From the NCBI RefSeq assembly GCF_029227915.1, contig NC_079879.1, positions 6,388,001-6,452,000 on the forward strand: a stretch of DNA of 64,000 nt, written 5' to 3'. Below the pieces are notes generated by a model that was given only the letters and a program-made list of their open reading frames with translations, did no database searches and was not told the DNA's origin. Positions 1-64,000 of the stretch are shown one piece after another. The stretch's first letter is position 1. Each line of letters begins with the position of its first letter. This DNA is from Hydractinia symbiolongicarpus (lineage: Eukaryota > Cnidaria > Hydrozoa > Anthoathecata > Hydractiniidae). A program made the position numbers and the translations under genes.

Positions 1-552
1 TTCCCATGGAAGGAAAATACAGAGATTGATGGTAAGTAGAATTGTTGTTACATTTCTTGACACTTCATATATCATGATTTTACACTCATTGTGAAAACAT
101 TCGGGTTGAGGTACTGTAGGGTTTAAAAAATAGTGGCGACAACGAAAATGAGTTGTTGAAAAAATGCGAAGAAGAAGTCGGCATACTCAAAAAAGAAATG
201 TCTAGCTAGTGGCTTTTTTACAGTATAATTGGAAAATGAGATAGATGTCAATAGCTTCAACTTTTATGCGAATGAGGTATGCTGAATGCTTCTTTTGCCT
301 AATTGTGCTAGTTTATATTTATATTTATTTTTTTTTGGTTTTGTCAAATGTTCAGGATTCTTCTTTATTGTGTGCTTCTGATTGGGATATCTTAACAACA
401 GCTCTTGCAGTTTTAAAACTTAGGATTAGATATGGTTTCTCAAATGCTTTTCTATGACATTTTTTTATATTTCAGTGCTTACCAATGGCGAAAAGGTTAA
501 TCCTGAAGAGAGGCATGTTTCCCTGTCCGGCTCAGACAGTGACCCGGAATAA
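1..552 (+). CDS. Last two exons of an unidentified gene (partial, enters from left)
   Basis: An open exon end runs from the window edge to position 31 and is followed by a good donor (GTAAGT). A pyrimidine/AT-rich tract ending in TTTCAG at 471-475 gives an acceptor, and the exon from 476 reads in the matching phase to TAA at 550-552. The joined C-terminus is short, acidic and serine-rich, ending in a run like SLSGSDSDPE. I do not recognise the family. A stretch at about 130-225 could also code for a lysine/glutamate-rich peptide, so an alternative exon is possible. Support is splice-site quality and phase agreement only; transcripts would settle it. Confidence 0.35.
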
Positions 553-735
553 TGTAACTGCTATCGTCTGTATTTATTATTTGAACTACCATAGCTCTTT
601 TCCGGGATTACATATTTTTTTAAGATTTCGTATCGTATCCGAAATCTTGTTTAAACGGGCTTTTTCCTCCTTCGTTTTCCTTCTTATCCTTCTCACTCAT
701 TTCACACAGTATGTTCTATTGTTTGTAATCTCTTT

Positions 736-1075
736 AATAATAGCCGTCGTCTGTCTGTCTGTGTGTCCGCGAAAGCCGTGTCCCGTAACGGAAACACGAA
801 TTTTTAAAATGCGCACCAATACCAAATGCGATATATTTCTGTCCACTTTGTTGCAACGGGTTAATTTGAAGGACGGACGACCCCGTGGATTTTTCCACGG
901 GCTAACGACTAGTCTCTATAATAATAGCCGTCGTCTGTCTGTCTCTGCGCGGACCCCCCGCTGAGTTAGAAAATGATGTTGCGGAAACACGAATATCAAA
1001 TGCGATATATTTTTATCCACTTTGCTGCGACAGGTAAATATAAAGGACGGGCGACTAATCAACGACTAGTCAATT
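736..1075. repeat. Duplicated dispersed repeat (about 184-bp unit)
   Basis: The motif AATAATAGCCGTCGTCTGTC occurs at 736 and again at 920. Each is followed by related text containing GCGATATATTT, a TTTGCTGC/TTTGTTGC block and GGACGGGCGA or GGACGGACGA. A related block (GCTGCAACGGGTAAAT) reappears near 35,627. This looks like a dispersed genomic repeat, tandemly doubled here. Long open frames in this stretch are by-products. Confidence 0.55.
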
Positions 1076-1924
1076 TATATTATCAACTTGTGTCAAGTCA
1101 TTAAAGTATGTTTCTGAACTATAAAGGGAATGAAATAAATTGAATTTGTTCCGAAATCTTTTAGCCTGCAAGGACTTTTCATTCTACTTTAATCAAGAAG
1201 AGAAAAACTAATAGCTCTATACTATATTTCAACTATTTGTAGAATATATATTTTTCCCTTTTTAACAAGTAGTTAATTGCTTCTTAGAATAATACAAGAC
1301 GTATAATATACACTGTATTATACATACTCATTTGTGGAAATAAATTGAAATCAATCACAATGGGCTATCAAACGGAAAGTGAATGTCTCAATATCATTCC
1401 CTATGTAATATATTAAAAAGGATGACCACAAGCTTGATCATATTATTTTTGAAGTAATCATATAAAAAACTTCCTATATTAACAAAAAGCAATTCATAAA
1501 GAAGTAGCAATCTTTTTGTGAAACATTCTGTGATGCCACGGATGCTAATTGTTTTGACTTTCGTAGTGCATGAGCATATTTTTAGAAAGTAGCTTTTAGT
1601 CTGTGAAATACACAAACACCACTAGATTTCATCAAGACTCTACAACTATAAACTACAATCGTTCCATATATATTAACAATTGTTTCACAAAAAACGGATT
1701 CTTCTATATTCGAAAGCATAACAGATTAATCCTTAGCAAAGACGGCGTGATACATATTTGCCGAAAACTTTGTTCCGGTATACGTTAACAAGTTTTAATG
1801 TTGTGAAACAAAAAAAGGTTTCTTTCAACCAAGAGATAATTGGCATATACAAAAGTATTCAGGTCTTAATTCATCGAAACAAGACAAGTAGAGTTCGTAT
1901 ATGTGACAATACCTTAGACACATT
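1076..1924. other. AT-rich stretch without recognised genes
   Basis: Only short open frames without recognisable motifs occur on either strand. No splice-consistent exon, tRNA or terminal-repeat structure was seen. Confidence 0.5.
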
Positions 1925-2150
1925 TCATTTTCCGGCCAAAATTAAGCGAAACGAGAGAAACATGGAGCGCTTAATTGATAATGGCATAGACAAGTGCCGA
2001 CTTCGGTGATTTTTGGTCTAAAATTTCGTTTTATATTGTCAAAATTGAACAAAACAAGAGAAACATGGAGCGTTTAACTGATATTATCATAGACAAGCGC
2101 CAAATTCGGTAACTTTTGTTCTGAAATTTTATATTCCGGCCAAAATTGAA
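1925..2150. repeat. Imperfect duplication, about 103-bp spacing
   Basis: The block around GAGAAACATGGAGCG occurs at about 1,955 and 2,058, with similar flanks before (CAAAATT) and after (ATAGACAAG). A third fragment (CCGGCCAAAATTGAAG) begins at about 2,133. It lies just before the 82-bp tandem array and may share its origin. Confidence 0.5.
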
Positions 2151-2190
2151 GTATTATCTACTCTAAAGTATTATCTAAAAGGTTATGAAA

Positions 2191-2550
2191 GGCCCAATTC
2201 ACCAAAACAACTGAACCTGTTATGTATAGATTGCTTCTAGAAACATGACCATTTTCCTGAATTTTTATCAATGGCCTAGCTCACCAAAACAAGTAATTCT
2301 ATTATGTACGGATTGCTTCTAGAAACAGGATCTTTTTCCTGAATGTTTATCAATGGCTCAATTTACCGAAATAACCGCATCTGTGATATATGGATTGCTT
2401 CTAGAAATAGGAGCTTTTTCCTGAATGCTTAACAATGGCCCAATCCACCGAAACAACTGAATCTGAGATGTATGGATTGCTTCTAAAACAGGAGCTTTTT
2501 TCTAAATTTTTATCAAGGGTCTAATTTACGGAAACAACCGTATCTCTTAC
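2191..2550. repeat. 82-bp tandem repeat, about 4.4 copies
   Basis: Units start at 2,191, 2,273, 2,355, 2,437 and a partial one near 2,518. Each contains GGATTGCTTCTAGAAA (or a variant), then an A/T-rich TTTTTCCTGAAT block and ends with TATCAAT. Divergence between units is moderate, so the array is not recent. Confidence 0.8.
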
Positions 2551-2980
2551 GTAATACTGATCACTCGCCTTTACTAATGGTATTTGGAACATACATTGCT
2601 TGTGATGTATTCTGTTAGACTCAAACAAACTGATCATGTCTCGTTGGGTAAGCGCAGTAAAACACAAGATGTGAAATTGAAAATGAATATTTAGGCGTGT
2701 CTGCTAAATTTGTTTCTTTGTCTCTGATATTATGATGACCACTGGCAAATCGGCCATCATGGCTTGTTTATCTACCAACTACAATTGATGTACTGATAAG
2801 AATCTTTTGTGGGAAGATGTCCAGATAACTTTTCGTTTGTATATAGTGCGAGACCATCATGGCGATGGTAGTCACTTGAACGCCGTTTTCCCCAGTTCAA
2901 TTTAACTGAAAAGTTAGAATATTTTTTGAAACTATTTGTATGAAGCTTAACTGCTGTAAACCCCTGCGCTTCTTAACAGG

Positions 2981-4530
2981 CTACTACACTCTACTACAAG
3001 CTACTACACTCTACTACAACCTACTACACTCTACTACCAGCTACTACGCTCTACTACAGGCTACTACACTCTACTACAGAGAAATACGCTTTACCACAGA
3101 GAAATACATTCTACTACAGAGAATTACGCTCTACTACACTCTACTACAAGCTACTACACTCTACTACAAGCTACTACACTCTACTACAGGCTACTACACT
3201 CTGCTACAGAGAAATACGCTTTACTACAGAGAAATACATTCTACTACGCTCTACTACAGGCTACTACACTCTACTACAAGCTACTACGCTCTACTACAGG
3301 CTACTACAGAGAAATACGCTCTACTACGCTCTACTACACGCTACTACACTCTACTACAGAGAAATACGCTATACTACAGAGAAATACGCTCTACTACAGA
3401 GAAATACGCTTTACTACAGAGAAATACATTCTACTACGCTCTACTACACGCTACTACACTCTACTACAAGCTACTACAGGCTACTACACTCTACTACAGA
3501 GAAATACGCTTTACTACAGAGAAATACATTCTACTACGCTCTACTACACGCTATTACACTCTACTACAAGCTACTACAGGCTACTACACTCTACTACAGA
3601 GATATACGCTTTACTACAGAGAAATACATTCTACTACGCTCTACTACACGTTACTACGCTCTACTACACGCTACTACACTCTACTACAGAGAAATACGCT
3701 TTACTACAGAGAAATACATTCTACTACGCTCTACTACACGCTACTACACTCTACTACAGGCTACTACAAGCTACTACACTCTACTACAGAGAAATACGCT
3801 TTACTACAGAGAAATAAATTCTACTACGCTCTACTACACGCTACTACGCTCTACTACACGCTACTACAGGCTACTACACTCTACTACAGAGAAATACGCT
3901 TTACTACAGAGAAATACATTCTACTACGCTCTACTACACGCTACTACACTCTACTACAAGCTACTACAGGCTACTACACTCTACTACAGAGAAATACGCT
4001 TTACTACAGAGAAATACATTCTACTACGCTCTACTACACGTTACTACGCTCTACTACACGCTACTACACTCTACTGCAGAGAAATACGCTTTACTACAGA
4101 GAAATACATTCTACTACGCTCTACTACACGCTACTACACTCTACTACACGCTACTACAGGCTACTACACTCTACTACAGAGAAATACGCTTTACTACAGA
4201 GAAATACATTCTACTACGCTCTACTACACGCTACTACGCTCTACTACACGCTACTACACTCTACTACAGAGAAATACGCTTTACTACAGAGAAATACATT
4301 CTACTACGCTCTACTACGCGCTACTACACTCTACTACAGGCTACTACAGGCTACTACACTCTACTACAGAGAAATACGCTTTACTACAAAGAAATACATT
4401 CTACTACGCTCTACTACACGCTACTACACTCTACTACAACCTACTACAGGCTACTACACTCTACTACAGAGAAATACGCTTTACTACAGAGAAATACATT
4501 CTACTACGCTCTACTACAGGCTACTACACT
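2981..4530. repeat. 10-bp-period minisatellite with 90/100-bp higher-order unit
   Basis: The stretch is made of decamers CTACTACNNN (ends ACT, AAG, AGG, ACG, GCT, AGA) interleaved with GAAATACGCT and GAAATACATT decamers. Indels are essentially always whole decamers. The marker GAAATACGCT recurs at 3,501, 3,691, 3,791, 3,891, 3,991, 4,081, 4,181, 4,271, 4,371 and 4,471 (GATATACGCT at 3,601), so the higher-order unit is 9 or 10 decamers. Because 10 is not a multiple of 3 and no phase contains a stop, plus-strand frames stay open for over 500 codons. The minus strand is full of TAG. I treat the long open frame as an artefact of the repeat. Confidence 0.95.
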
Positions 4531-4861
4531 TGTGCTTTATGGAGAATAGCACATTATTATCTCCACAAGGCTTGGGAACGTACATAGGTCTAACACATGT
4601 TGAATACTATATCTCCTTTATATTCAGGAAGTAATACGTGGACGACTTACCAACTTTATTAGGAAAAGTTCCGATAAAATCGGATTAAGAAAAATTTTAC
4701 CTGCTGAAAAGACAACCTCATTTCCAGGGTGTTTCACCCTTTTGAAGACGTACGAAGTATAATTCCCATTTTTAAATAAGATCGAAAGAAGCTGGTTAAA
4801 CCCTTATGTGGACTAACAGTACTAATTAGCAACTGTGAAACACCACTTGCTTTAGTAGTAT

Positions 4862-5150
4862 AGTAGAGTGAATTAAAGTAGGATTTCGCTCCTTTGACAC
4901 CTTTACCCCTTAAAACCTCCTCTCCAAAATCTCGCAGTCTCATGTCAACAGCACACGAAATCTTGAAACCATGGCAACTGAATCACACGAAATATACCAT
5001 AGCAACCACCTCAACCCCCACTCCAGCCCCTACCCTCCCAAAATCTGAAAAATCCGACACATCCGAAACCAAATCCGATTCCGATAATTCTTGCACATTC
5101 GTACACGCCGATAGTAATAATGCTGACATCAACAAAATCCAGAGCATGTG
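4862..5150 (+). repeat. Left inverted terminal repeat
   Basis: Reverse-complement match to 27,415-27,650. Shared blocks include TTTGACACCTTTACCCC, CCAGCCCCTACCCTCCCAAA, AAATCCGATTCCGATAA and AATAATGCTGACATCAACAA. The left copy carries about 85 extra bases (near 4,925-5,010) absent on the right. Similarity fades outward through AGTAGTA at about 4,853, so the exact terminus is uncertain. Confidence 0.88.
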
Positions 5151-5221
5151 CGAATGAGTATGAGGATTTCCCATATTCGAAGGTCCGCACCAATTAAAAT
5201 TGAAATCTACCTATAATAAAG

Positions 5222-5431
5222 ATGAGTTGGTTCAGGAAAGCTATAGGTAAATTATACGACAACGTGTCGGCACCATTAGCAGCAACACGGGACGCTCTCG
5301 CCGATCAACTACGGAGTGTGAGGGATACCGTTACCTACTACTATAACAATGCGAAGGAGCAAATCTCAGGAGCGACAACGCTCCACGACGAGGTCAAACG
5401 GATCACCATCGAAGATGAATACCAGGGATGA
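5222..5431 (+). CDS. Small amphipathic-helix protein at left end of element
   Basis: A 69-aa reading frame starts at ATG 5,222, directly behind TATAATAAAG. The sequence begins MSWFRKAIGKLYDNV and is rich in alternating charged and hydrophobic residues, which suggests an amphipathic helical protein. No signal peptide or clear TM segment is visible. I recall short proteins beginning MSW at the same position in other invertebrate Polintons, but have no function for them. The end overlaps the next frame by 4 bp (ATGA), and GATGAATACC is duplicated across this junction, so a small duplication may have separated what was once continuous with the polymerase frame. Half B has no counterpart because its left end is missing. 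Confidence 0.5.
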   Translation: MSWFRKAIGKLYDNVSAPLAATRDALADQLRSVRDTVTYYYNNAKEQISGATTLHDEVKRITIEDEYQG

Positions 5432-7177
5432 ATACCGACCTCAAACACATGTTCGGGAAAGAATCAAAGCAGACCACGAACCCGGAGTGGATCGAGGACA
5501 TCCAGCACATATTTGACGAGAATGACGCGCAATATTTGGAAGATGGAAGTCGCACCAAGACGTGGCGATTCAATAAGAAGCTTAACCAACCGTTTACGGA
5601 GGCTATCATGCGAAAAATCATTCCCCACGTAGACATGCGCGTCAAGGTAGTCTACAATTTTAGCTGTGATATTTACCGAGGTGGTGGCGGTGTAGCCGAT
5701 TACCACAAGACCAAGAGCTCCAAGTCACTCTCAAGCATGGCGAAAATCGAAGCCTTCATGGAAGAATGCGAGATGACAGAACCATCGAGACCCTCGGGGC
5801 ATACGAAGGCAAAATAGTCTTCAAACATGTACAGGTCAAGATCATCTCCACGAGGGAGCCCTTACTTGGATGTGGACCTTTGCCGGACTGGCTGCGGTGC
5901 AAAAGGTGCATTTACGGCTTTGACGAAGAAGACGAAAGAACCGACAGCCTGTGCTTCTGGACATGCCTAGCGGTGCACTATCGGGGAGAGCGAAAGCAGC
6001 GGACCTAACATATTTATCCGAGCACACCCCGGTAAATGTCGCGGTTCATGACAGTTTCAATGAAAATCCAACATTCATCGAGCATCACGATCCTAAGGTA
6101 TTGGTTAAACAGTTCGTGGAGGAGCTGGAGAAAAGGCAGGCCCTAATCGTTGAAGAAGTGGAGCGAGTGTACCCAAGACCCGACGATTTTGACATGCTTC
6201 CATATAGATATCAAGACGCTTGTACGAAGAACGAGGCGTATGAGCTCCTGCAGACGGGGATGGTTGGTGGTCCCGCGATCGTCTTTTGCAGGTACCATGA
6301 GAGTGATGTAACAGGTATCAGATCTCATGTATACGACGAACTCCGCTCATGCAAAACCATTCTGGGCTATGACGCGAACATGCTCTACCCGAGCACATTG
6401 CTCCAAGATGTCCCGTGCGGGAAGGAAAAACTAATCACTATCGCTGTACCAAAATTAGCGGGACAATCGGCGGTATTAAGACGATGTATTCAAAGTGGCT
6501 CGCTCTTCGGGTTTGCGCAAGTTGATATAGAGGTACCCCTTGAGTTGTATGACAAATTCAATGAGATGTCCCCGCTATTTGTCGTGAATGAGATACCAAA
6601 CGATCAAATCCCTGGGCACATGCATGGGCTGGAAGTCATCGCTTTTCATCAGCTCCTCAGGTATACCCGAGGCAAACCCTTTGCATGGTTCCCAACAGAG
6701 ATTGCGGATGCACGAAGACAAGCTGATCAAGATCCATATAAGCGAATCGCGGGTGATACAGCCAAGTTAAAAGGTAATTCATTTTATGGCAAAATGATTA
6801 AGGATATTGCGAGACATGCAAACACCATGCTTACAAAAGACGAGGGGTATGTTGATAAAGCGATGAGATCTCCACACTTCGAGGATCTTGAAGAGATAGG
6901 TGATGGGTATGAGATTAGAGAGGACAAGCACAAGGCCAGTATAGATCGACCGTACCAATGTGGCATTGCAGTCTACCAGCTGGCTAAATTGTGGATGCTA
7001 GAGTTTTACTATGATTTCCTCGACAAGTATGTAGATCGTCGAGACTTTGAGTATGTGTACATGGATACCGATAGCGCGTATTTTGCCATCTCCGGAAAGG
7101 ATTTGCGAGAGGTCGTTAGGCCTGAACTACTCGACTACTTGTCTGCTAGGTGTAGACAACAACAACAAAAAACCAAT
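5428..7177 (+). pseudogene. polB: Family-B (protein-primed type) DNA polymerase, half A, broken
   Basis: The replicative polymerase of the element. The N-terminal part is spread over three frames (5,428-5,817; 5,766-6,008; 5,951 on) and includes a Cys block (KRCIYGFDEEDERTDSLCFW). The palm follows with motif A (GYDANMLYPS, about 6,367), motif B (KLKGNSFYGKM, about 6,765) and motif C (YMDTDSAYF, about 7,058). Between the linker ending near VYPRPDDFDML and the palm entry (VGGPAIVFCRYHE), most of the exonuclease region expected in this family seems absent. After RPELLDYL the frame runs directly into an HNH endonuclease at 7,178, and the polymerase C-terminus seen in half B is missing. Frameshifts, an internal deletion and the insertion make it non-functional as it stands. 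Confidence 0.85.
7139..7159 (+). promoter_or_regulatory. Stem-loop before HNH copy 1
   Basis: TTGTCTGC pairs with GTAGACAA (one G-U), loop of 5. It lies 18 bp before the HNH start codon. HNH copy 3 has a related hairpin at the same relative place. Confidence 0.5.
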
Positions 7178-7648
7178 ATGGAGGATATCAAGAGCTGTTC
7201 AAACTGTAAAAAACTTTTATTTTTGAATAATTTTAAGTACCAACGGAATGGCCAATGGACAAAATGGTGCATTAGATGCTTGAATAGGAAAAAATGCCAC
7301 CATCAAAAACGGTGTTGCAAGGAGTGTGACTTCGGTAGGTATCAGTATCAACTTATTTTGAACAGGATTCGCCGTGCTCTAAGACAAGAGAGAGAGATTT
7401 GCTCCACTGAATACTTGGAATGCGACATTACCTCATTCAAGGCGCACATTAAGGCTCGGTTCACGGAAGGTATGAATTGGGGGAACCAAGGGCAGTGGAA
7501 TTTCGATCACAAGGTGCCATTTAAACACAAAGAGAATGGTGAAAATCCCAGCTTGGAGACGCAGCTCGCCAAACTCCACTATATCAATATGCAACCAATG
7601 TGGGGGAGCGATAACAAGTCGAAAGGCCATCGATATATCACTAAGTAG
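7178..7648 (+). CDS. HNH endonuclease copy 1, fused in frame to polymerase
   Basis: A 156-aa protein starts at an internal ATG at 7,178 and is in frame with the truncated polymerase. Cys pairs come first (CSNCKKL, CIRCL, CHHQKRCCKEC), suggesting zinc binding. The C-terminal HNH core follows: WNFDHKVPF, then HYINMQPMW and KGHRYIT. HNH proteins of this layout occur in giant viruses and phages as mobile, homing-type endonucleases (established for the superfamily; the role here is inferred). A stem-loop at 7,139-7,159 and an ACAACAACAA leader precede the start, and a similar leader precedes copy 3. Residues of the HNH core look complete. It could be translated alone or as a polymerase fusion. Confidence 0.75.
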   Translation: MEDIKSCSNCKKLLFLNNFKYQRNGQWTKWCIRCLNRKKCHHQKRCCKECDFGRYQYQLILNRIRRALRQEREICSTEYLECDITSFKAHIKARFTEGMNWGNQGQWNFDHKVPFKHKENGENPSLETQLAKLHYINMQPMWGSDNKSKGHRYITK

Positions 7649-7668
7649 TTAGCGCTTTATCATAGTAG

Positions 7669-7695
7669 CAAAGGTGTAGTAGAGCCACACCTTTG
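7669..7695 (+). terminator. Boundary stem-loop after HNH copy 1
   Basis: CAAAGGTGT (7,669-7,677) pairs perfectly with ACACCTTTG (7,687-7,695), loop 9. It sits 20 bp after the HNH stop and just before the next gene, whose likely original ATG at 7,714 follows AATAA. The half-B equivalent at 18,359-18,388 has a different sequence. Confidence 0.7.
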
Positions 7696-8270
7696 TGCAT
7701 AAGGCTCGAATAAATGTTGGAATATTGTTGCTGATTGCTATACTCGTCCCATACATCTTGCTACTTGCTTGTTTCTATCGATACAGACGAGTAATAATAA
7801 AGATGTCTGAATTAGCCGAAATTTTTGATGTTGTTGATACTCCCGCAGAAGCGCTTGAGCAACGTGAAAAACCTATAGACAAGCGTCAAGCCCTGAAGGA
7901 TGCAATACGCAAAGGCAATTCCCACCTCTTGCCGAAAAATTGCACCGAAGCTTTCATAGACAAATCATCGGATGAAGTAATCGACAAGGTACATGTCGAT
8001 TTCATCCAACGCGAGCTCTAAGAGAAGGGCACAAAAACAGCCAAGGCACTATCAACCCACGCGATTAGCATGTACACCAAGGCTATAAGTAACGTAGTGA
8101 CTCTCGATAGTCCCGAAGGCTTGAGGCAAGATATCGAAGAGGATCCGATCATCAGGGATAGTATGGCCGACTTGGGGATTCTCGTGTACTCGGCTTTCGG
8201 TAAGCTATTGACACCTCTGCTTATTACTGCGCATACGATTAATCACCCCCACTCTCAACGTTCAAGTTAG
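7695..8270 (+). pseudogene. TM-anchored conserved Polinton protein, half A
   Basis: Homologous to 18,391-19,018. The N-terminus holds one hydrophobic segment (LLLIAILVPYILLLACF) followed by basic residues, and the body has a conserved QREKPIDKRQALKDA block. A TAA at 8,019-8,021 ends the frame after IQREL, and the rest (including DLGILVYSAFGKLLTPLL) reads on to 8,270 in another frame. The apparent original ATG at 7,714 is one base out of frame. A second in-frame ATG at 7,803 sits behind AATAATAAAG, so either a membrane-anchored protein or two adjacent genes is possible. Function unknown. Confidence 0.65.
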
Positions 8271-8303
8271 TTGAAGAACGAGATGATGAAGATCAAGAAA
8301 ACA

Positions 8304-8558
8304 ATGGGAAATAGTCTATCAAAGATACGATTGGACAATTATGAATTATATAAAAGAATAAACGGCGTGGCTACCACTTTATGTAAATTCCCGACCATGA
8401 GCTATTCGTCTTGGTGCGGCATGGTTAGGGACCTCGGTGTGCATGATTTAGAAATCCTGACTCCGCCAGCTGATCGCTTTCCAGCGCACGTGTGTATTTT
8501 AGAGAGGAGAGCATATAGGAACGTGAACGTATATACAGGTAGACGCCCCCCAAGGTAA
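8304..8558 (+). CDS. Predicted N-myristoylated protein MGNSLSK, half A
   Basis: An 84-aa protein if started at ATG 8,304, where the sequence begins MGNSLSK, a good eukaryotic N-myristoylation signal (Gly2, Ser6 and basic residue 7). The longer upstream start would bury this signal, and half B conserves the same start (18,978), so I prefer 8,304. A shared central block contains DLGVHD, then TPPA.RFP.HVC. The preceding gene overlaps or abuts it. By analogy with myristoylated proteins of other large DNA viruses it may attach to membrane or virion, but this is inference. The C-terminus differs from B. Confidence 0.6.
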   Translation: MGNSLSKIRLDNYELYKRINGVATTLCKFPTMSYSSWCGMVRDLGVHDLEILTPPADRFPAHVCILERRAYRNVNVYTGRRPPR

Positions 8559-8573
8559 GCTAGTGGGAAGTGA

Positions 8574-8600
8574 TTCTTATACGTCTTAGACGCATAAGAA
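8574..8600 (+). terminator. Boundary stem-loop before GRVA gene, half A
   Basis: TTCTTATACGTCT (8,574-8,586) pairs with AGACGCATAAGAA (8,588-8,600) with one mismatch. The next base is the A of the ATG at 8,601. Half B has an unrelated hairpin at the same site (19,279-19,302). Confidence 0.75.
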
Positions 8601-8942
8601 ATGAATGAGGAACCTAACCAAGTTATTACCAAGAAGAACGAGGGTCGTGTTGCTGCTGGGAAGAGACGTGCGGAATGGAATTGCAAGGACAAGCTGGAGA
8701 AGAAGAGGAACTTGGGCAAAAGTACTTCCCAAGAGAGTCAGGAACCTGCGGCAGGTTCCTCCAAGTCTATGGGCAGTGTATACATTCGTGGAGGCATTGT
8801 CGTACTTGCTTGTATGGCAGCAGGTGTCTACTTCCTTACGCGTAAGCAGACCGCGGCGACCCAGCAGCCCACCGAAACACCAAAACTATCGCCTGGCGGT
8901 TCCGGAGGGGCACGGGCGCCCCAGCTAGAGCCTACAGCCTAG
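8601..8942 (+). CDS. GRVA-motif basic protein with one TM segment, half A
   Basis: A 113-aa protein with an N-terminal basic block (GRVAAGKRRAEWNCKDK), a polar linker and one TM segment (GGIVVLACMAAGVYFLTRK, about residues 62-80), then a Pro/Gln-rich tail. The half-B homologue (19,305-19,661) keeps the GRVA-type basic motif and almost the whole TM segment. I recall similar GRVxxGKxLA motifs in proteins of other animal Polintons and related adintoviruses, where a minor virion or membrane role is suspected. The stem-loop 8,574-8,600 touches its start codon. The frame is intact. Confidence 0.6.
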   Translation: MNEEPNQVITKKNEGRVAAGKRRAEWNCKDKLEKKRNLGKSTSQESQEPAAGSSKSMGSVYIRGGIVVLACMAAGVYFLTRKQTAATQQPTETPKLSPGGSGGARAPQLEPTA

Positions 8943-8989
8943 CCCGATATTGACGCCATTTTTCACATGCGATAATCTATAATATAAAC
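8943..8989 (+). promoter_or_regulatory. Conserved AT-rich promoter-like block, half A
   Basis: The block TTTTTCACATGCGATAATCT followed by ATAATATAAAC ends at the ATG at 8,990. It recurs almost unchanged at 19,637-19,668 in half B although flanking sequence has diverged. Conservation and position suggest a promoter for the small 82-aa gene. Confidence 0.55.
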
Positions 8990-9243
8990 ATGAGTTCTAA
9001 TGTTACACCCCCGCAAAAAGAGATAATTGACGTTCTGTATGAGACATTCGTGGACCTTGGGTTCACATTTGCATATGCCATGCTTGGCAAGACGTTCCTC
9101 GGGATCTCGAGCCCAGTACCAAGCTTGATACCAGCGATGTAATGAAGATGATCGCTTATTTTTCAGCGGGACGGGGAAGTCGTGAGATGGCTGTATCAAA
9201 GGCCATCCCTTTGATTCCCGCGAGTATAGTCCCGAAGAAGTAA
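8990..9243 (+). pseudogene. Conserved 82-aa Polinton protein, half A, frameshifted
   Basis: Starts MSSNVTPPQKEIIDVLYE and matches the intact half-B copy at 19,669-19,917. A frameshift near 9,115-9,125 breaks the frame after GISSPVP, and the C-terminal half continues in another frame (DTSDVMKMIAYFSAGRGSREMA). It is mostly helical with a moderately hydrophobic middle (FTFAYAM). Function unknown. It is placed immediately before the packaging ATPase in both halves, which suggests a virion or packaging role. Confidence 0.65.
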
Positions 9244-9255
9244 GCGCATGCAAAG

Positions 9256-9284
9256 TTTGTGTCTGCCTAATAGACAGACACAAA
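9256..9284 (+). terminator. Boundary stem-loop before ATPase, half A
   Basis: TTTGTGTCTG (9,256-9,265) pairs perfectly with CAGACACAAA (9,275-9,284), loop 9. Next comes ACAATAAATG with the ATPase ATG at 9,298. The half-B counterpart (19,932-19,950) differs in sequence. Confidence 0.75.
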
Positions 9285-9297
9285 GGGGTTACAATAA

Positions 9298-9887
9298 ATG
9301 CTAAACATCGTGAAAGACCCGCATACAGCAATCTTCACGGGGCCTACATGTGTGGCAAGACTCAGCGTGTACTGGACCTACTGGAGAACGAGCACAAGCA
9401 CCATTTTCACAACATCGTGATCCTGTGTCCAACGATCTGGTGGAACAAAACTTATTTGGAGAGATCCTCGCTGTAGGAGGATGACTGCGTGTTTCTTATA
9501 GATCCCAAAGACCAGTTGTTTGATTGGATCGATCAATTCTCAAAGCGTCTAGCAGGGGATGACACTCTGTTCATCGTCGAAGATCTTATAGAAGACGAGA
9601 GCCTCGGCAGGAAGCGTCAACCTCTGCTCGAGCTGGCCATCAGTGGGAGACATAGAAAGCATAGCTTATGGTTGTTAACGCAGTCATACACGGCTTTAAC
9701 TAAAAATCTCCGTCGACAGAAGAAGCAGCTGTTCATATGGTACCCCCACGAGCGCAGCGATATGAAGCTAGTGGATGAAGAGACGAACATGATCTCCGAT
9801 TGGGAGTCGATCAAGAATCTGCTCGGGAAGTCGAAACATGCCTGCTTGTACATGAGATTAGAACACCCTCGGACCTGGAAATTTTGA
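9298..9887 (+). pseudogene. FtsK/HerA-type packaging ATPase, half A, broken
   Basis: The DNA-packaging motor ATPase of Polintons (established for the class). Walker A is damaged: FTGPT..CGK has lost part of a codon and so the frame. Walker B is visible as TLFIVEDLIEDES, followed by a conserved SGRHRKHSLWLLTQ segment that carries the sensor-like glutamine. A TAG interrupts the frame near 9,474. The last residues (LEHPRTWKF) are followed by a 45-bp insertion holding a hairpin. Compare half B, where the Walker A GPTSCGK is intact. Confidence 0.85.
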
Positions 9888-9902
9888 AATGACGCGGACA
9901 TC

Positions 9903-9924
9903 AGTTGTACCGCCGGGTACAACT
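9903..9924 (+). terminator. Boundary stem-loop after ATPase, half A
   Basis: AGTTGTACC (9,903-9,911) pairs perfectly with GGTACAACT (9,916-9,924), loop 4. It lies inside about 45 bp that are absent from the equivalent place in half B, so the hairpin seems to have been gained here (or lost in B). Confidence 0.65.
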
Positions 9925-9954
9925 AAAATTGGAGCATTTTGCCTTGACTTTCAA

Positions 9955-10161
9955 CTAAATAAATCGTGTATCGAAAAATTACGAGAGAAAGAGATCCGGA
10001 AATTGGAGGAAACAATTGAGGACTTGGAAGCGGGTCTCGAGGAAAGAAATTGGGAGCTGTATAGGATGAATCTGAGGGATAAATACAACAACCGGATCGC
10101 TTTAATCACCTGCGTCTCTTCGCTGGCTATCACCATGATCCACTATATGATGAAATATTAA
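9955..10161 (+). pseudogene. Coiled-coil/TM small protein, half A (start codon lost)
   Basis: Homologous to 20,586-20,795. Heptad-like E/K-rich helix (IRKLEETIEDLEAG), then a C-terminal TM segment (IALITCVSSLAITMIHYM) and a short tail ending MMKY. In half B the start is AAATAAATATGTCTTG; here the ATG and next codon are missing, so translation could only begin upstream in the read-through frame from 9,889. A tail-anchored membrane protein is the simplest reading. Function unknown. Confidence 0.6.
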
Positions 10162-10183
10162 GACCATTTCACGTCATGAAACA

Positions 10184-10204
10184 GGGGTCGTTAGTAATGA
10201 CCCC
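10184..10204 (+). terminator. Stem-loop after coiled-coil/TM gene, half A
   Basis: GGGGTCGTT pairs with AATGACCCC (one G-U), loop AGT. Located 22 bp after the stop codon. Confidence 0.7.
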
Positions 10205-10279
10205 CTTGGCAAAACTAAAAATCCTCATGATATCGGGAAGTACAAAATACGGCTTGGTGACGCTATTATTGATCTCCAA

Positions 10280-10303
10280 TAGGTACTTAGATCCAAGTAC
10301 CTA
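10280..10303. terminator. Stem-loop in spacer, half A
   Basis: TAGGTACTT (10,280-10,288) pairs perfectly with AAGTACCTA (10,295-10,303), loop 6. No gene directly abuts it; it may mark the end of a gene lost from this half. Confidence 0.6.
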
Positions 10304-10350
10304 CACCCAGACACAGTTTTACTGACGGAACCAGGAGCCACGTGTTCAAA

Positions 10351-10377
10351 ATATATGTCGGTGGCACCGACATATAT
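10351..10377. terminator. Stem-loop in spacer, half A
   Basis: ATATATGTCGGT (10,351-10,362) pairs perfectly over 12 bp with ACCGACATATAT (10,366-10,377), loop GGC. Confidence 0.7.
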
Positions 10378-10387
10378 CAACTGGGTA

Positions 10388-10408
10388 GTTCGCCCGCAGC
10401 GGCCGAAC
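10388..10408 (-). terminator. Stem-loop beyond integrase 3' end, half A
   Basis: GTTCGCCCG pairs with CGGCCGAAC (8 of 9), loop CAG. It lies 30 bp past the integrase stop; half B has a 10-bp hairpin of unrelated sequence at 21,409-21,433. Confidence 0.6.
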
Positions 10409-10437
10409 CGGTGAAATGACCATCCGACTCGAGAAAT

Positions 10438-11375
10438 TTACCACTCTTTAACATGCTCCGGAGGTACTTCAACATCCTCTGGTATTAGCATCAACTCCTC
10501 TGACACAAAGCTTCGATCAAGCCCATCAGCCAAATAGTACAGGAGACGTGTACCTGTCAATACGGTCGAGTCTATACGTCTTTTTGCTCCACCAAGCGTC
10601 CGTTGCACGTCTTTTAGCATCACCATGCTCTTCGCCGGGCCGCACCAAGTACAAGTTTAGACCATCCTCGGGTAGAGGCTTTTCTTCAGGATGGCCTTTG
10701 CTTTTCGTAAGCGGGACCTCGTCTAGCTTGATCGCTTTCGAAGGTTTCATACCAATCATCGCGGTCTTGGTGTTGTTCAAACTTTTCACGATAGTGTACA
10801 AGTGCTAAACCCAAGTGGTAATCTGTTCATCACTGACCAACTCTTGCGCATCTTGAGGTTCGAAAAGCCTTTCCGCGAGCACCTTGCTATAAGCCTCGAC
10901 GAACGCCGTGAAAGTGTGATGATATCAGGTAGCTGCACGCTTTATCTTGACCTCTTTACTTTCTAGCAGCTTGCTTACGTCTGACTTGAACTCGGAGCCG
11001 TTATCGCATTGGAAGGTCTTCGGGTAACTTAAAGGTCCCGCCTTGTATATGTCCCTGAGCATGTCCGCAACCTCGCTAGCCTTTTCCGTACGTAAAGGTC
11101 TCACTACCTTATACATCGAAGCAACGTCGATGCCTGCGAGGTTGTATTTATACGTGTTGCTATACACTTTATCGTGGGGCATATAGAGCAAGTCAAATTG
11201 ATGCATTTCGTTGGGCTTCGTGATGGTGAAATGTGGGTAATTGATGCGCTTGGGACCTTTGATATGTCGGAGCCAGAGCAGTTGACGGGTCAGCCAGTGA
11301 GTAACACGCTTCTTAGAAAGGCCATTCTGCTCGGAGAGTAGTTTAATGGCTTTTCGTCCAGTCCAGTCTATTGCA
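10438..11375 (-). pseudogene. int: Retroviral-type (DDE) integrase, half A, broken
   Basis: The integrase that inserts the element (known role in Polintons). Visible are the first Asp region (HQFDLLYMPHD), the second (TFQCDNGSEF), and a C-terminal module ending EDVEVPPEHVKEW shared with half B. The frame breaks between 10,801 and 10,925. The N-terminus seen in half B (about 25 residues, ending in YTPEHL) is absent; instead the frame upstream of WTGRKAIK is occupied by an HNH endonuclease on the same strand (11,376-12,005). It is therefore interrupted and frameshifted. The 3' end faces the coiled-coil gene across a hairpin-rich spacer. Confidence 0.8.
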
Positions 11376-12005
11376 TTAATAGGAGCTCCTGCTACGAGTA
11401 CGCTTATTTGTGATAAAGCGGTTGCCTTTTGCAATGTTCTCACTTGCCCACATTGGCTGAGTATTGGTGTAGTGCAATCTCCTACCAACTTCAACAAGCG
11501 ATGGAACATCTCCATTTTCTCGATAATGTAACGGCACCTTATGATCGATATGCCATTCTCCATAATTATCCCAGGTCATACCCACAGAAAACTGATCTTC
11601 GATATGTACCCGCAGCGTCGCGACATTGCACCCCAGATATACTTGGGAGCTTAGTTCCTTATTACCCTTTAGAGCCTTGCGGGCACGACATCGTACAACA
11701 GAAGCAAAATGTCCTGCAGGATCATGAATTTTACAGGTGGATCTCCGTTTTCCATGGTCGCAATACTGACTAACCTTGCAGTCTTTGCATTAGTATCTCA
11801 CCCTTTTATGAAGGCATATCTGACTACCCTTGCAGTCTTTACACCTTGATTTACGTTTTTCATGCGGGCATTTGTTACGTTCTTGATATGCTTTCACCCT
11901 GTCGAGGCATCTTATGCATTTTTTCGTCCGTTGCCCATCCCCCTTGATCCTGAAATTGCTTAAAGATAAAGAGTGATTACATTTCGAGCATTTGACATCT
12001 TCCAT
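11376..12005 (-). pseudogene. HNH endonuclease copy 3, at integrase N-terminus, half A
   Basis: Starts at 12,005 (MEDVKCSKC), shows CIRCLDRVKAYQERNKCPHEK and several C-x-H-x-K-R-x-C-type Cys/His units, and ends with an HNH core (GEWHIDHKVPLHYRENGD; HYTNTQPMW). The N-terminal and C-terminal parts are in different frames, with the break near 11,790. It has one more Cys/His unit than copies 1 and 2. Its leader, a hairpin at 12,016-12,042 plus ACAACAACAA, is like that of copy 1. It lies between candidate capsid and integrase and occupies the position of the integrase start. Catalytic residues look retained. Confidence 0.7.
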
Positions 12006-12015
12006 TTTTGTTGTT

Positions 12016-12042
12016 GTTGTGTCTACATTCAGCAGACACAAC
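12016..12042 (-). promoter_or_regulatory. Stem-loop before HNH copy 3
   Basis: GTTGTGTCT (12,016-12,024) pairs perfectly with AGACACAAC (12,034-12,042), loop 9. It lies 11 bp upstream of the HNH start on the minus strand and 14 bp beyond the capsid-gene stop. Confidence 0.7.
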
Positions 12043-12055
12043 CCTTGGCCACATC

Positions 12056-13291
12056 TTAGTATTCCACGCTATGAAACCGCCCATCCAAGATGTTCAACTG
12101 CGCATCTTGGAGCAAGTACACATAGCAGCGGATAACCTCAATTGTATCTTTAGATTTCTTGGTATCTTTCTTGGTCATGTGCAAGGTGATGCCATCACTA
12201 AGCCTCTGTAATGGTCTGCCAGAACCATGTAGGCTGTGATCAGGTGTCGCACGGAAGTCAATGAACAGCGCATAGCGCTCAGTCATGAACTGACCGATGG
12301 TTACCTCCGAGTCGTGGCTACCACAGAGTTCAACGACTTGCTCGAGATGATCCTTGGGTAACATGGCGTGGCTATACAGTTCATTCGGCTCAACTTCTAC
12401 CGTGATCGCGATTTTCTCAATCTTGGGGTTGTAGAAAGCGCCGGATTAAGCTTTGACCTTGCCGGGATCTACGAACAACAGGAGTATGCCCTCCAGAGAC
12501 TTGGATGGGGTATCGATCTGGAGGTTGTAGCTCGTATCGGCCTTTTTCATTGTCACCACCTTGCTGCGGAGTACCTTCTCATAGGGCAGGGCGAGCCTCG
12601 AGTAGCGTGACATCATAGCACTCGCGAGACCCTCGTTTGTCACTCTATCGAATTCGAACACGATGTTGGTGATCTTGTAACCAGCATCAGCTGGTTTAGC
12701 TTCGGTAGACCCTGATTTTGGTGTACCAGCATCTTTGATGACTTAGTCATATGGTGCGAAGTTCAGTACGAACTGTAACCTGTCATATAAGCTCGCTTAA
12801 TAGAATGGCAGATCCCTCGTAAACTCGAACATCTTGCCGATGGGGATGCAAAAAGTGTTGCCGTAAGCTGCCACGATCGCATTTTCTTCATCGTTGCTTG
12901 CATGGCCGCTAGCTTTGACTTGAAGAGCTCTGATGGTACCATCATTGGGATTGATGCCCTCAAGAATTAGATTGTTCTCACGCTCAAATTTGGGGAGCCA
13001 CAGGACCCTGTATACTGCGACTACATTGTAGTCCAAGATGTTCTGCACTTCGTGGCCGTTCAAGCTTATGTCAAGGTTTTGAACCAGGGCTTTGCCTATG
13101 TTGCTGAGAATGGTGCGCTGGGTGTTGGTGCCAGTAAGCTCTAAGTCAAAGAGGAGCTTGAGGGAGCCTGGAAAAATGACATTATTCTGTCCCATGCTGG
13201 GAATGTCGACGTACAAGTCTTTGTTCTGACTAATCAAACTGGGTACGTGGGAGACCTTGACACGCTGCTCCTTACCTTTCATGGCCTGCAT
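12056..13291 (-). pseudogene. Candidate major capsid protein, half A, broken
   Basis: A protein of roughly 400 codons starting at 13,291 (MQAMKGKEQRVKV). Conserved segments include FPGSLKLLFDLELTG, NIGKALVQNLDISLNG, a WLPKFERENNLILEGIN block, a central YSRLALPYEKV region and a C-terminal TPDHSLHGSGRPL then YLLQDAQLNILDG. I recall this arrangement as the capsid-type protein of invertebrate Polintons. The double jelly-roll assignment is inference and needs structure prediction. A stop at about 12,797 and frame changes near 12,660 and 12,440 break it. It is divergent from the gene at 13,363 across a 71-bp spacer. Confidence 0.6.
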
Positions 13292-13362
13292 TGTCTTTAA
13301 TTCCTTGTTAAGATCTAGCTTAGATCCGTACTTTTATTAGTAGGGATTTGCGGGTTGAATAA
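13292..13362. promoter_or_regulatory. Divergent start region between capsid and coiled-coil genes
   Basis: 71 bp serving two divergent genes. It contains a small palindrome GATCTA-GCT-TAGATC at 13,312-13,326 and TTGAATAA directly before the plus-strand ATG. Confidence 0.45.
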
Positions 13363-14648
13363 ATGCCAATTAATCCAATATATGAAGGAGACGATGAAGA
13401 TACTTCGTTTACACCAAAGGAAGACATGACGGAGCTGTCTGCAGAGGGATCTATCAGTATGCCCGGGGTTCTGAGTATGGAGAGGACTGAGACAGAAGGG
13501 ACTAAGATTCACACCACGACGGGGCAACAACAGCTCGCGGCAAGGCAGGAGCTACTAAAATCACAAGTTGATAGCCTTTACGAAGCCATTAGTGATGAGC
13601 TGGGAGAGCTGAGCGCGAGATACTATAACGAGTTTGAAGTCGACGGGAACCAGCTTCTATACAATGGTGTAGAGCTCACGAAAAGGAAAGGTGAACTGGG
13701 GAGCGTTACCGTGCTACAGGATAGGTTAGGTGCGAGGTGAATGCGAGCCATGGGCTTTAACGACTATAGCACACCACACAAAAGCAGTAAGACGATGGCT
13801 CAGAACCTCCTTAACGAATTGGATAATGTCAATGAAAAGGCTGATGACATTGAAATGTTGCCGCTACTCGAGAACGTGCTCGATGACACGGAGAGCCTGA
13901 TTAAAGATACTTCCTTTGGCGGGGATATCACAGAGCGTGAAAGAAGAGGGTTAAACCTCGAGCTTCAAACGCTAAGGGGTAACCTCAAGCACTTGAAAGG
14001 CATGATGATCTTTTACGACAGCAAGATCGACAAAGCAGAAGCCAAGGTAAAAAGACTCGAGAGCAAGAAGGCCACGCCTGGGGCATCTGAGGAACAGCTA
14101 GCCATCTGGAACGAAGACATAAAGCAAGCGAAGGAAGACCTTGAACGACTACAGGAACAAGAAGAGGCCACGGCAAAAGCACACGGTTTACTATCATCCA
14201 ACATCCAAAGCCAGCTGCTACATATCAAAGAGACATTGATGAAAATTGCGGGGGATGACACGTCACTCGTGGAAAAGCTCAAGATTCTCTTCAAAGAACA
14301 AGGCTTGTTGATAGCGAGTATCGTCTCGGCTATCGGTCTGCTCATATCCACCATCGTACTCGCTGTGGGAGGTGGCGGGGGAGCTGCTGCAACTGGAGGA
14401 GGTACTGGTGGCAAGGGTTTCGTCCAAAAACAGCTTGGAAGACTCGGGAGATTCCTGAAGTACTTAGCAGGCAAAGCAGGTGCAGCTCTTCCCGGCATCA
14501 TTTGCAGCGTGGTCTCGTTCTTTTTAGAGTAGCAGAGAGAGTTGTTGAATTCGCGGCAAAGCACTTGTACATGGCCTTGGCTGCTGCTGTGGGTATTGTT
14601 AATGCGTATGTAGGTAACAGGAGGAGTAAGGGTGGAAAGAATCGATGA
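13363..14648 (+). pseudogene. Long coiled-coil protein with Gly-rich hydrophobic segment (interrupted by UGA)
   Basis: Two frames in the same phase, 13,363-13,740 and 13,741-14,532, are separated only by TGA at 13,738-13,740, which is immediately followed by ATG. Parts in order: acidic N-terminus; a YNEFEVDGNQLLYNG block; long charged coiled coil (13,980-14,180, e.g. EAKVKRLESKK); hydrophobic segment (LLIASIVSAIGLLISTIVLA); a GGGGGAAATGGG linker; amphipathic C-terminus (KAGAALPGIICSVVSF). Coding continues in another frame to 14,648. I recall a widespread cnidarian Polinton family with this coiled-coil / hydrophobic / Gly layout, probably virion- or membrane-associated. Half B has lost it (deletion at about 23,440). 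Confidence 0.65.
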
Positions 14649-14651
14649 AGA

Positions 14652-14680
14652 GTCTAGTATGTTGACAAAACACATCAGAC
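14652..14680. terminator. Imperfect stem-loop between convergent genes, half A
   Basis: GTCTAGTATGTT can pair with AACACATCAGAC at 9 to 10 of 12 positions (including G-U). It lies exactly between the plus gene ending at 14,648 and the minus gene ending at 14,681. Confidence 0.4.
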
Positions 14681-15828
14681 CTATTTCTTCATCCAGATGA
14701 AGGCGAGAATTAGCCCTACTTCCAACGTGATAATGGTAGCCTTGGTATTCTCATGCTGACTTGCATCGACTCCCGGCGCAGTGTGCGACTCTGATAGAGG
14801 GAGGGAACGGAATCTGTCCCCTTTAATTTCTTGCTTTGTTACCTTGCTGCTGGAGCTGAGCTCCTGCTTCGCGTTAATCTGCGGGTTAACACCAATCGAG
14901 AAGTACTCCTTGCTGATGAGGATTTTGTTCGTGAAATTCAAGACACTCCCGATATGAAGGCCCATGTCGCTAGGAATCATGTATACTCTACGAGCAACCG
15001 AGAAGTCGACCTTGCTGCGCGCGTACTTGAGCAAATTTTGGAATCGCCTTATTTCCTCACCCGTATCACTAGACCTTGTGATCAAGTTCTCAAATTTTGT
15101 CAAGTATAGACGCTGCGCATCTATCGAACTACCTTGATTGCCAATGATGTTGGACTTTGCGTTAGCTTGGCTTTAAAGGATGAGATAAGCGTAAAATTTT
15201 ACGCTTTGGGATAGGCGTTTAATACCTATACGAGTAAGGCCTTAACTTTTCTCAATCATCCATCAACTCCATGAATCTTCATCGAAATAACTTGACCCGC
15301 TGCCGGGATAATCCTCGCGAATAGCTTGCCAGCTACTGAAGAGAGTCTCGTTCCTCCACTCTTGCTCGCTGCCGCTTACCCCTAATTCACGTGCTAATTG
15401 CTGGAATTTTTGATTGTTGAAGGGGTTGTTGAGACGTTGAAACCTATCAAATCCGGTAGAGACACTTCGAGATCTTGAAGGATTTTACGAATCTGGAAGT
15501 ACACGTGGAAGCGGTAAACGGAGCGAACCAGAGGCAAAAAGGTGGTTAGATGCTGCATAGAGATACCACAAGCGGATGTTGCGCAATATGTCGCAAAATT
15601 TAACTGGGTAGACCAGAGGCTGAAGGGGTGGCTTTGCCAGGTATTCAACACCGCACCAGAGTGGAATTCGTAGTCGACAAAGATGTTGGGGAATTTCACC
15701 TTGAATGAGGACCCCTTTGCGTCAATAACGATGTCTTGTATTGAAAGGTCATCACCCTTGAGTCTCTCGAGATAGCGGCCATGTGTAGGGACATACTTTG
15801 CTCTGGGGTTATACGAGTAAATGCTCAT
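14681..15828 (-). pseudogene. Conserved Polinton virion-candidate protein with C-terminal TM, half A
   Basis: Starts at 15,828 (MSIYSYNPRAKYVPTHG). Strongly conserved with half B: HSGAVLNTWQSHPFSLWSTQ, CATSACGISMQHL, RSVYRFHVYFQIRKIL. The C-terminal part is at 15,103-14,681, with RRFQNLLKYARSKVDFSVA, MGLHIGSVLNF and a terminal TM segment (ATIITLEVGLILAFIW). Frameshifts and stops lie between about 15,390 and 15,110. I recall the motif block as a conserved unknown in invertebrate Polintons; a structural or membrane role is a guess. The start is 16 bp from the divergent plus gene at 15,845. Confidence 0.6.
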
Positions 15829-15844
15829 CTTTTCTTAAAGAAAC

Positions 15845-16227
15845 ATGAAGCAACTGTATATCACTGATATCGAAAAGCCTACGATATTTGAGGACTACCT
15901 GGTGCAAGACACGAGAATCACATTAAAGTCCATCAGCATTCGACCTACGTGGCTGAATCTCTTCAGTAACAACGACTGAGACTTGTTTGCCCCCAGCTAG
16001 ATGAAGATGATTGCCTGCTGGATTGGAAAAAATCCAAGATACTAGCCATGCTTCCTACCAAAAAACCAAACGCATGGGGAGACATGCTTACGTGGAGTTT
16101 TGATAACCCTGTATATCTCTCCCTGAAGGGCTCGACAGACAGGCTGGAGTTTATGCTCACGGATGAGCATCACCACGATAAGAATGTTTCGTTCCTGGGA
16201 ATTACTATGCACTTACTGATAGAATAA
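15845..16227 (+). pseudogene. Candidate minor capsid/penton-like protein, half A, internal deletion
   Basis: Begins MKQLYITDIEKPTIFEDYL and ends ITMHLLIE, as in half B (24,367-25,038). About 290 bp of the middle are missing after TWLNLFSNN, and the C-terminal part (CPQLDEDDCLLDW onward) is out of frame. The family reading is described at the half-B copy. The stop is directly followed by the next ATG (GAATAAATG). Confidence 0.6.
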
Positions 16228-16700
16228 ATGGCAGACATTGCTAAGCTTTATCCGGGCTTACCGAGTGCTCCTCATGAGGGATATGCTGATGAAGGCCAAG
16301 TGTACAGACTCAAGAAATTGAGGAAGTCGAGCAGTACCTACGTAGCGAGATTAAAGAGCTGGACAGGCTCGCTAAAAAGTTCAAGATGCATGGTACGTGG
16401 GTTAGATACACTGATCATAAATTACTCGCTGTAAGTGTAATAACTTCGGATGTTGGTATTGGCAGTATGTTATTCGGAATTGGTGTACCACTCGCCATAG
16501 CAATGGGGGTATCACGATCGCTGTGGGGTTGGGGCAAGCAGGTCTGAGGAATACGGGGAAGAGGCTAGATGTCAAAAGCAAAAAGCACGAAAGCATCTAT
16601 GAACGGGAACATATGCAACTTGTTGCGAAAGAACGTGAAGAGGCGAAGGACGAGATTCTGAAAAAACTTCAATCTGCGCAGTATGTCAGCGGTACTTAGA
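16228..16700 (+). pseudogene. LYPxLPSAP hydrophobic protein, half A, broken
   Basis: Starts MADIAKLYPGLPSAP right behind the preceding stop. Frame is lost near 16,290. The Gly/Val-rich hydrophobic part and the C-terminal helix (LVAKEREEAKDEIL) are still recognisable against half B (25,042-25,650), which has a longer C-terminal region. Confidence 0.6.
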
Positions 16701-16750
16701 GGAACCACCGGCTTATTCACAGGATGTAGTGGGCGAGTACACCCGGTCAG

Positions 16751-16777
16751 GTCTAGTGTGTTGATTACATACTAGAT
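16751..16777. terminator. Stem-loop between convergent genes, half A
   Basis: GTCTAGTGTGT pairs with ACATACTAGAT (two G-U), loop TGATT. Here sequence as well as position is kept in half B (25,708-25,734). Confidence 0.7.
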
Positions 16778-16780
16778 GAT

Positions 16781-16835
16781 TTAGAGTACTTCTCCACTGC
16801 CTTTATGGAAGATGTGGTCACCATCATGTACGATT
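16781..16835 (-). pseudogene. 3' fragment of SAP-like/CxxC gene, half A
   Basis: The minus strand reads a GDHI...GEVL-stop end matching the last residues of the gene at 25,738-26,008. Nothing upstream of it matches, so the half-A copy is cut here, which marks the junction with half B. Confidence 0.65.
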
Positions 16836-17796
16836 TTATGTGATGAAAGCAGAGAGGATCTTGCTGTACACACCCGTGCTCAAATGGTGCATTTTGAGCA
16901 TGGGCGGAAAGTCACCGCTTTTTACCAGTTCCTCAAGTACTCACGAGGCAAGCCCTTAGCCTGGTTCCCAGAGGAGATTGCGGATGCGCGACGCCAAGCT
17001 GATAAAGACCTTGACGAGCGCATCGCTGGTGACACTGCCAAGTTGAAAGGGAATAGCTTCTATGAGAGGATGATCGAGGACTTGGCGCGGCACACCAACA
17101 CTAGCTTTACCAGGGACGAGAAAGTGGTAGATGCAGCAATGAGGAGCCCATACCTAGAGGATCTTGAAGAGATTGGGGACGCGTATGAAGTAAGAAGAGG
17201 TAAACAAGGGGTCAGTATCGAGCGTGCTTATCAGTGTGGTATCGCCGTCTACCAACTAGCGAAGTTGTGTATGTTAGAGTTCTATTACGATTTTCTGGAT
17301 CAGTACGTAGACCACCGAGATTTTGAATATGTGTACATGGATACGGACTCGGTGTGTTTCGCCATCTCTGGGGGTGAGCTGCGAGAGATCGTTCGTCCTG
17401 AACTCCTCGAGCAGTACGATAAAGACGTACAAGATTGGCTCGTCACTGACAAGCACTCGAGTCGAACGGTAGGTCTGTTCAAACCTGAATTCATCGGGTC
17501 CAGGATGATTGCCTTGACAGCCACGTGCTATTTCGTAGAGGGTCAAGAAGGTACAAAGTTTTCGTGTAAAGGAATGTCGAAATGTCGAATGAATGTCGAA
17601 AAGGCAGAACGAAGTGACATGGTCAAGGTACATGGGAGCACTGAAAGGCATGCTAGATACCGCTAAAAATGTAGGCTTCCGGGTGCATAACCAAGGCATG
17701 GTCACGTATGAGCAAAACAAGCTAGGGCTCTCGGCGTTCTATGATAAGCGGAAGGTGCTCAAAGACCGTATGCATACGGTGCCTTTGGTTTGCTAG
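16812..17796 (+). pseudogene. polB: Family-B DNA polymerase, half B, N-terminus missing
   Basis: The frame starts in the palm upstream of motif B. Visible are KPLAWFPEEIADARRQAD, motif B (KLKGNSFYERM, where half A has YGK: the motif Gly is replaced by Glu), and motif C (YMDTDSVCF). The C-terminal parts missing from half A are present, ending in NKLGLSAFYDKRKVL. A frameshift near 17,600-17,660 separates the last 60 residues. The N-terminus, exonuclease and motif A are absent because half B begins here. It is non-functional. HNH copy 2 follows 55 bp after the stop. Confidence 0.85.
16836..16895. other. Junction between the two Polinton halves
   Basis: To the left, sequence matches 25,738-25,785 (end of half B). 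To the right, by about 16,890, it matches the polymerase from 6,620 onward. The 50-60 bases between match neither well. No target duplication or short direct repeat was evident. Confidence 0.6.
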
Positions 17797-17817
17797 CGAG
17801 GTTTCCCCGTCCAGAGA

Positions 17818-17840
17818 TTTGTGAAGTGGTGCTTCGCAAA
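17818..17840 (+). terminator. Stem-loop between polymerase and HNH copy 2, half B
   Basis: TTTGTGAAG (17,818-17,826) pairs with CTTCGCAAA (17,832-17,840), one G-U, loop TGGTG. It lies 11 bp before the HNH ATG (17,852). Confidence 0.7.
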
Positions 17841-17851
17841 AAAGCAACAAG

Positions 17852-18348
17852 ATGGAGGATGTTAAAAAATGTACGAAATGTAAGCGAGCCCAACCACTAG
17901 AACACTTCAAGATTCAGGTGTATGGTCAAGGTAAAAGCCAGCGAACAAAAAGGTGTATTAAATGCCTCGATGTGTATAAGGCGTCACACGAACGAACCAA
18001 ATGCCTACATCAAAAACGGAGACGCCATTGCAAGATATGCGATTTCCCTGGGTATCAGTATAAACTTATTCTGAACAGGATTCGCGATGCTCTAAGATAT
18101 GACACGGAAATTAGTTCCACGGAGTACCTGGGGTGTGTATCTACACATTTATTGGTCACATCCAAGATCAATTCAGGGACGGGATGAGCTGGAACAACAG
18201 GGGCAGTGGCAATTTGGTACCACTCAAGTATAGGGAGAATGGAGAATAACCCAGCGAGGAGGTGCAACTCGAGAGGCTTCATTACACAAACATGCAGCCG
18301 ATGTGGGTCGAGGATAATCAAAAGAAGGGCCATCGATATATAACCTAG
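17852..18348 (+). pseudogene. HNH endonuclease copy 2, after polymerase, half B, HNH core damaged
   Basis: Begins MEDVKKCTKCKRAQPLEHF with Cys pairs CIKCL, CLHQKRRRHCKIC, then YQYKLILNRIRDALR and STEYLGC as in copy 1. A frameshift near 18,150 and a small deletion remove the catalytic DHK motif (copy 1 FDHKVPF; here only VPLKY remains), and a stop precedes the HYTNMQPMW tail. Unlike copies 1 and 3 it does not interrupt another gene but follows the polymerase stop. Inactive by inspection. Confidence 0.75.
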
Positions 18349-18358
18349 TTAGAATGCA

Positions 18359-18388
18359 GTTTTGTGTGCTTGATCCAGTACACAAAAC
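18359..18388 (+). terminator. Boundary stem-loop before TM-anchored gene, half B
   Basis: GTTTTGTGT (18,359-18,367) pairs perfectly with ACACAAAAC (18,380-18,388), loop 12, ending 2 bp before the ATG at 18,391. The half-A counterpart (7,669-7,695) has another sequence. Confidence 0.75.
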
Positions 18389-18390
18389 AA

Positions 18391-19018
18391 ATGGAATTGT
18401 GCATATGCATCGCCGTGCTACTACCATACGTCTTGATCCTAGCTTATTTCTTTCGCTATCGACGTGTAATAAACATGGTTCAAGATATTGCTGAGATAAT
18501 CAATGTAGTCGACACACCAGCGGAAGCCGTCGAGCAACGTGAAAAACCTATCGACAAGCGCCAGGCTTTGAAAGATGCACGCAAGGGCAAACAGCATCTT
18601 CTACCCAAGAAGTGTACCGAAGCTTTCCTTGACAAAGCATCACCCGATGTGATCGACAAGATACATGCCGAGTACGTTCAACGCGAGCTACACGAGAAGG
18701 GCGAGAAGACAGCAAAGGCCCTGTCAACCCATGCCATTAGCATGTACACTAAAAAGCTGTCAGCAACATGGTGCCCCTCGATAGTGCCGATAAGCTACGC
18801 CAAGACCTAAAAGAGGACCCATTATCAGGGACAGTATGGCTGACTTGGGGATTCTAGTGTACTCAGCTTTCGGAAAGCTTTTGACACCTCTGCTTATTGC
18901 TGCGCATACGATTAATCACACTCAACTCTCAACGTCCAAGGTAGCTGAAGAGAAAGTTGATGAAGTTCGAGAAAACAATGGGAAACAGTCTATCAAAGAT
19001 ATGCATGGACAATCGTAA
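18391..19018 (+). pseudogene. TM-anchored conserved Polinton protein, half B, frameshifted
   Basis: Starts MELCICIAVLLPYVLILAYF, a single TM segment followed by RYRR, then a conserved QREKPIDKRQALKDA block and ALSTHAISMYTK. A second in-frame ATG at 18,475 sits behind GTGTAATAAAC, so the soluble part might be made separately. The frame shifts near 18,760-18,830; the C-terminal part (DLGILVYSAFGKLLTPLLIA, a second hydrophobic segment) continues to 19,018 and overlaps the start of the MGNSLSK gene. Function unknown. Confidence 0.65.
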
Positions 19019-19250
19019 ACGTTACGAGCGTTTAAAGAGCATGACACGAGATCTATACAAGTTACCATCCCTGCGTTATTCGGATTGGTGTAGTACATCT
19101 GCTGATTTGGGTGTACATGATACCATCATCATAACACCTCCAGCGGCTCGCTTCCCGCCACATGTCTGTAAGTTAGAGATAAGGCCTTATAAGAATTCAC
19201 TAGAGAATGAGGGAAGATTTGGCTCGAAGGGGTGGATAAGTATTTTTTGA
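18978..19250 (+). CDS. Predicted N-myristoylated protein MGNSLSK, half B
   Basis: A 90-aa protein from ATG 18,978 with the myristoylation-type N-terminus MGNSLSK identical to half A, although the residues that follow have diverged. The shared C-terminal block SADLGVHD...TPPAARFPPHVC is conserved. No TM segment. The upstream gene overlaps its start in another frame. Preservation of exactly the first seven residues supports this start and lipid attachment, but the role in the virus is unknown. Confidence 0.65.
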   Translation: MGNSLSKICMDNRKRYERLKSMTRDLYKLPSLRYSDWCSTSADLGVHDTIIITPPAARFPPHVCKLEIRPYKNSLENEGRFGSKGWISIF

Positions 19251-19278
19251 TGATCAAGATCACGGGTTTGGAGGTGCT

Positions 19279-19302
19279 TTTGTAAGTCTCATGACTTACA
19301 AG
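19279..19302 (+). terminator. Boundary stem-loop before GRVA gene, half B
   Basis: TTGTAAGTC pairs perfectly with GACTTACAA, loop TCAT, with a G-U extension. The ATG at 19,305 follows 2 bp later. Sequence is unrelated to the half-A hairpin at 8,574-8,600. Confidence 0.75.
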
Positions 19303-19304
19303 AA

Positions 19305-19661
19305 ATGGACGAAGTTCAACCACAAGAAGTAACAGTCATAACAAAGCCAGTAAAGCACCCAGGGAGAGTCGCGCAAGGTCACAAATTGGCGGCACTGATT
19401 AAGAAGAGGAAGGAACAAGATCTGAAGCAACAAGAGGGTGCTGTAGAATCTACAGTCAAAACCTCTTCTGGAGGCACTTCTATACAGTCAGGCAGTGTAT
19501 ACATTGGTGGAGGCCTTGTCGTACTTGCTTGCATGGCAGCAGGTGTCTACTACGTTACGCGTAAGCAGCCTGCAGTGCCGAAACACGTGCACCAGAGCAG
19601 CCTCAGCGAGAATCTACAGCCCATCCCGATACCAACTTTTTTCACATGCGATAATCTATAA
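19305..19661 (+). CDS. GRVA-motif basic protein with one TM segment, half B
   Basis: A 118-aa protein with intact frame. Basic motif KHPGRVAQGHKLAALIKKRK near residue 17-40, polar linker, TM segment GGGLVVLACMAAGVYYVTRK (about residues 67-86) and a Pro-rich tail whose last codons overlap the promoter-like block of the next gene. The linker and tail differ from half A, while the basic motif and TM segment are conserved, so those two parts are probably the functional ones. Role unknown; minor virion or membrane protein is a reasonable guess. Confidence 0.6.
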   Translation: MDEVQPQEVTVITKPVKHPGRVAQGHKLAALIKKRKEQDLKQQEGAVESTVKTSSGGTSIQSGSVYIGGGLVVLACMAAGVYYVTRKQPAVPKHVHQSSLSENLQPIPIPTFFTCDNL

Positions 19662-19668
19662 TATAAAC
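19637..19668 (+). promoter_or_regulatory. Conserved AT-rich promoter-like block, half B
   Basis: Near-identical to 8,960-8,989: TTCACATGCGATAATCT then ATAATATAAAC, ending at the ATG at 19,669. Retained between the two halves despite divergence around it. Confidence 0.55.
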
Positions 19669-19917
19669 ATGAGTTCTAATGTGACCCCCAAAGAGAAGAA
19701 GATAATCGACATGCTGTACGAGAGTGTCATGGACCTCGGATTCACGTTCGCTTACATGGCTGGCAAAAAAGTCCTGGGCATTACGAGCCCCAGCACCAAG
19801 CTGGATACCAGCGACGTGATGAAGATGATCGCTTATTATTCAGCTGGACGCGCTAGCCGTGAGATGGCCGTCTCCAAAGGGTGGATTCCCGCCTCCATAG
19901 TACCAAAGCCCAAGTAA
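19669..19917 (+). CDS. Conserved 82-aa Polinton protein, half B
   Basis: An intact frame starting MSSNVTPKEKKIIDMLYE at 19,669. A longer upstream reading exists, but half A and the promoter block support this ATG. Two helical parts surround FTFAYMAGKKVLGI, followed by DVMKMIAYYSAGRASREMAV and a Pro/Lys tail. No known domain recognised. It lies between the GRVA/TM gene and the packaging ATPase in both halves. Confidence 0.65.
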   Translation: MSSNVTPKEKKIIDMLYESVMDLGFTFAYMAGKKVLGITSPSTKLDTSDVMKMIAYYSAGRASREMAVSKGWIPASIVPKPK

Positions 19918-19931
19918 GTACATCCAAGGTT

Positions 19932-19950
19932 TCTGTCTTCCCAAGGCAGA
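19932..19950 (+). terminator. Boundary stem-loop before ATPase, half B
   Basis: TCTGTCTT pairs with AAGGCAGA (one G-U), loop CCC, followed by TAGAATAAAT and the ATG at 19,961. Half A has a different, longer hairpin here. Confidence 0.55.
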
Positions 19951-19960
19951 TAGAATAAAT

Positions 19961-20583
19961 ATGACTCTCAATGTGGTCCTTCAACCACATACCGCGATTT
20001 TTACAGGGCCCACAAGCTGCGGGAAAATACAGCGAGTCCTCGACATCCTGGAGAATGAGTATAAGGGTCACTTTTATTACATCATCATCCTCTGCCCCAC
20101 CATCCGCTGGAATAAGACCTACCTCGATAGAGCATCGCTTTGGAAAGATGACTACGTATTCCTGATAGACCCCAAGGATCAGCTGTTCGAATGGATCGAG
20201 CAACTATCAAAGCTCCTAGCAGGGGGGACACTTTGTTTATCATTGACGATATTATAGCCGATGAATCTCTTGATAAAACTCGTGGGGCGTTTCTGGAACT
20301 AGCTGTTTCAGGTAGGCATAGGAATCATAGCTTGTGGTTGCTAACACAAAGATATAAGAAGATCCCAATAACGGTAAGAGACCAAATGAAACAGCTTTTT
20401 GTTTGGTATCCGAAGAATCGAAAGGAGCTCGAGCTCATTCATGAAGAGAACGATGTAATTTCGAGTAGGGAAGAAATTTCCATTATTAAGGTTCAGCTCA
20501 AGAAGTCGAAACATGCCTGCCTTTGGATCAAGCTTGAGCACCCCAGAAATTGGAGCATTTTGCCTCGATTTTCAACTAAATAA
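19961..20583 (+). pseudogene. FtsK/HerA-type packaging ATPase, half B, one frameshift
   Basis: Walker A is intact (FTGPTSCGK, about residue 16-24). Walker B is LFIIDDIIADES, followed by SGRHRNHSLWLLTQ and a conserved C-terminus (KKSKHACLWIKLEHP) ending FSTK. A single-base loss near 20,215-20,225 (after KLLAG) separates the two halves of the protein; otherwise it is full length for Polinton ATPases (about 200 residues). It drives genome packaging in the class. The stop overlaps the AAATAAAT preceding the next start. Confidence 0.88.
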
Positions 20584-20585
20584 AT

Positions 20586-20795
20586 ATGTCTTGTATCGAA
20601 AAGTTACGAAAGGAGCTTGAGGGGAAGATCCGGAAATTGGAAAAAACAATCGAGAACTTGGAGGCGGGACATGAGGAGATGAATCAGTCGCCGTATAAGA
20701 TGTGGCAGAGTGATAAACACAACGACCGGATCGCTTTAATCGCCTGTGTCTCGTCGCTGGCTCTTACCATAATCCACTATATGATGAAATATTAA
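20586..20795 (+). CDS. Coiled-coil/TM small protein, half B
   Basis: A 69-aa protein starting MSCIEKLRKELEGKIRKLEK directly behind TAAATAAAT. Charged coiled coil (residues about 5-35), then a TM segment (IALIACVSSLALTIIHYM) and MMKY tail: a likely tail-anchored protein. The next gene (20,915) starts with almost the same residues (MSCLEKLQRKLEEQRKLIKQ), suggesting the two arose by tandem duplication of the N-terminal segment. Function unknown. Confidence 0.65.
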   Translation: MSCIEKLRKELEGKIRKLEKTIENLEAGHEEMNQSPYKMWQSDKHNDRIALIACVSSLALTIIHYMMKY

Positions 20796-20832
20796 GACCC
20801 GGGTGTTACGGCGCTAGAAGATTAAGTCGCAG

Positions 20833-20858
20833 TTTTGTGGTTTATCAAATCCACAAAA
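20833..20858 (+). terminator. Stem-loop after coiled-coil/TM gene, half B
   Basis: TTTTGTGG (20,833-20,840) pairs with CCACAAAA (20,851-20,858); TTT/AAA can extend it with a bulge. It lies 38 bp after the stop. Confidence 0.65.
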
Positions 20859-20914
20859 AACACGAGCACCGTCCTCGCAACACAATCCCCCGATCAAAAA
20901 CCTGTAAGATAAAA

Positions 20915-21349
20915 ATGTCTTGTCTTGAAAAATTACAGAGGAAACTTGAGGAGCAGCGAAAGTTAATCAAACAAAAGGACGCGACCATCGCGATGCAGGA
21001 TAGTGAGCTTGAATGTCTGGATCAATACATTCAATCGGAAGAACAGTCCGGGGTAATAGTTATTATGGTTTTTCGCAAGCATACGACACCTGACAATGAT
21101 AAGCACCACGATTTCCCGTACTATGAAGCGCGTATTCAAGGACGCGCTATCCCTAGGGTGAGGAGTTGGTTCAAAGAGAAATTTCCAAAGTCTGAAGAGA
21201 TTGTCGTTATCGACAACGCCATCGGCACACATACCTTTAACAGATTCATCAAAGAAGGACACGTGGAGCGATACATATGTAACTTCAAACTGATCGATTT
21301 GGGTCCAGACGACTTTTACGATCTAGGTGTTCCAGCGTTATATGACTAA
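20915..21349 (+). CDS. Half-B-specific protein, coiled coil plus iridovirus-like C-terminal domain (tentative)
   Basis: A 144-aa protein from ATG 20,915 behind AGATAAAA. The N-terminus MSCLEKLQRKLEEQRKLIKQ resembles the preceding gene. The C-terminal domain begins VIVIMVFRKHT and contains FPYYEARIQGRAIPRVRSWF, then SEEIVVIDNAIGTHTFNRF and VERYICNFKLIDL. The order, a valine-rich strand, YYxxRxQxR, a basic stretch and a terminal NxFNRxK-like segment, reminds me of the DUF3627-type domain attached to MSV199/KilA-N proteins of iridoviruses and ascoviruses; this is memory-based and unconfirmed. Half A has only a hairpin-rich spacer here. The frame is intact and is flanked by hairpins on both sides. 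Confidence 0.55.
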   Translation: MSCLEKLQRKLEEQRKLIKQKDATIAMQDSELECLDQYIQSEEQSGVIVIMVFRKHTTPDNDKHHDFPYYEARIQGRAIPRVRSWFKEKFPKSEEIVVIDNAIGTHTFNRFIKEGHVERYICNFKLIDLGPDDFYDLGVPALYD

Positions 21350-21356
21350 GTCACAT

Positions 21357-21385
21357 GTTTTGTGAGTTATTAAAGCCACAAAAAC
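21357..21385 (+). terminator. Stem-loop after half-B-specific gene
   Basis: TTTTGTG pairs with CACAAAA, extendable with one bulge (TGTTTTGTG / CACAAAAACA). It starts 8 bp after the stop codon. Confidence 0.6.
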
Positions 21386-21408
21386 AACACCTATAAATAT
21401 CAAGTGAG

Positions 21409-21433
21409 CAAGTCCCCCACAGCGGGGGACTTG
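21409..21433 (-). terminator. Stem-loop beyond integrase 3' end, half B
   Basis: CAAGTCCCCC (21,409-21,418) pairs perfectly with GGGGGACTTG (21,424-21,433), loop ACAGC. It lies 28 bp past the integrase stop on the minus strand. Confidence 0.75.
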
Positions 21434-21460
21434 ATGAAATGACAATCTGGCTCGAGAAAT

Positions 21461-22428
21461 TTACCACTCTTTAACATGTTCCGGAGGTATTTCAACGTCC
21501 TCTGGTATTAGCATCAACTCCTCCGCAACAAAGCTTCGATCAGGCCCATCTGCCAAATAGTACAAGAGAAGTGTACCAGTCACAATACAATCGAGTCTAT
21601 ACGTCTTTTTGCTCAACCAAGCGTCCGTTGCATGTCTTTTCGAATCACCGTGCTCTTCCCCAGGCCGAAGGAGGTAAAGATAGAGACCGTCATCAGGTAG
21701 AGGCTTTTCTTCATGCTTTTCTTCACCTTGCGGCACCTCCTTGAGCTTGATCGCTTTAGAGGGTTTCGTGCCAATCATGGCGGTCTTGGTGTTGTTCAAA
21801 CTTTTCACGATAGTGTAGAAGTGTTTGACCCATGTACTACTCTGTTCATCACTGACCAACTCTTGCGCATCTTGAGGTTTGAAGAGTCTCTCCGCAAGCA
21901 CCTTGTTATACGATTCGACGAATGCCGTGAAAGTGTCTTTATCTCGACACCTTTGCATTTTAGCAGCTTGCTCACGGCAGACTTGAACTCGGAGCCGTTG
22001 TCGCATTGGAATATACTCGGATATCGTAAAGGTCCGGCCTTGTATATGTCCCTGAGCATTTCCGCAACCTCGCTAGCCTTTTTGGTTCTCAATGGTTTCG
22101 CTACCTTGTACCTCGAAGCCACATCAATGTCTGTGAGGATAAACTTGTACGTGCTATCGTGGGGCATATAGAGCAAATCAAATTGGTGCATTTCATTAGG
22201 CTTTGTGATGATGAAATGCGGATAATTGATGCGCTTGGGGGCTTTGATATGTCTAAGCCAGAGCAGTTGACGAGTCAGCCAGTGAGTAACTCTCTTTTTA
22301 GAGAGACTACTCTGCTCGGAGAGTACTTTAATGGCTTTTCGACCAGTCCAGAGATGTTCCGGAGTGTAGTAGATTTGGTTTAGTTTTTCGGCTTCTTCAG
22401 CTGTAACAACATGCTTTACTTTTGACAT
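21461..22428 (-). pseudogene. int: Retroviral-type (DDE) integrase, half B, one frameshift
   Basis: Starts at 22,428 (MSKVKHVVTAEEAEKLNQI), with the N-terminal WTGRKAIKVLSEQ helix region, catalytic regions HQFDLLYMPHD and IFQCDNGSEF, then, after a frame change and likely small deletion near 21,960, FTAFVESYNKVLAERLF (carrying the third acidic residue) and a C-terminal module ending PPEHVKEW. The N-terminus is complete here, unlike half A where an HNH gene occupies it. The start codon lies in a hairpin (22,420-22,448) whose loop region carries ATAATAAAC. Confidence 0.85.
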
Positions 22429-22448
22429 GTTTATTATACATGTCAAAA
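22420..22448 (-). promoter_or_regulatory. Stem-loop containing integrase start codon, half B
   Basis: TTTTGACATGT (22,420-22,430) pairs perfectly over 11 bp with ACATGTCAAAA (22,438-22,448), loop TTATTAT. The integrase ATG (minus strand, 22,428-22,426) is inside the stem. Confidence 0.75.
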
Positions 22449-22457
22449 ACGTTATTC

Positions 22458-23429
22458 TTATATATACTTGTATACCACTTGTATAATGAACAGCGCATAG
22501 CACTCAGTCATGAACTGCCCAATCATCACCCCCGAGTCATGGCTGGTAAAGAGTTCAATGACTTGTTTGAGATGGTCCTTAGGTAGCATGGCGTGGCTAT
22601 ACAGTTCATTCGGCTCAACTTCCACCGTGATCGCCATTTTCTCGATCTTTGGGTTGTATAAGACCTCGTTAGCGCCCTCATAAGCTTTGAACTTGTCGGG
22701 ATCTACAAACAACAGGAGTATACCTTTCAAACTCTTGACGGGAGAATCGATCTGGAGTTTGTAGGAGGTATCAGCTTTCTTCATCGTTATAACCTTACTG
22801 CGGAGTACACGCTCATAGGGCAGGGCGAGTCTCGAGTATTGTGACTTCATAGCGCTCGCAGGACCTTCGTTTGTCACTTTATCAAACTACCAGCAAATGT
22901 TTGTGATCTTGTACGCAGCATCAGCTGGTTTAGCTTCGGTAGACCCTGATTTTAGTGTACCAGCATCTTTGATGACTTGTTCATATGGTGCAAAACGTAT
23001 GGCAAACTGGAGCCTATCGTGTAAGCCTGCTTGATAGAAGGGCAAGTCTCGTGTCAACTCGAACATCTTGCCTATGGGGATACAAAAGGTGTTGCCGTAA
23101 GCTGCCACGATCGCCTTTTGTTCATTATTGTCTGCACGTTCGCTAGCTTTTACTTGCAGCGCTCTGATCTTCCCATCATTGGAATTGATGCCCTCAAAAA
23201 TTAGATTGTTCTCACGCTCAAATTTTGGCAACCACAGATCCCTATATACTGCGAACACATTGAAATCGCTATTGTTTTGCACTTCATGGCTATTCAAGCT
23301 TATGCGAAGGTTCTGTACCAGGGCCTTGCCGATGTTGCTGACAATGGTGCATTTGGTATTGGTGCCAGTAAACTCCAGGTCGAATAGGAGTCTGAGGGAC
23401 CCTGGGAACATTACATCATCGTTACCCAA
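22458..23429 (-). pseudogene. Candidate major capsid protein, half B, truncated at both ends
   Basis: Homologous to 12,056-13,291, with FPGSLRLLFDLEFTG, NIGKALVQNLRISLN, RENNLIFEGIN, and a longer intact middle than half A (LPFYQAGLHDRLQFAIRFAP). There is one stop/frame break near 22,880. The C-terminal part with the HGSGR motif is deleted, so the frame ends in unrelated residues next to the integrase hairpin. The N-terminus is cut by a deletion that joins it to the neighbouring minus-strand gene near 23,440. Non-functional. Confidence 0.6.
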
Positions 23430-24349
23430 ACTGGGTACTTACTGATGAGTATCTTGTTCGTGAAATTCATGACACTCCCGATATGAAGGCTCATGTTGCT
23501 AGGAATCATGTAGGCTCCATGAGCAACCGAGAAGTCGACCTTGGACCGTGCATACTTGAGCACATTTTGGAACCGCCTGATTTCCTCACCCGTGTCACTA
23601 GGTCGGAGGATCAGCTCTTCAAAGGTCGTCAAGTAGAGGCGCTGCGCATCGATCGAACTGCCTTGATTACCGATGATGTTGGACCTCGCATTGGCTTGGC
23701 TCTGAAGTATGAGGTAAGCGTAAAATCTTACGCTTTGGAAAAGTTTCTCTATACCAATACGAGTGAGACCTTGAGAGGCTTCGAGAATCCATCGACTCCA
23801 TGAATCTTCATCGAAATAACTAGACCCGCTGTCTTTACGAATAGCTTGCCAGCTACTGAAGAGAGTCTCGTTCCTCCACTTGCTCTCGCTGTCGCTTACC
23901 CCACAATCACGTGCTAATTGCTGGAATTTTTGCATGTTGAAAGGGTTGTTGAGACGTCGGAACCATTCGGATCCTGATAGAGAAATTTCGAGATCTTGAA
24001 GAATTTTACGAATCTGGAAGTACACGTGAAAACGGTAAACGGAGCGAACAAGATGCGAGGATGTGGTTAGATGCTGCATAGAGATACCACAAGCTGAAGT
24101 TGCGCAGTAGGTAGAGAAATTGAGTTGAGTTGACCAGAGGCTGAAAGGGTGGCTTTGCCAGGTATTCAACACCGCACCAGAGTGGAACTCGTAGTCGACA
24201 AAATTGTTGAGGAATTTCACCATGAATTAGGACCCCTTCGCATCAATCACGATGTTCTGCGTTGCGAGATCATCACCCTTGAGTCTCTCGAGATAGCGCC
24301 TATGAGTAGGGGCATACTTTGCTTTGGGGTTATACGAGTAAATGCTCAT
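23411..24349 (-). pseudogene. Conserved Polinton virion-candidate protein, half B
   Basis: Starts at 24,349 (MSIYSYNPKAKYAPTHRRY). A TAA replaces a serine codon shortly after IVIDAKGS (about 24,225), and the rest reads from 24,223 to 23,411 without interruption: HSGAVLNTWQSHPFSLWSTQ, CATSACGISMQHL, SWQAIRKDSGSSYFDEDSW, IIGNQGSSIDAQRLYL, MIPSNMSLHIGSVMNF. The C-terminal TM segment seen in half A is lost at the 23,440 deletion junction. This copy shows that the family is about 370 residues long. Role unknown, presumably structural. Confidence 0.6.
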
Positions 24350-24366
24350 CGTTTCTTTTAAAAAAC

Positions 24367-25038
24367 ATGAAGCAGCTGTATATAACAGATATCGATAACC
24401 CTACGATATTTAAGGACCACCTAGGCCAGGACACGATGATAGCTCTGAAATCCATTAGCATTCGACCTACGTGGCTGAACCTATACGCAAACGGTGGTTT
24501 TGCTATCCGCAGGGTAGGACCTGATCAGAGGGTTACTCGAATCGAGATCATGAACGGTTTGTACAAGATAGAGGATTTAGCAACCATCGTCAACAAGCAG
24601 GCAGAGGGCAAGATCGAGATCTTCGTGTTGAGTAACGGACTCCGCAGGCTCTGCGTCAGCGACGGGTACACGGTGATGTTTGGTCGACATTTGCATGAAC
24701 TCTTGGGCTTGCCCTTCGATCCCAGTAAAAAATATTATACTAAGGGCAATTATGATAGCTTCTACAAGACTAACGTCTACCAGCGGCTGAGACTTGTTTG
24801 CTCCCAGCTGGATGAAGATGATTGCCTGCTTAACGGAAAAAAATCCAAGATACTGGCCATGTTTCCTACCAAAAAGCTAAACGTATGGGGAGACATGCTT
24901 ACGTGGAGTTTTGACACTCCTGTATACCTTCCCTTGAAAGGCTCCACCGATCGTCTCGAGTTCATGTTGACGGATGAGCATCACTACGATAAGAACGTTT
25001 CGTTCGTGGGCATAACCATGCACTTCCTTATAGAATAA
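24367..25038 (+). CDS. Candidate minor capsid/penton-like protein, half B
   Basis: A 223-aa intact frame from ATG 24,367 (MKQLYITDIDNPTIF). Features: IALKSISIRPTWLNLYANGG, then RIEIMNGLYKIEDLATIVNK, KIEIFVLSNGLRRLCVSDGY, a HELLGLPFD turn, and a C-terminal WSFDTPVYLPLKG...LTDEHHYDKNVSFVGITM. Alternating short hydrophobic strands suggest an all-beta fold. I recall a common cnidarian Polinton family with the same order (KSIS.x.TW, GSYxIxDIxxY, xIYVxxxxNRxxxxIxxGY, LxGxxK), which I believe to be a penton/minor-capsid candidate. The assignment is inference. Half A has lost the middle of this gene. Confidence 0.6.
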   Translation: MKQLYITDIDNPTIFKDHLGQDTMIALKSISIRPTWLNLYANGGFAIRRVGPDQRVTRIEIMNGLYKIEDLATIVNKQAEGKIEIFVLSNGLRRLCVSDGYTVMFGRHLHELLGLPFDPSKKYYTKGNYDSFYKTNVYQRLRLVCSQLDEDDCLLNGKKSKILAMFPTKKLNVWGDMLTWSFDTPVYLPLKGSTDRLEFMLTDEHHYDKNVSFVGITMHFLIE

Positions 25039-25041
25039 TAA

Positions 25042-25650
25042 ATGACTGACATTGCTAAGCTTTATCCGAGCTTACCGAGTGCACCCCCGGAGGGTATGGA
25101 GAAGGATAGTTCACGAGTCTACAGACTAGGGAAAATTGAAGAAGTCGAACAATACTTGCGAGCCGAGATTAAAGAGCGTGACAAGCTCGCTAAGAAGTTT
25201 AAGATGCATGGTACCTGGGTTAGGTTCTGCGTCCAAGGGTTACTAGCGGTAAGTGTGATAACTTCAGGCGTTGGTATTGGTAGTATACTCTCGGGAATCG
25301 GCGTACCACTAGTTGTGGCTATGGGTGGGATCACTATCGCCGTAGGGTTAGGCCAGGCGGGTCTGCGGAACGCCGGAAAGAGACTGGGAGATAAGAGTAA
25401 GTAGCATGAAAGTATCAGACTACTAGCAGAGACCAAGTTGAGCTCTATCGTTGACTTGATATCGAAAGCTGTAGAGAATGGTGTGATTAGCGACCACGAG
25501 TTCAGCTTAATTATGCAGGAAAAACAAAAGTATATGGTGCTGAAGGGGCAGATCAGACAGCGTGTCAAGAAGATCGTGGACAGTATTAATGAGCAGGAAC
25601 GTATGCAGCTGGTAGCACAGGGCAGACAGGAGGCGAAGGATGTGCTTTAA
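25042..25650 (+). pseudogene. LYPxLPSAP hydrophobic protein, half B, one in-frame TAG
   Basis: Starts MTDIAKLYPSLPSAPPEG, followed by a basic/acidic helix (EEVEQYLRAEIKERDKLAKK), two hydrophobic stretches rich in Gly, Val and Ile (GLLAVSVITSGVGIGSILSG; VPLVVAMGGITIAVGLGQAG) and, after an in-frame TAG at 25,402-25,404, a C-terminal helical domain (SKAVENGVISDHEFSLIMQE). The frame is otherwise the same on both sides of the stop. I recall the LYP-LP-AP opening and the ISDxEFxLxxxE ending from cnidarian Polintons; the function is unknown, probably membrane-associated. Confidence 0.65.
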
Positions 25651-25707
25651 TAGAGATCTGCGCAGTATGTCAGCGATACTTAGAGGAGCCACCAGCGTAT
25701 TCATAAG

Positions 25708-25734
25708 GTCTAGTGTGTTGATTACATACTAGAC
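25708..25734. terminator. Stem-loop between convergent genes, half B
   Basis: GTCTAGTGTGT (25,708-25,718) pairs with ACATACTAGAC (25,724-25,734), one G-U, loop TGATT. It lies between the plus gene ending at 25,650 and the minus gene ending at 25,738. Confidence 0.75.
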
Positions 25735-25737
25735 GAT

Positions 25738-26008
25738 TTAGAGTACTTCTCCAGTATCATAGTCGATGATGTGGTCACCATCATATGCAACACGTCGCTG
25801 CTTTTTGGAGAGCCTTCTCGAGTATTGCTCGAGATTTTTCTGCCAAGCGATAGCACAACAAGGTTCGCAATAAGGGCCGTCTGTCTGTGTCGAAGCGTCC
25901 TTATACTTGGTATTAGCAGATCGCTTTGAGTAGGTCGGCCTTATTCATAGTTGAGTAGTTACGAACCTTTAGTGCTTTCGCTTCCGTTTTCAGTTCATTA
26001 ACGTTCAT
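25738..26008 (-). pseudogene. SAP/HeH-like DNA-binding protein with CxxC motif, frameshifted
   Basis: Starts at 26,008: MNVNELKTEAKALKVRNYST, then NKADLLKAI, a short helix-extended-helix (SAP-like) segment typical of DNA or RNA binding. After a one-base frame change near 25,920 the protein continues with a DASTQTD linker, a YCEPCCAIAWQK Cys cluster and a basic segment (SRRLSKKQRRVAYDGD), ending DTGEVL. Roughly 85-90 residues. The family resembles SAP-plus-Cys proteins I recall from cnidarian Polintons. A 3' fragment remains at the end of half A (16,781). Confidence 0.6.
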
Positions 26009-26012
26009 GTTT

Positions 26013-26046
26013 GTTTTGGTATGCTGGATCAGCAACATACCAAAAC
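26013..26046 (-). terminator. Boundary stem-loop between two minus-strand genes
   Basis: GTTTTGGTATG (26,013-26,023) pairs perfectly with CATACCAAAAC (26,036-26,046); CTG/CAG adds an inner helix. It starts 10 bp after the stop of the upstream gene and ends 5 bp before the next start codon. Confidence 0.8.
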
Positions 26047-26055
26047 CTCTCACAT

Positions 26056-26670
26056 CTAGTCTAGTACGACGAAGGATTCGTCATCGTCGTCGAAATCGCT
26101 AAGGTAGCGGGAGCCATAAAACTCGAGAACCTTATACTTACACTCCTCCAAGTAGGTTTGCATGTAGTAATTTGAACCTTGCCTGTAGATGCCGTATAGC
26201 TTGATGATGGCCTTGCACTCGCAGCTTTGTTTCAGTGGTACTTTTTTGGAATGGAAGTCGGTTTTGATTTTGCCATCCCACTCCTTCACCTTGGTGGTGA
26301 TGTATTTCCCTTTTTTCACAGGTGGGGTGGTGAAGCAATGACCCTCCAAGGACTCTACCTTGGTCAGGATACTCTCATACTTCTCTAACCACTCGGGGTG
26401 GTTATAGATGTCGAATGACATGGTAAGAGAGCAGCCCTCATCGTAACGCGAGGCACCATTGGAATAGCGCTTTGTAGGTGTCTTGATCAATAGAGGGGAT
26501 AGCTTGTTGTCATTATTATAGCCAATGATGAAGCGTCCATCTTTCTCCTTGTTTGCTGAAATAGGATCGCTTAGCACGATATTTTCAACGTTTACATCTT
26601 CGATATTTAGCGGAGTCGCTTTGGCGTAAAAGTCTCTTGAGTTAACATTCTTCTAACCGAATTTGAACAT
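26056..26670 (-). pseudogene. Putative viral DNA-binding protein (DUF5871-like, tentative), early stop
   Basis: The likely start is the ATG at 26,670-26,668 behind AAATAAAAGG, but codon 6 is TAG (26,655-26,653), so the rest (about 195 residues) would need readthrough or another start. Features: NNDNKLSPLLIKTPTKRYS, then GCSLTMSFDIYNHPEWLEKY, a KVKEWDGKIKTDF segment and an acidic end (SDFDDDDESFVVLD). The phrase of conserved N-x-xPLxIxTP followed by a Leu-rich SFD strand resembles DUF5871-type proteins of giant viruses, possibly single-strand DNA binding; this is memory-based. It is only in half B; half A ends before it. Confidence 0.5.
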
Positions 26671-26698
26671 CCTTTTATTTTGTGATAAGGGAGTTCAA

Positions 26699-26854
26699 CT
26701 AGGGTTTGGTACAGGGACAGCTTCCGCCATTATACGTAATGTGCTCTTGGTAACAGTACCAGCATAGCATCTTACCTTTTATGAAGAACCTCCGTCCACA
26801 GGAGCATCTGTCGTACCCATCGAGCACGCGTTCACACTCATCGCATTGTTCCAT
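26699..26854 (-). CDS. 51-aa Cys-rich putative zinc-binding protein
   Basis: A short intact frame from ATG 26,854 to TAG 26,699-26,701. Cys/His pattern: CDEC near residue 4, CSC at 17-19, CWYC at 31-34, a single His at 38 and CPC near the C-terminus, which could bind two zinc ions. The start codon follows AGATA and lies 1 bp from a perfect 11-bp stem-loop. It is too short to be called by length filters, but the Cys spacing, position between two hairpin-bounded genes and start motif argue it is real. No half-A counterpart. Function unknown. Confidence 0.6.
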   Translation of the reverse strand: MEQCDECERVLDGYDRCSCGRRFFIKGKMLCWYCYQEHITYNGGSCPCTKP

Positions 26855-26855
26855 T

Positions 26856-26882
26856 TATCTTACAACACGGGGTTGTAAGATA
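26856..26882 (-). terminator. Boundary stem-loop between repeat-protein gene and Cys-rich gene
   Basis: TATCTTACAAC (26,856-26,866) pairs perfectly with GTTGTAAGATA (26,872-26,882), loop ACGGG. It is 24 bp after one stop and 1 bp before the next start. Confidence 0.8.
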
Positions 26883-26905
26883 GTCAGTGTTCTCCATACC
26901 TTATA

Positions 26906-27350
26906 CTAAATCCCCACGAGGGCTCCCAGGTGGGCCATATCCTCGGATCTGAAATGCTCCGGGACATGCTTGAGCACCGTGGGATCCCTCTGAAACGCCT
27001 CGGTACAAATTTCCTTGGTCTTGAAATGGTTAGGAACATGCTTGAGCAGCGAGGGCATCAGTTCAACAGCATCAGTGCACATTTCCGACGTCTTGAAATG
27101 ATCCGGAATATACTTGAGAAGCCATGGGTACTCTGGAAGCGCCCTGGTACACATTTCTTGGGTCTTGAAATGGTCTGGAACATCCTTAAGCGCTCTGGGA
27201 TTTTCTTCAACCGCCCGGGTACACATTTCCTGTGTCTTGAAATCGTCCGGGACAATGGTCTGGAACGCACTGCAATAACATGAGTGCCTCTTCAACCATC
27301 CGAGTACACATTTCTTGAGTCTTGAAGGGATTCTCATGATATCGACTCAT
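26906..27350 (-). pseudogene. 33-aa repeat protein (HFKTxEMC repeats), one frameshift
   Basis: Start at 27,350 behind AATAATAATAAAC (MSRYHENPFKTQEMCTRMV). Four to five units of about 33 residues follow the pattern VPDHFKTQEMCTRAVEENP with an LLK segment, each helical. The frame changes near 27,260 between the first and second units. Comparable HFKTxEMC repeats occur in several large DNA viruses and in some intracellular bacteria (DUF4116-like by memory); they form helical-repeat solenoids of unknown target. It is the outermost gene at the right end, its start 65 bp inside the terminal repeat. Only half B carries it. Confidence 0.65.
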
Positions 27351-27414
27351 GTTTATTATTATGTCCCGAGCTCAATTAGCAGTCACAACTCTATGGAGTT
27401 TCCCCTACTCGATT

Positions 27415-27650
27415 GCGCGAGCTCGAGATTTTGTTGATGTCAGCATTATTCCCGTTAGTCGCTATTGCGCACGCGTAGTATTTTATCGGAATCGGATTTG
27501 TTTTCGGATTTATTTTCGAATGCTGTCGGATTTACCGATTTTGGGAGGGTAGGGGCTGGGGTGCGGGTGGAGGTGGTGGAAGCGGGGGTTTGAGGGGGTA
27601 AAGGTGTCAAAGCAGCGAAAATGTACTTAAATTCATCCCTTCCTACTACT
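27415..27650 (-). repeat. Right inverted terminal repeat
   Basis: Inverted copy of the left terminal repeat, ending near 27,650 in TACTACTT. It is closer to an intact repeat because it lacks the extra 85 bases seen on the left. It immediately follows the divergent start region of the gene at 26,906-27,350. Confidence 0.88.
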
Positions 27651-30057
27651 TGTTTCCCAATGGTGTTTTATTAGGAATATCTATAACCCCAGTACACAAC
27701 AATTTCTAAATATTATTATTTAGTGCTTTTTAAATCTTCCTTAAAAAGTTAACAGTTAAACATGGAGATAAGTTTTTTTAAAAAAACAGTATCATCGCAC
27801 ATTTTTATTATCTTTTATTATAAAAACTTTCATTATGGAAATGACTTCTTATGTAGTCAAAAACAAGACGTATGATATACGTAAACAACCTCGCGAATAA
27901 AGTTTACAAAAAGCTGTCAATCAGATTGTGATTTCTGTTACGAAGTTAGAAACGACATATTATGCTATTCAGATAGGCTATAATAGTTGTTACGCACTAT
28001 GCAGTTATTTTTTCAAAATTGATTTGTGATATCTTTTTGAACGGAAAACTCCTCGAATTTGAAGCCCAGAAGAGGAATGCAGAAAGTTGATGGTTGTCTT
28101 CGTTTCTCTCTTACGTAATGTTGTGGAAATTTTGCAGACTACTTTCCAGGCATTTGTGAGACCTTAAGTCTGCTTACATTCACCTTTGTAAACTTTGATG
28201 GAGACACTTTTACTTTACCAGTTAGTTAAAAAATGATTTTGAACACTTATCTTATATAACAGCAAAAAAAAAATTAAAAATAATTACCAAGATGAGATTC
28301 GAACACACGACTACTCCCGTTTCGGTGCTCAGAGAGGCAAAAATTTCCATTCTTGTGGGACACATTTGCGTTTTAATACAAGCTCACGAGCTTGTAAAAA
28401 GCCAAAAGGACGGAAACAGTGATCGACACCACAGAAAACTTCATATGGCAAGAGAAAGGCTGCTGATTAGCTATTAGTGCTTTAAAAGCGCTTTAAAATT
28501 AACAGAAAAGAGGATATCCACAAGTGGTCTTTTCTCCCCCCTAAGCTTACGGGTAACAGTGATACTGTTGGATCAATGCATTAAGTCTTAACCTATAAAA
28601 GTCAAAAGAATATTTTATCCGCTACAACGAACCTTTCGACTGACATGCATCTTCAACGCTAGAAGATAAAACCTCGCTTCTACAACTGCATAACAATTAA
28701 CTTTTCGGGAAAAATATATAAAAAACACATAGCAGATATTAACAAGGCAATTAAACAGGACGTTATGGTTCCAACATCCAGCACAAACAAAAAAATGGTG
28801 GAGGACGTTTAAGATTGTTTTCAACACTGTTGCTTTATATCAATCGCTTTAACTCGAACTACAATCTCATTTTGAATAAATTCGACTTAACGGGAGCTTC
28901 ATTTACCTCAATCATTCGTCAACTCGAACTATTTTCTTCGGTCCTTTAAAGGTTCTAGTTACCGGTAGTTTATAACAAATCTAGATGAAAATGAAAAGCA
29001 AACTTTGGCTATACTTCGCCCCTGATTTGAGCTGCCCTACGCGCAACACTTTAAATAGATTCACTGAAGTGGTGTATCTTTGACGAAATATTTTTCCGGC
29101 AATGATCAGCAGGATCCATTTTCATCTTTCTTTAAAATCAAGTTATTCATTGTTTACATATCGCAAATTTGTGCAACATCCACGTTGCTTTTACCTTTTA
29201 AGATATTCAGGTTCTACAAGAGATGATCAGAAAAGTAAATAGGCACCCAAGAATATCCCCTTTCCAAGGTAATCTAAAATTGATGATTGGTATATTAGGT
29301 CTTAAAATCAACAAAATTACAATAACACCAGAACCATTAAACTTCAAACCAGTTCTGCCCGTCCGTTTACTATGATGTTAAATTGTTAGATTGTTTAAAA
29401 ATCTATGTCAAAATTTATTCAACAGCAATATCATCATCTAACCAATATATTTGGCAAGCATAAATATAAAGGTACCAGAAATTTATATTTATTTCACTTT
29501 TGTATATGTTTAGCTTTTCTTATATATTTGTCAGCTTTATGTTCAAACTCGTTCCCAAGGCATTTTGTCTTGTGATGAAGTTGATAATAAAGTAATAACA
29601 GTTCAGGGGCCACAAGACCCTGGGGACGTGGTTGCTTTATGTTCAATTATAATTTTTTTCTGTTTGAACTTTCCATCATATACTTTGTACCTGTTGAATG
29701 TTATGAATGCATCTAAATCTGGTTAGAAAGTGTCGGTGATATTACAGTCTTCTTCTGTTCTGCTAGTTATTTTAGGAAAAGATGTGAGTCGTATACTTCC
29801 AACAACCTCGTTCCTAGGGCTTGTCAGGCTTTTTATTTGGACGACGCCGTTGTTTTTAATGTTTATCACGGCTTTTGTTGCCTGTGCTGTACATGTGGTA
29901 GTTTGATATAATTTGAATTTCCTAGTGTTTTAAACACATCCATACTTATAATCCTAAACATTATTCAATAAGATTTATTGGTTAAAAAAACTCAATTTTT
30001 TCAATCTCTCTGATATCCGCCGACATGTAAATATTTCGCGTTAGGCGTACGAAGAAA
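27651..30057. other. AT-rich non-coding stretch
   Basis: No gene recognised. A possible tRNA-like (box B type) SINE fragment lies on the minus strand near 28,290-28,345 (GTGTTCGAATCTC), but no matching box A was found. Short frames here lack motifs. Confidence 0.45.
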
Positions 30058-30345
30058 ATGTTCGATATATCTGTACTCAAGGCTAAAACGATAAATATAA
30101 ACCTGCGTATAAGAAAAACGGTACAAAGGAAGCAAGAAGTATACAAAAAGTTAACGCGTCCAAAATATACTAGTAGACTGGGTAATAGACTCGTACAGCA
30201 ATCAAACGGCGTCCTATACATTCGTGATTTTATTACACGATCTAAAAACATACCTGGTGTGCACGTGACATTACTTTCACTTCTGGAAGAGTTGAAAGCT
30301 GGAGACGGCAGTATACCAAACATTTCGAAAGCCTGTTATTCACAG
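30058..30345 (+). CDS. Possible coding exon, unidentified
   Basis: An open frame from ATG 30,058 (MFDISVLKAKTINI) ends at CACAG before GTATCT, a usable donor, in phase 0. The 96 residues are basic (e.g. RKTVQRKQEVYKKLTRPKYT) with no domain I recognise. The downstream acceptor at about 34,389 before holocarboxylase synthetase is also phase 0, so it might be an upstream exon of that gene across a LINE-filled intron. This is weak support; it may be a separate gene or chance. Confidence 0.25.
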
Positions 30346-30811
30346 GTATCTAGCTAAATATCCGTAAATTTTCGTATTTATCTGTGAAAAGAATAGCTAC
30401 CCAGTCAGGCGTCAAAGGAAAACCGCAAATTAGGTTACCCTTCCTTAGGCTATTTAGGCTATTTAACAAATTAAGAGGGGGATTGCTGGCTTAACTTCGC
30501 TAGCTTTGCTAACCCATAAATTAGGCTAACATAAAATTAACAATGATTTTTCCTTGACATGCCAAGCCTACTTCTGTATGTAGCTAGTTGCCACACGAGA
30601 AACATCACTTTGTTGATGTTTGTTGTTGATGGGAGGGTTTTCAAGTTCACGTTTCTTTCATGGTAGAATCGTCAAATTGATGTTTTTTGTGTAGTCAATC
30701 ATCAATAGTAAGTGTCATTGCAGTTACCGGACATTTCTTGTTCTTTACTAGTTTACTTCCATATTTATTAAATATGATAAAATACTGACTGACTCCTGCG
30801 GCCTACTTTAT

Positions 30812-33010
30812 ATATAATATCATCATCATTCTCGGCTTAACGTCCGTTTTCCATGCTAGCATAAGAGGGTGCCGATAAGCCGCAAACGCCCGCATATATA
30901 CGGGCGAGTTCGGGCGACTTTTCGAATAAAATTGGCGTTTGCCCCCCGAAATCGCCCGCACTTTCCTGAAATCGCCCGGAACATTCCAGAAATGCAATTC
31001 CTTGTAACAAACCATGCGGACGATATTTAGGAAGAAGGCGCTTGAAGAGAAAGGGGTTAATATAGTAAGTTATTTATAAAGTAAACTTCATCAAAAACCA
31101 TCAAAAACAGTTCTTTTTAATTTTTATAGTTTTTTTGAATCACATTAGAGTCTGTTTTTTTTTCTTTTTCGGGCATTGTTCGGGCCTATGCGGGTTTTTT
31201 CGGGCAAATCCTTATATTTTTTTCAAAACACCGAAATCGCCTGAAAACGCCCGCACTTTTTACGGCGTATGCGGCTTATCAGCACCCTCTCGCTAGCATG
31301 GGTTGGACGGCGTATATTAATGACCCTCTTCCAATCTCATCTAGACTGTGTTAGATCTAAACTCAACTTCCTCTGTATAAAGTCTGTCCTTATAACCTCC
31401 TGCCAAGTCTTTCTCGGTCTGCCTTTGGGCTTTGCCCCAGGAACTATCAAGTCTCTACACTTTCTTACCCAATTATCCTCCTCCATTCTTTCCAAGTGCA
31501 CCAGCCAATTCAATCTTCTTATCTGGATAACATCTTTAATTCTACGGAGACTTAGCCTGCTTCTTAGCTCATCTGAACTCTTTCTGTCTCTCAGACTGGC
31601 GTTACACATCCACCTAACCATTCTCATGTCATTCCTTTCTAAACGGTCAAGATCTTCCTGCTTCACTGCCCATGTCTCACTACCGTACAACATAACACTT
31701 CTTACACAGGCCTCATACAACTTACCTTTTGCCTCAATTGACAGCACTCTGCTAGTCAACAAAGGAAGTCACTCTCTGAACCTTTTCCAAGCAGAACCTA
31801 TCCTGCAAGTAGCACTTCTTCCAACACGCCCTTCACTGCCCAACATATCACCTAAGTAACAGAAGGTCTCAACTATCTCTAACGAGCCTTTGTTGTACAT
31901 CATTAAAGCTGGAAATACTTCATTCTCTATAATCTCACCTTTGCTCTCTCCTCACCTCGGAATAGCACCATCCTTTATAATCTGATTAGCAAGACTTGTA
32001 ATAAGCTCAACTCCAATATATCCAGATGCTTTTACCATCTCTGCAACAATACCTGATACTCCTGCAGCCTTGCCAATCTTCAATTTCCTAATAGCCTCCA
32101 CTACCCATTCTGTCTTGATCTGCATAGCTGGCCCTTCTACAATATCATCATTCGACAAATTATCCTCGTCCCAATCAAACTCAGTGTTAAGCAACCTCTG
32201 ATAATGATTCTTCCAAGCTACCCTTTTCTCCTCTTCTGTGCTAGCCAAAACACCTTCATCATTACGTATACACTTCTCACCTACAACACCTTGATTAGTC
32301 TTCTTCATTTGCTTTGCTATCTTGAATACCTCATTGAGCTGGTCTTCCCTTCTTAACACATCTGCAAACCTGTTTCTCTCTGCTTCTGATTTTGCCTTAT
32401 ACACTGCTGTACGAGCGCGACGCTTAGCTTCTAAGTAAATATTTTTACTACCACCTGACTTCCATTCTTTCCAAAGTTTCCTCTTTTCCTTTATACACTG
32501 GTCAACCTCATTATTTCACCACCAGGTCTGTCTATGTGTAGCTGGTCCTTTCGTCCACGTCCAAGTACTTTCAACATTGTCGCTATCGCATTGACCATTG
32601 TGGGCTAACTGGTGAACTTTTGCACTAAATTGTCTTGCTTCAATCTCTTCCTTCAGCTTCCAGACTTTTTGATAGGGCCTCTACTTTCCCTTGGCTTCTT
32701 TAACACTCTTCAAGATAATATCACAAACCAGCAACCTATGCTGGGAAACACACTCTTCCCCCGATATAACTTTCACGTCCTTCACCACTTTCTTGTCTGA
32801 CTTTCTAACCAGGAAGTAATCTATCTGTGTCTTACAACCACCTGACTCATATGTTATCAGCCTATTCTGTCTCTTACTGAATGATGTGTTGCAAACCACC
32901 ATGTCTGTTGCCATTCCAAACTCAAGCAATCTCTCCCCTTTCTTATTTCTGCTCCCAAATCCATAGCCTCCATACACACATCTATAACCTTCAGATGACT
33001 TCCCAAGTCA
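30812..33010 (-). mobile_element. Gutted LINE (non-LTR retrotransposon)
   Basis: On the minus strand: endonuclease C-terminal part at 32,977-32,681 (GSRNKKGERLLEFG; QIDYFLVRKSDKK; SQHRLLVCD), a linker and the start of reverse transcriptase at 32,404-31,952 (LKIGKAAGVSGIVAEMVKAS), then the post-RT region at 31,762-31,337 (YGSETWAVKQEDLDRLE; GRPRKTW). The RT core with the catalytic Asp pair is missing between 31,952 and about 31,945, where frame and homology jump. The 3' tail lies at about 30,812-30,850 (ATGATGATG-type). A MITE interrupts the 3' region. Confidence 0.8.
30863..31291. mobile_element. Non-autonomous hAT-like MITE with 8-bp target duplication
   Basis: 429 bp inserted in the LINE 3' region, flanked by GCTAGCAT on both sides (30,855-30,862 and 31,292-31,299). 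Terminal inverted repeats of about 28 bp: AAGAGGGTGCCGATAAGCCG against GAGAGGGTGCTGATAAGCCG. The interior has many CGGGCG/CGCCCG subterminal motifs. An 8-bp duplication is characteristic of hAT transposons (established). No coding capacity. Confidence 0.85.
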
Positions 33011-34384
33011 TCCAATATAAGGAGTAAAATGTTAATGTTATGGCCACAGTTTTTTATTATTATTTTAACTGAGCACAAAAAAATAAACAAATATGCCCCT
33101 TTAATATTTATTATGACTTCGTACCACATTGTCATCGAAGTTATGTGTGGCAACACTAGTATTGGAAGCACGACTTATTTATATCAAAAATTGTTAATTT
33201 TGTACCAGTTAGCATATGCCTTGGGCTTAAAACTTGCTCCAAGTCTAAGAAACTTATCTCGTTGACTTGTCACATGTTTTCTGTACTCACCATGAACCGT
33301 TTATTCCCACCTCCACAGTAGAAATCTTAAAGAAACTTAAAAACAAATACACTTTAAAATGTAGCTTATTGGAAAGTTTTACTGATGTATATGTATATGA
33401 ACAAAGATTTGAAGGTAGAAAAGAAAAAGTTAATTAAAAACCTTGGGTAGACTTTGGGCAGTAGTTTTTTTCTACAGACCAGATCTTCTTTGCCATTGAC
33501 TTCCATTTTTTTTAAAAAATAATGTTAGCTTGATGATACCTCAAATTACACCATTTGCTTATTGTGTAGGTGAAAGCTGTACTCTCAGATTTACATTGGG
33601 CCTTTTTTTATTAGTGATAACTTTCAAATGTAAATAAACTGAAAACAAGGCTTTCGTCATGCAACGTTCTTATTATATATTCTCCTTATAAAATTGACTT
33701 TACAATAGCCAATTAACATGAAAATAAGACTATAGCTGTCATAGGAATTTCACTGAATAAGTAGTACAGCACGTCATGTACAGTCAAACCTTTATAGCTG
33801 AAAAAAATTAGTTATATTATGCATTTTAAAACCATTTTATAGGAATCACACCCTACACTATTGCCCATATATTTATAAAGTGACCAACTTCCCACACCTG
33901 ATCAGTGGTGTTAAAAACAGCAAAGTGGCATGGATCATTTTGTCCCTTAATTAGTATGTGAAATTAAATTTGGTGGTGCTGCACAAAATTCAGTATGTTA
34001 AACGACCTATAAGAGCTGTTGCATTGCAGTTAAATTGAATCTGTAATGTATCTTCACAATATGTATGCATCAAGTATCTAAATAGCTACTCAAACACCTC
34101 ATGTTTTCAGTTAGCCCAAATTACAGACATCCTTAAATAATTGAGTCTTAGGTTATGCAGGTTTAACCACAAGAAAAGCATGCTTACCTTGTTTCATAAT
34201 AGTGTGGCCTGTGAATGGTTTAAACACCTATTACATGGAAATGTGAATATAACTGCACTAAGCTAGCCCTTTTTGGAGATTCTGCAGCGTTTATTTCTAG
34301 GCAAAAAAGATGACTCGCTAGCGAAGATTACTATTTATTCCTGTTATGTAGGTCAACGAGTGGTGTTAATATATTTTTGAGGTA
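33011..34384. other. AT-rich non-coding stretch before holocarboxylase synthetase
   Basis: No gene, repeat family or RNA recognised. A possible acceptor (TTACAG) at about 34,388 precedes the first confident coding exon. Confidence 0.45.
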
Positions 34385-34453
34385 TTGTTACAGCAGCTCT
34401 GTAAAAATTTTAAATCTACTATTTCTACTGCTAGATATTTGGCAACCAGTGCA

Positions 34454-37400
34454 ATGAAGCCACCAAACATTCTTGTGCAGACAAATTGTGAGAAAGATTT
34501 TATATCAATACAGAAAACATTAAAGGCGGTCCTTCAGCCAAATACCTACACCATCTATCAAATCTCAAAAGAAAATTTGTGCAGGCAACCTTGGATGGAC
34601 ACTTGCTCACTATTGCTTTCTGCTGACTGCAGAATGACATCAGCACAACGGTTAGTTTTGCAAAAGTATGTAAATACTTCTGATAGTAGAATTTTATTCC
34701 ATAATGTTGTGGAAGATGATGCAAGACGGTTGATTTCATTTTTTGACGAATTGGAACTCACCAAGGCTAATCCTGGTATGTAATTCTCAGTAGATGACCA
34801 TCACATGTGCATCTTGTTTATGAATTTTTGCATTAATTTTTAAAAGTTGAAAGGCCCATGCATTTAGAAGAATTACATTAATTATATATTTCTTTTAATG
34901 TGCATTTACGGACTATTTTGTATCTAAACCAGAAACTAATAATCATACAAGTCATGATATACATATTTTATACCTGAACTGACATAATTTTTCTTTGTGT
35001 GTGTCCTGTTGAAATTTAATGTAACGAGTCTGGTAGTAACTATTTAGAAAAGAAAATCGAGAAATTTGCTACACCCTTTGAGATAATGCATTTATTATTT
35101 TTATTGACAAATCAACAATGATTTTCTTCTGTATTTTAGTTTTTCATTTTTTCCAAGGGTATTGGTCAAATAAATTTGTTTGTTTTAAAGAACTTTTACT
35201 GCTAATGATAGAAAGAAATATTGGATGAATTTGTCAGGCAAAAGAGACTAAAAAGGGGTCAGGCTTTATAAATTTTCGAAAAAAATTCTGAACACAAAAT
35301 GATTCTTGATAGAAAAGCATGTATGTAAATACAGATAAATTTCTTATTTCATGACATGGGTACACAAAAAAATATGGACACTTTCCACTCTATATTTAAA
35401 AACTATAGTACATTTTTTTCGGTTTGGTACACTACACCCTTAGTCCAGCAACTAAGGGGTCAAACTTTAGAGCCAGGGGTACAAATTGTGACCTTTGCTA
35501 ACATGTTTTAGGGCACCTAATCTCTAGAATAATAGCAGGATTTTGCATGTTGACCAAAAGTAGATCGTGCTAACAAAATCTTCAAGCTGGAAATAATACT
35601 TGTGATATATTTTTAACAACTTCGCTGCAACGGGTAAATTTCACATTAATTTTTCGACTGGCATTTATTTTCCATTCTGATATTTTTTGTAGGTGTGTAT
35701 TTTTAGGGCGAGAATAACAAAAATTCACTTTAAGTTGAAAATCAATAACAACCAGAGATAGTAGTCAAAAGACATATCAGTTTTCTACTAAAAAACCTGT
35801 TGTATACAAAAAAAGAATATCTTGTTTAAATCCATATACAATTGTACAAAATGTATGTCCTTTTAACCGCACTTGACAAAATCTTTCTCTCCAATACTTG
35901 CATTGATGCAATGAATAGTTTGAAATGATTATACTATATTGTTATATTGTCAGCCAACAAAAATATGGATATAAACACATTGTAATTTTTTACTGTTGAA
36001 GTGTTATATTTGTGTTTTACAAATATTTTTAATTAAATCTCATTTTTCAGATCCCGCATTAAACATTACGCGATTCATAACCAAAAACTCCGAAATTGTT
36101 GCAGCTGTCGCACACGAAAAATTAACAGCTATTCCAAAAGTTCAACTTTCATCTTTGTTGAACGAACTCAATATACACACCAGTCAAGTCACCGACGAAA
36201 ACGGCGTTGCTCGATGTGTCGCTTATTTATTCACGTCAAATCCACGCTCGAGGGTACGTAGAGGTGCTTAAAATGCTAAAAATACTATTTGTATTTTGTA
36301 TTTGCAGGGGTGTTCCTTTGTCATCTCGGTTTAAATTTTCTTCCAGGTGGAAGAACTATTTCAGGTTACAGCTCAGAAAAATTGTCTTACATTATCAGAG
36401 AAGAAGATACAGTTGCACTTCGTGGAAAACTCGAATGGGATAGCTACTGAAAATATTAAAGAGAGTGAACTATATGTAGTGACAAAAAACAAATCAAATT
36501 GCAGTTTTAACTGGAGACTGTATCAAAATACATTGCGCACAAAAACGATTGGCCAGAATCTGATTTATGCTGATGTTATTGACTCCACCCAAAATTTGTT
36601 TACAAATCTTAACGTTACCAAAATAAAAACTCCTGGCTTAGTCGTATACGCTAGACAGCAAACTAATGGAAAAGGGAGGTCTGGAAACCAGTGGTTGTCG
36701 CCGGCTGGCTGTATGATGTTTTCAGTTCAGGTTGATATTCCGCTTAAAACTAATTTAGGTCAAAAATTGCCATATGTGCAACACATCGCTGTTGTTGCGT
36801 TTGTAAAGTCAATCAAAGAACGACTGGGATACGCAGAACTCGATTTGAACATTAAATGGCCTAATGATATTTATATCAAGAAAAACGTTAAAATAGGAGG
36901 TGTTATTGTCAATTCTTCATTGTTCAACGGTCAGTTTCATGTTGTCATAGGTTTAGGTGCGAATGTCAGTAATGCTGTGCCAACAGAATGTCTGAATAGT
37001 TTGATAAACGAACACAACACCGCGAACGGGAAGGCATTAAGCGAATTATGCGTTGAAGATGCACTAGCTGGAACTTTAAATGCGATGGAAAGATTAATAA
37101 ATTTGTTTCAGGAGGAGGGAATGAATGCGTTTAAGAAAGAGTATTATCAATACTGGTTACACAGGTAAATGTTCTCAAATTTTGAGCAAAGACAAGTTGT
37201 AATTCTAAGTTTATTTACATTTATACTACACAGGCACCACCCTTCCAGACCTAATTAGTTTAAGTAGAGAAACTTTCGACATTTTTTCATTTTGGGTACC
37301 CTTTTGTGAATGGATAATGTTAAAACATCACCAAACGTTAACTTCAGAACCTTTAATTTTTTTATTTTTGAACCAGGTGAGTCAAATTTGTTGCATGGAA

Positions 37401-38093
37401 AAAACGAAAAAAAATTTTTGATTTTATTTTGCGCGAAAATTAGCTTCCTTGATTTAAAAAAAAGTTTTTTTGCGTTGATAAGGTTTTACGAATCGATGCT
37501 TTCGGAAAATGCCCCCATATCAGTATTACGACTAACCACCGTTGTAATAAGCATCCTGATAATGCACATGTGAGGTTTAGCATTTACTTGCTGGAGAAAA
37601 CGTTGTTTAAAGTTTTGCAAGTACTTTTAGAAAGGTTCGATGTAGGTCCCAATGGTAAAGTTAGTTTTTTAATTTTTTGGATCTTTTTTCGCAATTAACT
37701 GGTAATAATTGTTTTCGCATAATAAAGATGATTTTCCGCTGTCGGGCTTATTAAGAATCATTAACTGCAGCTTAAAACTTTCGTTCTTTCTTGAAATACC
37801 TGCGTTGGAGACCTTTGGTTTTAACTGTCAACACGAAAAACTAACTTTGTATAAGAATTTCAAGATTTTTGAAAAATGCGCGTATTTTTTTATTTTAACG
37901 CATGCACTTGTTTTTTTTTAGCAACGCCGAAGTTACTCTTGAAAGTCGTAACAACGAACGCGCTACTGTGATGGGATTGGATGAGTTCGGTTACCTGCTT
38001 GTGAAGCTAGACGACGAAACAGAGTTATCTCTCCAACCTGACGGTAACAGTTTCGATATGATGAGAAATATGATTGTATCAAAAAATAAATAA
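34454..38093 (+). CDS. HLCS: Holocarboxylase synthetase / biotin-protein ligase
   Basis: The enzyme attaches biotin to carboxylases through biotinyl-AMP. Four exons with agreeing phases: 34,454-34,775, 36,051-36,253, 36,347-37,164, 37,922-38,093 (504 aa). The N-terminal part (MKPPNILVQ; DTCSLLLSADCR) resembles the amidotransferase-like domain of animal HLCS. The ligase core has the biotinyl-AMP loop GKGRSGNQW and the KWPNDIYIKKNVKIGGVIVN segment with the catalytic Lys. The last exon gives the small C-terminal beta domain (ESRNNERATVMGLDEFGYLL). The reading is open upstream of ATG 34,454 to about 34,389 behind a possible acceptor, so a further 5' exon and mitochondrial presequence are possible. 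A 70-bp tandem repeat begins at the stop codon. Confidence 0.9.
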
Positions 38094-38262
38094 CTTATCT
38101 TGGTATTTTACCGAATGACGCGATTTCTTATTCTTCATTGTACGTGTACGTAGTTAGAAATAACTTATCTTGGTATTTTATCGAATGACGCGATTTTTTA
38201 TTCTGCATTGTACGTGTACGTAGTTAGAAATAACTTATCTTGGTATTTTACCTAATGAAGCA
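38091..38262. repeat. 70-bp tandem repeat in HLCS 3' UTR
   Basis: Units begin at 38,091, 38,161 and 38,231 (TAACTTATCTTGGTATTTTA); two complete copies and a partial. The first base triplet of the array is the HLCS stop codon. Each full unit contains the palindromic GTACGTGTACGTA. An AATAAA lies at 38,263-38,268, right after the array. Confidence 0.85.
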
Positions 38263-38374
38263 AATAAAGTGTGTACTTTGTGGAGATGTCTGCTTTATAG
38301 AGATTCCACCTAAAAAAGTTCAAAAAGGAATGAATCACTCTGAGCATAAAGAATGTACCGAAGTAGTTTGGTAA
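38255..38374 (+). CDS. Possible 39-aa Cys-containing small ORF
   Basis: ATG at 38,255 within the third repeat copy opens 39 codons: MKQIKCVLCGDVCFIEIPPK, then a His/Cys-containing end (HSEHKEC). The C-x2-C...H-x2-H-x2-C spacing could be zinc-binding. It might be a downstream ORF in the HLCS UTR, a remnant exon, or chance. Low support. Confidence 0.2.
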   Translation: MKQIKCVLCGDVCFIEIPPKKVQKGMNHSEHKECTEVVW

Positions 38375-38706
38375 ATTGACTTGTATGAATCTGTTTTTTC
38401 CCTTTGTTTTTTGTAAGACAATCTTCTAGGATAATTTTGTGTTATTCTTAACGCATTGAAGCTTTGTTAGTCATAGCTCCCAACTTTTGGCACTTCATGT
38501 GTTAATATCCACGAAAATAAAGGTGGCAGCATTGCGAATTAATTAAAACCACCTGCGCGAAAATTAGTGCAAACTGAAAAAACAAAACAAACGCAGCGCG
38601 AAAAAAAAACATTCCGATCTTTTTTTTTAACAAATATATTAACGTTTTTAAAATTCAATATACTGAAATTTCATGAAAAAATAGTTTTGTGCCATATTTA
38701 CAACTT

Positions 38707-41700
38707 TTACGCTTGGACACTCTTCATGGTTTTAAATGATAAAAGCTTGTGATCAAAATCAATCGGTCTATCTTCAGGCTCGATATATTTGCGTCTCATA
38801 TTCTTGCTAAGATAGCTGATGAGATTACAATCGTCTTCGAACACTTGCAACTTTTTCTTGTATTTCTTTCGGACATACTCGTTTGCGTTAGGGTTGAAAG
38901 CTAACAAGAAAAAAAGGTATAAATAAATGGCTTGCCAGGGTTTCTATAGGAATATAATACTTTAATTTGCCTAATTTTATGCTGAGAAAATAAGCGAAAA
39001 GAAATAAAAAACGTGCGAGATTAAGTGTATTTTTTGCAGGTTTTAAAGGCATAAGCACGTTTAGCTTTATAGAGGCCTAACTATGGTCTATTTTTTTTGA
39101 AAAAAATGCCACCTGAACATAACACGAAATCTAAATTATTGCAGCCCAAAAGGAGGAAAACAACCACAAGATACTTCAGTAAATGATAAGCCTAAACTCT
39201 TCTCCTGCGGGACCTGCACAAAATGCGAAAAACATCAGAAAGATGACAAGTCCTTAGAAGCGTACCTTTCAAATGATAAGCCATGTATAACAGCGCTGAC
39301 CGTTTCGCGGAAAGAAAAGGATATTTTGGCTTTAAACAGCCCACTGCAGTGAGAGCTTTTATGATCCCAGTTGAGACAGTTTGCTCCATATATCCAAGCA
39401 TTGGTAACGCAGAAACAAGCAATGGTTCCCTCTTTGGTGGTAGCTTTACTGGTAGCGTTAGCGAAGCGTACTTTTCAGGGTATCTAAGTAAAGAAAAAGG
39501 AAGGACTGTATTAAATTTATCGCTGAACAGCAGGAGAAAAAAACTGAACAGGGAAACATTTATTTTTACAACATTTGTTGCGCAACATTGTGTTTCCACT
39601 GAACTTCATGACGGCGACTGTCGTGCGACTGTTGTACAAATGTCGCTCAACAATTTTTCTGCTAATAAAAATCGACGTCAATGGAACTAGAACTTATTTG
39701 ACGTCGTCGTGCGATAGAATAATTTATCAGTCAAAACATGCAGGACAAAGAATTGATAGGCAAGGAGATGTCTTGCCGTTGATATCCACTAACCCTAACT
39801 CACAGGATTATTAATCGGAAAGCAAAGTATAAAAGGTAACTACTAGCCACAGAACTAAATAATTATAAGATAAAATGACCCTGTGTTTTAGTAAAAGTGT
39901 TTTGCAAACAGGAAACTCATTTCAAAACAGTTTGATGTGATTACTAATAGCATTATCTTTCCAAACTTCAACCTATGCTACTTATAAATTTCATGTTTGT
40001 GAAAATTCTTTATGGCGGACATGCTTTATAGTGCACACCTTTCTACAACAGACACTTTTGTCAGGAACAAATAAAATGACAGTCATAACAAAACCTCTAC
40101 ATAGCGGACGTCAATGAAGAAAGCCACCAAAAAACTGATCCTTCTGTAACGGACAAGGTCAACAATTGGTGATACAAAACAAGTCTTGTAAGCAATTTCT
40201 CTATATTTTACTTAAGACAATGTCAAACTATTTAATTTCTTTGCTAAGACAAAAAATTTTTTGTAAAGTCTTGCCTTTATTTTGCTGCTTTTTAATAAAA
40301 GATAGCATTTTTGGAATATATTCTTTTAAAACACTTTACAGTTGATTTCAACTAACCCTGACGCCTAAGAGCAGATTTTGCAGCAAAGAAAATTGTTTTG
40401 TAAAGTCTCGCCTTTATTTTACTGTTTCGAATAAAATAAAGCATATTTGCAATATACTAGACGGATTCCCCGTCCTTTTTAAAACGCATGGCGTGCGTCT
40501 CGCTACTTGCAGTACAAATTATGCGTTACAGACCGGCGTATACGGGTATTATAATACAGGAAAACTCCACGAGATCGTCCGTTTTTAAATTACACACTAT
40601 TTTGTGTGCTTATTACACGGCACTTTTCTGATAAACACAGAAAACATTTTGCAGACTATTTCACTTTACCCCAACTCTCGTAAGCAGATTTTGCAGCAAT
40701 TGAAGTCAATGGGAGAAACCTTCATGTAGCGGACACCTCTCTATAGCAGACACATTTTAAAGGTTTAGATTGTATCTGCTATGCAGAAATTTTACTGTAA
40801 AAACGTTTTTTTTCATCGAAAACAAAGAACACTAATACAAAGAATTTGGGTATTACAATTTCCTTGTCGAACAAAATTGTCGTAACCTGAAAAAAATCTC
40901 GTCATTTTTGTCCGACAGAAGGAGAAAAAAGTTTTCATGTCACACTTTTTACCTCATCATTTGTTCCAAACACTCTTCAGAACACAAGGAATAAAACTTC
41001 TGCTTGTACTCAACAATCAAGTCCGCCTCACCTGGTATTAATGCTTCATATCTGAAAGAAAACAAAACAAAAAAAAATAGTAAAAAAATTATAGTTCCCA
41101 AATTGGGATTTGAAGACATTAGGTAACACTTTTATTATAAGGCTGAGATATACATAGTCACTTTCTTGCAAAAGATTTTCTTAGATAAAAAGCGTGTAAA
41201 GCCGGCGGTATAAGCTTCTGAGTTCATTACTAACATATCGCCGCACGTAGTGATGCAATGGTTTCGTCCGCGGCTCCCAATTCTGGGGACCACGGATCGA
41301 ATCCCGCTGAATACCAGGCAGCATGTCAGTGATGCACAAAGTAGCTTTACAATTCTTTTACTTCAAAATTTTGTTTTTTTAAGTGCACCTAGCTTATAGT
41401 AGACCTGATTTTTTAATCGATCTTCTAGGTGAACTGCCTGCAACCTAGAAAAGTTAGGTTGACAGAAATTCAACTTACCTCAACTTCCCATTCAAGTATG
41501 TCACAGGACAATAACCTTTCATTTCGATTTGCACTGGAAACATGTTTTTCACGTAGACAGCTGATCTTCTTGTAGGTAGGTTCTCTGGCAGCGTATGTGG
41601 AGCCAATGGTGGCACATACTTCGATGGACAATTTAAAAACTCATTCAGGTTTTTTTGAGAGGAGAATTTATAGTACTTTCCTTCGAATTCAGCCACTAAA

Positions 41701-44700
41701 TTGTTCGACTTGTCTTTGCTACAGTCGACCAGCTGACCGTCTCGAGCAAGGCTGACGGGACAGTATTCTCCTGTTTTATCAAGACGAGCATTAAATTCTT
41801 TTGGCGTCACGCACATGCAGCTTATGGATGCAGCCTTTCCTGAGTAAAGAAAAAATAAATCTAGCTTCATATCGTTTGTTGAAAAATAGTAACACGTTTT
41901 TTATATATTTCAAGGGAGGTTGGATGTGCTATTTTTTTTTGCACTTTTTTATCTTCAAAAGGTCTTTATATGTGCTTTTCTAAAGACGTTGCGGAATAAG
42001 ATTTATTAACAAGAAAATTTGGTAATATATAGCTTGATTTTAGGATTGGAATAAAGAATTTATACGGTTGGGAGAAATAAATGATTTTTAATAATTCTAG
42101 ACTCACATTATTTTTTTCTCAAACCATATGAATGATTGAGTACGTTCTTAATGTGTTTTTAATTTTTGGCAATTTTTTTTCTCGACGTAAAATCGAGTAG
42201 TCACGTTCCGAGCGCAAAAATCAAGAGTTAATCATTTCAATTATGTTTACCAATGAACTTTATTTAAGTATTTCCTGATCACTAATGCGATTTTCGCTGC
42301 ATGGGTTTTTGGGTAAAGGTTATCTATCAAACTAATCTAGCAATTACCTTATCAAAAGTATACTTGATTTTTCAGTGCGTGCTTGCTATAAATAGACATT
42401 TCCCAAGCTATACGTTTAAAAAAATAAATATTTTAAGATAATTTTTGGACTTGACTTTTATCACGTGATTCGTCGTAATGGCCGGTGCAAATATTGATTC
42501 ATAATTATTATCTTTCCAATAAAAATAAGTACGAGAAGTTTGATTGATGATGACATCTTTTTTATTTTATTTTATTTTAACGAATATTTCGTCTTGTTAC
42601 TACATACAAGACATTATCAACGTAAATTGTTACAATTATCTTACGTTACCCTTACCAACGGTATATAATTTAAATACTCTTGGGTTTGCCGTTATGTGTT
42701 ATATGTTTTGTTAAGTATTGTTTTATACGTCCTCTGTGTATTATGTAGTTGTTGAAAATTATATTTAAAAAACTTGTATAATTGTAACAATTTACGTTGA
42801 TAATGTCTTGTAGTAACAAGACGAAATATCCGTTAAAATGAAATAAAATAAAAAAGATGTCATCATCAATCAAACTTCTCGTACTTATTTTTATTGTGAA
42901 GTCATATGCCCGAATTAATATATTATCTTTTCATATGCAAAGTTTTAAGGCCTTAAGTTTTTAAAAAAAGCAGTAGTTAAAATCGCTTGATGACATATTT
43001 TGCTTCCAGGAGTCTACTTAAACATTGAAATTAATAGTTTTTTTAATTAATTTAATTCCGGCCTATTTTTCTTATTTTTAAAACTTATACAAGAGCCATA
43101 CCTATTCCTGAATTTTTTTTGCATTTTTGAGAGAAATTCGTTCATTCGTTCGAAATTCATTTTCGAGCGATATTCGGGTCGTGTTCTTAAAACATAGTTC
43201 GACTGAAAATCATGAAATTTCCAACTTCAAAATTGGTCTACTGCCAGCTACTTTACCAGTCACTTACTAGCAGACTATCTACTGTACCAATTAGAACTGC
43301 AGCAACAATCTCACCTTGGGCTGTATTCTCGATGTAGGACTGAATATGAGATACTGTGAGCTGAACCTTTTCCAAAGAATGCGAGTATATCCACCATTTT
43401 GATTTCAAACCATCCACAGTAACTAAATTCTTGTACTGATTGTCATAAAACTCGCGTATTTTTTTGCTCGCTTTTCGATGGCATGCAACACGTATGGCTA
43501 GAATGGTTAAACTGTCATGAAGAGGATAGACCCTAAAACATTAGAAGGTCATTAGTACGCTAATTTCCTGGGAGGAAATCGCTTTAGGAAATTACATCAT
43601 AGCTCGCATGTAATGTAATCTGTTGAACTTGAATATTCTTAACCATTTGTTGGACTAGTAAAAATTCTAAATATCGTTTTTAAGCTCTAACCATTAGTAT
43701 AACATATTTACAACGATTTTTATTTAGCAATAAACAGGTTACACGATACCACTAAAACCTTTAATTTGAAATAGCTTACTCAGATTCAAATTTAAAACTA
43801 TATCAAATGAGAGTAAACGAAATTTCACGACGCCTTTACCATACTTAAACATATATATGTCTTCTTATATAATTCATTTAATGAAAATTTTTTCACGAAC
43901 CTAGTATTTATATAACTAAAGTTTCTAACTAACTCAAGAGTAAACAAGAACTGCGAAGCACACAAAAAGTAAAATTTCTCCAAAATGTAATGAGAATAAA
44001 ACCAGATCTCAACAATGTTTTTTTGATACCATTACGAAATATTCTCCCTACCTGGATGGTGACTTTCTATCTGCTGCACCACGCTGCATGATCACGTGGT
44101 CAGGTATGCTGAGTTCAATTACTTTGTGAGGTATGATGCTGTGTTCTCTTAACAACTCCATTTGTTTTGAGGTGACTGGATAACCATCTAACACAAATCT
44201 GAAGAAAAAATCAGTTGACATTGTGGCGAATTTGGACTCAAGTAGTCATAACATTTTTCTTTTAAACGATATATGAATTCTAAATTGAAGGATTCGCATC
44301 ATACGAGAAAAGGCTGTCAGGTAAAACTGTCGTTAACAGATTTGCAGCCTGATGAATATTTTTCTCTGATGAATATTTTTCCCCATAATATCAACGGATA
44401 GTTGATTTTTTTAGTATATCCCTGTAGAGTAAATAAAAGAATTCAGAATAGTAATCGAAATAGAAAGCGAAAGTCTACTACAGGTGAAAGAAAATAGACA
44501 TAAGAATATCAATAAATGAACAAAAGTTGACAACGTGGCAAATTAAGTTCAAGTAAAAGAAATTCGTCAGGAGAGGGTAACAATAACGATCCAAAACAGT
44601 TGTGAAATACATAAAGACTTCTTTGCAAGAGGATGGATGCTTAAGAAAGTTTAAATTGAAGGATGTACCACATATGAGAAAAAAGTTTCGTCATTTTTAA

Positions 44701-47700
44701 AAAACCTCACACCTACTCACGAATATGTCTTTTACTGTCCTTGCTACGGTAAATAAAAAAAATTGAATTAAAAATTTTAGAGCAGGTCCAAGGGTTTGCT
44801 AAGACCCTTAACGATACAGGATTCTCTCATTTTGCTCCACTGTTTTTCCTAAAAGACAGTCTTCTCAAAAAAAAAATCTCTAGGATTGAATAAAACAGAC
44901 GCCAAGTATTTGTTGTGTGCTTTCATGTGCATTGGTAAACAAAAGTAAACAAAGAAGTAATTATCTTACCCTCTCGTAACACATTGCGTATCCAGCAAAC
45001 AAAGTTCTAATGCTTCAATTGCTAATTCATCTGGAACTACCATGCCTTTGAATAGATGCTCTTTAATTTCTTCAACAAGCTCAGAATTAGGATGTGATTG
45101 GAGTATCTTTCGAATAGCTTCACCAATTGACAATCGGGCTACACCATGTTCTTGAACAAACCGGTTGGCCACTGAAAATTAAAAAATTTTTTTGACAAAA
45201 ATTTAGGCAAATTCGAAATAGTAATTAAGCGGGCAGCAAGAATTTAGCACCCCCAGCAAAGCAAAACACTACTATGCTACCAATGCACCAAAAATTTCTG
45301 TGGTTTTATAAAGGACAATAACGACCTGTTTTCCACACCTTTCTTTGCTAAGAAATAATGACAGACGTGAGAAAGGTAAAAAAAGCAATAACTTACACGA
45401 TGTCTTTCCTGATTTCGGAGGTCCTATGATAGCCAATTTAATTGGAACCAGCGGTTTCGGTGACGCTTGCTGCAGGAAAAGTTGAGGTGACTGCATGAAC
45501 CTTTCTTTATTCTCTTCGTTCGATAAATAGTAAATATGTTTGCGATACACGACAGGGTAGCTAAGCTTTTCTTTTGACACATACGGAGCGATGACATCAC
45601 CTTCATATAACTAAACGAAAAAAATAAATGAGACTTCTATTAGATAATCTGTAAAATTAAACTGTCACTCAAAATCACTTCAGCATACATTATAGAAGCA
45701 TACACAAATAAAGTCGTTTGCGATGAACCGAATCTTTCAAGTTCAATAAAACTCCATTGTGGCTTAAAGAGATGGTTAGTAAAATCAGTCGTTTTCTCTT
45801 TGTTGCTACTTCTAAATAATTACATTGAGCATTTTTCACATATATTTCAGGAAGAAGTGAAACGGTAAAAAAATTCTGTGTGAGTATTTTTCCAGTTAGA
45901 AATTTATGTGATTTATGTAATTGTCACAAGAAAATTATTAGAGTAGCAAGGAGAAGAGGGGGGGGGGGAGAGGGGCAGCGACTTGATTTTTTGTTAAAAA
46001 CCAACTACGTACCCTCACAGGGCACCAACGTCCAAATCTGCTAGGTAACTTGTATCCACTGTTAAGCAATTTTTTAGCCAAACTTAAAGTAATACTTTGA
46101 CATTTGTCAAACAAGCTCGATCTAAACTGAACTTGTTGTTTCAATGTCTTCATAAGAATATACTGCGTGATGTGTGGTTTCCTTCCAGCTTCTACATCTA
46201 CCCTCGGAATGGTAAAATCATCTATAGTCTCCTAATGTAAAATAGAAAACAAAAAGATGGATTAATGAACAGATACAAGAAACAACAAATGAATGAATGT
46301 ATAAATGAATGAACAAATATATAAATGAATATATAAATGGATGAATAAATGACTGAACAAATATATAAATGAATAATGAATTAATGAATGCGTTAATGAT
46401 TAAAGAAGTATATAGATAAAGGAGTAAAGGAATGAATGTATTATTAATTGATGAATAAATGAATGGATGAATAAACGAACGAATGAATGAATGAATTAAC
46501 AAATGAATGAATGAATAAATAAATAAATGAATAAATGAATGAATGAATAAATGAATGAATGAATAAATGAATGAATGAATGAATGAATGAATGAATGAAT
46601 GAATGAATGAATGAACGAACAAATAAACGAACAAATAAATGATAACATAATCTCAAAGGGAGAGGAAATAGTCAGAAAAATAGACAAAGATAAAGCATAA
46701 ATGATTAATTAAACAGTTTAGTTTGTTTCTTACACAAGTTTTAATACATCTACGCTGTCATCTATCATAGTTACCAATGCTATGTTCACTCTTGTTATTA
46801 GGCGCAAAGGTTAGTTGTAAGGTATATAAGTTGTTGCGTAGTAAATTATCTTGGAACAAAATTTTAAAAAACCTACCAAAACATTTTCAATTTCCAACAT
46901 TTGCTCGTCACATTTTTCCGCGAGGTCCATATTTATTCTTTCCACCGCTTCCTCTTGTGTTTCTTCTTCTTCCTCATCTTCTTCGATATCACCAAACTCC
47001 TCGTACATCTCCAACTCAATCATTTCATCAATGTCAACTTCTCCTTCTTCCTCTTCTTCTGCACCTTCTTCTTCTTCGTCCTCTCCTGACGCTCGAACAG
47101 CTGCCTGTGCGAGAAGAGAAGTAGCTTACTAAATACGTGTTTTTTGAAAATCAGTATATGTTATTCAACTGGCAAATGAACGTCTAAGTTTAAGCAAATT
47201 TAATCTTTCTCTTTTATTGTTTATTGTCCCAAACAGAAATATATCGCATTTGCAATTTTATGCGTAAAAAAAGGGCACTTCCAGCTTATCTTACAAATAC
47301 AAAAACAACATTTGACATAACCGTTTTAAAATCTCGTTCTTGTCTCTAATAGCTTCATCTTTACTTATTTATCCATTGTATACTCATTTAACATCATTTC
47401 AGGTTTACACGGAATGCTAGTAAGCGCGGACGTAAAAAACCATAACATTTAAAGATGCTACGAAACGGTTGTTAGTTTTCGACTTTAGTGATTTACACGG
47501 AAGTGAAGCTAATGACTGCGGAAAAGTTTATTATCACTGAGGACAAAAACAATATCTTAAATTATTTTAAATATAATATTGGGTATCCAAATATAACAGA
47601 AAATGACAGAAAAGTTCCCTACATGTATCCATGATTTGTTCGATATAAGTATCACTCTTGCTGTTAACTCAAACTTTCTAATAAAATAAACTTCAAACCT

Positions 47701-50700
47701 TTTGAACTAGCTAACTAGCTTAATATATGTAGAAATTTTGCATAGTTTATTGTACATAAAGCCAGCCTAATCAACAACAATGACTTTAAAAACTTCTTAA
47801 AAGTATTAATTACCTTTTTAAAGATAGTAACATAGCATTTTTTTAACAAATACAGCTTCTCGTGTTGTCTCTGTTTTCTCGTCAAAACAAGCTTTCGATT
47901 TACTGATATTTAGTATATTTTACAGACCGTACCTATTTTTACCGCCAAAAGAATATTGCAAGAAAATTTTTTCATTTTTAAAAAAATAAAAATAAAAAAG
48001 TAATTATTCATAAACAGGTTGTCTAGAAGTCTATGTGATTCTAAAGTGTGTATAGTTTCTTGCACCTTGATTTTTTGAGTGGTTCGTTTATTACACGCCG
48101 TTCTTCAAAAATTGCAAGGGATTAAGCTTATTGAATCGTTTTGTAGCCCCTATAAATACACTGCAATAAACTTACAGCTTTTTCCGCTAATCTTTCTTCT
48201 TTTTCGAGTATTTTCTCCTCTTTTCTTCTTCTTCTTTCTTCTTCCTTTGTGAAAAAAAAGAATTATAATATACAACAATGGTATCAAAGTAATCATTTTT
48301 GACATCGTGTAAAGACTTCCGTGTTGGCACGACCACTACTAGAACATTTACTTCTGAAAGAAAGTAAAAGTCAACAGTACTCTATTTTAAAAAGGCGTTT
48401 CATAATCGTGACAAATCTCCCTTGCCCTAAATTTGACTCTCACCAAGTATGGCATTTTTCATGCTCTCTCATAAAAAGCTTGCCAAAGACGCTTATTGTA
48501 TTTATTCATTTTATCAAGAGATTTTTAAGATTCCGTTGTTAATATTCTTCCCCTCGATACATTTCTAACTTACAGTTTGTCTGGCGGAAGGATCACCTAA
48601 ATATCACGTTTTAAGCTTATATTCCCATGGATTGTTACACACGCGCGTTTTTTAACAAGCAGAATAAGTTAAAAATTGTAACTTCGCAGATAAAAAGGTT
48701 TTATAGTAATTATATTTTACTAGGCGACCAAAGTTGTAATGGAAAAAGAATTAAAAAAAGGCTATTTAGGCAACAGAAAACAAACTTTCAACTTTTGCGA
48801 AACTGCATTTCTTAAAAATTTCACAGGGAGTTTAATTTTTTCGCAATGATTAATTTTTCACTTCAGGTATTAGGGATGACCTAGTTTTAAACAATTCGAT
48901 TTTAATTTAAAATTTGGATAAAAGGAGCCAACGCAAAGCCAAAAAATTCTCTACCCTTTTCTTTAGTTTTTCCTCCTTCTTCTTTTCTTTCTCCACACGA
49001 CTTTTATCGCGTTCAATTATCCACTTGTCAAGCAAAGGTGGCATCAACCGATTACACACATCCTCACTTGACACATTCAGCGAAATTGTAACATCAGGAA
49101 ACAAACCAGTACCCGCCAGATATCTCGCTTCTTCGGCGGTACGTGGAAAACCTTCCAATATAAAACCATAAGTCCTAAACAAAATAAGGTTGTTAGAATA
49201 CATATTATAGGTAAACTAATTTTTGAATTTATTTATTAACGTAAGACCGAATAACTAATTATTTCATTGATTGATTGATTTTTCAAGACAAACGTGACAA
49301 TTCGTATTTCTATGACGGCCAATAACGGTTCTAGTTTGCTACAACTGCAACTGCTAGAGAACCTGTAAAATAAATTTTATATTCAAACTGGATGCTCAGT
49401 ACTATAACAATACAAGTCTTGTTTTCTAAATGACCTGGCTTTGCTTAGAATGCACAAGCCCCCGCAACAGACAAAACCGATCTACGGCCAGCCCATTGTT
49501 TTTGTTTAACATTTCACAAAAATGAGGTCTATAAACATTTTTTCTAAATTAGGCTTTTGTTTGAATTATCTTTAAGCGTTTTTGGATCTTAGTAATTGTA
49601 AATAGAAGATTTGGGGTAGAAGGGCGATATAGCACGTGGTTGAATGTATTGATCGGTGTACCACAAGGCTCTGTTCTCGGACCCCTGTTTTTTAATATAT
49701 ATTTGAATGTTTTGACTTTTTACTTCAGTGATTGACGTCAGCATTTGTAATTATTACTTTTTATAAAGAAAACGTCGCTGAACTGCAGCAAAAAATAAAA
49801 AAATTCGCTTGTATTTATTTTTACGTAGTTTTGCCAAAATGGACTTCAGGTAAATATAAAAAAGTGCAACCTTTTGTCTTTGGAAAGCCTAGAGAACGAC
49901 CATCATCTGTACCTGTAAATGGTCAGCATCTAGTGGAGTGTAAGAAAATTGAACTATTAGGGATAAATATTGATTATGGTTTAACATTTCGTAACGACGT
50001 CAATATCCTATGCAGGAGAGTAAGCCTTGATTTTAGCATTACGCAGAATTGCTTGATTTTTGCCACAAAAAACCGCAAAATCATTGCAGACTCGTGGCAT
50101 TTAAAATAATTTATTAGCTTATAATTTAGTCCTTTTTTTAATAATTATTCGCTGAAGCACAATGTAAGGTCTAGCACCCTTGCATCTGCTAATAACTTGA
50201 TTTTTGCATCGATTGTAAATAGTGTTAGTACGGATGACAATATTCATAACGAAATTCGGTTTAAACCCCTCCTACATGCGTAAGTATTTGAATTCTAGAT
50301 ATAACTTGAGATCTTTCTCGTGAGTGATGGACCTATCACTCACGAGAAAGAAAATTAACTCGACGAAATTGGGTTTAAAATCTGTCTTTTATTATTATTC
50401 CGAATACTTATACAGGATATAGCCACTTCAGTGTTTGAAACACTGTTATCAATGTGGGTCCTGTGTTCGGGATGTATACATTTATACATTAAGTATACAC
50501 CGGCATTACCTACCCAATTTCTCTCACATAGCATGGGTTGACCAGTAGCTGTAGTAAAGACACTTGCTAAACATGCCCGCGCTGTGGACCGAACCACGGA
50601 CCTTGTGATAACGGACCTTGTGATTACGAAGCGAACTCGATAACCACAAGGCCACGCGCTACTTCATATCGGTGCTCAGTTGTGGGAATCCTTACCTGCG

Positions 50701-53700
50701 TCTGTGAAGCCTGCTTCCTCGGTTAAAATGTTTTGCAACAAGGTGCGACAGTTGAAACGCCTTAACTGCAAATGTTTGTGCATCTTTTTTTTTATAAATC
50801 CTTAGTTAATTTAAAAAGTTTTTTTTATTTCTATTATTTTGTGTATGTATAACTTAGTCGGATTTATAATAAGCATTAACATATAAGACACATTATTAAT
50901 ATATATAATATATAATAATAATATGCCGACCACATTCCCCTATCCAGTCTTTTTTAGATCTTACATATTTTTAGAAACTGTATTGTCTTTAAATAAATAA
51001 AGATCATATCATTTAACCAATTGGGATAAAAACGGGTCAAAGCAATGATACAAGCAAAACAAAACATTAAAAACAATGTTAACGTAAAAGTGAAATAAAC
51101 TTCATAAGGTGGTAATTAATACTTAATTTGGTAAACACGCTAGAAAAAAATAATACATAGAATTAGTACTGACAAAAGAAATACTACAATTAACAGATTA
51201 GATACCTGTATGGTTCTTCCTTCCACCATGGCATCAAGATTTCATCCAGCGTTTCATTGCTAAGGGGCTCATTCTCCAGTATATTATTTCTAATGTTCTC
51301 TTCAAACTCTGTGAGTGTATCTTCAATTGCCTCCTCTTCTTCTTCTCCTGTATCGTCTTCAGCTGGATTCGAAGCTAGAAACATTGGACACTACAAGTTA
51401 TATTGAATCTTAAAATATATTTTGCTATAAGAAAAAATATCGTCCTATGTAAGATAAAATTGGCGTCAGGGCGAAAGAGTTGCGGTTATGCCAGATCGCA
51501 TAGTAAAATTGAAGATGGATTTCTTCAAATTTTAGAGTGATGTAAGGGTGACTATGGCAGCACAAGTTTGGGCCCAGATTCCTTCAGCACTCAAAATGCA
51601 ATAAGAATATATTCTAGTAACCATGTTTGACCTTGTACCTTTTTATTTTCCATTCACATTGTATATTAAAGGACAAAAATTCAATCAGAACAAATAATTT
51701 ACCATCTGATTCATCTTCTTCAGCATTTGAATCGGTCAATGTTACTTTATTTTCGAATTCTGGACCTATTTTTTTCATAGTTTTGTGAATGATTAGTTCT
51801 TGTAAGCGATCTTTAAACGATATGTGGAAAACTCCGAACTTCTTCGCAAGAAGTTTGCCATGAAGAGTTTTTCCAGAACCTTTTGGACCCAAAAGTAATA
51901 ATCTAACAGGGGGTGGCTATAAAAACAACAACATAAAATTACACTCGAAATAAAAAAGGAAAGTCTATTAAACCAACAAAAAATATAACAGCAACAACAA
52001 TAATAAAACAACAAACAAACAAATCAACAATTCAACACACACACAAACAAACAAACAAAAACGACTTTAATAAATATCTAGATGCCTGCCAGCGGACAAT
52101 TAAATTAATACCTTCAACGGTTTTGACTGAGGAAGAAACGTTTCCGGATCTTGCAGAAAAGTTTCCCTGGCTTCAGCGTTTGATAAAAAGTAAATCTTTT
52201 CCCTGTATTTGACAGCACAGTCAGAAGACCCAGGCCATAACACATTTTGCTCCTTTAACATAACGGGACAAAAATGGCGTGTTTCACCAAAGGGTTTCTT
52301 CTTGTTTGGATCTTCGTCTTCGTCTTCATCTTCATCTTCTTCTCCTTCAAGAGCAGCAAGGTCTTCCTCTTCTTCATCTTGATCCATACCAGTATATTCC
52401 CAACCATGATACTGGAATACACCTAAACGATATGTTCGATCTCATGCAAAAAATATGTAAAAAGCAATCCGGCAGCTTAACTTTCAAAGAATAAAGTAGA
52501 CTATACACAATACTTAAGGTATTGAACACATGCATGAAATAGGGTGTGTTACACTAAGATTCTCTATCACCATCTGATGTCACTTACACTAAGATTCTCT
52601 ATCACCATCTGATGTGACTTATACTGAGATTGTCTATCACCGCCTGATGTGACTCACACTGAGATTGTCTATCACCATCTGATGTGACTTACAAAAGATT
52701 AAACGCTGGCGAATTTCCATTAAATTAAAGAGGGCAGCGTTTCCTGCATTTTTTTTTTGTTGTTGTTAAAGATTTGTCTATTTCGGAAGTTAACATGTCT
52801 TAAATTCTAAAGCTGTTAAAACACGGGCCTCACGTTCAGAAATAAATTCTAATGCGCATGCCAGATACAAAACTCTGGTAGTTGCGGCCAAGAACGCCCA
52901 AATGGAAAGCGGTCTACAATATTTACTTGATAAATGAATTTTTCGGCAGGTATTTTCCTTGAATGCAACATGGAAATAACTTATATTTCAAACTATACTA
53001 GAAAGACAAGGTCCACTCTATTTTAACTTTTATTTTCTTGACATTTCTTGAGTAAATTCCAGACATACTGAAACTACTGAAAAATTTAATCTTTGTCGAT
53101 ATGCCAATTAAAAAATGAAAATAATTCTGAGTGACCAAATAATCTAAGAGTCCTGACATTTCTCTGTCATATCAAAGAAGTTGCTAATATTCCTTACTTG
53201 TTTCTGACATTTTATTAATAATTTAAAAAAATTCTTGACAGTCTCAACAGAGTAGACACACTTTTTATTATATTTTCAGGTACCTTCCATTTTATTGGCA
53301 GCAACAGTAAATGCTTCTTCTTCATTGCGCTTGCATTGTATAATTAATGGTTCAATGCTGTTTGCATTTAGCATTGTCGACTGCAAGCTTGTCCAGTTAC
53401 GATCAAAGTTGGTCAAAGAATCTTGGTACTTTTGCAACAATTCAGTACCCTCTTTTGTTGATGTATCTAATGTATCCAAAGAAAAGAGGAATTAAAAGCA
53501 AATGATTCACTTTGATATGAAGCCATTGTGCTGGCATTCACACAAGTTAAGCTACATTTAGACTTACTCAGTTGTTCGTGGTTAAATATGAGATTCTCAA
53601 AGTACACTGAATGCTACAGAGAAAAAAATTGTGTGGAATGCAGCCTCTTTTTAATCCTATTCGTGCTGGAAAGATTTCCAACTTTCCTTCATAACTTTTA

Positions 53701-54648
53701 TAGTTTATTGTTTATAGTTACACCTTGATATTTTGTTACTTTTCCTACCGAAAAAAAAATTTCTGGAAAAATTCGCCAAAAGTATTTGAGTTGAGTGAAA
53801 TCGTTCAGAAATACTTTTTCAAAGAAATTCCTTGAAAGGAAGTTTTAAGCGACCTTTTTATATATAAATATATTATTTTTTTGTTTGTTGTATTAGTATG
53901 GCTTCATATCAAGCAATTATACAAATATTATACAAATTTTAAATGATTCTTCCCACATTAGCAAATTCGTTAACGTCAACGGCAAAAAAGTTAGCATCAC
54001 AACATTGTGCAACATTTGTGGCAAGGTCATGTCGAAAAACTTACAACTACAGAAAATACTAAGAGAAAGGGGGGGAGATATTATTTACCGACATGAAACA
54101 CAGGTTTGCCAATTTGCACTTCAGCATTTTTTTACTGACGTAAATAAATTAAATTACACAGACTGAAAATGAGCTTAACTAGTCCAAAGGTAAATAAATT
54201 GACAATGTCGATAGAGAGTACTAAAACGCACAGAGTAGAAGTTGTGTAGAAGTTTTAAAATTGACGACACAGTCTAAATGAATTACACAATACTAGTCGG
54301 TAGTGGCATTTGCTCTTTCGTGAGCCGGTAGCATAGCTACGAAATCATGTAGGGACAAACAACAGGTATTAATACAGAAATTGACGAGAACTAAATACAA
54401 CCAATACAAGGCTAATAGTAGTTACCAGCATTGTTTTTTTCAATCCATCGATTAATAAGGATTTCATTATTGCTCGCATCTCTGAAGACAAAAACATCAT
54501 CAGGAACAATGCCCCTATCAACCATCATGTTAAACTGTTCCCTTGTGTTTGGAAAGTTATCCAAAATCCAGCCACCAGCACTAAAAGAAATTAATCATAG
54601 AACATCAGTACGAATGCAAACAGCAACAACAACTGCAACACCAATAAC

Positions 54649-54696
<48 letters not shown>

Positions 54697-57600
54697 CAAT
54701 AACAACAAAAACAACAACACAACAACAGTAACAACAACAACAAGAAGAAGAAAAACAACAACAACAACAACAGAAATACAGTTTACCAAAGAGCAAATCT
54801 CTAAAATTTAAAAAAGCAAATGTTTATAAAAACAGTAGTTTGCTCCATGACAAACCCCAGTAAGTAGTTCAGTCCACTTTAAAAAAACACAATAAAAACC
54901 AATACCTTGGTCCTTTTTCCGTCCCCTCGTACATTTTTAGAAGAGCTTGTTCTAAACAATCCACATAGTCACCAGCAGAAATGTTGGGTTCTTCTATATT
55001 AGTTGTACTTTTAGCCATCAAATCCAATACCTGTGAAGACACACCAACATATCAACAACAACTGCTTCGTAAATGAATGTATATATCCAGTCTAAACTTT
55101 AGGTGCTTAGATTTCAGGCTTAAGTGCAATTAAACCCTCAATTAATAAGGGCCTTTAAAATGAAAAACATCAATTTGTTGATGGGATTTGTACAATAACA
55201 CAGCATTAATGACAAACAATTAATTTGAAGTGCATAAATGCTAATTAATTACTTAAAATACATTCTGGAACATTTTAATTTATTAACTAAAATAAATTTT
55301 ATATCTTTAAAAATCTTTTTAAAAGCGTTTGGAAATTAGATTAATGGCAAACATTAGTCACATTATCTTGAGACTGACAATTTTATAAGCATAGCAATGC
55401 TAAAAAATACACTAGTAGAGTAAATAATCAGTTTGTACCATAGGATGATTTTCATCAATATCCTGCTCGATAATTTCACCGGTTTCTTCTTCTTCCTCTT
55501 TCTTACTTTCAGTTTCTTCACCATTATTTTCAAAATCCTCTAAATTGTAAATACACTTTTAAATTTTGTGGTCAAGAAAAATTATGCAATTAATGATGTT
55601 TGTAGTGGTATAATATGATTTTTTATGAAAGGAGCAATGAAACTTGCAACACATAGTTAACAAATCATGCCATATTAAAAGTTGGAATTTTTAAGAGGAC
55701 TGACTGGATTTAAACAAACAATATATTTCGTATCAATTATGAAGTTTTTAATGTTAGCACATATTACTATGCTTTTATGGTTGCCACTTGTAAAAAAGAA
55801 TTTAGGAGATTTCATATTTCGGGTTTTTTCTGCTTGAATACTTCCAGAATGCCTTTGACAGGGTGACCACACAATTTTGTCCTTTAAAATAAAGAAATTT
55901 TTGAGGACTTTTCCCCCATTTTTTCAAAATTTTGAGTATAAAAAGCAGAAGGGAACATAACTTGTTCAGGACTTTTAAAAATAAATTCATAAAAGATTTT
56001 AAACTTTGACGTCGAGAAAAAAGCTAGGATTTGTAGGACATTCCTAATCTTGAAATTTTAAAAGGATTTTTGAAGAGTCTGATTACATCAAGATTTTCAA
56101 CCCTTTTCAAAAAAAGCTGATGAGAGGCAACTTAATAAAATAGTGATGTGCTTTTACTAGCTATGTATAGCTATGTGTAGCTATATTTAGCCTTCCTATG
56201 TGGAGAATTAGTACTGAAAAAAATGTGAAAATTTATGTTTGAGGACTCTTAGTGTATGCAAAGAATGTGTAAGGTGGTCAATTTATTAAATTGTGTTTTG
56301 TGGAATAAAAAACTCACAAAACATACAACAAAAAACTAATTTTACATATTGCAAACTTAATGTCATACACACTGAAAAAGTCATCTGTTAACCAATCATT
56401 ATCTTACCTTCATTATCACTGACTGATACTTTACGAGCAAGCGTTTCAGCTTCTCTGTCTGCTTTTACTTTAGCAATGCAATCAGCAAGCAGTTGTGAAT
56501 GTTTGTCTTTTATTAGCTGTTCTTCAACTTCTTTCCTGCGTGGTGCTATTAACTCTTCCATGTTGAAAACCTAAATTTCAAAAATTATTCTTGCCACATA
56601 GTGAACCACTAGCTTTGTAAAAAACCTAGAAGATGCTCAAGTACAAGGAAAAGTTGAGTAAATATTTTATTGTAGATTTGTCCTCACACATTTTAAATCT
56701 ATAAACTCAAGTGCATGAAATTACAAAAAGAAGCTCTATCTGATACTGGTTTTTACCCATTTTTAAATAAAGCCAGATCCAAAAACTTAAATAGAACTAA
56801 TTTTTACTGACATCAGTTGCCCCTTTTTCCGAGTATCTGGACTCTTCAAATCCATTGTGCATAATTGTTAAAAGTGAAGCTAGTGCATTTTTGATGTGAC
56901 TACAAGGGTTCTCGGGTTTTTTTTTAAAAAAGAATTAATAAATAAAAGATTACATTTTACCTTGCCACCAAATTTATCTGCAAGTTTTTTGCACAAAGTT
57001 GTTACTCCAGATAACGGAGCACCAAGAACCATCAGTTTACAGGGAGGTGTAGGCTGTGGTGGAAGAACATATGGTCTGGGATTTTTCATGAACTTATTCA
57101 AGGCTTCAACAGAAGACAGCAGGTACATCTTATCTAAAAAACTAAATATGAAGATTGAAAATTATGCTGCCTCTCTGTTAAACTTAAAACTTGGTAATAT
57201 ATATCACTCCTTTTCAGAAGTGGCTTTTGGTGTGCAGAATTGGTGACTTTCTCATTAAGTTTGTCATTTTACATTTTGCTATGGAAACACATCATTTTGT
57301 GTGCATATGACCATGCAAACGTACTATACCATTTCCTGCAGCAAAGTGATTTGTAATGATGCATATTCGTAACATTGTATTCTCAAGACAAAGAAATTCC
57401 AAAGATTAAAAAAAACTTTGAAGGCTATAATTTTATTTTATCTTAAAAGCACTTTTCTTGTCTTTTATGATGTAGATGCCCTTGCATTTAAGCATGGTAT
57501 GAAATCCACAAAAACTTAATAACCACACCATACATAATACAATGTTAAAGTCCCCAAAACATTTATTAGTAATTCACATTAGACAAGATTACAAGATTAA

Positions 57601-60600
57601 CAAAATTAGATACCTGACAGCAAATTCTGGACTTCCCGAAATACATTCTCCTTCATATAATGCAACAGGACAGAGTCGATTCCATCTGCTTCTACGCCAA
57701 CGAAAGCCAGGTGCTATCATCTCCGATACCGCTAAACTTCGAAGTATATCTTCTGTGTCCATGTCTTCTGGAATCTCTTCTTGGTCTTCCCCACCCTGAA
57801 GACGTTGTGGCACCACAGCACGAGCCAGCACAGAAACATCTAATTTTTCTATCAGGTTCTAGCAGATAAAATCAAAATCAGCATCAATATTTATTACCAG
57901 CAGAAATATCTCAAGAGCATAAATTTGAATTTTTCAGATATTACATACCTTGTACAAAATTTTTGCAGGAAGGTTAGCATCCAGTTCTATAACTTTTTGT
58001 TGGTCATTTTCGGCAATATAGTCCTAAGAAGAAAAACCAATAAAGGATTTTGGTAACAGATGAGTGTAATATTTATGTTTAAATGCTAATCAGATTTGGC
58101 ACAAAAACAGTGGTAGGTATTTTTTTAGACATTCAATTGTTTTCTATAAACAAAACAGTTAAGTTGCTTTTCTAATATAGGCGTGCTAATGCAGGCAGGA
58201 AAATGAAGTACAACAAAGGAAAAAAAGATCTTAATTATTACGAGCACACCCTCTTAAAAGATTTCTAAAAATAATTTTCATGTCACCCAAGTTAATGCGA
58301 ACTTTCTGTTTCGCAGGAACATAAATAAAGAAAGAGTATTCAAATTGCACTACCTAGAATTTTATATTTCTTTAGGTCAACAAAAAAACAAACAAACAAA
58401 AAGTGTAAAATGTGTATTACACTATTACTATTATTGTTCCACCAGAAGCATTAGTGTCTCTTTCGTTGACGTTGAAATTATTAATTTTTAATCTAGCCCT
58501 TCTTGACACTTTAAGTTTTGACATAAACTTTCATTTTGTGATTACAGGATCCTAATTACAAGTACACATCTTTTTGTAGAAATAATATTGGTTGGTTCTA
58601 ATTTAGTGCACATTTTGCTCTGATAAATGTTTTTTTCCTAATTATGATAGGTACCCTTGAAAATAATTATTTTTTGGTGATCCCTAAATTAGGTTAATGT
58701 ATAAAAATAACTTTTAAAAATGATTTTATATACCGTATATTTTAGTCCCTTTATACCAAAATAAACCCAGGTCAAACACCACTTATTATAATTACTGTGG
58801 AAAGTTATCATTTCTTGAACATGATAGTTTAGTAGGCGACGTTTCGGGAGATCCTTCTCCCATCATTGGGCAAAGTAAAATGATGTTGCGCATGTATTTA
58901 TATAATTGCAGAGGATCGAAATTCATAAAAATTAACCAATCAGAAACGAGCTGATAATTACAGCTAATTACGGTAATTAACATTTTCGGACCTGGATGTA
59001 GGTAACTACTTTTTCTGTAGGGCTGGTAACCAAATCTCAGGAAGTTGATACTCTGTCAATGATTTTCTTCTCATCCCAATTAAACTGATGACTTCTGCTC
59101 CAGCTGTGGTCCGCAATTTCGTTTTTCTTTACATCTCCGTTTCTCACTGCGCGCATATGTTCTTGTACTCGTTGCTTAAACTTTCTTTTCGTTTCGCCTA
59201 TATACACTGCATCACAATCTTTACACAGGATTTCGTAAACAACATTGCTTTGTTCTTCCAGGTTTATTTTGTCTTTTGGTTTAGACAAAGTGCTTCTTAT
59301 GGTGTCTTTAGAGGTAAGAATGCATTTGATCTTGTGTTGCCTTAAAACTCGACAAAGGATCTCGCTGGTACCTGGTACAAAGGGTAGGAATGCTGATACG
59401 ATAAATTCCTCTGATGTTTCCTTGTTGTCTCCGTTGCATCTTCTCTTCATTTTATTTTCTACTTGCGTGATGACTTTATGACTGTATCCATTTGCGATTA
59501 ATGAATTTCTTACACGTCGAATTTCTTACTTACTTTAGCTCTTACTGTGTCGCCTACTAAACTATCATGTTCAAGAAATGATAAACTTTCCACAGTAATA
59601 TGAATACTGAACAGACTAACCGAAATAATATCTTCAATAACCACTTATTAAAACTGACTTTGCTGTAATCAGGGCTTTACAACCTAGGCCCGGTTATGTT
59701 GTAGATATATCATAACGATATGGTAGGCCTTTTCAGAATGACCTTTTTTTAATCACAATTTTTGCAAAGTTTATTTCTTTATATAAAAATATTTTAAAAA
59801 ATACAGGGACTTTTTCTTACATTTCCTGCCTTCATAAAAGACTTCTTTTGCAAACCTAGCTGGCTCCAAACACTCATTTAATGTGCTTAAGAATGGCAAA
59901 TGGCAAATCTATTTTACTCAAATTCATTTTACTTAAACTTTCGTCTTTAGAATGCAAGTAGAGAATAGTTTATTGTTAGGCGAAGAAAAAAAAATGCTTC
60001 TACATTAAACTAGTTGGATTCTTCTTGGCAACACTCCCCTTATGCAGAAAGCTGCTATCATGTTTCATTTTTCAAGAGAGATTCTAAAATGGTATCTTAA
60101 AATGGTTATAAGATTAGAGACACATAATTTCACTAATTGGACCAAAAATTGCCTTATTAAATACCTCAAATTTTTTCAGCATGAGCTTTCTGTAATTTTT
60201 TAAATTTTTTGACAAATTTTCTGAAAGTTCATCTTTTCGGACAACTAATCTCTCGAAAAGTTCTTTTGTTTGTTCTTCTCTATCAAGATCTTCAAGCAGT
60301 TCCTACAAAACAAAATTATTAAAACCTTGTAGACATGGCAATAGCAGTCACTGGCAGCTTAAAAAACTTATTAATGTTCGAAAAAATTGCTTGAAGAAAA
60401 ATCAGTTGGATGAAATTACTGGACAAATGATGCAAGTCTAAAGTAATTTTAATCAGTTATAAAAAGTTTCTTAAGAACCTCTTCTTCAGAAGATTCTTCA
60501 TCATCCACATCACTTCCTTCCTCTTCATCACCCTCCTCATTCTCATCTCCATCTTCTTTAGTTTCTTGTGCAGCAGTTTCTATAAATTCTTTCTCATAAA

Positions 60601-60679
60601 ATTCCTTTGTGTACAAATTGTTTGTTACAGGATCAACTTTAACTCCCACAATACGTTTCATCAGGTCGTTATCTGCAAT
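38707..60679 (-). CDS. AK9: AK9-like multidomain adenylate/nucleoside kinase (5' end outside window)
   Basis: 25 exons with consistent phases encode about 1,549 residues, from the LID region of kinase core 1 to the C-terminus (DRPIDFDHKL). Exons: 60679-60479, 60302-60165, 58023-57949, 57858-57614, 57141-56961, 56570-56408, 55539-55439, 55030-54906, 54580-54426, 53466-53284, 52422-52112, 51916-51703, 51374-51206, 49174-48955, 48244-48176, 47104-46877, 46231-46013, 45610-45397, 45171-44970, 44198-44052, 43532-43315, 41839-41479, 41051-40953, 39483-39266, 38900-38707 (ends within a base or two). P-loops: core 2 GAPLSGVTT (Lys replaced by Val), core 3 GPKGSGKT, core 4 GPPKSGKT. Between cores are repeated CPV...KIYFLS modules and long acidic segments. 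NMP-kinase signatures: FVLDGYPVT, FILEGFPRT, WILDNFPNT. Exons of core 1 should lie beyond the right edge. Some family members are ciliary or testis proteins. Confidence 0.92.
40050..40790. repeat. Internally repeated intronic sequence
   Basis: Blocks recur: GTAAAGTCTTGCCTTTATTT near 40,264 and GTAAAGTCTCGCCTTTATTT near 40,411; AGCAGATTTTGCAGCAA near 40,371 and 40,683; and AGCGGAC / AGCAGACAC phrases near 40,100 and 40,730-40,755. It looks like an old repeat family, duplicated about 140 bp apart, in the penultimate AK9 introns. Confidence 0.5.
41235..41330 (+). mobile_element. tRNA-derived SINE fragment
   Basis: Box A-like GTGATGCAATGG and box B-like GGATCGAATCC are about 40 bp apart, surrounded by arms that would fold only poorly as tRNA (CTCCCAATTCTGGGGACC). 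The 3' part continues into unrelated sequence. Lies in an AK9 intron. Confidence 0.5.
42517..42896. mobile_element. Foldback / long-inverted-repeat MITE in AK9 intron
   Basis: About 120-bp arms are near-perfect reverse complements: CAATAAAAATAAGTACGAGA at 42,517 against its complement ending at 42,896, including ATGATGACATCTTTTTTATT, CGTCTTGTTACTACA and AACGTAAATTGTTACAATT. A spacer of about 135 bp separates them. The whole could form a hairpin in pre-mRNA. No coding capacity; no clear target duplication found. Confidence 0.8.
46250..46640. repeat. (AATG/TGAA)n microsatellite
   Basis: Nearly continuous ATGA/TGAA tetranucleotides, purest at about 46,485-46,615, starting 20 bp upstream (gene sense) of the AK9 exon 46,231-46,013. 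The long Ser/Phe/Ile/His frames read across it are by-products of the repeat. Confidence 0.9.
49620..50310 (+). mobile_element. Degenerate LINE reverse-transcriptase fragment
   Basis: The frame near 49,645-49,720 reads GVPQGSVLGPLFFNIYLN, the signature palm/fingers motif of Jockey/CR1-type reverse transcriptases. Downstream (49,732-50,109) remnants of the thumb region remain, including FGKPRERPSSVPVNG and KKIELLGINIDYGLTF. The catalytic Asp pair is not recognisable. Intronic to AK9, opposite strand. Confidence 0.75.
50313..50350. repeat. Perfect 16-bp stem-loop
   Basis: CTTTCTCGTGAGTGAT (50,313-50,328) is exactly complementary to ATCACTCACGAGAAAG (50,335-50,350), loop GGACCT. It lies between the LINE fragment and the SINE, in an AK9 intron. 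Confidence 0.85.
50385..50672 (-). mobile_element. tRNA-derived SINE
   Basis: On the minus strand the head reads GCGTGGCCTTGTGGTTATCG (box A type) and, about 45 bp on, GTGGTTCGGTCCAC (box B type). A GGACCTTGTGAT block is doubled inside the head. The body runs to a tail GAATAATAATAAAAGA near 50,385. Confidence 0.7.
52551..52691. repeat. 35-bp tandem repeat, four copies, in AK9 intron
   Basis: Units start at 52,551, 52,586, 52,621 and 52,656 (ACACTAAGATTCTCTATCAC...CTGATGTGACTT). Copies 1-2 and 3-4 form sub-pairs (CTAAGATTC against CTGAGATTG), implying doubling of a diverged pair. Confidence 0.9.
54650..54695. repeat. (CAA)n microsatellite
   Basis: About 15 uninterrupted CAA units (TTG on the gene strand), continued by imperfect AAC-rich sequence to about 54,775. 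It lies 70 bp upstream (gene sense) of an AK9 acceptor at 54,581. Confidence 0.95.
58792..59605 (-). mobile_element. 5'-truncated Penelope-like retroelement with GIY-YIG domain
   Basis: A minus-strand frame, best from about 59,525 to 59,037, carries a GIY-YIG endonuclease: NVVYEILCKDCDAVYIGETK, then KRKFKQRVQEHMRAVRNGD and SHQFNWDEKKIID. This C-terminal nuclease plus the preceding FVPGTSEILCRVLRQHK segment is typical of Penelope-like elements; the RT is missing. The two ends are inverted copies of about 50 bp (58,792-58,840 and 59,553-59,602: GTCGCCTACTAAACTATCAT and on). Minus-strand sequence just before this repeat resembles a hammerhead-ribozyme core. Intronic to AK9, same strand. Confidence 0.8.
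58836..58870 (-). ncRNA. Hammerhead-ribozyme-like motif of Penelope-like element
   Basis: Minus strand: TGATG, then GGGAG / CTCCC stem with AAGGAT loop, then CGAAAC and GTC. Penelope-like elements are known to carry hammerhead motifs in their terminal repeats. Two core positions (before TGATG and after it) deviate from the consensus, so catalytic activity is doubtful. Confidence 0.35.
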
Positions 60680-61790
60680 CTAATCAAAGAAAACATAAGA
60701 AACATAAGCTGGGAACTGTAAATTAAATCCTTGCGGATTATTTATGACAGTAAAAAGAGAACACATTTAAATAAAAAATATATAGAATGCAGTTATAACA
60801 CCAGTAAGTAAAGCTTAGTTTACACTATGTGTTTAGGATTGTGTGTCTGTTGGGTATGAATTGCATCTAAATCTTGTCACATAGGACTTATGTTTAAGTG
60901 ATACATATGACGCTATTTACACAAAATGTTGAATAAAAAAGCTAAGCTTGAATAGTATGAAAACAAATTTTTACTATTTATATTCCATTTTGATTATTTA
61001 ATTTTACATATATATTCCAAAAAAAAAAAAAGGTAAAAAGCAAAAACATGTTTCAAAGGAAACATTTGAAAAAGACTGGCTTGTGGTATGCTGTTCTTTT
61101 CGTGACTGTAATTGTTTAGAAAAAATAAAATTGTACCAATTTTGCAATGGTTTTCCTTGTTTTTTCTCTGCTGCCATTATGAAAATAAGTTAAATATCTT
61201 AAGGGCAAAAATGTTCACAGACAGACATTTTCATGGGATTTATTTTCTAAGGAGTCCAAAAGATCTAGTAGATTTCCAAAAACTAATTTTCGCGTTTGGC
61301 TACTATTTGGTAAATGTCATGGACTTAATTTTTAAGTTTATTGAAAATATACATTTTACAGAAGGTTTCTAAAGTATTTATTTCTTGATATATTTAAAAT
61401 ATTTTACAGAGATTATAATTTAAGTAATAATCATTATTTTTATCCTCCTCGAATAAATTGAACGCATTTCAAATTCCCTGCCTGTAACTTCCATCCCATT
61501 TGTCACAGGGCGGATATTTTTTTTTCATAAATAAAAAAATTAATCTCCTCTTCATCCATAACTGATGTGTGACCAGCATTACTTTAATCAGAATATTTGA
61601 CAGAGGGTTGTGTGTCGGCAACTTCTTTTGATATTCCATTGGTTACTACTGCTGACCTTTCTACAGGTGTCAGGGTGGTAGGCATTCATCAAACAACCTA
61701 TATGCAACTGCTTGAGGACTGATAATTTTAACTTGACTTATATGTTATTCAAGGGTGTTCCTTTTCTATTTTATTAGTGATTTTTACTGT
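60680..61790. other. No gene recognised (probable AK9 intron)
   Basis: An AK9 acceptor at 60,680-60,681 implies the upstream exon lies to the right, but no minus-strand reading with a P-loop was found here. Homopolymer tracts and AT-rich sequence only. Confidence 0.4.
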
Positions 61791-61865
61791 ACTATTCCGT
61801 AAACTTTTGCGTCATCAGTGCCTTGAAAGAACCATTTACAGTAAGGTCAAGTGGTTGGAATATGT
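61791..61865 (-). pseudogene. pogo/Tigger-like transposase fragment
   Basis: The minus strand reads IFQPLDLTVNGSFKALMTQK, the FQPLDLTVN signature that precedes the last catalytic residue region of pogo/Tigger-type DDE transposases. Only about 25 residues are recognisable; the upstream frame at 61,890-62,210 may be more of it but is not convincing. Confidence 0.45.
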
Positions 61866-62219
61866 TTGTCTAAAATTTATGATACTTTTATGTATATACC
61901 TGGAGAATTTTCTTTTGGGTTTTCCCTTCTGGTAGCACTGCAATTTGATAATGACTTAAAAACAGCAGTTTTACTTTTTTAAAATTAGTCTCTGTGGTGA
62001 AGTAATTTGGGAATGCAATTGAATTTTCATGACAACGAAAATGTTCCAAGGAGAAAAAGGGAAGATAGACTGATGAATAAAACAAGATATCGACGAAAAC
62101 AAGTATGGGCACGCAAATATGGTTTCTTAAATTTTCGAGTTTAATTTTGTTGTTAGAGGTTACCATTATTACCAAAAGTATTGGCAACCTAAATATAATA
62201 TAAATGAACAACTACTCAC

Positions 62220-64000
62220 GAGGGAGATAATTCATTTGATTTATTTGTTGTTAAAACATTTGTGGGGTCAAGTGGAAGAACTATTGGTCATTTAACAATA
62301 TAGATGTCTCATTCAACAAAGTTTTTATTACGTGGTGCAATATTATTTGCTACTTTGTCATCAACTACATACAAAGGATCGCCTTTAGTACAAGGCAGGT
62401 TGAAAATACATTGCAAAGTGACTATTAATATGGCTAAAACCTTGAAAATCAAACAAATTATTGAAGGAAATATGATCTTTATTCTGAACCTCAAAGTTCA
62501 AAAGTGCTAGGTTCCGTCCTTCACCATACAATTGATGTTAAGTTTGATCCTTTTTATCTTTTGATTTACTCTTATTCTTCAGGTCCCAAAAGAGCTGAGG
62601 AATGAGAGTAAATGTTGTAAAAAAAAGTAAAAAAAACTGGCATTATTGATCTTGATTTGGTAGTTTTAAGACGGACTATTACAGCGTTGTAGTGCAGCAA
62701 AAGTTTATTTCTAGCACAACAAAAAAGTTTGTACTGCAGCAAATGTCTATCTTAATTTTCAAATTCCTCATGTGAGTCTTTTTGGATTAGCATCATGATT
62801 ACTTATGCAAGTTACAGTTATACAGAAATAGAGATTGTTTTAGAGCAATGTATGTAATAAACAATATATTTATATTGTGTTCTGAAAATTTTAGATAATT
62901 GTATTTCAGAAAAAAATATCGTTCAAGATAAAAATTAATGACAAATCAATCCCAATGACATATCCAGTTCTTGTTTGTTTTTTAAATATTTGTTTATAAC
63001 ACAACAAATAACTTCTGACGGAAAGATATATGTTTGCAAACATATTTGTCATTACGTTGGCAAATATCGAGTGTCATCTGGAATTACAAAGGCTATAACT
63101 GCCCTTATCGCAATTCATGCTGGAGGGTAGAATCAGTCCCCTCTCCCACCACTCTTCAACTTTTTTTTCATAACTATTCATGGGCTTATAGTTAGTTACA
63201 CCTTGATACTTTAGCAAACTTTTCTTTGTCTTCCAAAATAAATCCTTTAAAAATAAAAATCATATACAATAGTGTTGCATGTTAATCAGTAAATTTTACA
63301 ACATGCATCTGAACTAAAAGACCTTTAAAATAAAAATCATGCACGTTTAATTTTTAGTTTGAATGTTTAGCTATGTGAGAACATATGCAGAATTATAAAT
63401 TTTTTATTTTTTTTTTAAAAAAATAACAGTTTGTAAAGAACTTTATGCAGTATATTTTTTTTAAAAAAACTAACCATTTGTACAGAACTTTCATTTCACG
63501 TTGTGGCAAGAAGGCATCTGTTCTGGACATAACAGTCAGTAAAAATTAAAGTGGGCAATAAATCCTGCACAATAGAGTAATGGGCCAAAAAAACGACTAG
63601 CTAGTTAAAAAGTTTTTAACAAAGAAGAAGGTTGAAGATAGCGGTCAAGCGAGAAGAAAAATAATTATTTAACAGCTATCTGGAATTACATGAAGTTTTA
63701 ACAAAAAGTGGATTATGCAAATCTTTCAGGTGAGTCCAACTTGTAAATGTACCTCAGGGTCACTTCAGGCTTGTTTTTAATATAGCAGTAGAGTTATATT
63801 TTACATCTTAAATTACTGTTGTTTACAAATTCCATAGAATTTGCACTGAAAGTATACTCAACATTTTCACACACAGGTTATTGTTATTTGTACAAAAGTC
63901 GCAATGAACCGCAATAAATGTGATGTAATTATTTTCTCTAAGCAATAATGGTCTATCATGAAAGTTATTTATTTATGAAAGTTGTGCCAACGCGGAAGCT
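62220..64000. other. AT-rich stretch without recognised features
   Basis: No coding, RNA or terminal-repeat structure supported on either strand. Poly-A/poly-T tracts are frequent (for example about 63,390-63,470). Confidence 0.45.

Follow-up and report, generated by a model that had tools for sequence, protein, structure and literature searches.

The hairpin rule of mimivirus is said to go back to Byrne et al. in 2009. As excerpts of the sources describe it, mimivirus transcripts are polyadenylated at palindromes, with a viral RNase III and a viral poly(A) polymerase (PMC4402537), and the hairpins are measured as stems of at least 13 bp with loops of at most 5 (PMC8557863). Excerpts likewise describe a hairpin signal ending 16 genes in the Sputnik virophage (PMC6723459) and a terminator hairpin in transpovirons (PMC7031253). 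In the Marseilleviridae (Noumeavirus and Melbournevirus), palindromes are concentrated in the spaces between ORFs and go with the stop codon upstream, no matter which gene comes next; the same source, as excerpted, credits these viruses with a homologue of RNase III and a transcription machinery of their own, and with no poly(A) polymerase encoded by the virus (PMC5413956). Stem-loop 3'-end signals are known in amoebal giant viruses and in the virophages of these, and among the literature matches listed, as far as titles and abstract openings go, there was no report of stem-loops at Polinton gene ends.

Organization of the element

The Polinton analyzed here spans positions 4,880-27,670 of the window, i.e., the whole stretch of 64,000 nucleotides of Hydractinia symbiolongicarpus DNA, and consists of two halves, A and B, enclosed by one pair of terminal inverted repeats. 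The halves are diverged copies, with 69-79% amino-acid identity over the aligned pieces. Terminal inverted repeats, an rve integrase, an A32-like ATPase and capsid genes (the capsid match lies under the Pfam cut-off) place the element among the Polintons/Mavericks; what we take to be its polymerase was named from its motifs. Repeats and genes are listed below, with the strand where one applies.

4854..5171, left terminal inverted repeat, 77-96% complementary to 27,395-27,650
5924..7138 (+), gene with 69% identity to a half B fragment, without Pfam match, presumptively named by its motifs
7178..7648 (+), HNH / endonuclease VII-like gene, half A; its own PHROGs match is of unknown function
8601..8942 (+), GRVA gene, half A, ORF
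9299..9887 (+), packaging ATPase, half A, broken; weak Pox_A32 match (E 0.0029), under the cut-off
10438..11575 (-), rve integrase, half A, broken; N-terminal part aligned to half B, C-terminal part found by tblastn
11376..12010 (-), HNH / endonuclease VII-like gene between integrase and capsid genes; PHROGs endonuclease VII, E 5.9e-9
12056..13333 (-), major capsid protein region, half A, broken; Capsid_N E 0.00059, under the Pfam cut-off
19305..19661 (+), GRVA gene, half B, ORF
19669..19917 (+), SSN gene, half B; TATAATATAAAC motif ahead, without a stem
19961..20583 (+), packaging ATPase, half B, broken; Pox_A32 E 1.2e-7, over the cut-off
21461..22428 (-), rve integrase, half B, broken; Pfam rve E 1.2e-9
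27395..27650, right terminal inverted repeat, partner of the left one

Homologues of the 7178..7648 HNH gene within the window match both HNH endonuclease and endonuclease VII in PHROGs. Pfam scans of 12 window proteins, a subset of the genes, showed neither an RNase III nor a poly(A) polymerase domain, and Rfam at gathering thresholds gave no match within the window.

Stem-loops along the element

The preliminary description had placed stem-loops at 19 positions, and every one of these coordinates holds a stem-loop: 13 are perfect, with stems of 8-12 bp and loops of 3-15, and the other six (8,574; 10,184; 16,751; 17,818; 19,932; 25,708) have one or two mismatches or wobbles. The list below includes three weaker stems that we added and two divergent junctions.

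7669..7695, stem-loop 3' of the HNH stop (for half B see HNH/TM), 9 bp
8574..8600, stem-loop U1/GRVA, half A, 12 bp with 1 mismatch; other copies carry stems here
9256..9284, stem-loop behind the SSN stop and ahead of the ATPase, half A
9903..9924, stem-loop 3' of the ATPase, half A, 9 bp; other copies carry stems here
10184..10204, stem-loop 3' of the CC gene, with mismatch(es) or wobble(s)
10280..10303, stem-loop in the convergent gap, 9 bp, recurrent in L012, L018, L023 and L025
10351..10377, stem-loop in the convergent gap ahead of the integrase end, 12 bp; 15-bp relatives in L012, L021 and L023
12016..12042, stem-loop at capsid gene end / HNH start, 9 bp, the same in L021 and L024
13334..13362, divergent junction capsid/P11; perfect stem in 0/9 copies, by looser scoring in 4/9 (shuffled 1.8)
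14652..14680, decayed stem-loop filling the convergent P12/minor capsid gap, weaker, added
15834..15846, divergent junction minor capsid/P14; A and B without perfect stem and almost without space, perfect in 1/9 copies
16752..16776, stem-loop at convergent P15/P16, half A, imperfect (mismatch/wobble)
17818..17840, stem-loop at polymerase end / HNH, half B, imperfect (mismatch/wobble)
18359..18388, stem-loop HNH/TM gene, half B
19278..19303, stem-loop U1/GRVA, half B
19931..19955, stem-loop SSN/ATPase, half B, 11 bp with 2 defects
20833..20858, stem-loop CC/CC2, half B, recurrent in other copies
21358..21383, stem-loop 3' of the CC2 stop, half B, weaker, added
21409..21433, stem-loop 3' of the integrase stop, convergent gap, 10 bp
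22420..22448, stem-loop at capsid gene end / integrase start, 11 bp, overlapping the integrase start codon
25708..25734, stem-loop at convergent P15/P16, half B, imperfect (mismatch/wobble)
26013..26046, stem-loop at P17 end / P16 start, 11-14 bp
26663..26698, stem-loop at P18 end / P17, weaker, added
26856..26882, stem-loop at P19 end / P18 start, 11 bp

The element contains 22 perfect stems of at least 8 bp and 15 of at least 9 bp; in 30 dinucleotide shuffles the means were 3.8 and 0.9 and the maxima 8 and 3. As we read the gene map, 13 of the 22 fall on boundaries and 9 within genes. The density is about 0.97 per kb, against 0.62 and 0.69 per kb (from 3 and 25 stems) in the A+T-rich host flanks, taken unshuffled, so that the position of the stems is more striking than their bare number.

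Stems by junction class and stop codon

The junction census covered 20 further copies from the same genome together with halves A and B (22 copies). Perfect stems were present in 20 of 34 convergent gaps (shuffled 1.7; 3.65 per kb), 45 of 150 tandem gaps (shuffled 4.2; 1.56 per kb) and 2 of 24 divergent gaps (shuffled 0.8; 0.36 per kb), whereas coding DNA had 0.30 per kb, about twice its shuffled number (32 vs 16.8). The enrichment of intergenic over coding DNA foreseen in the preliminary description was found (P 1.7e-22), as was a higher density in convergent than in divergent gaps (P 1.7e-5), both P values being too small because the copies are related; tandem against divergent gaps by themselves gave P 0.027, again with related copies. 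Absence at divergent gaps is only relative, since looser scoring finds stems in 11/24 of them (shuffled 6.7), and the mCP-P14 gap, with a median of 48 nt including 30 nt margins, leaves little space for one. Four tandem junctions were stemless: TM-U1 (0/12 gaps), GRVA-SSN (0/17), P11-P12 (0/9) and P14-P15 (0/8), the last two having almost no intergenic space. The claim that stems occupy almost every boundary is thus too broad, with few in divergent gaps and none at these four junctions.

At single junctions, a hand count over 19 short stretches gave a stem ahead of the ATPase in 17 of the 18 that reach it and ahead of GRVA in 14/17. A scored stem was found at the P12/minor capsid junction in 11/12 copies (shuffled 2.7; perfect in 3/12), and between the polymerase and the next gene in 3/3, only three copies being readable there. 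Where an HNH gene lies between SSN and ATPase, stems flank it on both sides in 4/4 copies (L019, L021, L042, L047); the junction census found none at HNH-SSN in L015 or GRVA-HNH in L018, and 7/16 HNH ends have a stem within 60 nt. HNH/endonuclease genes were seen to occupy different junctions in different copies.

With TM, GRVA and P14 excluded, a stem starts within 60 nt 3' of 93 of 158 stops, against 5.7 in the same stretches shuffled; for the excluded genes, which lie inside units, the count is 0/45. The remaining 65/158 ends lack a stem within this distance, perhaps partly from decay of copies. Median stop-to-stem distances, from a search of 130 nt ahead of the stop (in brackets, ends with stem / ends examined), were 0 nt for the minor capsid gene (9/10), 3 nt for P16 (5/5), 8 nt for ATPase (11/21), 12.5 nt for U1 (12/16), 13 nt for SSN (26/33), 27 nt for integrase (19/19), 37 nt for CC (11/15) and 44.5 nt for P15 (4/4). 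In the 70 nt 3' of stops, folding departed no more than moderately from expectation (median z -2.4 for SSN, -0.5 for CC).

Two familiar end signals were considered and rejected. AATAAA or ATTAAA occurred within 70 nt of 1 of 47 convergent stops (five genes), against 1.7 shuffled, so there was no convergent excess to suggest a host poly(A) signal; the AATAAA at tandem ends such as SSN overlaps the following start (25/33) and belongs to a start motif, present at the SSN start in 17/18 and also at divergent starts (P11, 8/8). As for bacterial rho-independent terminators, in which a T run comes behind a G+C-rich stem, a 5-T run within 15 nt behind the stem was present in 6/75 (+ tandem junctions).

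Paired evolution of the stem arms

At equivalent boundaries of A and B the stem had been described as kept with unrelated sequence. The shape is indeed kept, but "unrelated" is too strong because the two ATPase stems are recognizably homologous, differing by paired substitutions. Over 34 copies of this stem, 33 of 91 inferred changes led from one Watson-Crick pair to another, a raw count without a null model. One stem per copy was used, 41 copies being considered, 36 listed and 34 used; L016, L017, L022, L035 and L044 were left out, as were L010 and L033 (score below 14). L035 does carry an ATPase stem. Arm pairing at this junction was 0.86, against 0.50 (maximum 0.64) with arms re-dealt, in a set that includes non-orthologous stems (the L022 insertion and one of L041 in coding DNA). 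The covariation score was 0.316; shuffling gave 0.126 and sliding no more than 0.053, and two of five measures stayed within the shuffles. On the sense strand, G.T exceeded A.C at tandem junctions (83 vs 58, P 0.04; coding 87 vs 93), and the inferred events in the ATPase stem were about equal (9 vs 8). The paired changes support selection on stem shape, as had been proposed.

What the stems may do

The position of the stems, their orientation logic, their enrichment and their paired evolution were read directly from the DNA. Because of the junction classes, the proximity to stop codons and the covariation of arms, the stems mark 3' ends, and we consider it probable (about 0.7) that they are shape-recognized 3'-end signals of Polinton mRNAs, working like the hairpin rule of giant viruses and virophages. 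One stem, sometimes several, would close each transcription unit, typically a few tens of bases past the stop; the RNA would end within the stem or at its edge, either because transcription terminates there or because the transcript is cleaved and then tailed, and we infer an enzyme that reads the stem. Since recognition would be through shape, the arms would be free to change while pairing persists. A single palindrome could serve both strands between tail-to-tail genes, and in head-to-tail pairs the following gene would begin close behind the stem, several at a AATAAATG-type start, a motif that we take to resemble poxvirus late starts.

The same kept shape with changing sequence would also suit recognition as DNA, with single-stranded hairpins or cruciforms serving recombination or attC-like cassette exchange and genes being swapped at boundaries. 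The HNH/endonuclease genes at different junctions per copy fit this, and the G.T/A.C count, which might have told RNA from DNA, leaves room for it, with 83/58 at tandem junctions and 9/8 at the ATPase stem; such a role, however, gives no reason for the near-absence at divergent boundaries, TM-U1 and GRVA-SSN and leaves the tight link to stop codons unexplained, which makes it distinctly unlikely. That link, and gene orientation, would equally be ignored by functionless palindromes perfecting themselves through template switching during strand-displacement replication, one arm being copied to the other; perfect arms with sequence turnover, and the twofold number in coding DNA (32 vs 16.8), could be accounted for in this way, but we regard it as very improbable.

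Many tandem stems lie 0-15 nt ahead of the next start codon, where they might act at 5' ends, within the leader or promoter of the gene behind them, to control its translation or initiation. Convergent gaps, which have no start, are nevertheless the richest, and divergent gaps, with two, are near background, so we give this very little credence. Some stems at different junctions share sequence, e.g., the TTTTGTGG-CCACAAAA types at CC-CC2 and CC2-integrase, as would be expected if mobile palindromes, either MITE-like or of the double-hairpin kind, were dispersed into non-coding gaps; but the stems ahead of ATPase and of GRVA are orthologous between copies and unlike each other, and a preference of insertion for 3' ends would be unexplained, so that this origin appears the least probable.

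If the stems are 3'-end signals of mRNAs, the Polintons might be transcribed by giant-virus-type machinery and not by that of the host, either as virophage-like parasites of an unrecognized animal giant virus or as users of ancestral viral transcription. We hold this wider proposal to be rather unlikely, although conceivable; cited for it are the stem-loop 3' ends, the AATAAATG-type starts at several genes and VLTF3 in a sister lineage. The stems recur, as the preliminary description would have them, in the 20 further copies, but not in that sister Polinton lineage of the same genome (0/8 ends), which encodes VLTF3, a giant-virus late transcription factor; their absence there weighs against the reading as 3'-end signals. 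The genome's Polintons divide into a stem-bearing and a VLTF3-bearing lineage. L058, an endogenous giant-virus capsid/topoisomerase piece, is not supported as a helper because its three examined ends have no stems (0/3). Scans of viral contigs with narrow patterns found no relatives outside this genome. The same logic in Polintons of an animal genome, with stem arms evolving in pairs across dozens of copies, offers a handle on how these elements make their messages, and it becomes testable whether animal Polintons rely on viral transcription or on RNA polymerase II of the host.

Comparison with known systems

As in mimivirus, going by the excerpts cited above, a palindrome stands at the gene end, where it would take the place of a sequence polyadenylation signal, and shape is conserved where sequence is not. 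The palindromes cluster shortly after stops, at tandem and convergent junctions, with few at divergent ones. The likeness to mimivirus and virophage hairpins drawn in the preliminary description thus extends to the tie with gene 3' ends and not to stem length: the junction gaps hold 88 perfect stems, 80 of them with 8-12 bp and 8 with the 13 bp or more of the mimivirus measure, and 40/88 reach the Pithovirus measure of at least 10, by stem length only. RNase III and poly(A) polymerase domains, both viral in mimivirus as excerpted, did not come up in the 12 window proteins scanned, and the host here is no amoeba virus factory. The Marseilleviridae, in the part of the source cited, share intergenic palindromes linked to the upstream stop, but they are large viruses of amoebae with their own transcription machinery and an RNase III homologue. 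Sputnik and transpovirons, again as excerpted, have a known helper giant virus that shares the signal, whereas none is known for these Polintons; what they have in common with the present element is a small parasite genome with a stem-loop at gene ends, and Sputnik is itself a Polinton relative. With Polintons/Mavericks and adintoviruses the element shares its terminal inverted repeats, rve integrase, A32-like ATPase and capsid genes.

The element and its genes

The Polinton in the window carries the same genes twice between its terminal inverted repeats, as the diverged sets A and B (69-79% identity over aligned protein pieces), and frameshifts and stop codons interrupt many of these genes. 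The genes are designated TM, U1, GRVA, SSN, ATPase, CC, CC2, INT, MCP, mCP, P11, P12 and P14-P19. Pfam searches with the window proteins identified an rve integrase (INT, E 1.2e-9) and a Pox_A32 ATPase (E 1.2e-7, set B); a Capsid_N match fell below the Pfam cut-off, and the HNH or endonuclease VII-like genes of the element had PHROGs matches. The following features were located in the window:

~4,854-5,171 and 27,395-27,650: terminal inverted repeats
2940-4634: 564-aa open frame, a short-period repeat and probably no gene
26906-27346 (-): gene P19, with a DUF4116 domain (E 4.6e-16), a domain frequent in giant viruses and amoebae

Stem-loops in the element

Perfect stems were those of at least 8 bp with a loop of 3-15 nt, and 30 dinucleotide shuffles served as the control. 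The element had 22 such stems against a shuffled mean of 3.8 and maximum of 8, and 15 of at least 9 bp against 0.9. The preliminary description had listed 19 stem-loops between genes of the Polinton; a stem was found at every one of these positions, six times with one or two defects, and the excess over shuffles confirms that the stems of the element are real and beyond chance. The gene boundaries do not hold all 22 perfect stems, nine of which are within genes. Stem position is a stronger point than density, since at ~0.97 per kb the element exceeds its host flanks by little; the flanks, which are A+T-rich, reach 0.62 and 0.69 per kb (not shuffled). Three to five different stems, some of 15 bp, stand in an array in the gap before the integrase end, in the window (10161-10437) and in two related copies (L012, 4382-4538; L023, 3777-4067).

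Distribution of stems among gene junctions

A search of the genome (480.9 Mb, 76 contigs; window at C5:6,388,001-6,452,000) with the ATPase gave 40 scored matches of 674 candidates, with 75-100% identity and the window's own included. For 20 of the other 39 copies a surrounding stretch of 10 kb was analyzed, and for the 19 left over one of 900 nt; gene order was mostly conserved. Junctions were counted in 22 sets (A, B and the 20 copies with 10-kb stretches), taking gaps of at most 1.5 kb between canonical neighbours with 15-nt margins.

Table. Stems by junction class in the 22 sets (shuffled expectation in brackets)
Class; gaps with a perfect stem; perfect stems per kb; gaps with a stem, looser score
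Convergent (tail to tail); 20/34 (1.7); 3.65; 32/34 (12.6)
Tandem (head to tail); 45/150 (4.2); 1.56; 82/150 (35.8)
Divergent (head to head); 2/24 (0.8); 0.36; 11/24 (6.7)
Coding DNA, 108 kb; 32 stems (16.8); 0.30; none given

Stem density in convergent and tandem gaps exceeded that in coding DNA. The tandem class is a mixture: perfect stems occurred in 8/9 CC-CC2 and 3/3 HNH-MCP gaps (MCP being a capsid gene) and in none of the TM-U1 (0/12), GRVA-SSN (0/17), P11-P12 (0/9) or P14-P15 (0/8) gaps. P11-P12 and P14-P15 have nearly no intergenic space, and likewise the divergent mCP-P14 gap (mCP, minor capsid; median 48 nt, 30 nt of which are margins), so the absence of stems there says little; better tests of absence are GRVA-SSN, with a median of 75 nt, and the divergent MCP-P11 (105 nt, 0/9). 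In the copy L011 the GRVA gene ends in a stem overlapping its last bases. Among the 19 short stretches, a stem preceded the ATPase in 17 of the 18 reaching that point and GRVA in 14/17. One of them (L041, positions 325-412) has a 42-bp near-perfect palindrome within its GRVA gene.

HNH/endonuclease VII-like genes were found at varying junctions and on both strands (window 7178-7648, 11376-12010 and 17852-18340; L018, L019, L021, L024, L042, L047), changing position as mobile genes would. Where an HNH gene lies between SSN and the ATPase (L019, L021, L042, L047), a stem stands on each side in 4/4 cases. No stem stands between GRVA and HNH in L018 or between HNH and SSN in L015, although L018 has one behind its HNH gene. 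A gene at such a site is therefore often, though not always, compatible with one stem for each unit as the rule.

Stems and gene ends

A stem was present within 60 nt past 93 of 158 stop codons (5.7 when these stretches were shuffled) and past none of the 45 stops of TM, GRVA and P14. Looking 130 nt ahead of the stop, the median distance to the stem was 0 nt for mCP (9/10 ends with a stem), 3 nt for P16 (5/5), 8 nt for the ATPase (11/21), 12.5 nt for U1 (12/16), 13 nt for SSN (26/33), 27 nt for INT (19/19), 37 nt for CC (11/15) and 44.5 nt for P15 (4/4); the mCP-P12 gap consists, between both stop codons, of a stem and little else. A signal for starts should favour divergent junctions and avoid convergent ones; the opposite was seen, tying the stems to ends. 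Host poly(A) signals showed no excess at convergent ends: AATAAA or ATTAAA occurred within 70 nt of 1/47 (INT, mCP, P16, P15, CC2; 1.7 expected). Five-T runs stood behind 6 of the 75 stems in tandem junctions of + orientation. Taken together, the stems are end marks of one- or two-gene units, and the favoured explanation is that they serve Polinton transcription units as 3'-end signals recognised by shape.

Starts have a motif of their own. An ATAAATG-type context was found at the starts of SSN (17/18), INT (9/9), P11 (8/8), CC (10/11), P15 (6/7), the ATPase (19/28), CC2 (3/5), TM (3/9), GRVA (3/19) and P18 (1/1), and at none of HNH, P14 or mCP (0/7 each), against a background of 19 of 2,208 ATGs within coding segments. 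MCP had it in 0/12 at the start used, and in 8/9 MCP-P11 gaps there was a more upstream ATG with AATAAA no more than 3 nt away. The motif also occurs at divergent starts, where it is therefore part of the start and not a poly(A) signal of the upstream gene. This start resembles the late TAAATG start of poxviruses. The motifs AATAAATG and TATAATATAAACATG (window 13334-13362 and 8943-8989), strongly enriched at several Polinton starts, divergent ones included, are promoter candidates.

Paired evolution of the stem arms

At the stem before the ATPase, changes were reconstructed by parsimony on a tree of the flanking coding sequence, and 33 of 91 replaced one Watson-Crick pair by another on both sides (34 copies; no null model). 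When right arms were re-dealt among the 26 distinct ATPase stems, pairing was 0.50 (maximum 0.64 of 2,000) against 0.86 observed, and for GRVA stems 0.63 (maximum 0.77) against 0.89, a few stems not being orthologous. Covariation in 18 distinct ATPase stems was 0.316, against 0.126 (SD 0.018) in shuffles and at most 0.053 after shifting partners by 1-3 columns; of the five measures, two (further pair types, and pairs in which both sides changed) did not exceed shuffles. The paired changes support the proposal that structure was kept through sequence turnover. The statement that corresponding stems of A and B are unrelated in sequence has to be withdrawn for the ATPase stems, which are homologous and co-vary.

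If sense RNA folds, G.U on the sense strand would be tolerated above A.C. Distinct stems gave 83 G.U against 58 A.C at tandem junctions (P 0.04), 87 against 93 in coding DNA and 21 against 22 at convergent junctions; the events reconstructed at the ATPase stem were 9 and 8.

A second Polinton lineage and a giant-virus piece

VLTF3 (PF04947) had 23 matches in this genome, some being fragments of a single gene; 14 control genomes gave no match. The surroundings were inspected at two places, where the gene adjoins the integrase and is convergent with it:

L056, 5303-6019: VLTF3
L057, 5023-5808: VLTF3

Its neighbours in L057 are an rve integrase, a minor capsid gene and a P12-like gene, all with homologues in the family of the window (integrase 37%, compared from L056; mCP 46%; P12 38%), so that VLTF3 there is carried by a second Polinton lineage. 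VLTF3 has been described as so far undetectable outside Nucleocytoviricota (PMC11253617, 2024), and the NCLDV core genes reported from eukaryotes include a VLTF3 of Exaiptasia, a sea anemone (PMC5294986); our guess is that a VLTF3-bearing Polinton lineage may explain those copies.

An endogenous giant-virus piece, L058 (3,480 nt around C7:4353278-4353757), has an NCLDV-type capsid gene (PF04451, E 5.8e-14) adjoining a DNA topoisomerase II fragment (E 4.5e-21). No stem was found within 60 nt past the eight ends, placed by eye, of genes in L056 and L057 or past three in L058; perfect stems occur elsewhere in L056 (5) and L057 (6). The stem rule thus looks lineage-specific, not general to the genome or its Polintons: the stems recur among copies of the window's family and are missing at the ends inspected in the related lineage.

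Comparison with known systems

Among the literature matches listed, with subscription papers mostly outside their scope, none describes stem-loops where Polinton genes end, and term searches of PMC11071308 and PMC11464507 brought up nothing on stems. Related work covers 3'-end maturation in mimivirus (PMC4402537), palindromes tied to the upstream stop in Noumeavirus (PMC5413956), palindrome thresholds for several viruses (PMC8557863), hairpins ending 16 genes in Sputnik and the CroV late promoter preceding all genes in mavirus (PMC6723459), terminators in transpovirons (PMC7031253) and giant viruses in review (PMC11814242). The preliminary description had read the stems as 3' ends under the hairpin rule, by which giant-virus and virophage transcripts end at palindromes. 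Since RNA ends at the stems and an enzyme that reads them are putative and most stems fall short of the mimivirus length measure, membership is unproven; transcription of animal Polintons by viral-type machinery would be the most novel, if improbable, reading. The stems of the element differ from those of mimivirus in this length measure and would be like them in their working, behaving as the hairpin rule describes.
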